Shown one piece after another: positions 1 through 64,000 of a stretch of 64,000 nucleotides of DNA. The stretch comes from Chondrosia reniformis (Eukaryota > Porifera > Demospongiae > Chondrillida > Chondrillidae). The notes below the pieces were generated by a model. It did not search any database. It was not told the origin of the DNA and saw only the letters and a list, made by a program, of their open reading frames with translations. The first letter of the stretch is position 1, and each line of letters opens with the position of its first letter. Location: NCBI GenBank assembly GCA_947172415.1, contig OX359199.1:1266001-1330000 (forward strand), in the 5' to 3' direction. Both the position numbers and the translations under genes were made by a program.

Positions 1-250
1 ATCACTCCCATCACTCTGCATATTTTAGGAAAGGAGAGATGTCTAGGGTTACCGTTATGTGTTAGAGATTGCTTTGATTATAGTTCTGTCATACTTGCCT
101 TATAAGTCCACAGCTGTAGGCTTAACACAACTACGTATATGCAACAAAGCATAAGTATGTACATGGTGTTCAATAAAGCATTCCATGATGTGTGTATGAG
201 TACCAGCTGCTGTGACTTACACAGAAACTTGAGTGAATAAACACATCTAT

Positions 251-617
251 AGAGACCCACATTCAGATACAGGTAGGACCACATTCAGATATAGGTACGT
301 AGGACCACATTCAGATATAGGTAGGACCACATTCAGATATAGGTACGTAGGACCACATTCAGATATAGGTAGGACCACATTCAGATATAGCTACGTAGGA
401 CCACATTCAGATATAGGTACGTAGGACCACATTCAGATATAGGTACGTAGGACCACATTCAGATACAGGTAAGACCACATTCAGATATAGGTAAGACCAC
501 ATTCAAATACAGGTAAGACCACATTCAGGTACAGGTAAGACCACATTCAGGTATAGGTAAGACCACATTCAGGTACAGGTAAGACCACATTCAGGTACAG
601 GTAAGACCACATTCAGA
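251..617. repeat. 22/26-bp minisatellite
   Basis: Tandem array built on the core GACCACATTCAGATATAGGTA. Units are 22 bp, or 26 bp when an extra GTAC-type tetramer is present. The last third has a variant core with CAGGTACAGGTAAGACC. It ends at a C-run near 618. Bases 1-250 and about 620-1279 show no gene I can support. They lie downstream of, or within a later intron of, the kinase gene that runs off the left edge. Confidence 0.9.
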
Positions 618-1279
618 TCCCCCCCCTTAAAAATGACAAATGTTATATCCTATAGAAACACTGGATATAAGTAGGACCACAAATGATAACATTATAAGGT
701 AGAAGACCTGTGTACTTGAACACTTCTAATAATCTAAGTTCACAGAATTTACTGTAAATCTGTTACTTTAACATCACAAGGTATGTATCTAATAAATAAG
801 GTCATGTTTACATAGCACATCCACAGTGTAGATGTGGGTAATGATTTCATGACCATAGGTGACTGACTACAGCATGACCACAGTACCACATATCCATTAC
901 AAATACACTTCAGTTAGATGTACCACACACTAAGGATACCAGCAGCTGCTCGAGACACACTAGCTTCACTAATAATATATATAGTACAAACAATTACAAT
1001 GGACTATATATGCACATCTAGGGGTGTTTTAGGGAGTGTGGGGGAAGGGGGTATTTTCTCCTCCCTTGAAGAACTGCCATTTCTAATAACAAACAAACAA
1101 ACATATTGAGCAACGTAGCCCCTTAACATTTACTATACCACATTTTGTTCCCCTCTTCCTTTGTGATATTTTCTAAGATACGTATGTACCTACATACATA
1201 CTTACGTATACACCTGTACGATAAGATCACTATCATACATACGGACGTACATATCTTTATGAAATTTCACGATACGTAC

Positions 1280-3119
1280 CATGGCTAAATATGTTGGGTG
1301 GCTTCCGAATATCTCCATTAGAAAGTCCATTCATATCTGTAAGAACAACAATACGAGCAATTACAAAGTGGTCCACTTAAAATTAGGAGGATTTTATTGA
1401 GAAGTCCCGCATAACCCAGATAAGCAAGGAGGTATGAGACAGGGTATGTATGGCTGTATTTGAGAAAACGGAGTTTTAATATAGTACACTCTTTCTGGTC
1501 AGATACCTACTCAACTGCCTTTTGTAAAATGAAATACATATACAGTTTGAAACACCACTTTACTGTATCAATAGAGTATACTCTAAAATATGTAGGAAAA
1601 CCAGAATGGCTTCCCTCCATTCCCAGGATACCTATTCAAGATATTTCTGTCAAAGGATTTAGAAGAAAGCCATTGAAGTGCAAGGATATTGTCCCAGTAG
1701 GAGGAATGCTCTGATGCATCTTAGTACTTACGCAATAACTCCTGTTGCGGTGAGAAGTCCCTTCGGACCCAATTAGGCAGTTTAATGATATCCCTCTTGT
1801 AAAGTGCCTCTACTGCTATTTCTGATTGGGTCTTGTTAGCTGTGTACTTCATGTCGCCATTCTGACTCAACTCCATGGTTACTGAGATGCGACCTAGGTA
1901 CAAATCAGAGGATAGAAGATACTTTAAACAATGTTTGCTTGAGTTATGAATACGGGGTGCTGTTTAAGTCAAAAATACTCTACGATTTTTTTGCCCTATT
2001 TATTATATAGGAAATTCTATTTATTATATAGGACATTCTATTTATATACGATTATATGTATAGGACATTCTATTTATTATATAGGACACTCTATTTATTA
2101 TATAGGACATTCTATTTATTATATAGGACATTCTATTTATTATATAGGACATTCTATTTATTATATAGGACATTCTATTTATTATATAGGACATTCTATT
2201 TGTACTAGACCAGTATGTCCAACATAATAAATAAACTTTCAGGGTCACTGATGAAAAGTGGATTCCCAGAAACAGTTGTCTGAAGCAGTGGGGAAGAAGA
2301 TTTTGGATGAGAATACATATATGTACCCATGTAATACAGTGACCCTGAAAGTTTATTTATTATGTTGGACATACTGGTCTAGTACAAATAGAATGTCCTA
2401 TACTCTTATTGAATGACGAGAAAACCCTTGTATCCTCATCTAAAGCTCTCACTCACTAGGTTTAGTCCCCTATAGGCCTTTGACTGTAGAATGTAGGAAA
2501 TGGTGTTCTAGATTACTCCTGTGTATGTATGTATATACGTATAAACATTATAACTGTAGAAAATACTACAGAAAATGGTTCGTACATATGACCACATTAT
2601 GAAACTGTCCACAAACAATCCATGCATCCAATTGTTATGACTACTGGCAAACAAAATAGTCAACATTAATAACATACACCTGGGTAAAAATTGAACTCAT
2701 TTATTATCATCCAGAGGTGTCACATTAAAAAGTCGGATCTGGTGAACGTTCCATTCTACCATGATCAAAACATTATGCATATCCGGTCGACATATTAAAT
2801 CGACGCCATTGCGCACGCCCTTCTGACAATGTCAGCGTTGAAGACTGTTTGGTACAAATCTACCGAGTACCTCTTTGCCACAAGCTATTCTAACCTAGGT
2901 TAACTACTTACCGTGGTATCGAGGAATGAAAGGTTGCACATCATGAGATACATTTTCGTAGAAGAACCATTCTCGAAGTCTCAAGGGTTTCGCCAAGGTA
3001 CTTTCTGTGAAAACCAGAAAATTGAAGTGTCCTCCGATAGATTGAGTGAAAATTACCAGCTCCGATTCCTCTTTCTCTATGAAATACTTCTCGAGAACAT
3101 CATCCTTGACAGCGGCCAT
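1280..3119 (-). CDS. Inositol polyphosphate kinase (IP6K-like), 5' exons, partial
   Basis: Split gene, read on the minus strand as exon 1 (3119-2912), exon 2 (1893-1732) and probable exon 3 (1336-1280). Exon 1 starts at an ATG in good context (AAAATGG). It encodes 69 residues with the N-terminal signature of the inositol phosphate kinase family: GGH near residue 29, KPL at 44-46, RE at 49-50, FYEN at 53-56 and PFIPRYHG at its end, matching the G-GH, KPL, E-FY, F-P-Y-G pattern known from IP6 kinases. Donor GTAAGT and acceptor CCTAG join exons 1 and 2 in phase 1 and give RYHGRISVTMEL, like the first beta strands after that motif. Exon 3 (NGLSNGDIRKPPNIF) also fits phase 1 but rests only on splice signals. 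The catalytic DLKMG-type motif is not in the window, so the remaining exons should lie beyond base 1. Such enzymes make inositol pyrophosphates in cytosol and nucleus. Confidence 0.72.
2008..2202. repeat. 21-bp minisatellite in intron
   Basis: About nine tandem copies of GGACATTCTATTTATTATATA. The 21-bp period keeps open frames on both strands, which explains repetitive translated reading frames here that are not genes. It lies in the first intron of the kinase gene and feeds directly into the left arm of a long hairpin. Confidence 0.9.
2185..2402. repeat. Long perfect inverted repeat (66-bp arms, 86-bp loop)
   Basis: Bases 2185-2250 are the exact reverse complement of 2337-2402, with an 86-base loop. 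The left arm begins within the last 21-bp minisatellite unit, so part of that unit was copied into the inverted arm. It sits in the kinase intron on the transcribed strand and would form a strong RNA hairpin or DNA cruciform. Confidence 0.9.
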
Positions 3120-3138
3120 TTTCAAAACTTTGGCAATA

Positions 3139-3165
3139 CACGTGGTGACGTCATATGTCCACGTG
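3139..3165 (-). promoter_or_regulatory. E-box / CRE / E-box cluster upstream of the kinase gene
   Basis: CACGTG (3139-3144), a full CRE palindrome TGACGTCA (3146-3153) and a second CACGTG (3160-3165) lie 20-46 bp upstream of the kinase ATG. Such sites bind bHLH-ZIP and CREB/ATF factors in animals. All three are palindromic, so they could serve either direction. No TATA box is evident. Confidence 0.6.
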
Positions 3166-3700
3166 ATCAATTGGCAGGTTAGTCATTTTCTATCCTTGTG
3201 TTTATTTTATTTATGGTGGAATGTACATATAAATCATGTGAATAATCAATATACCATTTTTACAAAAAGGTCTATAGTGAACTAAACCTAATGAGAGCTT
3301 TGGATGAGTTTTTCTCCTTCTCTAGTCCATATGTACTTAATACACAGAGTCTGAGAGGTAACCAGACTATTGGGGATTAAAGTATATAAAGTGAGAGTAT
3401 GAATTTTTGTGATTTGATGGCAGTGGCCACTGTAGCTCTGGGCTAGTAACCATCCCAGGAAGGAGACTGGGTTGTACCCGATAAAGGTATATATTGATTG
3501 AAAGTGAAGCATTCCTTTATAAAGTTAAATGAAACCAATTCAATGCATTCAGATGATACACAAGATGCTATTATATATCCTAAACTGAACCATTATAATA
3601 ACGTTCCCTATTGTTTCCATTATAATGATTTGAAATGATTTGTATCAATCAGCTCAGTTATGTGAATGTCACCTTTCCAGGAGCATGTAATACTGTAAAG

Positions 3701-3833
3701 CCCTTAATATTAGTGCGCCATTAATGTTAGCGAAATTAGCGATGCGATATCCTTCCTAACATTTATGGTCGCTAAAATGGTTATTATTACGCGTGTGCAG
3801 TAGTGTGGAGCAACAAAACGCTAATATTAAGGG
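3701..3833. mobile_element. MITE-like palindromic element
   Basis: CCCTTAATATTAG at 3701-3713 is mirrored by CTAATATTAAGGG at 3821-3833. The interior repeats the TTAGCG/TAATATTAG words. About 133 bp, noncoding. No target duplication was identified, so this is an element by structure only. The rest of 3166-4577 holds no gene that I can support. Confidence 0.45.
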
Positions 3834-4577
3834 TTTGCGGAGCAGGGGGGGGGGGCATTCCCCCAACTTTGATAGCGGCGTGTCGGAAAACGAACGTCAC
3901 ATTCATATACTAAGTATGCGTACTGTTCGTTGCTTCTGTCAAGATAAATTAGTCGATAAATTAATCACACGAGAGGTTGAAGAAAGGGCAATGAAGTCAT
4001 CATGATTTCGACAAATTTGCCCCACCCCAACTGGCAAGTTGTTCCGCCGCCCTTGATGCTAATCACTTTCTTCAGGCTAGGAAGATATTTTACATTTTCA
4101 GGAAAATATAGCAGTAATCACCTCTTTCTTCTCTCATAATAAACCTCACCACTTCTGCTTCTTGTAGCATCAAGGTTCAATATGGTTGAATCAGTCCAAG
4201 TAGCATTGACTATGATAGTGTGACATTGAAAATTGTGAGTTCCCGCAAGTTGTACTATAGGAGGTGTTAGTTATGATAGGTAATTATTAGATTAACCCTG
4301 TTGAGTGATGTGTAGTTTGATCCATTTTGTAACAAGTGATTTATGGAGAAGAAATAACAATTTGGTATGCAATGATCCTTGTTTGCCTGATTGCCAATTT
4401 TAAAGCTGATGTGGTATTAGCAAACAATTGAGGAATATTTATTTTAGTATAAAGGCACACCCATGTATATACATACACTATACACCTATACATCCTAAAC
4501 TATATCCTAACAGTTTTCACTAAACAGTTACATGTGTATGTATGACTACTGTATGTAGTATTAGCCTGCAACTCCAA

Positions 4578-6228
4578 CTACATCACAAAAAAGACCAGCA
4601 GCATCAAGCAGACTCCCACAAACGAAGCCATCACTGGAAGACCACTGCTAGTGCTCTTACATTCACTAACACCTTGACTGTCAAATGGCTATAAAAAGTA
4701 TCAGAGAAATCTCTTAAAAGCGCTGTAAAATATTAAAACTTCATACAACTACAAGTTGTTAGATGAATGAATAGATTAATTACGAAAATTGCAAAAATAT
4801 GGATTTTGATCCTAAAACTACTTAATATTACAACCTCTCCTGGCCATCATAATCAATCTTTTCCAAATATTGAGTAGGATTGTATGAAGTCATTACCATA
4901 CGTTGTTGTACAACAAAAATAGATCTAAACTTGGACATTTGATTTACTGATTACGCATTCACTGTAGCTTCAAATCAGTAGCAAATATATACGTAACTTC
5001 AGATTGTGAAATTCACTAAAACTACAAATACCTTATCAAATGATACCAAAAATGCATTTTTTTGTCGAATGACCTGAATTATATCTTTTGTAGGACAGTC
5101 ACATAAAGAGTATCCAATATATAGGTGACCAACTCACAGCAGTGAAATTGAAGTTTCCAATGCCTACTCTAGATCCTCTGGAATGTGGCATTATAGTAGT
5201 ATCCATAACCTCTCCATATGCCATGATTATGTTAGTAGTTGCATCCTAGTATTTGTAAGGAGATAAAAATATATAGTTATTTTATATGGTACATAGAGAA
5301 ACAACAGATCCTTCCGGTAGTGGTGGCTACACAACTAGGATCTGATTCATAAGACTAGACCCCCCCCCCTATAGGATTCACATAATGCAGAAAGACTGCA
5401 TATTAGACTCCATATACTTGCTACAATATGCTATTGGAGTAATCCTTTTATATGATGCACCTATCCATCCTATCCATCAATACATTGGAAACCAAAATAC
5501 ATGAATTTATAAGGCGTGGACATCCCATGCATAGTCACAAAATACTTACTCCAGGAGGCTGTATTACTATGTCACCATTGTCATCTCCGGTGTTCAGAAG
5601 TCTCCAGAATACCAGCGTCTTATACCCGTCTTCATTTTCGTAATCCGTCAAACTCCAGTCCCCGTCAGTTCCGTTTACAGCTGAGCTCGAGTCCAAGTTG
5701 GGCAATGATTGGGTTGCAGGGACTCTTCGATCCTGTAGTTAAAAAGAGGCATCTTTTAACTGGGATAAAATACATACCAATTCAACCATTTGGCGGCCTG
5801 CTAAAATCAGAGTAGTGATTACACTATTCGAGATTTCACGCATCAGGCATTCGAAAATGCATGAGATAACTGACTATTGAAGAATACTAAGACACTTGTT
5901 ATTTCTTTCATATATGGTTAGCAGAGGAATCCACGAGAGGCAACAATTACTAACTTACGGTGAATTCGCCTGCACGATCTCCCCAGCCAATCACAACATC
6001 GGAATTAGGCATCATTTGATTGGCCATTGACGACGGTGAAATACCTAATCCAGCCCAACCAGCAGTTTTAACTCGAGCAGCAAAATAGATGCGATCACTA
6101 GTGATATTCCACGCTAGCTGGTAATTGCCGTCCAAAACTTTGATACAATAAACATAGCTTGACAGATCTACATGAGCACATAAGGATGAATGAAAGGCAA
6201 CGAAGAGGAGTAGAATAGCGCTTCTCAT
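4578..6228 (-). CDS. Secreted DOMON-domain protein with C-terminal anchor signal
   Basis: Complete four-exon gene on the minus strand: 6228-5959, 5732-5550, 5245-5138 and 4688-4578, every intron in phase 0 (donors GTAAGT, GTAAGT, GTGAGT; acceptors CTACAG, TACTAG, TTATAG). The product is 223 residues. Residues 1-18 are a signal peptide (MRSAILLLFVAFHSSLCA). Residues of about 27-185 form one DOMON domain: a LAWN strand, the GWAGLGISPSS turn, the SDVVIGW strand, then GDWSL, LVFWRLLNTGD, MAYGEV and PHSRGS. This order matches the N-terminal domain of DBH/MOXD-like proteins. The copper monooxygenase domains of those enzymes are absent. The last exon gives a STSSG segment followed by about 17 hydrophobic residues ending at the stop, as in a GPI-attachment signal or a tail anchor. 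DOMON domains bind heme or sugars; the ligand here is unknown. An upstream ATG at 6468 is in frame but lies upstream of the TATA box and was not used. Confidence 0.85.
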
Positions 6229-6293
6229 TTCCAGGCTCCTTTTGCGGTTACTATAATAAGAAAGCGTTTTGTTAGCTGTTAGTGGAGGGGCTC

Positions 6294-6301
6294 TATATAT
6301 A
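6294..6301 (-). promoter_or_regulatory. TATA box of the DOMON gene
   Basis: TATATATA lies 66-73 bp upstream of the chosen ATG (6228). It predicts transcription starting near 6265 and a short 5' UTR of about 35-40 bases. It supports the internal methionine as the true start. Confidence 0.65.
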
Positions 6302-6639
6302 CTTCGCCACGCCCCCTTTGTGTGTAACAAGGCTGTCATACATATTACATCATTCATCATAATAATGGATTGTTTATAATGTGACATGTCATAAGGATGG
6401 CCCACCAGTTCAGGTTTATAAGTCACATTACAAAGGAAAGTCATGATAAATAGTACTTGAAAGTTCATTGCTCTTCTAGAATTGACAGCTAGGTATATCT
6501 ATAGGGTGGGTGGAGGAGGTGGGGGATGTGCATACTCTATAAAAATCCAGATAAATGATTAGCTAAGGGATTTGTGCTTTAAATACATATATATGTATGA
6601 CATCATCAGTCTTCTTTCACATAATGAGACTTTCCCTTT

Positions 6640-7620
6640 ATAATATCCTTTCAACAATGTTCAATCTTCATCCCCTGATCCCTATTAATTAGTTGGTCTT
6701 GCTTCCTCAATGAGATGTGAAAGGCTTCTTTTAATTCATCCTCAAAATGAAGTTGTTGTCTGCATGGCCCAGGGTCCTCACCTCCTTCCACATGGGATGG
6801 TGTAGCTGAGAAGCATCCTCAGGACACACCCTGTTAAACTAGTGGAAATTGAACTAATTACCTAGAGGTGGTTCATCTTTATAGTATTTTGAGCACCAGG
6901 CATGTTCTGCTATTGTAGACCTCTCAATCTCCCCTCTCCTTGTGGCTGCTTGATGTTCTTTGTTTCAAGAGAGCTCTTTGTTTTCCTGATATAAGTGAGA
7001 CAATGCACAGCTACAAGGGGTCTCTAAACTACTCTAGGCAATTTCTCTCTGGGAGCTATCTTTTGGTCTACATAACTTTTGTTGAAGGGTAGTGAGCATT
7101 TAAAAGACAGTTCAAACATTATACTGTTGTGTATCCTGTGACCTCTCCTCCCTTTGCTTGGAAGCACTTCTACTTAACTTGCATGGATACCATTTTCCTG
7201 TATGTAGTATCCGGGTGAGTGTTCTTCCTCTGCCCTCATCAGGTATAGCTCTGCATGGCTCTGTAAAAAAGGTCGATATCAATCCTCATTTCACATTGAC
7301 AGGATGGTGGGACAAGTGCTGTAGATTGTGATCAGTGCATATGGGTAGCTTTTCTATATATAAACACCAGTGATGATGGTGCCATCTTCACACCATTGTA
7401 CTAGTATGTCCAAGAAAGGGTATATAGGCTGTTGAATGGATGATCGTAGGCAGTTTAGATGTCTAAGGAAGTCTTCAGCTGAACTCCTTGCAATGATGCA
7501 AAAAGGTATCATCCACATATCTCTTCCATAATCTTGGTCTGTATTTTTTCAGAAAGCTTGTACTAAGGGAGCACCTTTGAATGGTCCTCTTTTGAAGGAG
7601 AAAGCTGCTAAATTTGCATC
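6640..7620 (-). pseudogene. Decayed Penelope-like retroelement (RT plus GIY-YIG remnant)
   Basis: Read on the minus strand, fragments appear in the correct order but in shifted frames. The reverse transcriptase catalytic motif VDDTFLHH is near 7520-7495. It is followed, in another frame, by DFLRHLN, YPFLDILVQ and EDGTIITGVYI, which matches the LPFLD...DG...T.VYRKPT block of Penelope-like and related reverse transcriptases. A later segment near 6975-6870 reads KEHQAATRRGEIERSTIAEH, the usual end of the GIY-YIG endonuclease in these elements. In-frame stops and frameshifts break it throughout, so it is dead. Flanks 6302-6640 and 7621-8050 show no gene; a G-rich tract lies at 6504-6525. Confidence 0.65.
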
Positions 7621-8049
7621 ATCTTGGGGTGGCTGATTTGAAGTCATTATAATGGCTGGCTTTAACACTGGAAGGAGCGCTGCAATCTTGCATGCAAACA
7701 AGCACATGATGAAAGTGCAGATGCTGATTATGTTAGCTATACTGACACAGCCTCAAATGTTCCAGGAATGGTCTCCAAGGGATATTTACAACTGTAATTA
7801 TTCTACAGAGTTCTGTCAGAACATATGTTTTGAAGGATGAAAAAGTTGTTGGAGGAAAGTAATAAAAGATTGACTGTGCTGTTATGCTGCAACAGTGTAT
7901 ATATATTGTCTCCTTTGCAATTAGTTATTGGCATAAGTAAAATCCTTTAAGTTAGTACTACATACATATGAAGCTAGCCAAAGTGCCTGGATGACATCTG
8001 AAATCATTTGCAAGTGGTTAATTGGAGTACATGCAATAATGTCCTATAA

Positions 8050-8291
8050 AGTATAGTATTTGTTTAAAGCAAAGGCTGAATATGATTTGTCCATTGAATG
8101 AGTGACATCATAAACAATGCATTTAGAATGAGATTGCACATAAACCGTGCATGTATATATATTACATCTTAGTGCATATATAATAAATGGCCCATTATTT
8201 AAAATTTATATAAAAATACACTATGTACAAAACTTTAAAAAAGGAACATATATACATGTATTTATATATATTATAGTTCCAATTGCTTTCT
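8050..8291 (-). repeat. Truncated A-type 3' flank of cystine-knot copy 1
   Basis: The first part of the flank seen downstream of copies 2, 3, 6, 7, 8 and 9 is recognisable (ATGAGTGA, then GAGATTGCACATAAA). It ends near 8050, marking the left edge of the amplicon. Confidence 0.55.
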
Positions 8292-8735
8292 CTATTGGCA
8301 ATGTTGACATACGCAATCACGTGGAGGTGATTCAAGGTTTGGTGTCCCTGATAAGAAATGCAACCTGGAGGGAGGTATTGGGATATTCTCTGAGGCCCAT
8401 TCCTTTCTACCACCTGGACAAGTATAGGTGATATTTATGGATGAAAAGACTTTCCAACCAAATGACACTGGACGGCAGCATTTACAGTTAACTCTGTATT
8501 TCACTATATCATCTGCAACGATAGCATCAACACTACTTCTACAATTTCCTGAACATTCTGCGACAATTTTGCTGTCAGATACACACTCCTCTCCATCAAA
8601 AAGTCTTATCTTTTGGACAAAGTTTGCAGTTCCACAGTTTGCCCAAACAGGTGCAGACAGAGAGAGAATGCATATGATCACCAACAAGGCAGCCGAGGTG
8701 GAGTGGTCTTTGCTGAAATGGATACTGGCTGACAT
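8292..8735 (-). CDS. Secreted cystine-knot (CTCK) protein, copy 1
   Basis: Single-exon gene of 147 residues. Residues 1-32 are a signal peptide: a short polar start, a hydrophobic stretch at 15-29 (AALLVIICILSLSAP), with cleavage likely after VWA-32. The mature protein has eleven cysteines: C34, C51, C61, C65, C84, C86, C87, C106, C141, C143 and C146. C61-SGN-C65, C84-K-C86-C87-RP, C106-PGG and C141-V-C143-QH-C146 reproduce the C-terminal cystine-knot pattern of norrin, mucins and VWF (CxGxC, CxCCRP, C-GG, CxCxxC). One N-glycosylation site, N101-IT. The protein is a CTCK domain with little else, so it is probably an extracellular, disulfide-linked ligand or matrix protein; its partner is unknown. 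This copy has G130 and E135 where most copies have E130 and K135. TATA box at 8825-8833. It is head-to-head with copy 2. Confidence 0.85.
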   Translation of the reverse strand: MSASIHFSKDHSTSAALLVIICILSLSAPVWANCGTANFVQKIRLFDGEECVSDSKIVAECSGNCRSSVDAIVADDIVKYRVNCKCCRPVSFGWKVFSSINITYTCPGGRKEWASENIPIPPSRLHFLSGTPNLESPPRDCVCQHCQ

Positions 8736-11466
8736 TGTAAGTTTAGCTCTTTCAAAGTATTCTTAGATGAGATTAGTCTTGCTCTTATTTTGCTAATTGG
8801 CTGATTACGTTTAGTTACACAGTCCTTTATATAGTATCTGACAATGTACATAATTGCCTGGAAGTATAGTACACAGTCATGTGCTAGTACAAATCTAGTG
8901 GAGCATGCAAGTACTGTGATTAGGCATTTAATAAATTCTGTATGTACATATTATATGTTCACATAATAATGAGACTATTATGTACATTATCATAATATAT
9001 GCTGTATAAAGAAGAATTAATTTTAATTATTGGACAGATAATATGTTAAGGAAAATCTACTTCACTTATACATCTTCTCTATGACTTTAGGGAGAATTTC
9101 GCAGTCTTTCAACCTTTCAAGAAACCTTTACATATTACACAAATTGTGGCCTGGACTGGTATACAACCCAAGTGATTAGAGTGAATATGAGATAAAACTG
9201 TGAAGTCTTGTCTAAAGTGTATTCTATTTAAGCATTTATATAATGGCATCTGTATTCTAATAGTAAATGACTGGTTTAATTATTTTCCAAAGCTTAATCT
9301 ACAGAAATTGGGCAGGGCTATTGTTTTCACGTTTTCACCGTGTTTTGACAACTGAATAACAACAAGTGAAAATAAATATGCATGTGTACTAGAATTATAG
9401 TTAGTATCCAATCCAATTACAACAAAATATGTATATCAAGATGTAGTCCTGAGTTTTGTCACTGGTGACTATTTAGGTTCATTTGCTTTTTGTATGTAAT
9501 TCTATTTTTAGTATGAGTATTTGCAGTTTGAATATTTGTTTCTCCTGATCATATATATATAGAAACATCATGAATAAATTATGTACCTAGAGTGTATATT
9601 AGATGATAGGAATTTCTTCTAACTGTGCCAAACTTATATTTGAGATGGATCATCTTTAGTCTTTTGAATGTTTACAGTAATTTTCTGAGCATTGGAGGTG
9701 TCAATCCTGGGGATCAGACTTAAGATGAACCATCTCAAAGATAGTGTTGATATTAATATTGTTAAAACACTGAGAACTAAAGCTAAGGTTCGAGTACATA
9801 TATGTACAGTATATGTAATACACTCTGTTGCTGGGGCAACCAAGGTAAATTATATTCCACAACCATTGTATAATATAATAAGAGACACTTTGGCCTCTTA
9901 TTATATTTATACAATGCGATATCCTGCCGATAACTAAGTAAACACCTATATAAAAACTTTCGTTTGCAAAAAGCCTAGGGGCCGAGTGTATAACTATTAT
10001 GTAAGCATGTCAGAATCCTCTCTCTCTCTCTCTATCTATACAATATTATATTTAGAGCCCTATTCTTGGGATTTTGAGATTTTAAAAAGGATGATGTCAA
10101 TATAGGAATACTCCAAGTTATGATAATAGGTAGCTAGTAGTAGGTACTGTACATAGTTATAGTTTTAAACAGCTATTCCACACTTCCCCCATGTGATTTG
10201 GAACTTTAGTTTTGCCCCCCTTCTGAGGAATATTCCAAATACAGTGCACATGAACATACGTACATACGTATGTATATAGACAATATATCGGGTGAAGAGA
10301 CCATTGGAATACCTTTATTTTAACTATTTCTGCCTCATATTCTTCAAATCGCTTCCAAAACACCTTCAACCACTTGTTTTTTGGTTGTCAGAAATTAACT
10401 GTATCTCTAGAAATTCAAAAGGCTTAAGATGAACCATCTTATATTTAAAGATAAGTTTGGAGCAGTTAGAAGAAATTTTCTATGTATATATATACTATGA
10501 TCATGAATTCATGTTGTTTCTATGATCTGCAGATGGAACACATTACTGAAACTACAAAATTACTCAAGCTAAAATACAAATACAATAGCAACTGAAACAT
10601 TATTTACGTATATATATATATATTAACCAAAACTATTGCTATATTGAATGTAGTCACCAGAGAAGTAACTCATGACTACATATCGTGTTGTTACTCATAT
10701 TGGGTACCAATTAAACTGTAATTAAATTAAATACATATTCATTTTCACTTGTTGTTATTCGGTTGTCAAATGGTGGCAAAGACAAGAGCCTTACCCAATT
10801 CCTGTAGATTAAACTTTTCAAAACTAATTAAACCAGTCATTTACTACTAGATTACTAGAATACAGATGCCATTCCTTCCTGCTTAACACACGTACTTGAT
10901 ATATGACTTTACAGTTTTACCCTACATTCACTCCAATCACTTTGGTTGCATATCAATCCAGGCCACAATTTGTATAATATGTAAAGGTTTGTGTGTACAT
11001 GTGGAATGTTAATTATTCACCATTAATGATTAGAAATCTCAGGTTGAAGGTGCTTTGAATCCAGAAAGTGATTTGAAGAATATGAGGCAAAAATCAGTAA
11101 AATGAAGTTATTTTCCAATGGTCTCTTCATCCAATATATTTTACATACATAAGCATGTATGTATGTATACATAAGCACATCGGTACTTATACGGACCTAC
11201 GTACGTATATACAGCCTAATACATAGGTACGTATGTACATTAGTACTTTAACCCATGTGATAATGCATGTACATATATACGTACACCATTATGAATGCAG
11301 ACGTGTATTTATTTGTATTTTACCACTTCTGGAGTGGACTGTATCCTCTGTGATATACAAAGCTAACGAACAATTCAGCTCAAAGATAACTACAAGAGGT
11401 CAAATTTAGAGAGAAGTCTTATTACTTTTATTTTCAGTCGCATATTGAAGACTGTTCTCACAAAGA

Positions 11467-12053
11467 ATGGAAGAGTTACAGAAAGAGGTAGCAGAATTAC
11501 AGGTAATTCAGTACACAAATACAATTATAAATATGTGTGTACTGATATATGTATACAAGTTTTCACCAGAAATTATCAATTTCTTTGAATGTACAAATGA
11601 AGGAAGAATTACTGAAGGAAATGTAGCTTAGTGGTAGAGCACTGATAGTCATAACCAGCTGTTCTGTGTTCAATTCCCGGCAATTGCTTCTTTCATTAAT
11701 TCTTCTGGTTGTTTGAGAATGATTATAGTACTAGTAATTTGATTATAATTTTGACTATTCATATCTATCGGGTATGATTATAGAGTATGTATGTGTATAA
11801 GCAGTGTGAAGTTAAACAAGTATACAAGTTGGGTTGCTAAAACTATTGTACTAATTTCCACTGCAATTCTGAACAAATTTAGGTTAAATTGGAGAATGAA
11901 CAATCAGTGGTGAGAGCCTTGAGAAGGCAGCAGTTCATAATGTTGGGAGACCAACATAAGATTGGGGACCATTTGACTAAATCTTTAGAAGACTCAGAAA
12001 AAGGACGTAACTTCAACAATCACATGCATGATTATGTTAGACTATATACATAA
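11467..12053 (+). CDS. Possible small coiled-coil gene or exon fragment
   Basis: Exon 11467-11502 encodes MEELQKEVAELQ and ends at a GTAATT donor. Exon 11883-12053 follows a TTTAG acceptor in phase 0 and encodes VKLENEQSVVRALRR and on to a stop, 68 residues in total. The first half has heptad-like L/V spacing rich in E, K and Q, typical of a coiled coil. I do not recognise a family. A donor-like GGAC/GTAACT inside exon 2 means the gene may continue differently, or this may be a stranded fragment of a larger coiled-coil gene. A tRNA-like sequence lies in the intron. Confidence 0.35.
11617..11688 (+). ncRNA. tRNA-derived sequence (tRNA-Met-like, probably pseudo or SINE)
   Basis: It has an A box (TAGCTTAGTGG, 11624-11634) and a B box (GTTCAATTCC, 11668-11677), both matching the RNA polymerase III consensus. 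The D arm folds (GCTT with GAGC) and 5 of 7 acceptor pairs form. The anticodon arm contains CAT but has a mismatch and a wrongly placed loop, so a functional tRNA is unlikely. No poly-A tail or target duplication was seen. Confidence 0.45.
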
Positions 12054-12297
12054 GTGTTTATTTCCCCCTACTGAGGTTTAGCTGCAAATATTTGTAATAC
12101 GGATGCTCATTTTAGTCTGATATATAGGGAAACCAATATATTGAGATGCTGCATCCCATACATTTTGTACAAACCATTTAATTGTAATTATTTCTCATCT
12201 TAAAAAAAACTGCACCAAATAGCTGCAGTATTTCACGTAATTAGTTTTTAATATACTTAATAATTATATATTTATACGTACGTATTCTCTTTATATT

Positions 12298-12509
12298 TTG
12301 CAAACAGAATTTATTAAATGCCTAATCACAGTACTTGCATGCTCCACTAGATTTGTACTAGCACATGACTGTGTACTATACTTCCAGGCAATTATGTACA
12401 TTGTCAGATACTATATAAAGGACTGTGTAACTAAACGTAATCAGCCAATTAGCAAAATAAGAGCAAGACTAATCTCATCTCAGAATAGTTTTAAAGAGCT
12501 AAACTTACA
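12298..12509 (+). promoter_or_regulatory. Model promoter of the cystine-knot family (copy 2)
   Basis: TATATAAAG (12412-12420) lies 98 bp before the ATG, predicting a start near 12,440 and a 5' UTR of about 70 bases. Between them TAATCAGCCAATTAGC combines a CCAAT word with flanking TAAT/ATTA homeodomain-type cores. The same block, starting about 200 bp upstream at ACAGAATTTATTAAATGCC, is kept at every copy. Copy 6 alone has TATAAAAA in place of TATATAAA. Confidence 0.6.
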
Positions 12510-12953
12510 ATGTCAGCCAGTATCCATTTCAGCAAAGACCACTCCACCTCGGCTGCCTTGTTGGTGATCATATGCATTCTCTCTCTGTCTGCACCTGTTT
12601 GGGCAAACTGTGGAACTGCAAACTTTGTCCAAAAGATAAGACTTTTTGATGGAGAGGAGTGTGTATCTGACAGCAAAATTGTCGCAGAATGTTCAGGAAA
12701 TTGTAGAAGTAGTGTTGATGCTATCGTTGCAGATGATATAGTGAAATACAGAGTTAACTGTAAATGCTGCCGTCCAGTGTCATTTGGTTGGAAAGTCTTT
12801 TCATCCATAAATATCACCTATACTTGTCCAGGTGGTAGAAAGGAATGGGCATCAGAGAATATCCCAATACCTCCCTCCAGGTTGCATTTTTTATCAGAGA
12901 CACCAAACCTTAAATCACCTCCACGTGATTGCATATGTCAACATTGCCAATAG
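12510..12953 (+). CDS. Secreted cystine-knot (CTCK) protein, copy 2
   Basis: Single-exon, 147 residues, all eleven mature cysteines present. Its protein is identical to that of copy 9, 25 kb away, and represents the array consensus (I57, D76-I77, R124, E130, K135, I142). Head-to-head with copy 1 and tail-to-tail with copy 3 (1.7 kb between stop codons). The 3' flank is A-type. Confidence 0.85.
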   Translation: MSASIHFSKDHSTSAALLVIICILSLSAPVWANCGTANFVQKIRLFDGEECVSDSKIVAECSGNCRSSVDAIVADDIVKYRVNCKCCRPVSFGWKVFSSINITYTCPGGRKEWASENIPIPPSRLHFLSETPNLKSPPRDCICQHCQ

Positions 12954-14688
12954 AGAAGCAATGGGAACCATATATATAACATGTAGAGTATGTAAATATA
13001 AACAATACTTATATTTTATATGTATATATACCTTTTTTAATGTTTAAATTCTTTTGTACATATTATATTTTATGTATAATTACATTCATGATATTTTAAA
13101 CATATATATGGCCATAATACGCTATAACATTAGTGTACATATATAGAGTATTTTATGTGCGATCTCATCCTCAATGTATTGTATTATGATCAATACCACT
13201 AATGCATGCAATGGATCAATCAAATAAGAGTAAGAATTTCTTCTCACTGAGTCAAACTTTCAGTTGCTGAAGAAGAACCCAGGGTCGAAATATTTGACCA
13301 AAAGATATGCTAAAACTGCATCTTTAGGTACTCATATAGTCAAAAATATGAATCTTCTAAAGATTTATAGGCTTATTAAAAAACAATGGATTGAAGGTAA
13401 AGGAAAACAAGTTTGTGTATATATGTACATGTATTTATATATTGGCCTTTAATTTGTATATATAATACTGTTTCGTTGTAAATAGTTAATATTCTTTGCA
13501 TAAAATGAGCTCATTTTGTCCGTACAATCCTGTTGTAGACACTTGATTTGGTAACATCTTGCTACACAAAGGCACTCTTACTTACATAGTTATGAATGTA
13601 AGAGTGATAGTGAACCAGTCCTGTCTTGTCTATACATGAAAGTTACACTTAATTGTATTTACAAGCAACCTCTGTTGGACATGGAAAAGTATATTGTCAT
13701 GCTATTATGGGATGGGAGTGTGTTGAAATGTACATATACACATTAATAGGTACATTTACATATGTTAACAAATTAGGGACTCTTAGCTAAATTGCAATCC
13801 GGTATTGGTCAACTCAGTCTTGAAGTATGTATGTTAGCTATAGTATTATCCTGTTTGTATGTTATCATTAGGGATAGGCTTACATATGTGTACACATACT
13901 TATATACAGGCTGTGTTCATCAAATTGACTCTCTGACATTTATTCAAAAAGAGATGATACATCCTGTTGTAGAAACTTGATTTGGAAACATCTTACTACA
14001 TCCAGGTATATACTATTAGATACATATGTACATACGTATTTAAGTGTATCATTAAGTCCTGTCTTGTCTGTAGATGAAAGTTACAAGCAACCTCTGTTGA
14101 ACATTTAAAAGTAAATTTTCATGCTATGGGATGGGAGTGTGTTCATACTAATTAGAACCAAACAGTATTAAGTAGTATAACACTAATATTCATATATATA
14201 TATAAAATACAAATTAAAGATCAATATATAAATACATGCATACGTATGTTATACACAAAATTTCCTTTACCTTCATTCCATTGTATTTTTAATAAGGTAT
14301 CTTTTAGAAGATTCATATTTTGATTATATGAGCATCTAAAGACACAGTTTTGGTATATATATATTTTAATCAAATGTTTCGCCCCTGGATTCTTCTTCAG
14401 CAACTGATCATGACTGTTTGACTCAGTTAGAAGAAATTCTTATTCTTACATGGTTGATCCATTGCATGAGTGATATGAATTAAGGATGAGATTGTGCATA
14501 AAATATTCTTTTTGAACATTAATGTAATCGTGTATACAAATGACCTTATATGTTTAAAATATCATGAATGTAATACATTATGAACAAAAGAATTTAAAAA
14601 TATAAATATTTACATAATATAAAATATAAGTATTGTTTATATTTACATACTCTACATGTTATATATTATATAGTTCCCATTGCATTCT
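12954..14688. repeat. Tail-to-tail spacer, copies 2/3 (A-type flanks)
   Basis: Two A-type 3' flanks face each other as an imperfect inverted repeat. Each carries the CTGAAGA...GAAA motif block (13,251-13,300 and, reversed, 14,371-14,423). A 34-base palindrome lies at 13,573-13,606 in one arm only. The short open frames here (13,264-13,452 and 14,221-14,403 reversed) are diverged repeats of each other, not convincing genes. Confidence 0.7.
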
Positions 14689-15132
14689 CTATTGACAATG
14701 TTGACATACGCAATCACGTGGAGGTGATTTAAGGTTTGGTGTCCCTGATAAGAAATGCAACTTGGAAGGAGGTATTGGGATATTCTCTGAGGCCCATTCC
14801 TTTCTACCACCTGGACAAGTATAGGTGATATTTATGGATGAAAAGACTTTCCAACCAAATGACACTGGACGGCAGCATTTACAGTTAACTCTGTATTTCA
14901 CTATATCATCTGCAACGATAGCATCAATACTACTTCTACAATTTCCTGAACATTCAGCGACAATTTTGCTGTCAAATACACACTCCTCTCCATCAAAAAG
15001 TCTTATCTTTTGGACAAAGTTTGCAGTTCCACAGTTTGCCCAAACAGGTGCAGACACAGAGAGAATGCATATGATCACCAACAAGGCAGCCGAGGTGGAG
15101 TGGTCTTTGCTGAAATGGATACTGGCTGACAT
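14689..15132 (-). CDS. Secreted cystine-knot (CTCK) protein, copy 3
   Basis: Single-exon, 147 residues, all eleven cysteines kept. Differences from the consensus are V26 in the signal peptide, F53 for S, I69 for V, K124 for R and G130 for E. TATA box at 15,222-15,230. A-type promoter side and A-type tail. Confidence 0.85.
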   Translation of the reverse strand: MSASIHFSKDHSTSAALLVIICILSVSAPVWANCGTANFVQKIRLFDGEECVFDSKIVAECSGNCRSSIDAIVADDIVKYRVNCKCCRPVSFGWKVFSSINITYTCPGGRKEWASENIPIPPSKLHFLSGTPNLKSPPRDCVCQHCQ

Positions 15133-16223
15133 TGTAAGTTTAGCTCTTTAAAACTATTCTGAGATGAGATTAGTCTTGCTCTTATTTCGCTAATTGGCTG
15201 ATTACGTTTAGTTACACAGTCCTTTATATAGTATCTGACAATGTACATAATTGCCTGGAAGTATAGTACACAGTCATGTGCTAGTACAAATCTAGTGGAG
15301 CATGCAAGTACTGTGATTAGACATTTAATAAATTCTGTTTGTATAGATTTACGAGAATACGTACGTATAAATATATAATTATTAAGTATATTAAAAAACT
15401 AATTTTGTGAAATACTGCAGCTATTTGGTGCAAAGTCATAATTTGTATTTGCTAAGAGTGTATGCATGGGTAGAAACATTATAATTATATTATTCTATAT
15501 ACATCATGCATATAACTATATGTACACACAAACCACACTATAAAATGTACAAAATATTATGATGCATGTAAATAAAAGAAATTAGAAATATGTATAATAC
15601 TAAACTACAAGTTAGGTGTCAGCAATCATGACATTTCAAATATGCTATGATCACATTTCCTTCAGTTGGTAGTTGTCTCAAAACTGTCACTATCTCATCC
15701 TGAAGCCACCTCACCTTTCCCTACAATAATATATTATGTGACAAGGTAAAGCATTGAACATAAGCTTCATGGACAAGCCAAAATGTACATCGGTTCATGT
15801 TAAACTAACCATTAAATTAACACTCCATTGCCCTAAATCTTTATGCCAAAACATGTATACAATGGAAAATCACTGGAGTGAACTGCACCAAACCAGCCAA
15901 GGAACCAAGGTCCAATTTGGCTTGGAGGCCAAAGTCTTATTAAAAATGCATGGTAATCAGTAATCGCCTACTGGTCCATATACGTATCATAGCTTGTGAA
16001 CAGGTATTGTGCATTTAACTCCCATCTTTAATATTGTGAGAGCTTAGTCTCAAATATAGACTGCAGCCTACACCTTCACTTGTTATGAAACCTTAAGTAT
16101 TCACTTGTGGTGGATTAATAAGCTCTTGAGTTCACTTTGAATTGATTGTAGGCTTTATATATATATATATATTACTAAGGATCCATATAGTCCACTCCAG
16201 AAGTGGTAACATAATGGGGTATG

Positions 16224-17083
16224 TACGGTACGCGTCAAAAGTAACGCTTATACTCGCGAGACTCGAGTGCGAGTGCCTCGACGAGACGAGTGATAACCTC
16301 GAATGATCACTCGATAAATTCTCGATCTCGAAAGGTGCTCATCGTGGGGTAAATTGACTATTATACCGAGTGATATAAATCGACACGTTTAGATGACGAT
16401 TTTGAGAAATGAGGGCGAATCACTCGGTGTGGCAAGAAATCATCTCAAGCATCACTCGACTACACCTCGATCTAATATCATTGGGAAAATACGTTCGCAT
16501 TGAGTGCTAAAAGCAACACTTTTTTAGGTGAGATATTCAAGATTTGAGAAGTGACGCTGCTATGCCAAGACTATCTCTTTATGCTAGACAAGTGACGCCG
16601 CTATGCCAAGACTATCTCTTTATACTAGACAAGTGACTCCGCTATGCAAAGACTATCTCTTTATGCTAGACAAGTGACGCCGCTATGCCAAGACTATCTC
16701 TTTATGCTAGACAAGTGACGCCGCTATGCCAAGACTATCTCTTTATACTAGACAAGTGACGCCACTATCTCTTTATGCTAGACAACGTATCGTAGTCCTT
16801 GCGACCGAACATACATGGCTGAATTAAGAAAGAATTAGCTAAGAATCAATTGAAGAATCGATTTCGGCGATATATCGATTGCTTAAGAAGTATCGACAGA
16901 GCAAAACCTTGCGAAGAAAAGATGCGAAAAATCGCCACCTACGTATTTATACCATTATCGCTTTCAGGGCCTGTCGTACGCACTCGATTTGGCCCTCGCT
17001 AAAAGCCACTCGTTAACACTCGCCTCGTCGAGGCACTCGCACTCGAATCTCGCGAGTATAAGCGTTACTTTTGACGCGTACCG
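16224..17083. mobile_element. 860-bp TIR element with internal 41-bp tandem repeat
   Basis: Terminal inverted repeats of about 70 bp with roughly two mismatches begin TACGGTACGCGTCAAAAGTA. The target duplication is TA or TATG; the ends allow both readings. The interior is noncoding, rich in ACTCG/CTCGA words near the ends, and holds six units of a 41-bp tandem repeat (16,549-16,783; the last unit is shortened). Its CpG content is clearly above that of its surroundings. Matching spacers at 11.3, 27.5, 34.5 and 39.15 kb lack the element, so it inserted after amplification or in one lineage of copies. It is a non-autonomous DNA element, superfamily unassigned. Confidence 0.75.
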
Positions 17084-17841
17084 TATATAGTCTCGTACCC
17101 AGACCGCTACTCGCCTCCATATTTATATTATGACGTCACACGGTCGGCGAGATAGGGTCTGGCATATTTCCTATGCGACAATTCTTCCACCCACGCAATC
17201 ACAAATATGCAAATAATTTATTGCACGCGCTAAATAATAAGTGTTACGCGTTCTCTCTCGGAGTTGTAGCAGAGATTCTCTGGGCTCACAAGAACTAGTT
17301 CGTGCTTCCCTTGTAAAACGCGACTGATTGCTTGTTGGTCCAACTGCAATTCGCCCAGGAACTCCGCATTCACTCCCATCGGGATAAATTTCTTCCTTTG
17401 TTCCGCCATCAGGGCTGCTAGGGGACTCAAAACCACTACAATGCTAGTAGTCGATCTTCGAATCGTGTTAAACAACGACGGAAGAACAGCGAAAATCAGC
17501 GTCTTCCCGAACCCAGTAGGAAGAGATACGAAGACATCCTTGCCTCCGCAGAATGCCAAAATCGCTTCCAGCTGCTGAGGTTTGACGTTCGTGAAGCCTA
17601 GTCGAGAAGCCGCTTCGCGGACTAACACAGATAAAGCTAGTTTACTGAGATCTTCCATTCGGCTGCGAACAGCGGCTTCACATTACGTCATCAATTAACA
17701 TTCCTCACAGTGTCCCAGCATTCCAGGACATTAACGAATTGTCGCATAGGAAATATGCCAGACCCTATCTCGCCGACCGTGTGACGTCATAATATAAATA
17801 TGGAGGCGAGTAGCGGTCTGGGTACGAGACTATACCGTATA
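17079..17841. mobile_element. Mutator-like TIR element carrying a helicase fragment
   Basis: Perfect 97-bp terminal inverted repeats (17,088-17,184 and 17,736-17,832; ends TAGTCTCGTACCC) are flanked by the 9-bp direct duplication TACCGTATA (17,079-17,087 and 17,833-17,841). It inserted into the right end of the 860-bp element, so it is the younger of the two. Long inverted repeats plus a 9-bp duplication are typical of Mutator-like elements. No transposase is present. Each repeat contains a TGACGTCA site; the one at 17,782-17,789 lies about 125 bp upstream of the helicase ATG. Confidence 0.8.
17230..17658 (-). CDS. RecQ-type helicase N-terminal fragment, transposon cargo
   Basis: 142-residue intronless frame filling most of the interior of the element. 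Residues 25-33 (VKPQQLEAI) are the RecQ motif 0 with its glutamines. Residues 46-53 (LPTGFGKT) are Walker A, 75-87 (VVLSPLAALMAEQ) are motif Ia, and 121-129 (LVLVSPENL) are the strand before the DEAH box. The frame stops before DEAH, and helicase motifs III-VI and the RQC/HRDC regions are absent, so it cannot be an active helicase. The frame is uninterrupted, which fits recent capture or selection. It may make a truncated ATP-binding protein, or it may be passive cargo. Confidence 0.75.
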   Translation of the reverse strand: MEDLSKLALSVLVREAASRLGFTNVKPQQLEAILAFCGGKDVFVSLPTGFGKTLIFAVLPSLFNTIRRSTTSIVVVLSPLAALMAEQRKKFIPMGVNAEFLGELQLDQQAISRVLQGKHELVLVSPENLCYNSERERVTLII

Positions 17842-18466
17842 TGCATTATTATATGTGCAAAATGTCATATGTACATGCATACTTATGTATTAGGTCCACT
17901 TCTGAAGAATATACTTTTGTCTAGTGACATGTATAGAATGTAGATTGTCTGCTAATTATATAAGTAGTAAGGATGTTAGGTAAGTACAAATGTGTAGATG
18001 TACGTACATTTGTAGACAATTAATTTAATATATAGACAATGTATTGGATGAAGAGAACAATTGGAATAACTTCATTTTTAGCTATTACTGCCTCAAACTG
18101 CTTCCTGGATGTCAATGACATCTGATTATTGTAAATACAAACAAATATATATGCATAAAAATAGGTTCATACATACATACACTTATACCTATTTCATATA
18201 ATACACACGATAGAACGTATATATATACGTATATGTTATTTAGGACCCCCAGCTTACATCATCCATATATAACTGCTGTAACGTTAAACTGGATCTGAAC
18301 TTAAGTCACCTTCTCTATGTGTTAAAGCAACGATAACTCAGTATATTTCTTTATAGAAAGGATTAATGCTACAAGACTGGAGCATTTTCATGGAAGATTA
18401 GAAGCAGTAATAGAATTCTAGCTTATAGGAGATTTGAGCCCTTCAGTCAGTAAGTGCAGAGTTCAG

Positions 18467-18486
18467 AGGTCAAAAGGTCATGACCC
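18467..18486 (+). promoter_or_regulatory. DR2 nuclear-receptor-type element (pair 3/4)
   Basis: AGGTCA-AA-AGGTCA (18,467-18,480) is a perfect direct repeat with a 2-bp gap. It is followed at once by TGACCC, so the second half-site also forms an inverted pair. It lies about 2.4 kb upstream of copy 4. Function is inferred from the motif only. Confidence 0.35.
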
Positions 18487-20909
18487 AACAACTTTCTGCT
18501 ACCTATCATTCTAATGGAGGAGATGGTACTCCAGGGAACAGGTCAGACTTCCAAAACAAAGCTGTATATATATATTCATCTTGGCCAGCTTATTTAACAG
18601 AAAGCTGGATCGACTGTATTTAATTGGGCCTAGAACAGCCATGTTAGAAGTTGTAAATTTTCATATCATTATATCCAAATTGTGGACTGATTTATATACA
18701 TACATATATACATACAAATAATATAATATAATATAATATTCATTATGTATATGTTTGTGCCATAATTAAACGTGAATGACACTGCATATTGCAGGAATCA
18801 GCCATCTTGGACAAGATTAAAGGCCAAATATTACTTGTCAGTATATAAATTTCATTCAGTAATTTTTTTTCCATATCTCTAGAAACAGGTCATATACAAA
18901 AAACATGTACATACAAATTTAAGATTATTTATATAGTTCTCAGTGTTTTTACAATATCAACATTCACTTCTTTTCATCTTAGTCAACACACTATGTAAAT
19001 ACTTATTTATGTACCATAGATCATGTTGTTTCTATGATCCATAGATGGAAAACATTACTGAAACTACAATACAAATACTAAAATACAATTCTCGCAAATA
19101 AAGAACTAACTACGTATATACGTATATATTGATCAAAACTAACGTTAATGAACCTAGTTGCCAGTGAAGTAACTCATGGCTACATATTGTGTTGTTATTC
19201 AAATTGGGTATACGTACTAATTAAACTGTACTTTTCAGTAAATATACATATTCATTTTCACTTATTGTTATTCAATTGTCAAAACTTGGTGAAAACAATA
19301 GCACTGCCCAATTCATGTTTTCCCAATCTCTTGTAAACTATTAATTAATTAAAAATCTCAGGTTTGAAAGTGATTATCAGGCAGCGAAAGTCTCCCTGAA
19401 GTCACAGAGAAGATGAATAAAATGAGGTAAGATATTTCTAAACATATTATCTGTCTGAAACATTGTTTGAGTCCTTTTTGCATATTCTAATGCACATGAT
19501 ATTTGATTTTCAGTTTTATTCTCTATTAAAAGACATTATGTCAAAAATTCATTGATTCTCACATATATATATAGTCAGCCAAGCAGCTAATAGAGCTACA
19601 TATATACGTATATATACGTATTAGAGTTATATGGACACATTTATAGATATGAGGATTAAACATTATATCTGCTTCAAATTTATAATTAGTGAAAAGAATG
19701 CTATCATAATCCTGATTTTCTTAGCTAAGAGAAAGACTACTTTTAGAAGGAAGAAGGTGCATGCAAGGAATTATTGGAAGAATGCCAGCAATTATGTGAG
19801 AAGCTAGAGGACTAATGAGTCTAGCTGCGAAACTATAGAAACTTGCCAAGGGAAATTAATTAATTTAAATTAACCATTTGAAAGAAGCTAAACATAAAGC
19901 TACTCATCAACTTAAGGTGATTTTAACCTTACTAAAATTTTGATGAACACACATACTTATCATGTATATAGCCAAAATTTCATCAATCAGAATAGTTTAT
20001 TCGTTCAACAAGGATGTAAATGGCACGTTAAGATTTGAAACTTACCAGCAAAAGAAGAAAATTTAAGTTAAATCATGTTCCTTTGCTGGTTTGGAGCAAT
20101 TCACTCCAGTGATTTTCCATTTGTATACATGTTTTGTCTGGTGAGAAGAAGATTTTAGGCGCGCAATGGAGTGCCAATTTGATGGTTAGTTTAACATCAA
20201 TTTAGTAATCTTTGTTGAACCGATGTATATATTGGCTTGTTCGTGAAGCTAATGTCCAATGCTTTAGCTACATACATATCCATTACAATATTATTGTAGG
20301 GAAAGGTGAGTTGGCTTCAGGGTGAGATAGAGACAGTTTTGAGGCAACTTCCAACTAAAGGAAATGTGATCATAACATACGTATTTGAAATGTTATGTTA
20401 CCTAACTTGGAGACTTAATGCTTAGCTTCTTACTTCTAATTTACATGCATCATATTATTATCATTTTTATATTTTACGTACATATACCTACATACATTTT
20501 ATATATATTATGGTTTGTGTGTATATACATACTGTAGTTATGCATTATGTATATACGTATATAGAATAACTACCCAAGCATACACTCTTGGCAAATTAAA
20601 TTATGTATTTGCCCCAAATAGCAGCAGTATTTCACATACGTAATTAGGTTTTTAATACTTATACATATACATTTATATTCTTATATTTTGTACGTACATA
20701 CAAACAGAATTTATTAAATGCCTAATCACAGTACTTGCATGCTCCACTAGATTTGTACTAGCACATGACTGTGTACTATACATCCAGGCAATTATGTACA
20801 TTGTCAGATACTATATAAAGGACTGTGTAACTAAACGTAATCAGCCAATTAGCGAAATAAGAGCAAGACTAATCTCATCTCAGAATATTTTGAAAGAGCT
20901 AAACTTACA

Positions 20910-21353
20910 ATGTCAGCCAGTATCCATTTCAGCAAAGACCACTCCACCTCGGCTGCCTTGTTGGCGATCATATGCATTCTCTCTCTGTCTGCACCTGTTT
21001 GGGCAAACTGTGGAACTGCAAACTTTGTCCAAAAGATAAGACTTTTTGATGGAGAGAAGTGTATATCTGACAGCAAAATTGTCGCTGAATGTTCAGGAAA
21101 TTGTAGAAGTAGTGTTGATGCTATCGTTGCGGATGATATAGTGAAATACAGAGTAAACTGTAAATGCTGCCGTCCAGTGTCATTTGGTTGGAAAGTCTTT
21201 TCATCCATAAATATCACCTATACTTGTCCAGGTGGTAGAAAGGAATGGGCCTCAGAGAATATCCCAATACCTCCTTCCAAGTTGCATTTCTTATCAGAGA
21301 CACCAAACCTTAAATCACCTCCACGTGATTGCGTATGTCAACATTGCCAATAG
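20910..21353 (+). CDS. Secreted cystine-knot (CTCK) protein, copy 4
   Basis: Single-exon, 147 residues, all eleven cysteines kept. Distinct from the consensus by A19 for V, K50 for E, I52 for V and K124 for R, a set shared with copy 5 that marks a subfamily. TATA box at 20,812-20,820. B-type promoter side and B-type tail running into satellite monomers. Confidence 0.85.
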   Translation: MSASIHFSKDHSTSAALLAIICILSLSAPVWANCGTANFVQKIRLFDGEKCISDSKIVAECSGNCRSSVDAIVADDIVKYRVNCKCCRPVSFGWKVFSSINITYTCPGGRKEWASENIPIPPSKLHFLSETPNLKSPPRDCVCQHCQ

Positions 21354-24273
21354 AGAATGCAATGGCAACTATATAATATATTTATATATGTAGAGTATAT
21401 GCAAATATATAAACAATACTTATACATATTTTATATGTACATATACCTGCCTTTTTTAATTTTGTATATATTCCACTTTGTACATATTATATTTTATTTA
21501 TAATATATTAATTCTTGATATTTTAAACATAAGGTTATAATGCGCTATAACATAAATGTATATAGAGTATTTTATGTGAATGCATTGTAAATGATTGAGA
21601 CCACTCATGCAATGGTTCGATCATATATATATAGCCGTACATTGATATACCAGAATTTAATGTACATTTAGGGCTGTAACTCTGTCAAATGAAAAGATAT
21701 CAAGCTACTACTTGGTGGAAATATTCATAGATACCTACAAAGCATGCCCAATGAGTGTTTGAAATTTTGAAGTATGTCAATATTTGCCTTATCTCTCACC
21801 ATACATTAAGTTGGTATACCATAATTTAATGTACATTTAGGGCTGTAACTCTGTCAAATGGAACGATGTCAAGCTACTAATTGGAGGACGTATTTATAGA
21901 TACATAGAAAGCATGCCCAATGAGTTTTTGAAATTTTGAAGTAAGTCAATATTTGCCCTATCTCTCACCATACATTAAGTTGGTATATTTACTAGAATTT
22001 AATGTACATTTAGGGCTGTAACTCTGTCACATGGAAATATATGAAGCTAATACTTTGTGGCAGCATTCACAGACACCTAGAAAGTACATTAATCTATATA
22101 GGTACATTAATCTCATGTTAGAATTTAAGTTTGCCTAAATTACGTAATGTGCAGACGACTAACAAAATCGATTACAGACAGTAATATCGCACGGGTAATA
22201 AATATCGAATCTCGCAGTTATATCTCCAAATATATGCATCAGGAAAAGTCGTTCTCTTCCGTCCATCAAGACACATACAGGCTTTTATTCATTTTTCTCA
22301 GCTTTCAGATGGGTCACTAAAACTGCATATGAGTGTAAAATTGCTTGGAACGACTCACTAGTCTGGAATTAAAGTGAAATAATTTGACGATTTCTCGAAT
22401 ATACTTGGGACCATAAAAGTCGTTCTCCTCGACCTATCAAGACACTGACAGGATTTTTCCGCTTTCCCCACTTTCGAAATGAACCAATAATACTGCGCAT
22501 GTGTTTAAACTGGCTTGAAACAATTCACTGACCTGGAAATAACGAAAAATAGACCCAAAAAGCGTCAACCACAACCGTTTTCTTGGGGAAAAAGTTTACT
22601 TAAATAGAAGCGCGAAACCTTATATAGTAGGCCTACCTGGACACATCTCTATGGTGGTAGCGGTTCCAATAGCGGTTGGTAGTGCTTAGACTCTGAAGCT
22701 GTCTCCTAATCGGTTGGTGCCATAGAGACGTGCTCACCAATAATCCGGATTTCGGGGGGGTTCCAAGTATGTGGGATTGGCATCTGATATCTTAGGATTC
22801 ATATGAGTCGGCCATATCTCACGCAAGTGAGACGCAAAGCTCAACTCGGCAGTAATTTGCTTCGGCAGATTCGATAAGCTAAACGTTACCACCGATCCCG
22901 GCCTCTGAGCGTCGTGGATGGTAGCGTTCGGTATGGCCCAACTTTTTTTTCTTAGGAGTTTCGTTGGCTGCCGATTGGCGAAATTTCACTTTAACGACAT
23001 CCATAATTATATTTTATGTGGATAGTAACTACTTCAACAACAATCAGGTACTGTACGGTCCATATCCACGTGGATAAAAAGTATTCGAAATTTTTCTACT
23101 TTTTGAGATATCATAAAGTACCAAAAAATATTTGTCCTTAACGCAGACGATATACATCGTCATAATAATTATATGCAGCCGATAACCGTTGACGATATAC
23201 ATCGTCATAGATAGGCGGCAGGCTTTCCCGGCGAATTATTAGCATATGCGCGGCCAAAGCAAACTCTAACAGGTGTTAAGTGGTCGTCAGACAGTTGCAC
23301 TTTACGATTAGTGCACACAGGTGGCAGGAACCTTCCCTCCGTGGCGAAAAAAGCCTTCGAATTAACCGTATACGTACCGTGTGAGTGAAGAGAACTGACC
23401 AGGTTCTGAATGCGACCGCATAGGGTTAGGGCTAGGTTTAGTGCCTGGTCCGTTCTCTTCACTTGATTCGAAAGGCTAAACTTGACGAGAATCCACTTCC
23501 TCAGTCGTAAAAACAACCTTACCTTACACGTAGCACTTACGTACATCACGTGGCCTTCGAAAAAGTCAGTCATAAGGTATAGGTCCGCCCACGCAATAAG
23601 TTGGCGCGGAAAGGGTAAAGTTAGGCCATTTATAGTATTACGCATTGTAATTATGCGGTTATGAAAAAAGAATATACTATTTGTGCTGCTACTCTATCAA
23701 ATGGAAATATATGAAGCTACTACTTGGTGTCAGCATTCACAGACACCTATATGGAAAGATATCAAGCTACTAATTGGAGGAAGTATTTATAGATACCTAC
23801 AGAATATGCCCAATGAGTTTTTGAAATTTCGATAAATAAGGCAAATATTGACATTCATCAAAATTTCAAAAACTCATTGGGCATGCTTTGTAAGTGTCTG
23901 TGAATGCTTCCACCAAGTATTAGCATCATATCTTTTCATGTGACAGAGTTACAGTCCTAAATGTGCATTAAATTCTGGTATACCAATGTATGGCTATATA
24001 TGATTGAACCATTGCATGAGTGGTCTCAATCATTAATTTTACAATGCATTCACATTAAATACTCTATATACATTTATGTTATAGCGCATTATAACCTTAT
24101 GTTTGAAATTTCATGAATTAATATATTATACATAAAATATAATATGTACAAAGTAGAATATATACAAAATTAAAAAAGGTAGGTATATGTACATATAAAA
24201 TATGTATAAGTATTGTTTATATATTTGCATACTCTACATATATAAATATGTTATATAGTTGCCATTGCATTCT
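21354..24273. repeat. Tail-to-tail spacer, copies 4/5 (B-type flanks, satellite monomers, inserted block)
   Basis: Each B-type flank leads into diverged monomers of the 170-bp satellite: forward near 21,650, 21,820 and 21,990 and reversed at about 23,670-23,960. Between them 22,130-23,660 is non-satellite. Its first 0.9 kb is the reverse complement of the blocks that interrupt the main satellite at 48.4 and 60.9 kb. Confidence 0.75.
22130..23660 (-). mobile_element. Satellite-associated block E, copy in the gene array (possible element)
   Basis: 22,130-23,030 corresponds in reverse to 48.5-49.42 and 60.98-61.94 kb; 22,130-22,470 also matches 43,320-43,670. Its left part repeats a segment (CGTTCTC...CATCAAGACAC) exactly 170 bp apart (22,244 and 22,414). 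On the minus strand a 41-residue frame (23,004-22,879) begins MDVVKVKF and has a PKKKKL basic run. In the 48.5 and 61.0 kb copies the A-run is one base shorter, so the frame shifts. The extra part at 23,030-23,660 has two identical hairpins (GACGATATACATCGTC at 23,146-23,161 and 23,191-23,206) and an unrecognised minus-strand frame (23,645-23,205, 146 residues). No terminal repeats were found. Confidence 0.5.
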
Positions 24274-24717
24274 CTATTGACAATGTTGACATACGCAATC
24301 ACGTGGAGGTGATTTAAGGTTTGGTGTCTCTGATAAGAAATGCAACTTGGAAGGAGGTATTGGGATATTCTCTGAGGCCCATTCCTTTCTACCACCTGGA
24401 CAAGTATAGGTGATATTTATGGATGAAAAGACTTTCCAACCAAATGACACTGGACGGCAGCATTTACAGTTAACTCTGTATTTCACTATATCATCTGCAA
24501 CGATAGCATCAACACTACTTCTACAATTTCCTGAACATTCAGCGACAATTTTGCTGTCAGATATACACTTCTCTCCATCAAAAAGTCTTATCTTTTGGAC
24601 AAAGTTTGCAGTTCCACAGTTTGCCCAAACAGGTGCAGACACAGAGAGAATGCATATGATCGCCAACAAGGCAGCCGAGGTGGAGTGGTCTTTGCTGAAA
24701 TGGAAACTGGCTGACAT
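24274..24717 (-). CDS. Secreted cystine-knot (CTCK) protein, copy 5
   Basis: Single-exon, 147 residues, all eleven cysteines kept. Closest to copy 4 (A19, K50, I52, K124), with F5 for I and V26 for L. TATA box at 24,807-24,815. B-type promoter side and tail. With copy 4 it forms the only tail-to-tail junction made of satellite-bearing flanks. Confidence 0.85.
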   Translation of the reverse strand: MSASFHFSKDHSTSAALLAIICILSVSAPVWANCGTANFVQKIRLFDGEKCISDSKIVAECSGNCRSSVDAIVADDIVKYRVNCKCCRPVSFGWKVFSSINITYTCPGGRKEWASENIPIPPSKLHFLSETPNLKSPPRDCVCQHCQ

Positions 24718-27700
24718 TGTAAGTTTAGCTCTTTCAAAGTATTCTGAGATGAGATTAGTCTTGCTCTTATTTCGCTAATTGGCTGATTACGTTTAGTTAC
24801 ACAGTCCTTTATATAGTATCTGACAATGTACATAATTGCCTGGAAGTATAGTACACAGTCATGTGCTAGTACAAATCTAGTGGAGCATGCAAGTACTGTG
24901 ATTAGGCATTTAATAAATTCTGTTTGTATGTACGTACAAAATATAAGAGAATATAAATGTATATGTATAAGTATTAAAAAACTAATTATGTGAAATACTG
25001 CTACTATTTGGGGCAACTTCATTAAATTAATTTGCCAAAAGTGTATCCTTGGGTAGTTATTCTATATACGTATATACATAACGCATAACTACAGTATATA
25101 TGTATATATATACACACAAACCATAATATAAAATGTATGTAGGTATATGTACGTATAATATAAAAATAATAATAATATATATGATGCATGTAAATTAGAA
25201 TTAAGAAACATTAAGTTCCAAGTTAGGTGTCAGCAATCATGACATTTCAAATATGCTATGATCACATTTCCTTTAGTTGGAAGTTGCCTCAAAACTGTCT
25301 CTATCTCAACCTGAAGCCAACTCACCTTTCCCTACAATAATATTGTAATGGATATGTATGTAGCTAAAGCATTGGACATTAGCTTCACGAACAAGCCAAT
25401 ATATACATCGGTTCAACAAAGATTACTAAATTGATGTTAAACTAACCATTAAATTGGCACTCCATTGCGCGCCTCAAATCCTCTTCTCACCAGACAAAAC
25501 ATGTATACAAATGGAAAATCACTGCATGGAGTGAATTGCTCCAAACCAGCCAAGGAACATGATTTAACTTAAATTTTCTTCTTATGCTCTGAAGTTTCAA
25601 ATCTTAACGTGCCATTTTCATCCTTGTTTAACGAATAAACTATTCTTATTGATGAAATTTTGGCTATATACATGATAAGTATGTGTGTTCATCAAAATTT
25701 TAGTAAGGTTAAAATCACCTTAAGTTGATGAATAGCTTTATGTTTAGCTTCTTTCAAATGGTTAATTTAAATTAATTAATTTCCCTTTGTCTATAGTTTG
25801 GCAACTAGACTCATTAATCCTCTAGCTTCTCACATAATTGCTGGCATTCTTCCAATAATTCCTTGCATGCACCTTCTTCCTTCTAAACGTAATTTTTCTC
25901 TTAGCTAAGAAAATCAGGATTATGATAGCATCACCTCATTTTATTCATCTTCTCTGTGACTTCAGGGAGACTTTGCTGCCTGATAATCAGGCACTTTCAA
26001 ACCTGAGATTTTTAATTAATTAATAGTTTACAAGAGATTGGGAAAACATGAATTGGGCAGTGCTATTGTTTTCACCAAGTTTTGACAATTGAATAACAAT
26101 AAGTGAAAATGAATATGTATATTTACTAAAAAGTACAGTTTAATTAGTACGTATACCCAATCTGAATAACAACACAATATGTAGCCATGAGTTACTTCAC
26201 CGGTGACTAGGTTCATTAACATCAATATATACGTATATACGTATTTAGTTCTTTATTTACTAGAATTGTATTTGTATTTTCGTATTTGTAGTTTTAGTAA
26301 TGTTTTCCATCTATGGATCATAGAAACACCATGATCTATAGTACATATATAAGTTTTTACATAGTGTGTTGACTAAGATGAAAAGAAGTGTACATTGATA
26401 TTGTAAAAACACTGAGAACTATATTAATAATCTTAAATTTGTATGTACATGTTTTTTGCATACAACCTGTTTGTAGAGATATGGAGCGAAAGAAGTAAAA
26501 AAGATTACTGAATGAAATTTATAGACTGACAAGTAATATTTGGCCTCTAATCTTGTCCAAGAGGGCTGATTCCTGCAACATGTGGTCTAATTGTGTCACA
26601 CTCAGTGTCATTCACGTTTAATTATGGCACAAACCTATACATAATGAATATTATATTATATGTATGTATGTATGTAAAGCAGTCCACAATTTGGATATAA
26701 CGATATGATAATTTACAACAGCTAACATGGCTGTTCTAGGCCCAATTAAATGCACTCGATCCAACTTTCTCTTAAATAAGCTGGACAAGATGAATATAGC
26801 TTTGTTTTGGAAGTCTGACCCATTCCCTGGAGTTCCTATTCTACCAAGTATTAATTACCATCTCCTCCATTAGGATGAGAAGTAGTAGAAAATTTTTGGG
26901 TCATGACCTTTTGACCTCTGAACTCTGCACTTACTGACTGAAGGGCTCAATTCTCCCATAAGATTAGAAGCAGTAATAGGATTCTCCCATAAGCTAGAAT
27001 CCTATTACTGCTTCTAATCTTCCATGAAAATGCTCTAAGTTCAGATCCAGTATAACATTACAGCAGTTATATATTGATGATGTAAGCTGGTCCTAAATAA
27101 CATATATGTATATATACGTTCTATCGTGTGTATTACATGAAATAGGTATAAGTGTATGTATGTATGAAGCTATTTTTATGCATATATATATTTGGTTTGT
27201 ATTTACAATAATCAGATGTCATTACATCCCGGAAGCCATTTGAGGCAGTAATAGTTAAAAATGAAGTTATTCCAATTGTTCTCTTCATCCAATACATTGT
27301 CTATACATTAAATTAATTGTCTACAAATGTATGTACATCTACACATTTGTACTTACCTATATAATATTAACATCCTTACTACTTATATAATTAGCAGACA
27401 ATCTACAATTTATACATGTCACTAGACAAGTATATTTTTCATAAGTGGACCTAATACATAAGTACGCATGTACATATAACATTTTTCACATATAGTAATG
27501 CATATACATACACCATTATGAATGTACACATGTACTTATTTGTATTTTACCACTTCTGGAGTGGACTATATGGATCCTCTGTGATATAAAAAGCTTACAA
27601 ACAATTCAAAATGAACTCAAGCGCTTAATAATCCACCACAAGTGAATACTTAAGGTTTCATAACAAGTGGAGGTGTAGGCTGCAGTCTATATTTGAGACT

Positions 27701-28630
27701 GAGCTCTCACAATATTAAAGATGGGAGTTAAATGCACAATACCTGTTCACTGGCTATGATATGTAAATGGACCGGGAGGGGATTACTGAATGCCATTTTT
27801 AATAAGACTTTGGCCTCCCAGCCAAATTGGACCTTGGTTCCTTGGCTGGTTTGGTGCAGTTCACTCCAGTGATTTTCCATTGTATATATGTTTTGGCTAA
27901 ATTAAAGATTTACGGCAATGGAGTGGCAATGGAGTGGCAATTTAATGGTTAGTTTAACATCAATTTAGTAATCTTTGTTGAACCGATGTACATATTGGCT
28001 TTCTCGTGAAGCTAATGTCCAATGCTTTACCTAGTCACATATATTATTGTAGGGAAAGCTGAGGTGCATGGCTTCAGGTTGAGATAGAGACAGTTTTTAG
28101 GCAATTACCAACTAAAGAAAATGTGATCATAGCATATTTGAAATGTCATGATTGCTGATATCTAACTTGGAGTTTAGTATTATATTATACTGTTTTTCTA
28201 ATTTCTTATTTCCATGCATCATAATATTTTATATATTTTATAGGATGGTTTGTGTGTACATACATGCTATAGTTGATGATGTATATAATTTTTCTACTCA
28301 TATGCATGCATACACTCTTAGTAACTAAAAATTATGAATTTGTACCAAATAGCTGCAGTATTTCACATAATCAGTTTTAAATATATTTCATACATATTCA
28401 CTTATATTTTGTATGTATATACAAACAGAATTTATTAAATGCCTAATCACAGTACTTACATGCTCCACTAGATTTATAATCACACATGATTGTGTACTAT
28501 ACTTCCAGGCAATTATGTACATTGTCAGATACTATAAAAAGGACTGTGTAACTAAACGTAATCAGCCAATTAGCGAAATAAGAGCAAAACTGATCTCATC
28601 TCAGAATAGTTTGAAAGAGCTAAACTTACA
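24718..28630. repeat. Head-to-head spacer, pair 5/6
   Basis: Inverted promoter arms flank an asymmetric centre that is the reverse complement of the centre of pair 3/4. The coiled-coil exon fragment (KEEG..CKELLEECQQLCEKL) is on the minus strand at 25,882-25,814. A local inverted duplication at 26,961-27,020 (25-bp perfect arms, 10-bp loop) is special to this spacer. No transposon is inserted, so its ~3.9 kb length approximates the original spacer. Confidence 0.7.
26898..26917 (-). promoter_or_regulatory. DR2 nuclear-receptor-type element (pair 5/6)
   Basis: Reverse-strand AGGTCA-AA-AGGTCA (26,904-26,917) followed by TGACCC, identical to the site in pair 3/4 and equally placed relative to the asymmetric centre. 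Confidence 0.35.
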
Positions 28631-29074
28631 ATGTCAGCCAGTATCCATTTCAGCAAAGACCACTCCACCTCGGCTGCCTTGTTGGTGATCATATGCATTC
28701 TCTCTCTGTCTGCACCTGTTTGGGCAAACTGTGGAACTGCAAACTTTGTCCAAAAGATAAGACTTTTTGATGGAGAGGAGTGTGTATCTGACAGCAAAAT
28801 TGTCGCAGAATGTTCAGGAAATTGTAGAAGTAGTGTTGATGCTATTGTTGCAGATGCTGTAGTGAAATACAGAGTTAACTGTAAATGCTGCCGTCCAGTG
28901 TCATTTGGTTGGAAAGTCTTTTCATCCATAAATATCACCTATACTTGTCCAGGTGGTAGAAAGGAATGGGCCTCAGAGAATATCCCAATACCTCCTTCCA
29001 GGTTGCATTTCTTATCAGAGACACCAAACCTTAAATCACCTCCACGTGATTGCGTATGTCAACATTGCCAATAG
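28631..29074 (+). CDS. Secreted cystine-knot (CTCK) protein, copy 6
   Basis: Single-exon, 147 residues, all eleven cysteines kept. Carries A76-V77 (DAVVKYR) in place of D76-I77, as do copies 7, 8 and 10. Its TATA box is the variant TATAAAAA (28,533-28,540). A-type promoter side and A-type tail. Confidence 0.85.
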   Translation: MSASIHFSKDHSTSAALLVIICILSLSAPVWANCGTANFVQKIRLFDGEECVSDSKIVAECSGNCRSSVDAIVADAVVKYRVNCKCCRPVSFGWKVFSSINITYTCPGGRKEWASENIPIPPSRLHFLSETPNLKSPPRDCVCQHCQ

Positions 29075-31145
29075 AGAATGCAATGGGAACTATATAACAT
29101 GTAGAGTATGTAAATATAAACAATACTTATATTTTATATTTTTAAATTGTTTTGTACATAATATTAATATATTTTATGTATTACATTCATGATATTTTAA
29201 ACATAGGGTCATATATATACGCTATAACATTAGTGTTCATAGAGTATTTTATGCACAATCTCATCCTTAATTCATATCACTCATGCAATGGATCAACCAT
29301 ATAAGAATAAGAATTTCTTCTAACTGAGTCAAACAGTCATGATCAGTTGCTGAAGAAGAATCCAGGGGCGAAACATTTGACTAAAATATATACTAAAACT
29401 GCGTATTTAGATGCTCATATAATCAAAATATGAATCTTCTAGAAGATATTAAAAATACAATGGATTGAAGGTAAAGGAAATTTTATGTATCTACATACGT
29501 GTATTTATATAGTGAACTTTAATTTGTATTAAATATATGAATATTTGTGTTATACTTCTTAATACTGTTTGGTTGTAATTAGTATAAACACACTCCCATC
29601 CCATAGCATGAAAATATACTTTTAAAATGTTCAACAGAGGTTGCTTGCAAACGTCATCTACAGACAAGACAGGACCGGCTCAGTAACACACTTAAATACG
29701 TACGTATATACTTATATATGTAAATAGTATATACCTGAATGTAGTAAGATGTTATCAAATCAGGTTTCTACAACATGATTGTACGGACAAAATGAGCTCA
29801 TTTTATGCAATGAATATTAACTATAACAAATGTACATATATATACGTACATATTTATGCATATGTACATTATATATGTTAACAAATTATGGACTCTTGAC
29901 AGAAAATTGCGATTCAGTATCGACCAGCTTTATTCACGTCAGTTATAGTAAGTTATAGTATGTACATATGTTTAAATCATTAGGAATAGGCTTACATATG
30001 TATATACCTGTATACACATACTTATATATACAGTGTTTATCTAATTACTTGTTTGGTTGGGCTGTATGTACTGTATAATATACGTACCTATGTAAGTGCA
30101 CAATATTGTATATACACCATGCTTTTAAGATATAAATGTCGGAGGGTCAATTTGATGAACAGAGTCTGTATGTGTATACATGTATGCACATATGTAAGCC
30201 TATCCCTAATGATAACTTACACATACATACACTAGGATAAAACTATAGATAACGTACATACTTCAAAACTGAGTTGACCAATACCGGATGGCAATTTAGT
30301 GCTAAGAGTCCCTAATTTGTTAACATAAGTAAATGTACATATTAATGTGTATACCTACGTGTATTATACATGAACACACTCCCATCCCATAATAACATGA
30401 CAATATACTTTCAATGTGTCCAACAGAGGTAAAAACAATTAAGTGTAACTTTCATGTACAGACAGACAAGACAGGACTGGTCACTATCACTCTTACATAC
30501 ATAACTATGTATGTAAGAGTGCCTGGATGTAGTAAGATGTTACCAAATCAAGTGTCTACAACAGGATTGTACGGACAAAATGAGCTCATTAGATGCAAAG
30601 AATATTAACTATTTACAACCAAACAGTATTATATATACAAATTAAAGGCCAATATATAAATATATGTACATATATACACAAACTTGTTTTCCTTTACCTT
30701 CAATCCATTGTTTTTTAATAAGCCTATAAATCTTTAGAAGATTCATATTTTTGACTATATGAGTACCTAAAGATGCAGTTTTAGCATATCTTTTGGTCAA
30801 ATATTTCGACCCTGGGTTCTTCTTCAGCAATTGAAAGTTTGACTCAGTGAGAAGAAATTCTTATTCTTATTTGATTGATCCATTGCATGCATTAGTGGTA
30901 TTGATCATAATACGATACATTGAGGATGAGATCGCACATAAAATACTCTATATATGTACACTAATGTTATAGCGTATTATGGCCTTATATATGTTTAAAA
31001 TATCACGAATGTAATTATACATAAAATATAATATGTACAAATCAATTTAAAAATTAAAAAAGGTATATGTACATTAAAAATATAAGTATTGTTTATATTT
31101 ACATACTCTACATGTTATATATATATATGGTTCCCATTAATTTCT
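29075..31145. repeat. Tail-to-tail spacer, copies 6/7 (A-type flanks)
   Basis: Inverted A-type flanks with the CTGAAGA...GAAA block at 29,327-29,382 and, reversed, at 30,793-30,844. A perfect 34-base palindrome lies at 30,488-30,521. Longer than the 2/3 and 8/9 junctions by about 0.4 kb of TATA/TACGTA-rich sequence around 29.8-30.3 kb. No gene seen. Confidence 0.7.
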
Positions 31146-31589
31146 CTATTGACAATGTTGACATATGCAATCCCGTGGAGGTGATTTAAGGTTTGGTGTC
31201 CCTGATAAGAAATGCAACCTGGAGGGAGGTATTGGGATATTCTCTGATGCCCATTCCTTTCTACCACCTGGACAAGTATAGGTGATATTTATGGATGAAA
31301 AGACTTTCCAACCAAATGACACTGGACGGCAGCATTTACAGTTAACTCTGTATTTCACTACAGCATCTGCAACGATAGCATCAACACTACTTCTACAATT
31401 TCCTGAACATTCAGCGACAATTTTGCTATCAGATACACACTCCTCTCCATCAAAAAGTCTTATCTTTTGGACAAAGTTTGCAGTTCCACAGTTTGCCCAA
31501 ACAGGTGCAGACAGAGAGAGAATGCATATGATCACCAACAAGGCAGCCGAGGTGGAGTGGTCTTTGCTGAAATGGATACTGGCTGACAT
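31146..31589 (-). CDS. Secreted cystine-knot (CTCK) protein, copy 7 (mosaic flanks)
   Basis: Single-exon, 147 residues, all eleven cysteines kept. A76-V77, G130 and I142. Its upstream side (31,800-31,930, TTTGCCAA..GTGTATGCTTGGGTAG) is B-type like copies 4, 5 and 10, but its 3' flank is A-type, so the two sides have different ancestries and a crossover or conversion boundary lies in or near the gene. TATA box at 31,679-31,687. Confidence 0.85.
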   Translation of the reverse strand: MSASIHFSKDHSTSAALLVIICILSLSAPVWANCGTANFVQKIRLFDGEECVSDSKIVAECSGNCRSSVDAIVADAVVKYRVNCKCCRPVSFGWKVFSSINITYTCPGGRKEWASENIPIPPSRLHFLSGTPNLKSPPRDCICQHCQ

Positions 31590-34500
31590 TGTAAGTTTAG
31601 CTCTTTCAAAGTATTCTGAGATGAGATTAGTCTTGCTCTTATTTCGCTAATTGGCTGATTACGTTTAGTTACACAGTCCTTTATATAGTATCTGACAATG
31701 TACATAATTGCCTGGAAGTATAATACACAGTCATGTGCTAGTACAAATCTAGTGGAGCATGCAAGTACTGTTATTAGGCATTTAATAAATTCTGTTTGTA
31801 TATACATACAAAATATTAAAAACCTAATTATGTGAAATACTGCAGCTATTTGGGGTACATTCGTTAATTTTAATTTGCCAATGGTGTATGCTTGGGTAGG
31901 AAATTATGTTATTCTATCTATAAATATATACATAATGTATAACTACAGTATAAATAAATTCTGTATGTACACACAAACCAATGCAAAATATGAAATGTAT
32001 GTATATGTATAATATAAAAATAATATTATGATGCATGTAAATTAGCAATATTAAGCTCCAAGTTAGGTGTCAGCAATCATGACATTTCAAATATGCTATG
32101 ATCACATTTCCTTTAGTTGGAAGTTGCCTTCAAAACTTTCTCTATCTCAACCTGAAGCCACCTCACCTTTCCCTACAATAATATTGTAATGGATATGTAT
32201 GTAGCTAAAGCATTGGACATTAGCTTCACGAACAAGCCAATATGTACATCGGTTCAACAAAAGATTACTAAATTGATGTTAAACTAACCATTAAATTGGC
32301 ACTCCTTTGCGCGGATCAAATCTTCTTCTCACCAGACAAAACATGTATACAATGGAAAATCACTGGAGTGAATTGCTCCAAACCAGCCAAGGAACCAAGG
32401 TAAGTTTTGATTTAACTTTAAAATTTTCTTCTTAAGCTGTGAAATTTGAAACCTTAACATTTTCATCCTTGTTGAACAAATATACTATTCTGATTGACGA
32501 ACCTTTGGCTATATACATGTTAAGTATGTTCATTAAAAATTCAGTAAGATTAAAATCACCTTAAGTTGATGAGTAGCTTTATGTTTGGCTTCTTGCAAAT
32601 GGTTAATTTAAATTAATTAATTTCCCTTTGGCAAGTTTCTATAATTTGGCAACTAGACTCATTAGTCCTCTAGCTTCTCACATAATTGCTTGCATTCTTC
32701 CAATAATTCCTTGCATGCACCTTCTTCCTTCTAAAAGTAGTTTTTCTCTTAGCTAAGAAAATCAGGATTATGATAGCATTCTTTTTTTCACTAATTATAA
32801 ATTTGTAGCAGATATTTCGTTTATCCCTCATATTTATAAATGTGTCTATTTACTCTAATATGTATATATACTTAGCTCTATTAGCCGCATGCTTGGTTGA
32901 CTATGTAAGAATCAATGAATTTATGACATAATGTCTTTTAACAGTGAATAAAACTGAAAATCAAATATTATGTGCATTAGAATATGCAAAAAGGACTCAA
33001 ACAATGTTTCAGACAGATAATATGTTTAGAAATATCTTACCTCATTTTATTCATCTTCTCTGTGACTTCAGGGAGATGCCTGATACTCAATTTCAACCTG
33101 AGATTTTTAATTAATTAATAGTTTACAAGAGATTGGGAAAACATGAATTGGGCAGTGCTATTGTTTTCACCAAGGTTTGACAATTGAATAACAATAAGTG
33201 AAAATGAATATGTATATTTACTAAAAAGTACAGTTTAATTAGTACGTATACCCAATTTGAATAACAACACGATATGTAGCCATGAGTTACTTCACTGTCG
33301 ACTAGGTTCATTAACTTTAGTTCTGATCAATATACATAATAGATAGTACTTTATTTGCTATTGTATTTGTATTTTAGCTTGAGTATTTGTAGTTTCAGTA
33401 ATGTGTTTCATCTATGGATCATAGAAATGACATGAATCTTTAGTACATATATAAGATTTTGCCATAGTGTGTTGACTTGGATGACTTAAGATGAACCTCT
33501 CAAAGATAGTGTTGATATTGTAAAAACACTAAGAACTATATAAATAATCTTAAATTTGTACGTACATGTTTTTTGTATCCAACCTGTTTCTAGAGATATG
33601 GAGCGAAAGAAGTAAAAAAGATTACTGAATGAAATTTATAGACTGACAAGTAATATTTGGCCTCTAATCTTGTCCAAGATGGCTGATTCCTGCAACATGT
33701 GGTCTAATTGTGTCACACTCAGTGTCATTCACGTTTAATTATGGCACAAACATATACATAATGAATATGTCTGCATATTATACGTATGTATGTATGTTAA
33801 TCAGTTCACAATTCGGATATAACAATATGATAATTTACAACAGCTAACATGGCTGTTCTAGGTCCAATCAAACATTCGGGTACTCGATCCAGCTTTTTCT
33901 TATATACGTAGGCTGGCCATGCAAGATGAATATAGCTTTGTTTTGGAAGTCTGACCCGTTCCCTGGAGTTCCCTAGAGTTCCTATTCTACCAAGTATTAC
34001 CATCTCCTCCAGAAAGTTGTTAGAAGGTGACTTAAGTTCAGATCCAGTATAACGTTACAGCAGTTATATATGGATGATGTAAGCTGGGGGTCCTAAATAA
34101 CATATACGTACTGTATATATCCGTTCTATCGTGTGTATTATATGAAATAGGTATAAGTGTATGTATGTATGAAGCTATTTTTATGCATATATATATTTGG
34201 TTTGTATTTACAATAATCAGATGCCATTGACATCCAGGAAGCAGTTTGAGGCAGTAATAGTTAAAAATGAAGTTATTCCAATTGTTCTCTTCATCCAATA
34301 CATTGTCTATATATTAAATTAATTGTCTACAAATGTACGTACATCTACACATTTGTACTTACCTATATAATATTAACATCCTTACTACTTATATAATTAG
34401 CAGACAATCTACATTCTAACATGTCACTAGACAAGTATATTCTTCAGAAGTGGACCTAATACATAAGTACGCATGTACATATAACATTTTTCACATATAG

Positions 34501-35619
34501 TGATGCATTATGAATGTACACATGTACTTATTTGTATTTTACCACTTCTGGAGTGGCTTATATGGATCCTTAGTGATATATATATATAAAGCTTACAAAC
34601 AATTCAAAGTGAACTCAAGAGCTTATTAATCTACCACAAGTGAATACTTAAGGTTTCATAACAAGTGAAGGTGTAGGCTGCAGTCTATATTTGAGACTAA
34701 GCTCTCACAATATTAAAGATGGGAGTTAAATGCACAATACATGTTCACAGGTTATGATATGTATAAGGACAAGGAGGCGAATACTGATTGCCTTTTTTAA
34801 CAAGACTTTGGCCTCTCAGCCAAATAGGACCTTGGTTCCTTGGCTGGTTTGGTGCAATTCACTCCAGTGATTTTCCATTGTATACATGTTTTAGCTGAAA
34901 GATTTAAGGCAATGGAGTGGCAATTTAATGATTAGCTTAACATGAACCGATGTACATATTGGCTTGTCCGTGAAGCTAATGTCCAATGCTTTACCTAGTC
35001 ACATATATTATTGTAGGGAAAGCTGAGGTGCATGGCTTCAGGTTGAGATAGAGACAGTTTTGAGGTAACTACCAACTATAAAGAAAATGTGATCATAGCA
35101 TATTTGAAATGTTCTAATTGCTGATACCTAACTTGTAGTTTAGTATTATATTATACTGTTTTTCTAATTTCTTATTTCCATGCATCATAATATTTATAGT
35201 GTGGTTTGTGTGTACATACTGTAGTTATATGCATGATGTATATAGAATAATATAATTATAATTTTTCCACCCATTCATACACTCTTAGCAAATGCAAATT
35301 ATAAATTTGCACCAAATAGCTGCAGTTTTTCACATGATTAGTTTTTTAATACTTATACTTTTAATATACACTTAATAATTAATTATTTATACGTATTCTC
35401 TTAATATATACAAACAGAATTTATTAAATGCCTAATCAAAGTACTTGCATGCTCCACTAGATTTGTACTAGCACATGACTGTGTACTATACTTCCAGGCA
35501 ATTATGTACATTGTCAGATACTATATAAAGGACTGTGTAACTAAACGTAATCAGCCAATTAGCAAAATAAGAGCAAAACTGATCTCATCTCAGAATACTT
35601 TGAAAGAGCTAAATTTACA
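31590..35619. repeat. Head-to-head spacer, pair 7/8
   Basis: Same layout and orientation as pair 5/6. The coiled-coil exon fragment is at 32,730-32,662 on the minus strand (with CKQLC in place of CQQLC). The stretch that holds the DR2 element in three other spacers is deleted here (near 34,010-34,030). No inserted element. Confidence 0.7.
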
Positions 35620-36063
35620 ATGTCAGCCAGTATCCATTTCAGCAAAGACCACACTACCTCGGCTGCCTTGTTGGTGATCATATGTATTCTCTCTCTGTCT
35701 GCACCTGTTTGGGCAAACTGTGGAACTGCAAACTTTGTCCAAAAGATAAGACTTTTTGATGGAGAGGAGTGTGTATCTGACAGCAAAAGTGTCGCAGAAT
35801 GTTCAGGAAATTGTAGAAGTAGTGTTGATGCTATCGTTGCAGATGCTGTAGTGAAATACAGAGTTAACTGTAAATGCTGCCGTCCAGTGTCATTTGGTTG
35901 GAAAGTCTTTTCATCCATAAATATCACCTATACTTGTCCAGGTGGTAGAAAGGAATGGGCCTCAGAGAATATCCCAATACCTCCCTCCAGGTTGCATTTC
36001 TTATCAGAGACACCAAACCTTAAATCACCTCCACGTGATTGCATATGTCAACATTGTCAATAG
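35620..36063 (+). CDS. Secreted cystine-knot (CTCK) protein, copy 8
   Basis: Single-exon, 147 residues, all eleven cysteines kept. Differences are T12 for S, S57 for I (shared with copy 10), A76-V77 and I142. TATA box at 35,522-35,530. A-type promoter side and A-type tail, the latter with a microinversion. Confidence 0.85.
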   Translation: MSASIHFSKDHTTSAALLVIICILSLSAPVWANCGTANFVQKIRLFDGEECVSDSKSVAECSGNCRSSVDAIVADAVVKYRVNCKCCRPVSFGWKVFSSINITYTCPGGRKEWASENIPIPPSRLHFLSETPNLKSPPRDCICQHCQ

Positions 36064-37654
36064 AGAAATTAATGGGAACTATATATATATAACATGTAGA
36101 GTATGTAAATATAAACAATGCTTATGTATATATACCTTTTTTAATGTTTAAATTCTTTTGTACATATTATATTTTATGTATAATTACATTCGTGATATTT
36201 TAAACATATATATGGCCATAATACGCTATAACATTAGTGTACATTATAGAGTATTTTATGTGCGATCTCATCCTCAATGTATCGTATTATGATCAATACT
36301 ACTAATGCATGCAATGGATCAATCATATAAGAATAAGAATTTCTTCTCACTGAGTCAAACTTTCAGTTGCTGAAGAAGAACCCAGGGTCGAAATATTTGA
36401 CCAAAAGATATCCATTGTTTTTTATTAAGCCTATAAATCTTTAGAAGATTCATATTTTTGACTATATGAGTACCTAAAGATGCAGTTTTAGCATATGAAT
36501 TGAAGGTAAAGGAAAACAAGTTTGTTTATATATGTACATATATTTATATATTGGCCTTTAATTTGTATATATAATACTGTTTTGTTGTAAATAGTTAATA
36601 TTCTTTGCATCTAATGAGCTCATTTTGTCCGTACAATCCTGTTGTAGACACTTGATTTGGTAACATCTTGCTACACACAGGCACTCTTACATACATAGTT
36701 ATGTATGTAAGAGTGATAGTGAACCAGTCACTGTATACATATGTATATACATGCATATACATGTATATACATATGTAAGCCTATCCCTAATGAATTAAAC
36801 ATATGTACATACAGTCAGATAATACTATAGCTATCGTAAATAAAGTTGGTCGATACTGAATTGCAATTTTCTGTCCTAATTTGTTAACATATATAATGTA
36901 CATACGCATAAATATGTATATGTACGTATATGTACATTTGTTAGTTAATATTCATTGCATAAAATGAGCTCATTTTGTCCGTACAATCCTGTTGTAGAAA
37001 CCTGATTTGGTAACATTTTAATACATCCAGGTATATTCTATTTACATATATATGTACATACGTACGTATTTAAGTGTGTTACTGAGCCGGTCCTGTCTTG
37101 TCTGTAGATGAAGTTTGCAAGCAACCTCTGTTGAACATTTTAAAAGTATACTTTTATGCTATGGGATGGGAGTGTGTTCATACTAATTACAACCAAACAG
37201 TATTAAGAAGTATAACACATATTTAATACAAATTAAAGTTTATTAGATAAATACACGTATGTAGATACAATCCATTGTATTTTTTAATATCTTCTAGAAG
37301 ATTCATATTTTGATTATATGAGCATCTAAATACGCAGTTTTAGCATATATTTTAGTCAAATGTTTCGCCCCTGGATTCTTCTTCAGCAACTGATCATGAC
37401 TGTTTGACTCATGATCAGTTAGAAATCCTTATTTTTATATGGTTAATCCATTGCATGAGTGATATGAATTAAGGATGAGATTGTGCATAAAATACTGTTA
37501 TAGCGTATAAACGTATATGACCTTATGTTTAAAATATCATGAATGTAATACATAAAAAATAATAATATTATGTACAAAACAATTTAAAAATATAAAATAT
37601 AAGTATTGTTTATATTTGCATACTGTACATGTTATATAGTTCCCATTGCATTCT
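36064..37654. repeat. Tail-to-tail spacer, copies 8/9 (A-type flanks, microinversion)
   Basis: Inverted A-type flanks with the CTGAAGA...GAAA block near 36,351-36,400 and, reversed, at 37,355-37,408. Bases about 36,411-36,497 are flipped relative to the same flank at copy 2 (13,311-13,400). A perfect 34-base palindrome lies at 36,682-36,715. No gene seen. Confidence 0.7.
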
Positions 37655-38098
37655 CTATTGGCAATGTTGACATATGCAATCACGTGGAGGTGATTTAAGG
37701 TTTGGTGTCTCTGATAAGAAATGCAACCTGGAGGGAGGTATTGGGATATTCTCTGAGGCCCATTCCTTTCTACCACCTGGACAAGTATAGGTGATATTTA
37801 TGGATGAAAAGACTTTCCAACCAAATGACACTGGACGGCAGCATTTACAGTTAACTCTGTATTTCACTATATCATCTGCAACGATAGCATCAACACTACT
37901 TCTACAATTTCCTGAACATTCAGCGACAATTTTGCTATCAGATACACACTCCTCTCCATCAAAAAGTCTTATCTTTTGGACAAAGTTTGCAGTTCCACAG
38001 TTTGCCCAAACAGGTGCAGACAGAGAGAGAATGCATATGATCACCAACAAGGCAGCCGAGGTGGAGTGGTCTTTGCTGAAATGGATACTGGCTGACAT
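37655..38098 (-). CDS. Secreted cystine-knot (CTCK) protein, copy 9
   Basis: Single-exon, 147 residues, with the same amino-acid sequence as copy 2 in the opposite orientation. TATA box at 38,188-38,196. A-type promoter side and A-type tail. Head-to-head with copy 10. Confidence 0.85.
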   Translation of the reverse strand: MSASIHFSKDHSTSAALLVIICILSLSAPVWANCGTANFVQKIRLFDGEECVSDSKIVAECSGNCRSSVDAIVADDIVKYRVNCKCCRPVSFGWKVFSSINITYTCPGGRKEWASENIPIPPSRLHFLSETPNLKSPPRDCICQHCQ

Positions 38099-41000
38099 TG
38101 TAAGTTTAGCTCTTTCAAAGTATTCTGAGATGAGATTAGTCTTGCTCTTATTTCACTAATTGGCTGATTACGTTTAGTTACACAGTCCTTTATATAGTAT
38201 CTGACAATGTACATAATTGCCTGGAAGTATAGTACACAGTCATGTGCTAGTACAAATCTAGTGGAGCATGCAAGTACTGTTATTAGGCATTTAATAAATT
38301 CTGTTTGTATATATTAAGAGAATACGTATAAATAATTAATTATTAAGTGTATATTAATAATTATTATAACTAATTATGTGAAATACTGCAGCTATTTGGT
38401 GCAAATTTATAATTTGCATTTGCTAAGAGTGTATGAATGGGTGGAAAAATTATAATTATATTATTCTATATACATCATGCATATAACTACAGTATGTACA
38501 CACAAACCACACTATAAAATGTATGATGCATGAGAAGAAATTAGAAAAACAGTATAATATAATACTAAACTACAAGTTAGGTATCAGCAATCAGGACATT
38601 TCAAATATGCTATAATCACATTTTCTTTAGTTGGTAGTTACCTCAAAACTGTCTCTATCTCAACCTGAAGCCACCTCCCCTTTCCCTACAATAATATATT
38701 ATGTGACTAGGTAAAACATTGGACATTAGCTTCACGGACAAGCCAATATGTACATCGGTTCATGTTAAACTAACCATTAAATTGCCACTCCATTGCCTTA
38801 AATCTTTCAGCTAAAACATGTATACAATGGAAAATCACGGGAGTGAACTGCACCAAACCAGCCAAGGAACCAAGGTCCAATTTGGCTGGGAGGCCAAAGT
38901 CTTTTAAAAAAGGCAATCAGTATTCGCCTCCTTGTCCTTATACATATCATAACCTGTGAACATGTATTGTGCATTTAACTCCCATCTTTAATATTGTGAG
39001 AGCTCAGTCTCAAATATAGACTGCAGCCTACACCTCCACTTGTTATAAAACCACAAGTGTTCACTTGTGGTGGATTAATAAGCTCTTGAGTTCATTTTGA
39101 ATTGTTTGTAAGCTTTATATATCACAGAGGATCCATATAGGCCACTCCAGAAGTGGTAAAATACAAATAAGTACATGTGTACATTCATAATGCATCACTA
39201 TATGTGAAAAATGTTATATGTACATGCGTACTTATGTATTAGGTCCACTTCTGAAGAATATACTTGTCTAGTGACATGTTAGAATGTAGATTGTCTGCTA
39301 ATTATATAAGTAGTAAGGATGAAAATATTATATAGGTAAGTACAAATGTGTAGATGTACGTACATTTGTAGACAATTAATTTAATATATAGACAATGTAT
39401 TGGATGAAGAGAACAATTGGAATAACTTCATTTTTAACTATTACTGCCTCAAACTGTTTCCTGGATATCAATGACATCTGATTATTTTAAATACAAACCA
39501 AATATATATGCATAAAAATAGGTTCATACATACATACACTTATACCTATTTCATATAATACACACGATAGAACGGATATATACAGTATGTATATGTTATT
39601 TAGGACCCGCTTACATCATCCATATATAACTGCTGTAACGTTATACTGGATCTGAACTTAAGTCACCCTCTCTATGTGAGTGTTAAAGCAACGGTAACTC
39701 AGTATATTCCTTTATAGAAAGGATTAATGCTACAAGACTGGAGCATTTTCATGGAAGATTAGAAGCAGTAATAGGATTCTAGCTTATGGTAGATTTGAGC
39801 CCTTCAGTCAGTGAGTGCAGAGTTCAGAGGTCAAAAGGTCATCACCCAACAACTTTCTACTACCTGTCATCCTAATGGAGGAGATGGTAATACTTGGTAG
39901 AATAGGAACTCCAGGGAACGGGTCAGACTTCCAAAACAAAGCTATATTCATCTTGGCCAGCCTATTTAAGAAAAAGCTAGATCGACTGTATTTAATTGGA
40001 CCTAGAACAGCCATGTTAGCTGTTGTAAATTATAATATCCAAATATCCAAAATGTGGACTGATTTACATATATACATATGTACTTATAATATGCAGACAT
40101 ATTCATTATGTATATATGTTTGTGCCATAATTAAACGTGAATGACACTGAGTGTGACACAATTAGACCACATGTTGCAGGAATCAGCCCTCTTGGACAAG
40201 AAAAGAGGCCAAATATTACTTGTCAGTCTATAAATTTCATTCAGTAATCTTTTTTACTTCTTTCGCTCCATATCTCTAGAAACAGGTCGTATACAAAAAA
40301 CATGTAAATACAAATTTAAGATTATTTATATAGTTCTCAGTGTTTTACAATATCAACGTACACTTCTTTTCATCTTAGTCAACACACTATGTAAATACTT
40401 ATATATGTACTATAGATCATGTTTTTTCTATGATCCATATATAGATGGAACACATTACTGAAACTACAAATACTAAAATACAAATACAATTCTAGCAAAT
40501 AAAGAACTAACTACGTATATACGTATATATTGATCAAAACTAATGTTAATGAACCTAGTCACCAGTGAAGTAACTCATGATTACATATTGTGTTGTTATT
40601 CAAATTGGGCATACGTACTAATTAAACTGTACTTTTTAGTAAATATACATATTCATTTTCACTTATTGTTATTCAATTGTCAAACCTTGGTGAAAACAAT
40701 AGCACTGCCCAATTCATGTTTTCCCAATCTCTTGTAAACTATTAATTAATTAAAAATCTCAGGTTGAAATTGAGTATCAGGCATCTCCCTGAAGTCACAG
40801 AGAAGATGAATAAAATGAGGTAAGATATTTCTAAACATATTATCTGTCTGAAACATTGTTTGAGTCCTTTTTGCATATTCTAATGCACATAATATTTGAT
40901 TTTCAGTTTTATTCACTGTTAAAAGACATTATGTCATAAATTCATTGATTCTCACATATATAGTCATCCAAGCAGCTAATAGAGCTACTGTACATATATA

Positions 41001-42289
41001 CGTACATATACGTATTAGAGTTATATGGACACATTTATAAATATGAGGGTTAAACGAAATATCTGCTTCAAATTTATAATTAGTGAAAAGAATGCTATCA
41101 TAATCCTGATTTTCTTATCTAAGAGAAAAACTACTTTTAGAAGGAAGAAGGTTCATGCAAGGAATTATTGGAAGAATGCCAGCAATTATGTGAGAAGCTA
41201 GAGGACTAATGAGTCTAGTTGCCAAACTATAGAAATTTGCTAAAGGGAAATTAATTAATTTAAATTAATCATTTGAAAGAACCCAAACATAAAGCTACTC
41301 ATCAACTTAAGATGATTTTAACCTTACTGAAATTTTGATGAACACACATATTTATCATGTATATAGCCAAAATTTCATCAATCAGAATAGTTTATTCGTT
41401 CAACAAGGATGAAAATGGCACGTTAAGATTTAAAACTTCACAGCATAAGAAGAAAATTTAAGTTAAATCATGTTACTTGGCTGGTTTGGAGATTTTCCAT
41501 TTGTATATGTGTTTTGTCTGGTGAGAAGAAGATTTGAGGCGCACAATGGAGTGCCAATTTAATGGTTAGTTTAACATCAAGTTTGTAATCTTTGTTGAAC
41601 AGATGTACATATTGGCTTGTTCGTGAAGCTAATGTCCAATGCTTTAGCTACATACATATCCATTACAATATTATTGGAGGGAAAGGTGCATGGCTTCAGG
41701 TTGAGATAGAGACAGTTTTGAAGGCAACTTCCAACTAAAGGAAATGTGATCATAACATACGTATTTGAAATGTTATGTTTGCTGACACCTAACTTGGAGC
41801 TTAATGTTTCTTAATTCTAATTTACATACATCATATTATTATTATTTTTATATTATACGTACATATACGTACATACATTTTATATTATAGTTTGTGTGTA
41901 TATACATACTGTAGTTATGCATTATTTATATACGTATATACGTAGAATATCTATACCCAAGCATACACTCTTGGCAAATTAAATTAATGAATTTGCCCCA
42001 AATAGCTGCAGTATTTCACATAATTAGTTTTTTAATACTTATACATATACATTTATTCTCTTATATTTTGTACTTACATACAAACAGAATTTATTAAATG
42101 CCTAATCACAGTACTTGCATGCTCCACTAGATTTGTACTAGCACATGACTGTGTATTATACTTCCAGGCAATTATGTACATTGTCAGATACTATATAAAG
42201 GACTGTGTAACTAAACGTAATCAGCCAATTAGCGAAATAAGAGCAAGACTAATCTCATCTCAGAATACTTTGAAAGAGCTAAACTTACA
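38099..42289. repeat. Head-to-head spacer, pair 9/10
   Basis: Inverted promoter arms and an asymmetric centre in the same orientation as pair 3/4. Exon fragments lie near 39,720 (RINATRLEHFHGRLEAVI) and 40,178 (ESALLDK), with KEEGSCKELLEECQQLCEKL at 41,141-41,209 on the plus strand. At 39,140-39,180 it preserves the uninterrupted site corresponding to the transposon insertion at 16.22 kb. Confidence 0.7.
39828..39847 (+). promoter_or_regulatory. DR2 nuclear-receptor-type element (pair 9/10)
   Basis: AGGTCA-AA-AGGTCA (39,828-39,841) is kept exactly. The following TGACCC of the other two copies has changed to TCACCC. Confidence 0.35.
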
Positions 42290-42733
42290 ATGTCAGCCAG
42301 TATCCATTTCAGCAAAGACCACTCCACCTCGGCTGCCTTGTTGGTGATCATATGCATTCTCTCTCTGTCTGCACCTGTTTGGGCAAACTGTGGAACTGCA
42401 AACTTTGTCCAAAAGATAAAACTTTTTGATGGAGAGGAGTGTGTATCTGACAGCAAAAGTGTCGCTGAATGTTCAGGAAATTGTAGAAGTAGTGTTGATG
42501 CTATCGTTGCAGATGCTGTAGTGAAATACAGAGTTAACTGTAAATGCTGCCGTCCAGTGTCATTTGGTTGGAAAGTCTTTTCATCCATAAATATCACCTA
42601 TACTTGTCCAAGTGGTAGAAAGGAATGGGCCTCAGAGAATATCCCAATACCTCCCTCCAGGTTGCATTTCTTATCAGAGACACCAAACCTTAAATCACCT
42701 CCACGTGATTGCGTATGTCAACATTGTCAATAG
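42290..42733 (+). CDS. Secreted cystine-knot (CTCK) protein, copy 10
   Basis: Single-exon, 147 residues, all eleven cysteines kept. The most distinct protein: K44 for R, S57 for I, A76-V77, and S108 for G, which breaks the otherwise invariant C-P-G-G turn after C106. TATA box at 42,192-42,200. B-type tail leading into the large satellite, so this is the right-hand end of the gene array. Confidence 0.85.
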   Translation: MSASIHFSKDHSTSAALLVIICILSLSAPVWANCGTANFVQKIKLFDGEECVSDSKSVAECSGNCRSSVDAIVADAVVKYRVNCKCCRPVSFGWKVFSSINITYTCPSGRKEWASENIPIPPSRLHFLSETPNLKSPPRDCVCQHCQ

Positions 42734-43755
42734 AGAATGCAATGGCAACTATATAATATATTTATATATGTAGAGTATGCAAATATATAAACAATACTTA
42801 TACATATTTTATGTGTACATATATGTACCTTTTTAAATTTTGTATATATTCTACTTTGTACATATGAAATTTTATGTATAATATATTAATTCATGATATT
42901 TTAAACATAAGGTTATAATGCGCTAGTATTTTATGTGAATGCATTGTACGTAAATGATTGAGACCACTCATGCAATGGTTCAATCATATATAGCCATACA
43001 TTGGTATACCAGAATTTAATGCACATTTAGGACTGTAACTCTGTATAATGGAAAGATATCAAGCTACTACTTGGTGGAAGTATTCATAGATACCTACAGA
43101 GTATGCCCAATGAGTTTTTGAAATTTTGATGAATGTCAATATTTGCCCTATCTCTCAACATACATTAAGTTGGCATAGTTACTAGAATTTACTAGAATTT
43201 AATGTACATTTAGGGCTGTAACTCTGTCACATGGAAATATATGAAGCTAATACTTGGTGGCAGCATTCACAGACAACTATATAGTACAATAATCTATATC
43301 GGTACATTAATCTCATGTTAGAATTTAAGATTGCCTAAATTACGTAATGTGCAGACGACTAACAAAATCGATTACAGACAGTAATATCGCATTAGTGATA
43401 AATATCGAATCTCGCAGTTATATATCCAAATATATGCATCATGAAAAGTCGTTCTCTACCGTCCATCAAGACACATACAGGCTTTTATCCATTTTTCTCA
43501 GCTTTCAGATGGGTCACTAAAAACTGCATATGAGTGTAAAATTACTTGGAACGACTAACTAGTCTGGAATTAAAGTGAAATAATTTGACGATTTCTCGAA
43601 TATAGGTGGGACCAGAAAAGTCGTTCTCCTCGACCTATCAAGATTCTCACAGGATTTTTTCCGCGTGTAATATAACTTTCATGTACAGACAAGACAGGAC
43701 TGGTTCAGTAATACACAAACAATGAGTTCATTATATGCAAAGAATATTAACTGTT
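42734..43755. repeat. Junction between the gene array and the satellite
   Basis: A B-type flank runs into two diverged satellite monomers (about 43,010-43,280). These are followed by a truncated copy of block E (43,320-43,670, same orientation as 22,130-22,470), then about 80 bp of A-type tail (43,668-43,750, with CTTTCATGTACAGACAAGAC), then the satellite. It is a patchwork of four repeat types within 1 kb. Confidence 0.7.
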
Positions 43756-46700
43756 ATATATCTCTCACCACAAATTAAGCTGGTATACCAGAATTTAATG
43801 TACATTTAGGACTGTAACTCTGTCAAATGAAAAGATATAAAGCTACTACTTGGTGGAAGTATTTATAGATATCTACAAACATGCCCAATGAGGTTTTAAA
43901 ATTTTGAAGTATGTCAATATTTGCCCTATCTCTCACCATACATTAAGTTAGTATACCAGAATTTAATGTACATGTAGGGCTGTAACTCTGTCAAATGGAA
44001 GTTATATACTATATACGTATACTTGGTGGAAGTATTCAAAGATACCTACAAAGCATGCCCAATGAGTTTTTGAAATTTTGATGTATGTCAATATTTGCCC
44101 TATCTCTCACCATACATTAAGCTGTTATACCAGAATCTAATGTACATTTAGGACTGTAACTCTGCAAATGAAGCGATATGAAGCTACTACTTGGTGGTAG
44201 TATTCAAAGATACCTACAGAGCATGCCCAATGAGTTTTTGAAATTTTGAAGTACATGTTAATATTTGCCGTATCTCTCGCCATACATTAAGCTGTTATAC
44301 AAACAAGAACAAATGTGTACATGTACGTACATTTGGTGCTCTAACTCTGTCAAATGGAAAGATATGAAGCTCAAACTTGCTGTCAGCATTCACAGACATG
44401 TATGAAACATTTTTAAGGACAATTTGAAATTTTCATAAATCTTTACATTTGCCCTATCTCTCACCATACATTAATTTCGTATACCAATACTTTAATGTAC
44501 ATTTGGTACTATAACTCTGTAAAATGGAAAGTTAATAAGCTAAACCTTGGTGTCAGCATTCACAAACATGATTGAATCATTTCCAAAGAGTTTTTGAAAT
44601 TTTTTTAAATCTTTACATTTGCCCTATCTCTCACTATACATTAATTTGGTATTCCAGTATATGAATGTACATTTGGTGCTCTAACTCTGTCAAATGTAAA
44701 GATATGAAGCTCAAACTTGCTGTCAGCATTCACAGATGTGTATGAAACATTTCCAATGAGAATTTGAAATTTTTATAAATCTTTACATTTGCCCTATCTC
44801 TCACTATACATTAATTTGGTATTCCAGTATATTAATGTACATTTGGCGCTCTAACTCTGTCAAATGGAAAGATATGAAGCTCAAACTTGCTGTCAGCATT
44901 CACAGACGTGTATGAAACATTTCCAATGAGAATTTGAAATTTTCATAAATCTTTACATTTGCCCTATCTCTCACCATACATTAATTTGGTATTCCAGTAT
45001 ATTAATGTACATTTGGTGCTCTAACTCTGTCAAATGGAAAGATATGAAGCTCAAACTTGCTGTCACCATTCACAGACATGTATGAAACATTTCCAATGAG
45101 AATTTGAAATTTTCATGATCATAAATCTTTACATTTGCCCTATCTCTCACTATACATTAATTTCGTATACCAATACTTTAATGTACATTTGGTACTATAA
45201 CTCTGTAAAATGGAAAGTTAATAAGCTAAACCTTGGTGTCAGCATTCACAAACATGATTGAATCATTTCCAAAGAGTTTTTGAAATTTTTATAAATCTTT
45301 ACATTTGCCCTATCTCTCACTATACATTAATTTGGTATTCCAGTATATGAATGTACATTTGGTGCTCTAACCCTGTCAAATGGAAAGATATGAAGCTCAA
45401 ACTTGCTGTCAGCATTCACAGACATGTAGGAAACATTTCCAATGACAATTTGAAATTTTCATAAATCTTTACATTTGCCCTATCTCTCACTATACATTAA
45501 TTTCGTATACCAATACTTTAATGTACATTTGGTACTATAACTCTGTAAAATGGAAGGTTAATAAGCTAAACCTTGGTGTCAGCATTCACAAACATGATTG
45601 AATCATTTCCAAAGAGTTTATGAAATTTTTATAAATCTTTACATTTGGCCTATCTCTCACTATACATTAATTTGGTATTCCAGTATATGAATGTACATTT
45701 GGTGCTCTAACTCTGTCAAATGGAAAGATATAAAGCTCAAACTTGGTGTCTCTATTCACAGACATGTATGAAACATTTTCAATGAGAATTTGAAATTTTT
45801 ATAAATCTTTACATTTGCCCTATCTCTCACTATACATTAATTTGGTATTCCAGTATATTAATGTACATTTGGCGCTCTAACTCTGTCAAATGGAAAGATA
45901 TGAAGCTCAAACTTGCTGTCAGCATTCACAGACGTGTATGAAACATTTCCAATGAGAATTTGAAATTTTCATAAATCTTTACATTTGCCCTATCTCTCAC
46001 TATACATTAATTTCGTATACCAATACTTTAATGTACATTTGGTACTATAACTCTGTAAAATGGAAGGTTAATAAGCTAAACCTTGGTGTCAGCATTCACA
46101 AACATGATTGAATCATTTCCAAAGAGTTTATGAAATTTTTATAAATCTTTACATTTGGCCTATCTCTCACTATACATTAATTTGGTATTCCAGTATATGA
46201 ATGTACATTTGGTGCTCTAACTCTGTCAAATGGAAAGATATGAAGCTCAAACTTGGTGTCTCTATTCACAGACATGTATGAAACATTTTCAATGAGAATT
46301 TGAAATTTTTATAACTCTTTACATTTGCCCTATCTCTCACTATACATTAATTTGGTATTCCAGTATATTAATGTACATTTGGCGCTCTAACTCTGTCAAA
46401 TGGAAAGATATGAAGCTCAAACTTGCTGTCAGCATTCACAGACGTGTATGAAACATTTCCAATGAGAATTTGAAATTTTCATAAATCTTTACATTTGCCC
46501 TATCTCTCACTATACATTAATTTCGTATACCAATACTTTAATGTACATTTGGTACTATAACTCTGTAAAATGGAAGGTTAATAAGCTAAACCTTGGTGTC
46601 AGCATTCACAAACATGATTGAATCATTTCCAAAGAGTTTTTGAAATTTTTATAAATCTTTACATTTGCCCTATCTCTTACCATACATTAATTTGGTATTC

Positions 46701-48360
46701 CAGTATATGAATGTACATTTGGTGCTCTAACTCTGTCAAATGGAAAGATATGAAGCTCAAACTTGCTGTCAGCATTCACAGACATGTATGAAACATTTCC
46801 AATGAGAATTTGAAATTTTTATAAATCTTTACATTTGCCCTATCTCTCACTATACATTAATTTGGTATTCCAGTATATTAATGTACATTTGGCGCTCTAA
46901 CTCTGTCAAATGGAAAGATATGAAGCTCAAACTTGCTGTCAGCATTCACAGACGTGTATGAAACATTTCCAATGAGAATTTGAAATTTTCATAAATCTTT
47001 ACATTTGCCCTATCTCTCACCATACATTAATTTGGTATTCCAGTATATTAATGTACATTTGGTGCTCTAACTCTGTCAAATGGAAAGATATGAAGCTCAA
47101 ACTTGCTGTCACCATTCACAGACATGTAGGAAACATTTCCAATGACAATTTGAAATTTTCATGATCATAAATCTTTACATTTGCCCTACCTCTCACTATA
47201 CATTAATTTCGTATACCAATACTTTAATGTACATTTGGTACTATAACTCTGTAAAATGGAAAGTTAATAAGCTAAACCTTGGTGTCAGCATTCACAAACA
47301 TGATTGAATCATTTCCAAAGAGTTTTTGAAATTTTTATAAATCTTTACATTTGCCCTATCTCTCACTATACATTAATTTGGTATTCCAGTATATGAATGT
47401 ACATTTGGTGCTCTAACTCTGTCAAATGGAAAGATATGAAGCTCAAACTTGCTGTCAGCATTCACAGACATGTAGGAAACATTTCCAATGACAATTTGAA
47501 ATTTTCATAAATCTTTACATTTGCCCTATCTCTCACTATACATTAATTTCGTATACCAATACTTTAATGTACATTTGGTACTATAACTCTGTAAAATTAA
47601 GGTTAATAAGCTAAACCTTGGTGTCAGCATTCACAAACATGATTGAATCATTTCCAAAGAGTTTATGAAATTTTTATAAATCTTTACATTTGGCCTATCT
47701 CTCACTATACATTAATTTGGTATTCCAGTATATGAATGTACATTTGGTGCTCTAACTCTGTCAAATGGAAAGATATGAAGCTCAAACTTGGTGTCTCTAT
47801 TCACAGACATGTATGAAACATTTTCAATGAGAATTTGAAAATTTCATAACTCTTTACATTTGACTTATCTCTCACCATACATTAATTTGGTATTCCAGTA
47901 TATTAATGTACATTTGATGTTCTAACTCTGTAAAATGGAAAGATATGAAGCTCAAACTTGCTGTCAGCATTCACAGACATGTATGAAACAATTCCAATGA
48001 GAATTTGAAATTTTCATAAATCTTTACATTTGCTCTATCTCTCACCATACATTAACTTAAATGTACATTTAGTGATGTAACTCTGTCAAATTGGTAAATT
48101 TGAAGCTTAAACTTGGTATCCACATTCACATACAAGTATGAAACATTTCCAAACAGTTTTAGAAATTTTGATTTTACATAAATTTACCCTATCTTTCACC
48201 ATACATTTTCTTAATACAATGTACACTTAGTGCTGTAACTCTGTCAAATGGCTAAATATGAAGTTTAAACTTTGTGTCTACATTCACAGACATGTATGAA
48301 ACATTTCCAAACAGTTTTAGAAATTTTGATTTCTACATAAATTTCTCATCATACATTAAC
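43756..48360 (+). repeat. 170-bp satellite, segment 1
   Basis: Head-to-tail monomers of about 170 bp, all in one orientation. The common form (GGTATTCCAGTATATTAATG...GTGCTCTAACTCTGTC) alternates with a divergent form (CGTATACCAATACTTTAATG...AAAGTTAATAAGCTAAACC). Divergent monomers start near 44,480, 45,160, 45,500, 46,010, 46,520, 47,205 and 47,545. The spacings are multiples of 170, including a repeated 510-bp trimer. Monomers at both ends (43.8-44.3 and 48.05-48.36 kb) are the most diverged, as expected at array edges. Confidence 0.9.
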
Positions 48361-49430
48361 TAACCCTAATTGCGTAATACTATAAATGGCCGACCTTGAG
48401 TAGGTGTAAGAGTGAACATGCCGTACTGTATATATTTCTGAAAAAATAGAACTCTTTGAAAGATTTTTTATACACATGGATATGCACTGTGTAGTACTTG
48501 ATTGTTGTTGAAGCAGTTTCTATCCATATATATTATATGGATGTCGTTAAAGTGAAATTTTGCCGATCGACGGCCAACGAAACTCCAAAGAAAAAAAGTT
48601 GGACCATACCGAACGCTACCATCCACGACGCTCAGAGGCCGGGATCGGTGGTAACGCTCTGCCGAGTTGAGCTTTGGGTGTCACTTGCGTGAGAAGAACC
48701 AGTTCTTCTCGATATGGCCGACTCATATGAATCCTAAGATATCAGATGCCAATCCCACATTACGTGGAACCCCCCCGAAATCCGGATTATTGGTGAGCAC
48801 GTCTCTATGGCACCAACCGATTAGGAGACAGCTTCAGAGTCTAAGCACTACCAACCTCTATGGGAACCGCTACCACCATAGAGATGTGTCCAGGTAGGCC
48901 TACTTTATAAGGTTTTGCGCTTCTATTTAAACAAGAAAATTTCAAAAGGAAACGATTGTGGTTGGCGCTATTCCATACTTAAGAATAGGGTATTTGCGAG
49001 AAAAATGTAGTCAAATTATATCAAGTTAATTCGGGATGAGTGCATCGTTCCAAGCCATTTTAAAGGTATATCCAGTATTTGTGGTGGTTCATCTAGAAAC
49101 TGGGAAAAATGGATAGAATCCTGTAAGTGTCTTGATTGGCGGAGGAGACCAACTTTTCTGGTCCCATGTAGAAACGATTTTAGCGAGAGGTGTTCCGATA
49201 TGAACGTAAACTGGTATAACCAGCCACACTCAATCTCAATTGCAGTAATAGCATAATGGCTACCTGCCTCTATGTAAAGACCTTCTGACAGCTGCGTTCT
49301 GGACTGTACCTGCGTGTTTCTAGTTGCCCCATTCATGTCAAAACATTTTAACTTCGTATGCCGATAATTTGCAAAATAGTATCGCACGATATATATGCTA
49401 CACCCATTTAAGGTCGTATATTAGAAATTT
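48361..49430 (+). mobile_element. Block E, first copy inside the satellite
   Basis: Non-satellite sequence of about 1.07 kb, less AT-rich than its surroundings. It contains the MDVVKVKF reading frame start (48,537), frameshifted at a 7-A run, and a minus-strand open frame (49,387-49,016, 123 residues) that I do not recognise. It is nearly identical to 60,877-61,946 and clearly diverged from 22,130-23,030. No terminal repeats or target duplication found, so mobility is inferred only from its dispersed copies. Confidence 0.5.
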
Positions 49431-52400
49431 AATGTACATTAGAGTGGTGTAGCTCTGTCAAATGGAGAGATATGAAGCTTTAACTTAACGTCAACATTCA
49501 CAGACATGTTTGAAACATTTCCAATGAGAATTTGAAATTTTCATAAATCTTTACATTTCCCCTATCTCTCACTATACATTAATTTGGTATTCCAGTATAT
49601 TAATGTACATTTGGTGCTCTAATTCTGTCAAATGGAAAGATATGAAGCTCAAACTTGCTGTCAGCATTCACAGACATGTAGGAAACATTTCCAATGAGAA
49701 TTTGAAATTTTCATAAATCTTTACATTTGCCCTATCTCTCACCATACATTATTTTCGTATACCAATACTTTAATGTACATTTGGTACTATAACTCTGTAA
49801 AATGGAAAGTTAATAAGCTAAACCTTGGTGTCAGCATTCACAAACATGATTGAATCATTTCCAAAGAGTTTTTGAAATTTTTATAAATCTTTACATTTGC
49901 CCTATCTCTCACTATACATTAATTTGGTATTCCAGTATATGAATGTACATTTGGTGCTCTAACTCTGTAAAATGGAAAGATATGAAGCTCAAACTTGGTG
50001 TCAGCATTCATAAACATGAATGAATCATTTCCAAAGAGTTTTTGAAATTTTTATAAATCTTTCCATTTGCCCTATCTCTCACCATATATTAATTTGGTAT
50101 TCCAGTATATGAATGTACATTTGGTACTCTAACTCTGTCAAATGGAAAGATATGAAGCTCAAACTTGCTGTCAGCATTCACAGACATGTATGAAAAATTT
50201 CCAATGAGAATTTGAAATTTTCATAAATCTTTACATTTGCTCTATCTCTCACTATACATTAATTTGGTATTCCAGTATATCAATGTACATTTGGTGCTCT
50301 AACTCTGTAAAATGGAAAGATATGAAACTCAAACTTGCTGTCAGCATTCACAGACATGTATGAAACATTTCCAATGAGAATTTGAAATTTTCATAAATCT
50401 TTACATTTGCCCTATCTCTTCACTATACGTTAATTTGGTATTCCAGTATATGAATGTACATTTGGTGCTCTAACTCTGTCAAATGGAAAGATATGAAGCT
50501 CAAACTTGGTGTTCATATTCACAGACATGTATGAAACATTTCCAATGAGAATTTGAAATTTTCATAAATCTTTACATTTGCCCTATCTCTCACTATACAT
50601 TAATTTGGTATTCCAGTATATTAATGTACATCTGGTGCTCTAACTCTGTCAAATGTAAAGATATGAAGCTCAAACTTGCTGTCACCATTCACAGACATGT
50701 ATGAAACATTTCCAATGACAATTTGAAATTTTAATAAATCTTTACATTTGCTCTATCTCTCACCATACATTAATTTGGTATTCCAGTATATTAATGTACT
50801 TTGTGCTCTAACTCTGTCAAATGGAAGGATATGAAGCTCAAACTTGCTGTCAGCATTCACAGACATGTATGAAACATTTCCAATGAGAATTTGAAATTTT
50901 CATAAATCTTTACATTTGCCCTATCTCTCACCATATATTAATTTGGTATTCCAGTATATGAATGTACATTTGGTGCTCTAACTCTGTCAAATGGAAAGAT
51001 ATGAAGCTCAAACTTGGTGTCTCTATTCACAGACATGTAGAATTTGAAATTTTCATAAATCTTTACATTTGCCCTATCTCTCACCATACTTTAATTTGGT
51101 ATTCCAGTATATTAATGTACATTTGGTGCTCTAACTCTGTAAAATGGAAAGATATGAAACTCAAACTTGCTGTCAGCATTCACAGACATGTATGAAACAT
51201 TTCCAATGAGAATTTGAAATTTTCATAAAACTTTACATTTGCCCTATCTCTCACTATACGTTAATTTGGTATTCCAGTATATGAATGTACATTTGGTGCT
51301 CTAACTCTGTCAAATGGAAAGATATGAAGCTCAAACTTGGTGTCTATATTCACAGACATGTATGAAACATTTCCAATGAGAATTTGAAATTTTCATAAAT
51401 CTTTACATTTGCTCTATCTCTCACTATACATTAATTTGGTATTCCAGTATATTAATGTACATTTGGTGCTCTAACTCTGTCAAATGTAAAGATATGAAGC
51501 TCAAACTTGCTGTCACCATTCACAGACATGTATGAAACATTTCCAATGACAATTTGAAATTTTCATAAATCTTTACATTTGCCCTATCTCTCACTATACA
51601 TTAATTTGGTATTCCAGTATATTAATGTACTTTGCGCTTTAACTCTGTCAAATGGAAGGATATGAAGCTCAAACTTGCTGTCAGCATTCACAGACATGTA
51701 TGAAACATTTCCAATGAGAATTTGAAATTTTCATAAATCTTTACATTTGCCCTATCTCTCACTATACATTAATTTGGTATTCCAGTATATTAATGTACAT
51801 TTGGTGCTCTAACTCTGTCAAATGGAAAGATATGAAGCTCAAACTTGCTGTCAGCATTCACAGACATGTATGAAACATTTCCAATGAGAATTTGAAATTT
51901 TCATAAATCTTTACATTTGCCCTATCTCTCACCATTCATTAATTTGGTATTCCACTATTTAATGTACATTTGGTGCTCTAACTCTGTCAAATGGAAAGAT
52001 ATGAAGCTCAAACTTGGTGTCTCTATTCACAGACATGTAGAATTTGAAATTTTCATAAATCTTTACATTTGCCCTATCTCTCACCATACTTTAATTTGGT
52101 ATTCCAGTATATTAATGTACATTTGGTGCTCTAACTCTGTCAAATGGAAAGATATGAAGCTCAAACTTGCTGTCAGCATTCACAGACATGTATGAAACAT
52201 TTCCAATGAGAATTTGAAATTTTCATAATTCTTTACATTTGCTCTATCTCTCACTATACATTAATTTGGTATTCCAGTATATTAATGTACATTTGGTGCT
52301 CTAACTCTGTAAAATGGAAAGATATGAAGCTCAAACTTGCTGTCAGCATTCACAGACATGTATGAAACATTTCCAATGAGAATTTGAAATTTTCATAAAT

Positions 52401-55400
52401 CTTTACATTTGCCCTATCTCTCACCATACATTAATTTGGTATTCCAGTATATGAATGTACATTTGGTGCTCTAACTCTGTCAAATGGAAGGATATGAAAC
52501 TCAAACTTGCTGTCAGCATTCACAGACATGTATGAAACATTTCCAATGAGAATTTGAAATTTTCATAAATCTTTACATTTGCTCTATCTCTCACCATACA
52601 TTAATTTGGTATTCCACTATATTAATGTACATTTGGTGCTCTAACTCTGTCAAATGGAAAGATATGAAGCTCAAACTTGCTGTCAGCATTCACAGGCGTG
52701 TATGAAACATTTCAAATGAGAATTTGAAATTTTCATAAATCTACATTTGTCCTATCTCTCACCATACATTAATTTGGTATTCCAGTATATTAATGTACAT
52801 TTGGTGCTCTAACTCTGTCAAATGGAAAGATATGAAGCTCAAACTTGGTGTCTCTATTCACAGACATGTATGAAACATTTCCAATGAGAATTTGAAATTT
52901 TCATAAATCTTTACATTTGCCCTATCTCTCACCATACATTAATTTCGTATACCAATACTTTAATGTACGTACATTTCGTACTATAACTCTGTAAAATGGA
53001 AAGTTAATAAGCTAAACCTTGGTGTCAGCAATCACAAACATGATTGAATCATTTCCAAAGAGTTTTTGAAGTTTTTATAAATCTTTACATTTGCCCTATC
53101 TCTCACCATACATTAATTTGGTATTCCAGTATATGAATGTACATTTGGTGCTCTAACTCTGTCAAATGGAAAGATATGAAGCTCAAACTTGCTGTCAGCA
53201 TTCACAGACATGTATGAAACATTTCCAATGAGAATTTGAAATTTTCATAAATCTTTACATTTGCTCTATCTCTCACCATACATTAATCTGGTATTCCAGT
53301 ATATTAATGTACATTTGGTGCTCTAACTCTGTCAAATGGAAAGATATGAAGCTTAAACTTGCTGTCAGCATTCACAGACATGTATGAAACATTTCCAATG
53401 AGAATTTGAAATTTTCATAAATCTTTACATTTGCCCTATCTCTCACTATACATTAATTTGGTATTCCACTATATTAATGTACATTTGGTACTATAACTCA
53501 GTAAAATGGAGGGTTAATAAGCTAAACCTTGGTGTCAGCATTCACAAACATGATTGAATCATTTCCAAAGAGTTTTTGAAATTTTTATAAATCTTTACAT
53601 TTGCCCTATCTTTCACTATACATTAATTTGGTATTCCAGTATATTAATGTACATTTGGTGCTCTAACTCTGTCAAATGGAAAGATATGAAGCTCAAACTT
53701 GGTGTCTCTATTCACAAACATGTATGAAACATTTCCAATGAGAATTTGAAATTTTCACAAATCTTTACATTTGCCCTATCTCTCACTATACATTAATTTG
53801 GTATTCCAGTATATGAATGTACATTTGGTGCTCTAACTCTGTCAAATGGAAAGATATGAAGCTCAAACTTGGTGTCTCTATTCACAGACATGTATGAATC
53901 ATTTCCAATGAGAATTTGAAATTTTCATAAATCTTTACATTTGCCCTATCTCTCACCATACATTAATTTCGTATACCAATACTTTAATATACGTACATTT
54001 CGTACTATAACTCTGTAAAATGGAAAGTTAATAAGCTAAACCTTGGTGTCAGCATTCACAAACATGATTGAATCATTTCCAAAGAGTTTTTGAAATTTTT
54101 ATAAATCTTTAAATTTGCCCTATCTCTCACTATACATTAATTTGGTATTCCAGTATATGAATGTACATTTGGTGCTCTAACTCTGTAAAATGGAAAGATA
54201 TGAAGCTCAAACTTGGTGTCAGCATTCATAAACATGAATGAATCATTTCCAAAGAGTTTTTGAAATTTTTATAAATCTTTCCATTTGCCCTATCTCTCAC
54301 CATATATTAATTTGGTATTCCAGTATATGAATGTACATTTGGTACTCTAACTCTGTCAAATGGAAAGATATGAAGCTCAAACTTGCTGTCAGCATTCACA
54401 GACATGTATGAAAAATTTCCAATGAGCATTTGAAATTTTCTTAAATCTTTACATTTGCTCTATCTCTCACTATACATTAATTTGGTATTCCAGTATATCA
54501 ATGTACATTTGGTGCTCTAACTCTGTAAAATGGAAAGATATGAAACTCAAACTTGCTGTCAGCATTCACAGACATGTATGAAACATTTCCAATGAGAATT
54601 TGAAATTTTCATAAATCTTTACATTTGCCCTATCTCTTTACTATACGTTAATTTGGTATTCCAGTATATGAATGTACATTTGGTGCTCTAACTCTGTCAA
54701 ATGGAAAGATATGAAGCTCAAACTTGGTGTTTATATTCACAGACATGTATGAAACATTTCCAATGACAATTTGAAATTTTCATAAATCTTTACATTTGCC
54801 CTATCTCTCACTATACATTAATTTGGTATTCCAGTATATTAATGTACATCTGGTGCTCTAACTCTGTCAAATGTAAAGATATGAAGCTCAAACTTGCTGT
54901 CACCATTCACAGACATGTATGAAACATTTCCAATGACAATTTGAAATTTTAATAAATCTTTACATTTGCTCTATCTCTCACCATACATTAATTTGGTATT
55001 CCAGTATATTAATGTACATTTGGTGCTCTAACTCTGTCAAATGGAAGGATATGAAGCTCAAACTTGCTGTCAGCATTCACAGACATGTATGAAACATTTC
55101 CAATGAGAATTTGAAATTTTCATAAATCTTTACATTTGCCCTATCTCTCACTATACATTAATTTGGTATTCCAGTATATCAATGTACATTTGGTGCTCTA
55201 ACTCTGTAAAATGGAAAGATATGAAACTCAAACTTGCTGTCAGCATTCACAGACATGTATGAAACATTTCCAATGAGAATTTGAAATTTTCATAAATCTT
55301 TACATTTGCCCTATCTCTTTACTATACGTTAATTTGGTATTCCAGTATATGAATGTACATTTGGTGCTCTAACTCTGTCAAATGGAAAGATATGAAGCTC

Positions 55401-58400
55401 AAACTTGGTGTTTATATTCACAGACATGTATGAAACATTTCCAATGACAATTTGAAATTTTCATAAATCTTTACATTTGCCCTATCTCTCACTATACATT
55501 AATTTGGTATTCCAGTATATTAATGTACATCTGGTGCTCTAACTCTGTCAAATGTAAAGATATGAAGCTCAAACTTGCTGTCACCATTCACAGACATGTA
55601 TGAAACATTTCCAATGACAATTTGAAATTTTAATAAATCTTTACATTTGCTCTATCTCTCACTATACATTAATTTGGTATTCCAGTATATTAATGTACAT
55701 TTGGTGCTCTAACTCTGTCAAATGGAAGGATATGAAGCTCAAACTTGCTGTCAGCATTCACAGACATGTATGAAACATTTCCAATGAGAATTTGAAATTT
55801 TCATAAATCTTTACATTTGCCCTATCTCTCACCATATATTAATTTGGTATTCCAGTATATGAATGTACATTTGGTGCTCTAACTCTGTCAAATGGAAAGA
55901 TATGAAGCTCAAACTTGGTGTCTCTATTCACAGACATGTAGAATTTGAAATTTTCATAAATCTTTACATTTGCCCTATCTCTCACCATACTTTAATTTGG
56001 TATTCCAGTATATGAATGTACATTTGGTGCTCTAACTCTGTAAAATGGAAAGATATGAAACTCAAACTTGCTGTCAGCATTCACAGACAGGTATGAAACA
56101 TTTCCAAAGAGAATTTGAAATTTTCATAAATCTTTACATTTGCCCTATCTCTCACTATACGTTAATTTGGTATTCCAGTATATTAATGTACATTTGGTGC
56201 TCTAACTCTGTAAAATGGAAAGATATGAAGCTCAAACTTGCTGTCACCATTCACAGACATGTATGAAACATTTCCAATGAGAATTTGAAATTTTCATAAA
56301 TCTTTACATTTGCCCTATCTCTCACCATACATTAATTTGGTATTCCAGTATATTAATGTACATTTGGTGCTCTAACTCTGTCAAATGGAAGGATATGAAG
56401 CTCAAACTTGCTGTCAGCATTCACAGACATGTATGAAACATTTCCAATGAGAATTTGAAATTTTCATAAATCTTTACATTTGCCCTATCTCTCACCATCC
56501 ATTAATTTGGTATTCCACTATTTAATGTACATTTGGTGCTCTAACTCTGTCAAATGGAAAGATATGAAGCTCAAACTTGGTGTCTCTATTCACAGACATG
56601 TAGAATTTGAAATTTTCATAAATCTTTACATTTGCCCTATCTCTCACCATACTTTAATTTGGTATTCCAGTATATTAATGTACATTGGGTGCTCTAACTC
56701 TGTCAAATGGAAAGATATGAAGCTCAAACTTGCTGTCAGCATTCACAGACATGTATGAAACATTTCCAATGAAAATTTGAAATTTTCATAATTCTTTACA
56801 TTTGCTCTATCTCTCACTATACATTAATTTGGTATTCCAGTATATTAATGTACATTTGGTGCTCTAACTCTGTAAAATGGAAAGATATGAAGCTCAAACT
56901 TGCTGTCACCATTCACAGACATGTAGGAAACATTTCCAATGAGAATTTGAAATTTTCATAAATCTTTACATTTGCCCTATCTCTCACCATACATTAATTT
57001 GGTATTCCAGTATATGAATGTACATTTGGTGCTCTAACTCTGTCAAATGGAAAGATATGAAGCTCAAACTTGCTGTCAGCATTCACAGACATGTATGAAA
57101 CATTTCCAATGAGAATTTGAAATTTTCATAAATCTTTACATTTGCCCTATCTCTCACCATACATTAATTTCGTATACCAATACTTTAATGTACGTACATT
57201 TCGTACTATAACTCTGTAAAATGGAAAGTTAATAAGCTAAACCTTGGTGTCAGCAATCACAAACATGATTGAATCATTTCCAAAGAGTTTTTGAAGTTTT
57301 TATAAATCTTTACATTTGCCCTATCTCTCACTATACATTAATTTGGTATTCCAGTATATGAATGTACATTTGGTGCTCTAACTCTGTCAAATGGAAAGAT
57401 ATGAAGCTTAAACTTGCTGTCAGCATTCACAGACATGTATGAAACATTTCCAATGAGAATTTGAAATTTTCATATATCTTTACATTTGCACTATCTCTCA
57501 CTATACATTAATTTGGTATTCCAGTATATTAATGTACATTTGATGCTCTAACTCTGTAAAATGGAAGGATATGAAGCTCAAACTTGCTGTCAGCATTCAC
57601 AGACATGTATGAAACATTTCCAATGAGAATTTGAAATTTTCATAAATCTTTACATTTGCCCTATCTCTCACCATACATTAATTTCGTATACCAATTATTT
57701 AATGTACATTTGGTACTATAACTCTGTAAAATGGAAAGTTAATAAGCTAAACCTTGGTGTCAGCATTTACAAACATGATTGAATCATTTCCAAAGAGTTT
57801 TTGAAATTTTTATAAATCTTTACATTTGCCCTCTCTCTCACCATACATTAATTTGGTATTCCAGTATATTAATGTACATTTGGTGCTCTAACTCTGTCAA
57901 ATGGAAAGATATGAAGCTCAAACTTGCTGTCAGCATTCACAGGCGTGTATGAAACATTTCCAATGAGAATTTGAAATTATTATAAATCTTTACATTTACC
58001 CTTTCTCTCACTATACATTAATTTGGTATTCCAGTATATTAATGTACATTTGGTGCTCTAACTCTGTCAAATGGAAAGATATGAAGCTCAAACTTGCTGT
58101 CAGCATTCACAGACATGTATGAAACATTTCCAATGACAATTTGAAATTTTCATAAATCTTTACATTTGCCCTATCTCTCACTATACATTAATTTGGTATT
58201 CCACTATATTAATGTACATTTGGTACTATAACTCAGTAAAATGGAAAGTTAATAAGCTAAACCTTGGTGTCAGCATTCACAAACATGATTGAATCATTTC
58301 CAAAGAGTTTTTGAAATTTTTATAAATCTTTACATTTGCTCTATCTCTCACCATACATTAATTTGGTATTCCAGTATATTAATGTACATTTGGTGCTCTA

Positions 58401-60876
58401 ACTCTGTCAAATGGAAAGATATGAAGCTCAAACTTGGTGTCTCTATTCACAAACATGTATGAAACATTTCCAATGAGAATTTGAAATTTTCATAAATCTT
58501 TACATTTGCCCTATCTCTCACTATACATTAATTTGGTATTCCAGTATATGAATGTACATTTGGTGCTCTAACTCTGTCAAATGGAAAGATATGAAGCTCA
58601 AACTTGGTGTCTCTATTCACAGACATGTACGAAACATTTCCAATGAGAATTTGAAATTTTCATAAATCTTTACATTTGCCCTATCTCTCACTATACATTA
58701 ATTTGGTATTCCAGTATATTAATGTACATTTGGTGCTCTAACTCTGTCAAATGGAAAGATATGAAGCTCAAACTTGCTGTCAGCATTCACAGGCGTGTAT
58801 GAAACATTTCAAAAGGGAATTTGAAATTTTCATAAATCTTTACATTTGGCCTATCTCTCACTATACATTAATTTGGTATTCCAGTATATTATTGTACATT
58901 TGGTGCTCTAACTCTGTCAAATGGAAGGATATGAAGCTCAAACTTGCTGTCAGCATTCACAGACTTGTATGAAACATTTCCAATGAGAATTTGAAATTTT
59001 CATAAATCTTTACATTTGCACTATCTCTCACCATACATTAATTTCATTTACCAATACTTTAATGTACATTTGGTACTATAACTCTGTGAAATGGAAAGTT
59101 AATAAGCTAAACCTTGGTGTCAGCATTCACAAACATGATTGAATCATTTCCAAAGAGTTTTTGAAATTTTTATAAATCTTTACATTTGCTCTATCTCTCA
59201 CCATACATTAATTTGGTATTCCAGTATATTAATGTACATTTGGTGCTCTAACTCTGTCAAATGGAAAGATATGAAGCTCAAACTTGCTGTCAGCATTCAC
59301 AGACATGTATGAAACATTTCCAATGAGAATTTGAAATTTTCATAACTCTTTACATTTGACTTATCTCTCACTATACATTAATTTGGTATTCCAGTATATT
59401 AATGTACATTTGATGCTCTAACTCTGTAAAATGGAAAGATATGAAGCTCAAACTTGGTGTCTCTATTCACAGACATGTATGAAACATTTCCAATGAGAAT
59501 TTGAAATTTTCATAAATCTTTACATTTGCCCTATCTCTCACTATACATTAATTTGGTATTCCAGTATATTAATGTACATTTGGTGCTCTAACTCTGTCAA
59601 ATGGAAAGATATGAAGCTCAAACTTGCTGTCAGCATTCACAGGCGTGCATGAAACATTTCAAAAGGGAATTTGAAATTTTCATAAATCTTTACATTTGGC
59701 CTATCTCTCACTATACATTAATTTGGTATTCCAGTATATTATTGTACATTTGGTGCTCTAACTCTGTCAAATGGAAAGATATGAAGCTCAAACTTGCTGT
59801 CAGCATTCACAGACTTGTATGAAACATTTCCAATGAGAATTTGAAATTTTCATAAATCTTTACATTTGCACTATCTCTCACCATACATTAATTTCATTTA
59901 CCAATACTTTAATGTACATTTGGTACTATAACTCTGTAAAATGGAAAGTTAATAAGCTAAACCTTGGTGTCAGCATTCACAAACATGATTGAATCATTTC
60001 CAAAGAGTTTTTGAAATTTTTATAAATCTTTACATTTGCTCTATCTCTCACCATACATTAATTTGGTATTCCAGTATATTAATGTACATTTGGTGCTCTA
60101 ACTCTGTCAAATGGAAAGATATGAAGCTCAAACTTGCTGTCAGCATTCACAGACATGTATGAAACATTTCCAATGAGAATTTGAAATTTTCATAACTCTT
60201 TACATTTGACTTATCTCTCACTATACATTAATTTGGTATTCCAGTATATTAATGTACATTTGATGCTCTAACTCTGTAAAATGGAAAGATATGAAGCTCA
60301 AACTTGCTGTCAGCATTCACAGACATGTATGAAACAATTCCAATGAGAATTTGAAATTTTCATAACTCTTTACATTTGACTTATCTCTCACTATACATTA
60401 ATTTGGTATTCCAGTATATTAATGTACATTTGATGTTATAACTCTGTAAAATGGAAAGATATGAAGCTCAAACTTGCTGTCAGCATTCACAGACATGTAT
60501 GAAACAATTCCAATGAGAATTTGAAATTTTCATAAATCTTTACATTTGCTCTATCTCTCACCATACATTAACTTAAATGTACATTTAGTGATGTAACTCT
60601 GTCAAATTGGTAAATTTGAAGCTTAAACTTGGTATCCACATTCACATACAAGTATGAAAGATTTCCAAACAGTTTTAGAAATTTTGATTTTTACATAAAT
60701 TTACCCTATCTTTCACCATACATTTTCTTAATACAATGTACACTTAGTGCTGTAACTCTGTCAAATGGCTAAATATGAAGTTTAAACTTTGTGTCTACAT
60801 TCACAGACATGTATGAAACATTTCCAAACAGTTTTAGAAATTTTGATTTCTACATAAATTTCTCATCATACATTAA
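49431..60876 (+). repeat. 170-bp satellite, segment 2
   Basis: About 65 monomers by length, same orientation. Some monomers share a 17-bp deletion that fuses ACATGT to AGAATTTG (near 51,035, 52,035, 55,935 and 56,600), marking blocks copied as multi-monomer units. Divergent-type monomers recur near 49,745, 52,935, 53,960, 57,165, 57,680, 59,045 and 59,895. Reading frames of 60-90 residues here arise from the repeat and are not genes. Confidence 0.9.
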
Positions 60877-61946
60877 CTAACCCTAATTGCGTAATACTAT
60901 AAATGGCCGACCTTGAGTAGGTGTAAGAGTGAACATGCCGTACTGTATATATTTCTGAAAAAATAGAACTCTTTGAAAGATTTCTTATACACATGGATAT
61001 GCACTGTGTAGTACTTGATTGTTGTTGAAGCAGTTTCTATCCACATATATTATATGGATGTCGTTAAAGTGAAATTTTGCCGATCGACGGCCAACGAAAC
61101 TCCAAAGAAAAAAAGTTGGACCATACCGAACGCTACCATCCACGACGCTCAGAGGCCGGGATCGGTGGTAACGCTCTGCCGAGTTGAGCTTTGGGTGTCA
61201 CTTGCGTGAGAAGAACCAGTTCTTCTCGATATGGCCGACTCATATGAATCCTAAGATATCAGATGCCAATCCCACATTACGTGGAACCCCCCCGAAATCC
61301 GGATTATTGGTGAGCACGTCTCTATGGCACCAACCGATTAGGAGACAGCTTCAGAGTCTAAGCGCTACCAACCTCTATGGGAACCGCTACCACCATAGAG
61401 ATGTGTCCAGGTAGGCCTACTTTATAAGGTTTTGCGCTTCTATTTAAACAAGAAAATTTCAAAAGGAAACGATTGTGGTTGGCGCTATTCCATACTTAAG
61501 AATAGGGTATTTGCGAGAAAAATGTAGTCAAATTATATCAAGTTAATTCGGGATGAGTGCATCGTTCCAAGCCATTTTAAAGGTATATCCAGTATTCGTG
61601 GTTCATCTAGAAACTGGGAAAAATGGATAGAATCCTGTAAGTGTCTTGATTGGCGGAGGAGACCAACTTTTCTGGTCCCATGTAGAAACGATTTTAGCGA
61701 GAGGTGTTCCGATATGAACGTAAACTGGTATAACCAGCCACACTCAATCTCAATTGCAGTAATAGCATAATGGCTACCTGCCTCTATGTAAAGACCTTCT
61801 GACAGCTGCGTTCTGGACTGTACCTGCGTGTTTCTAGTTGCCCCATTCATGTCAAAACATTTTAACTTCGTATGCCGATAATTTGCAAAATAGTATCGCA
61901 CGATATATATGCTACACCCATTTAAGGTCGTATATTAGAAATTTAA
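60877..61946 (+). mobile_element. Block E, second copy inside the satellite
   Basis: Repeats 48,361-49,430 at an offset of about 12,516 bp with few differences. One is a 3-bp loss (GGT near 61,600), which shortens the minus-strand frame (61,901-61,533) to 122 residues while keeping it open. The flanking odd monomers on both sides are copied too, so the duplication unit is larger than the block. Confidence 0.5.
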
Positions 61947-64000
61947 TGTACATTAGAGTGGTGTAGCTCTGTCAAATGGAGAGATATGAAGCTTTAACTT
62001 AACGTCAGCATTCACAGACATGTTTGAAACATTTCCAATGAGAATTTGAAATTTTCATAAATCTTTACATTTGCCCTATCTCTCACCATACATTAATTTG
62101 GTATTCCAGTATATTAATGTACATCTGGTGCTCTAACTCTGTCAAATGTAAAGATATGAAGCTCAAACTTGCTGTCAGCATTCACAGACATGTTTGAAAC
62201 ATTTCCAATGAGAATTTGAAATTTTCATAAATCTTTACATTTGCCCTATCTCTCACCATACATTAATTTGGTATTCCAGTATATTAATGTACATCTGGTG
62301 CTCTAACTCTGTCAAATGTAAAGATATGAAGCTCAAACTTGCTGTCAGCATTCACAGACATGTATGAAACATTTCCAATGAGAATTTGAAATTTTCATAA
62401 ATCTTTACATTTGCTCTATCTCTCACTATACATTAATTTGGTATTCCAGTATATTAATGTACTTTGTGCTCTAACTCTGTCAAATGGAAGGATATGAAGC
62501 TCAAACTTGCTGTCAGCATTCACAGACATGTATGAAACATTTCAAATGAGAATTTGAAATTTTCATAAATCTTTACACTTGCCCTATCTCTCACTATACA
62601 TTAATTTCGTATACCAATTCTTTAATGTACATTTGGTACTATAACTCTGTAAAATGGAAAGTTAATAAGCTAAACCTTGGTGTCAGCATTCACAAACATG
62701 ATTGACTCATTTCCAAAGAGTTTTTGAAATTTTTATAAATCTTTACATTTGCCCTATCTCTCACTATACATTAATTTGGTATTCCAGTATATTAATGTAC
62801 ATTTGGTGCTCTAACTCTGTCAAATGGAAAGATATGAAGCTCAAACTTGCTGTCAGCATTCACAGACATGTATGAAACATTTCCAATGAGAATTTGAAAT
62901 TTTCATAAATCTTTACATTTGCCCTATCTCTCACCATACATTAATTTCGTATACCAATACTTTAATGTACATTTGGTACTATAACTCTGTAAAATGGAAA
63001 GTTAATAAGCTAAACCTTGGTGTCAGCATTCACAAACATGATTGAATCATTTCCAAAGAGTTTTTAAAATTTTTATAAATCTTTACATTTGCCCTATCTC
63101 TCACCATACATTAATTTGGTATTCCAGTATATTAATGTACATTTGGTGCTCTAACTCTGTCAAATGGAAAGATATGAAGCTCAAACTTGCTGTCAGCATT
63201 CACAGACATGTATGAAACATTTCCAATGACAATTTGAAATTTTCATTAATCTTTACATTTGCCCTATCTCTCACTATACATTAATTTGGTATTCCAGTAT
63301 ATTAATGTAAGAACAGTTGGTGCTCTAACTCTGTCAAATGGAAAGATATGAAGCTCAAACTTGCTGTCAGCATTCACAGACATGTATGAAACATTTCCAA
63401 TGACAATTTGAAATTTTCATAAATCTTTACATTTGCCCTATCTCTCACCATACATTAATTTGGTATTCCAGTATATTAATGTACATTTGGTGCTCTAACT
63501 CTGTCAAATGGAAGGATATGAAGCTCAAACTTGCTGTCAGCATTCACAGACATGTATGAAACATTTCCAATGAGAATTTGAAATTTTCATAACTCTTTAC
63601 ATTTGCCCTATCTCTCACTATACATTAATTTGGTATTCCAGTATATTAATGTAAGTACAGTTGGTGCTCTAACTCTGTCAAATGGAAAGATATGAAGCTC
63701 AAACTTGCTGTCAGCATTCACAGACATGTATGAAACATTTCCAATGACAATTTGAAATTTTCATAAATCTTTACATTTGCCCTATCTCTCACTATACATT
63801 AATTTCGTATACCAATACTTTAATGTACATTTGGTACTATAACTCTGTAAAATGGAAAGTTAATAAGCTGAACCTTGGTGTCAGCATTCACAAACATGAT
63901 TGAATCATTTCCAAAGAGTTTTTGAAATTTTTATAAATCTTTACATTTGCCCTATCTCTCACCATACATTAATTTGGTATTCCAGTATATTAATGTACAT
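61947..64000 (+). repeat. 170-bp satellite, segment 3
   Basis: About 12 further monomers continuing past the right edge. Divergent-type monomers near 62,600, 62,945 and 63,800. Two monomers (near 63,307 and 63,654) share a local change (GTAAGAACAG/GTAAGTACAG for GTACATTTG), again showing copying in blocks. Confidence 0.9.

Follow-up and report, generated by a model that had tools for sequence, protein, structure and literature searches.

An alternating array of genes for a putative cystine knot hormone in the sponge Chondrosia reniformis, with a gene conversion signature in a 0.7 kb cassette

In the hsp70 cluster of Stratiomys singularior, as presented in the excerpted text of PMC3071340, gene conversion homogenises the coding parts of the genes, upstream homology extends for only about 200 bp, an inverted pair is the basic unit, and transposons and deletions are found in the spacers. 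Sponge cystine knot hormones (CKHs) with the Burs and NDP cysteine pattern were described by Roch and Sherwood in 2014 (PMC4079206). The locus studied here has converted coding parts, an upstream homology of about 200 bp and an inverted-pair unit in common with the Stratiomys cluster, but the latter consists, according to the same excerpts (PMC3071340), of four tandem copies and one inverted copy, whereas the sponge array has eleven strictly alternating copies and encodes an unrelated secreted protein. Like the sponge CKHs in the portions of PMC4079206 available to us, its product is a secreted sponge peptide with the Burs/NDP cysteine pattern and a short C-terminus, and it shares with some of them a short N-terminus after the signal peptide; the likeness is one of description rather than of direct sequence comparison. 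Unlike those CKHs, for which we found no such report in these portions, it is encoded by a multi-copy array. A literature search (one library; titles and abstract openings) returned no array like this one and no work joining Chondrosia reniformis with cystine knot, or Porifera with both cystine-knot and norrin. Protein kind and process are already known, and the array itself appears to be undescribed.

The window, i.e. the whole stretch of 64,000 nucleotides that was analysed, is part of chromosome 11 of C. reniformis. A preliminary description had reported ten intact 147-codon genes (g1 to g10) on alternating strands. All ten open reading frames were confirmed at the expected coordinates in the strand order - + - + - + - + - +, intactness here meaning that the reading frame is uninterrupted. 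As had also been claimed, translation of g2 and g9, whose starts (12510 and 37655) are about 25 kb apart, yields identical proteins. A whole-genome search returned 14 matches, of which 12 are full-length copies. The eleventh copy, g11 (chromosome 11, 1334032-1334478, minus strand), is located 4 kb past the window and extends the alternation to 11 of 11 genes; the twelfth is on chromosome 8, in a segmentally duplicated region that has a block of about 17 kb. The frame is open up to the stop codon in all 12 full-length copies, a count that excludes a shortened relic on chromosome 7 that carries a stop. Two distant paralogues with 11 cysteines were also found in the genome, one on chromosome 1 and one, a second relative, on chromosome 8.

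The 147-aa product has a hydrophobic N-terminus which, as read from the sequence, ends in VWA directly before the first mature cysteine; the layout is that of a putative signal peptide and a bare domain with short N- and C-terminus. Eleven mature cysteines are present in 10 of the 10 array copies, as the preliminary description had stated, together with the motifs CxGxC, CxCC and the C-terminal CxCxxC. Norrin and the VWF CTCK domain likewise have 11 cysteines. The order of the 11 cysteines is repeated in both distant paralogues, with a Cys8-Cys9 spacing of 16 and 18 positions in these two versus 35 in the array type. In a Pfam scan the DAN family was matched by all ten array copies (E 0.00022-0.0017, 18.7-21.6 bits) and by neither the chromosome 8 copy nor the two distant paralogues; with scores below the curated cut-off of 22 bits, the array protein stays outside Pfam DAN. 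None of ten shuffled g2 controls matched DAN, and one of the ten matched an unrelated family (E 0.026). Among PDB entries g2 matched Norrin alone (E 0.056). A six-sequence family profile matched NBL1 (E 0.0042), which according to the excerpts of PMC4079206 is without one of the cysteines, and bursicon (E 0.05), and the profile of a 13-sequence alignment (A1) had no PDB match with an E of 10 or less. The best PDB match of the chromosome 1 paralogue was VWF (E 0.075). For the chromosome 8 paralogue it was a ribosomal protein (E 0.001), followed by GDF5 (0.68) and VWF (2.7); this paralogue is linked to array copies only at E 0.008-0.11 and to the chromosome 1 paralogue at 1.5e-4.

Norrin, bursicon, NBL1 and the VWF CTCK domain have their cysteine order in common with the array protein, with sequence matches at the edge of detection, and the Norrin/VWF-type pattern proposed earlier is borne out by the match of g2 to Norrin, the family-profile matches and the repetition of the order in the paralogues. 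A genome-wide search with Pfam DAN and Cys_knot gave nothing above cut-off, but 14 control genomes were equally blank and this null result therefore does not establish absence. A single sub-threshold Cys_knot match was seen on chromosome 7. No relatives were detected by tblastn among 54 pattern stretches from bacterial or archaeal contigs and 45 from viral contigs. The suggested structural check of the CTCK fold was uninformative: AlphaFold models of two window proteins were poor (mean pLDDT 47.7 and 50.3) and unusable as evidence either for or against the fold, and fold searches with them gave no match at E 0.001 or better. The best Foldseek matches (interleukin-12/23, adaptin ear, antibody chains) were dismissed as meaningless. 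By its cysteine pattern of Norrin/bursicon type the array protein fits the sponge CKH kind, with weak profile scores, and it would be expected to adopt a CTCK fold. By analogy with Norrin it may form disulfide-linked dimers; we take the cysteines that pair between Norrin chains to have counterparts in the array sequence.

The repeat unit of the array is a divergent gene pair. The limits given below for the five pairs in the window, P1 to P5, are approximate. P1 (8000..13600) comprises g1 (8292..8735, minus strand), whose near flanks differ from those of the other copies, and g2 (12510..12953, plus strand); the strong matches of P1 to other units are confined to the two cassettes and the g2 flanks. 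Copies 3-10 form four well-preserved pairs, two per direction, with the orientation > < < >. P2 (13600..22200, plus) consists of g3 (14689..15132, minus strand, flank type B) and g4 (20910..21353, plus strand, type A) and is interrupted by an insert (about 16.2-17.8 kb) that carries a helicase-like fragment. P3 (23700..30100, minus), inverted relative to P2, consists of g5 (24274..24717, minus strand, type A) and g6 (28631..29074, plus strand, type B). P4 (30100..36700, minus) has the direction of P3 and contains g7 (31146..31589, minus strand), a mosaic with a type A upstream flank and a downstream flank closest to that of g8, and g8 itself (35620..36063, plus strand), with a type B upstream flank. 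P5 (36700..43700, plus) has the direction of P2 and contains g9 (37655..38098, minus strand, type B) and g10 (42290..42733, plus strand, type A). A 170-bp satellite follows g10; it was ruled out as an array-specific element by at least 286 matches genome-wide, located, among the matches listed, on chromosomes 2, 4, 5, 6, 7, 11 and 14.

Each of the pairs P2-P5 is self-inverted across 1.5-2.0 kb at 82-85% identity, and the matches between these units support the earlier suggestion that an inverted pair was amplified. Inverted arms also surround the convergent junctions g2|g3 (1.25 kb, 88.5%), g4|g5 (about 4 kb, 84-94%), g6|g7 (1.8 kb, 82%) and g8|g9 (2.4 kb, 92%). The comparison with ampliconic palindromes made in the preliminary description holds only in this last respect: instead of long, highly identical inverted arms round a spacer, the arms are unequal (1.25-4 kb at 82-94%) and the units have mixed directions. 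For 11 independent orientations strict alternation would arise by chance with p of about 1/1024, but with a divergent pair as the unit the orientations are non-independent here. Divergent pairs set in a row alternate in whichever direction each of them is placed, and strict alternation is therefore a by-product of pair duplication.

Similarity between the copies is concentrated in a cassette of about 0.7 kb, made up of 207 bp upstream, the reading frame and a little 3' sequence (about 8265-8942 for g1), which is about 97% alike; the remainder has diverged. In g2 the conserved 207 bp upstream occupy 12303..12509 on the plus strand and contain TATATAA at position -98 relative to the ATG. All ten array copies have a TATA motif at -98, g11 has one at -102 and the chromosome 8 copy one at -87, and expression would be driven from this putative TATA promoter. 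When diversity among the ten copies was determined in 100-bp bins (30-45 pairs per bin), it was 1.5-2.9% from -200 to +400, 6% in +400 to +500 and 21-60% in the remaining bins of -1300 to +1500, the far bins taking in non-homologous sequence. Homology stops sharply at the cassette edges in g1 and, near the gene, in g11 and the chromosome 8 copy. In g2-g10 at least one flank is still homologous past the cassette edge, with a lower identity, and in g11 homology resumes at about -0.85 to -1.17 kb.

The phylogenetic signals of flank and cassette differ. In the upstream flank (-800 to -210) g3-g10 are split into types A and B with a support of 1.000 (divergence 0.100 within and 0.217 between types), whereas the cassettes of the same genes show no such split (0.027 within, 0.026 between). 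Among 35 ranked splits, A/B came first for the upstream flank, second for the downstream flank and 24th for the cassette; flank alignments had served to name the types, so that the ranks in the flanks, though not that in the cassette, partly follow from the naming. Synonymous sites behave like the cassette, dS being 0.040 for the 12 pairs within a type and 0.038 for the 16 pairs that join the two types, and dS was lower than flank divergence in 39 of the 40 pairs (out of 45) whose alignable flank exceeded 300 bp. The four-gamete test was failed by 105 of 276 pairs of 24 informative sites (Rm 11), so that the copies must have undergone no fewer than 11 recombination events. Taken together, the split flanks, the unsplit cassette and the recombination events indicate gene conversion, in agreement with the upkeep by conversion proposed earlier, and the homogenised cassette, diverged flanks, discordant trees and recombination are those of concerted evolution. 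Copies further apart in the array order did not have more divergent cassettes (Mantel r 0.04, p 0.42); preferential conversion among neighbours is therefore unsupported, and the neighbour groups of the cassette tree were not used as evidence.

Within the array dN is 0.017 versus a dS of 0.040 (dN/dS 0.42; about 0.69 relative to g11). The protein is under weak selection there: 17 of 29 changes are nonsynonymous and 12 synonymous, with 21.6 nonsynonymous changes expected (P 0.047). The upstream 200 bp diverge from g11 by 3.3-3.7%, less than the synonymous sites (8.4%), and some selection on the promoter is therefore likely. These upstream values, and the frame kept open in every full-length copy, would suit an explanation in which purifying selection on promoter and protein keeps the cassettes alike without conversion. 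We regard this as very unlikely, since synonymous sites are equally homogenised between types while the homologous upstream flanks are 22% apart, which largely refutes it, and since 105 site pairs are incompatible and amino-acid selection is weak. That the array supplies ligands or defence peptides which diversify under positive selection is unlikely as well. The constraint is not strong and recombination shuffles variants between copies, but mean dN is below dS, all 11 cysteines are retained in every array copy and two of the ten copies encode the same protein. The same dN and dS values speak against the 'rapidly changing' factor of the preliminary description, and rapid diversification of the array protein is not supported.

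The abrupt end of homology at the cassette edges of g1, and near the gene in g11 and the chromosome 8 copy, could be taken to mean that the cassette is a mobile or retroposed unit inserted many times at different sites. This is distinctly improbable in view of the homology that passes the cassette in g2-g10 and resumes further upstream in g11, and of the upstream TATA motif inside the cassette, unlike in a retrocopy; neither a poly-A tail nor a shared terminal repeat was found at the edges when alignments were inspected by eye, and the chromosome 8 copy, lying within a segmental duplication, was not delivered as a cassette. Inverted repeats are difficult to assemble, and four haplotypic duplications were removed from this assembly according to the excerpts of PMC12181767, so that inverted haplotypes or collapsed repeats placed side by side had to be considered. 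We give very little credence to such an artefact: the flanks of the copies are about 5-22% apart, in our judgement beyond sequencing error or two haplotypes, the window contains zero N, and the same source (PMC12181767) reports PacBio HiFi coverage of about 70x and QV 69.8. Its 10.31 Gb in 0.80 million reads correspond to about 13 kb per read, a mean length exceeding one gene pair.

Our preferred explanation, to which we assign a probability of roughly 0.65, is that of a lineage-specific array for one small secreted protein of the CKH kind (Norrin/bursicon-like), in which an inverted pair was duplicated both ways and the cassette homogenised by ectopic conversion. Direct observation covers the copies and how they are oriented, the structure of the unit, the edges of the cassette and the signature of conversion; the order of duplications is inferred. 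A single gene with an uninterrupted reading frame would have been duplicated inversely, yielding a divergent pair with flank types A and B. This pair would then have been duplicated several times in both directions, automatically producing strict alternation, and ectopic gene conversion mainly within the cassette would keep the copies about 97% identical as the flanks drift.

The likeliest role of the array would be a higher dosage of the secreted ligand, which agrees with the 'high-dose' alternative of the preliminary description. A much more speculative idea, which we consider very doubtful, is that the inverted-pair array acts as a reservoir in which conversion reshuffles the variants of a secreted, dimeric ligand among individuals; every sponge would then have its own ligand mix, e.g. 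for self-recognition or microbe control. In this early animal lineage a hormone-like cystine-knot gene is present in at least 12 copies, and the locus offers a clean case of gene conversion that, within inverted pairs, is limited to a single gene together with its core promoter. A sponge with a whole array for one CKH is a place to probe CKH function.

All ten 147-codon open reading frames of the preliminary description, strictly alternating in strand, were found where it had placed them; the 11 cysteines that follow the signal peptide are kept in 10/10 array copies, and the proteins encoded by g2 and g9 (array genes g1-g10 are numbered from left to right) are identical, as had been claimed. 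The genome searched comprised 117,379,552 bases in 15 contigs (14 chromosomes and the mitochondrion), the window corresponding to 1266001-1330000 of chromosome 11; chromosomes 1, 7, 8 and 11 of the Chondrosia reniformis assembly odChoReni1.1 are listed as 10.41, 8.46, 8.13 and 7.63 Mb (PMC12181767). With one array copy as query, the whole-genome search yielded 14 matches out of 16 candidates. Besides the ten, it located an eleventh copy, g11, beyond the window (chromosome 11, 1334032, minus strand; ~68.03 kb on the window scale), a twelfth on chromosome 8 (2724976), a truncated, stop-containing relic on chromosome 7 (4419545-4419769) and a distant paralogue on chromosome 1 (E = 8.4e-5). When the chromosome 1 protein was used as query, a second distant paralogue was detected on chromosome 8 (3878921; E = 5.8e-5), whose matches to the array copies reached only E = 0.008-0.11. 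Each distant paralogue is encoded by one open frame; its N-terminus is hydrophobic, and its 11 mature cysteines follow the order seen in the array. The chromosome 7 relic retains ~72-85% homology to the array over coding and upstream sequence, and a frame judged by eye to be reverse-transcriptase-like lies near it.

The Pfam domain DAN was matched by 10/10 array copies (E = 0.00022-0.0017), every one below the curated cut-off, and by none of ten control sequences made from g2 (five shuffled in full, five with the cysteines kept in place); neither the chromosome 8 copy nor either distant paralogue gave a DAN match. Among the array copies, g2 alone was searched individually against the PDB, and its sole match was Norrin (E = 0.056). 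A family profile built from six members matched, along the cysteines, NBL1 (E = 0.0042) and bursicon (E = 0.05), whereas one built from 13 sequences, most of them almost identical, gave no match. The top match of the chromosome 1 paralogue was VWF (E = 0.075), and that of the second chromosome 8 paralogue was a ribosomal protein (E = 0.001), which we regard as chance. Two AlphaFold models were of too low quality for use. A 2014 study described cystine knot hormone-like peptides (CKHs) of three sponges that share their cysteine pattern with Burs and NDP and have a short C-terminus and, in some cases, also a short N-terminus; candidate LGR receptors were reported alongside (PMC4079206). The array protein fits this kind. 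Its spacing between Cys8 and Cys9 is 35 positions, in contrast to 16 and 18 in its two distant paralogues.

The genes form five divergent pairs (P1-P5: g1/g2, g3/g4, g5/g6, g7/g8 and g9/g10), with 3.8-5.8 kb from start codon to start codon. P2 and P5 match in a common direction, and P3 and P4 match one another and are inverted relative to P2 and P5. Each of P2 to P5 is also self-inverted over 1.5-2.0 kb at 82-85%. Inverted arms were likewise found at the convergent junctions: ~4 kb at 84-94% (g4|g5), 2.4 kb at 92% (g8|g9), 1.25 kb at 88.5% (g2|g3) and 1.8 kb at 82% (g6|g7). P1 is atypical in that g1 shares with other copies only a ~0.7 kb cassette (96-98%) plus short weak matches; g2, its other half, shares longer flanks. 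In the simplest reading, the pair would have been born by one inverted duplication and then copied both ways. Strict alternation needs no extra rule, because every row of divergent pairs alternates. An insert in the spacer between g3 and g4 (~16214-17836) carries part of a DEAD-box helicase (Pfam DEAD, E = 3.2e-12); it also contains a perfect inverted repeat of 99 bp (17086-17184 and 17736-17834).

Between -200 and +400 in the alignment of the ten array copies, the mean pairwise difference in each 100-bp bin was 1.5-2.9%; it was 6% at +400 to +500 and 21-60% in the remaining bins, the far ones of which include non-homologous sequence. The left edge of the cassette lies at ~-207, and small indels displace it in g11 and the chromosome 8 copy; in these two and g1 most matches stop 20-55 bp beyond the stop codon. 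Among the eight copies with homologous flanks, g3-g10, the upstream flanks of type A (g4, g5, g7, g10) separate from those of type B (g3, g6, g8, g9) with a support of 1.000; the mean difference is 0.100 within types versus 0.217 between them, whereas for the cassette the values are 0.027 and 0.026. Of 35 possible splits, the A/B split ranked 1 upstream, 2 downstream and 24 in the cassette; as the types were defined on flank alignments, the flank ranks arise partly by construction, the cassette result does not. All four combinations occur in 105 of 276 pairs of informative cassette sites, and a minimum of 11 recombination events is required if one mutation per site is assumed. Cassette difference did not increase with order along the array among the array copies. 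The gene g7 is a mosaic, of type A upstream and closest to g8 downstream. Selection on the protein alone does not explain the likeness of the cassettes, because synonymous sites are homogenised too (dS is 0.0398 within flank types, 12 pairs, and 0.0376 between them, 16 pairs). Ectopic gene conversion accounts for this pattern; upkeep by gene conversion had already been proposed in the preliminary description.

Within the array dN was 0.017 and dS 0.040 (45 pairs), and relative to g11 the values were 0.058 and 0.084. With 17 nonsynonymous and 12 synonymous changes in the array (21.6 of 29 expected to be nonsynonymous; P = 0.047), the array protein is under weak purifying selection. Differences from g11 in the upstream 200 bp amount to 3.3-3.7%, less than at synonymous sites (8.4%). 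This stretch carries TATATAA or TATAAAA at -98 in 10/10 array copies; the motif lies at -102 in g11 and at -87 in the chromosome 8 copy. An antisense open frame of 122 aa extends over 7/10 copies (e.g. 20849-21217); it may be a by-product of cassette conservation and was not counted as a gene.

Left of the array lies a DOMON-domain ORF (5950-6468; Pfam E = 1.8e-10). Between g10 and g11, more than 20 kb is filled by a 170-bp satellite in a single orientation (43001-64000, continuing to ~66057), with 116 copies in 44327-64000 according to TRF; it was found on at least 7 chromosomes, and short pieces also occur 3' of g4 and g5. Two similar inserts of ~1 kb within it (~48361-49427 and ~60861-61941) carry near-identical ORFs of 123 or 122 aa, that of the first without Pfam match. 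The single chromosome 8 copy sits within an interchromosomal segmental duplication of the g11 side, whose main block (2710996-2727897, against 65557-82532 on the window scale of chromosome 11) is 95.8% identical over ~17 kb; on the left, further blocks extend to the end of the 40 kb compared, and the right part is rearranged. The ancestral single gene may have been similar to the g11 type.

The closest evolutionary parallel found comes from Stratiomys singularior, whose hsp70 cluster has ~200 bp of upstream homology and coding sequence that conversion has homogenised; its basic unit is described as an inverted pair (PMC3071340). The array is real and largely explained, both the kind of protein and the evolutionary process being already known; eleven strictly alternating copies are an unusual array, of which the literature searched contained no report. 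The secreted protein, probably a disulfide-linked dimer, would act as an extracellular ligand through a receptor; the array, if expressed, would raise its dosage, and conversion keeps the copies alike.
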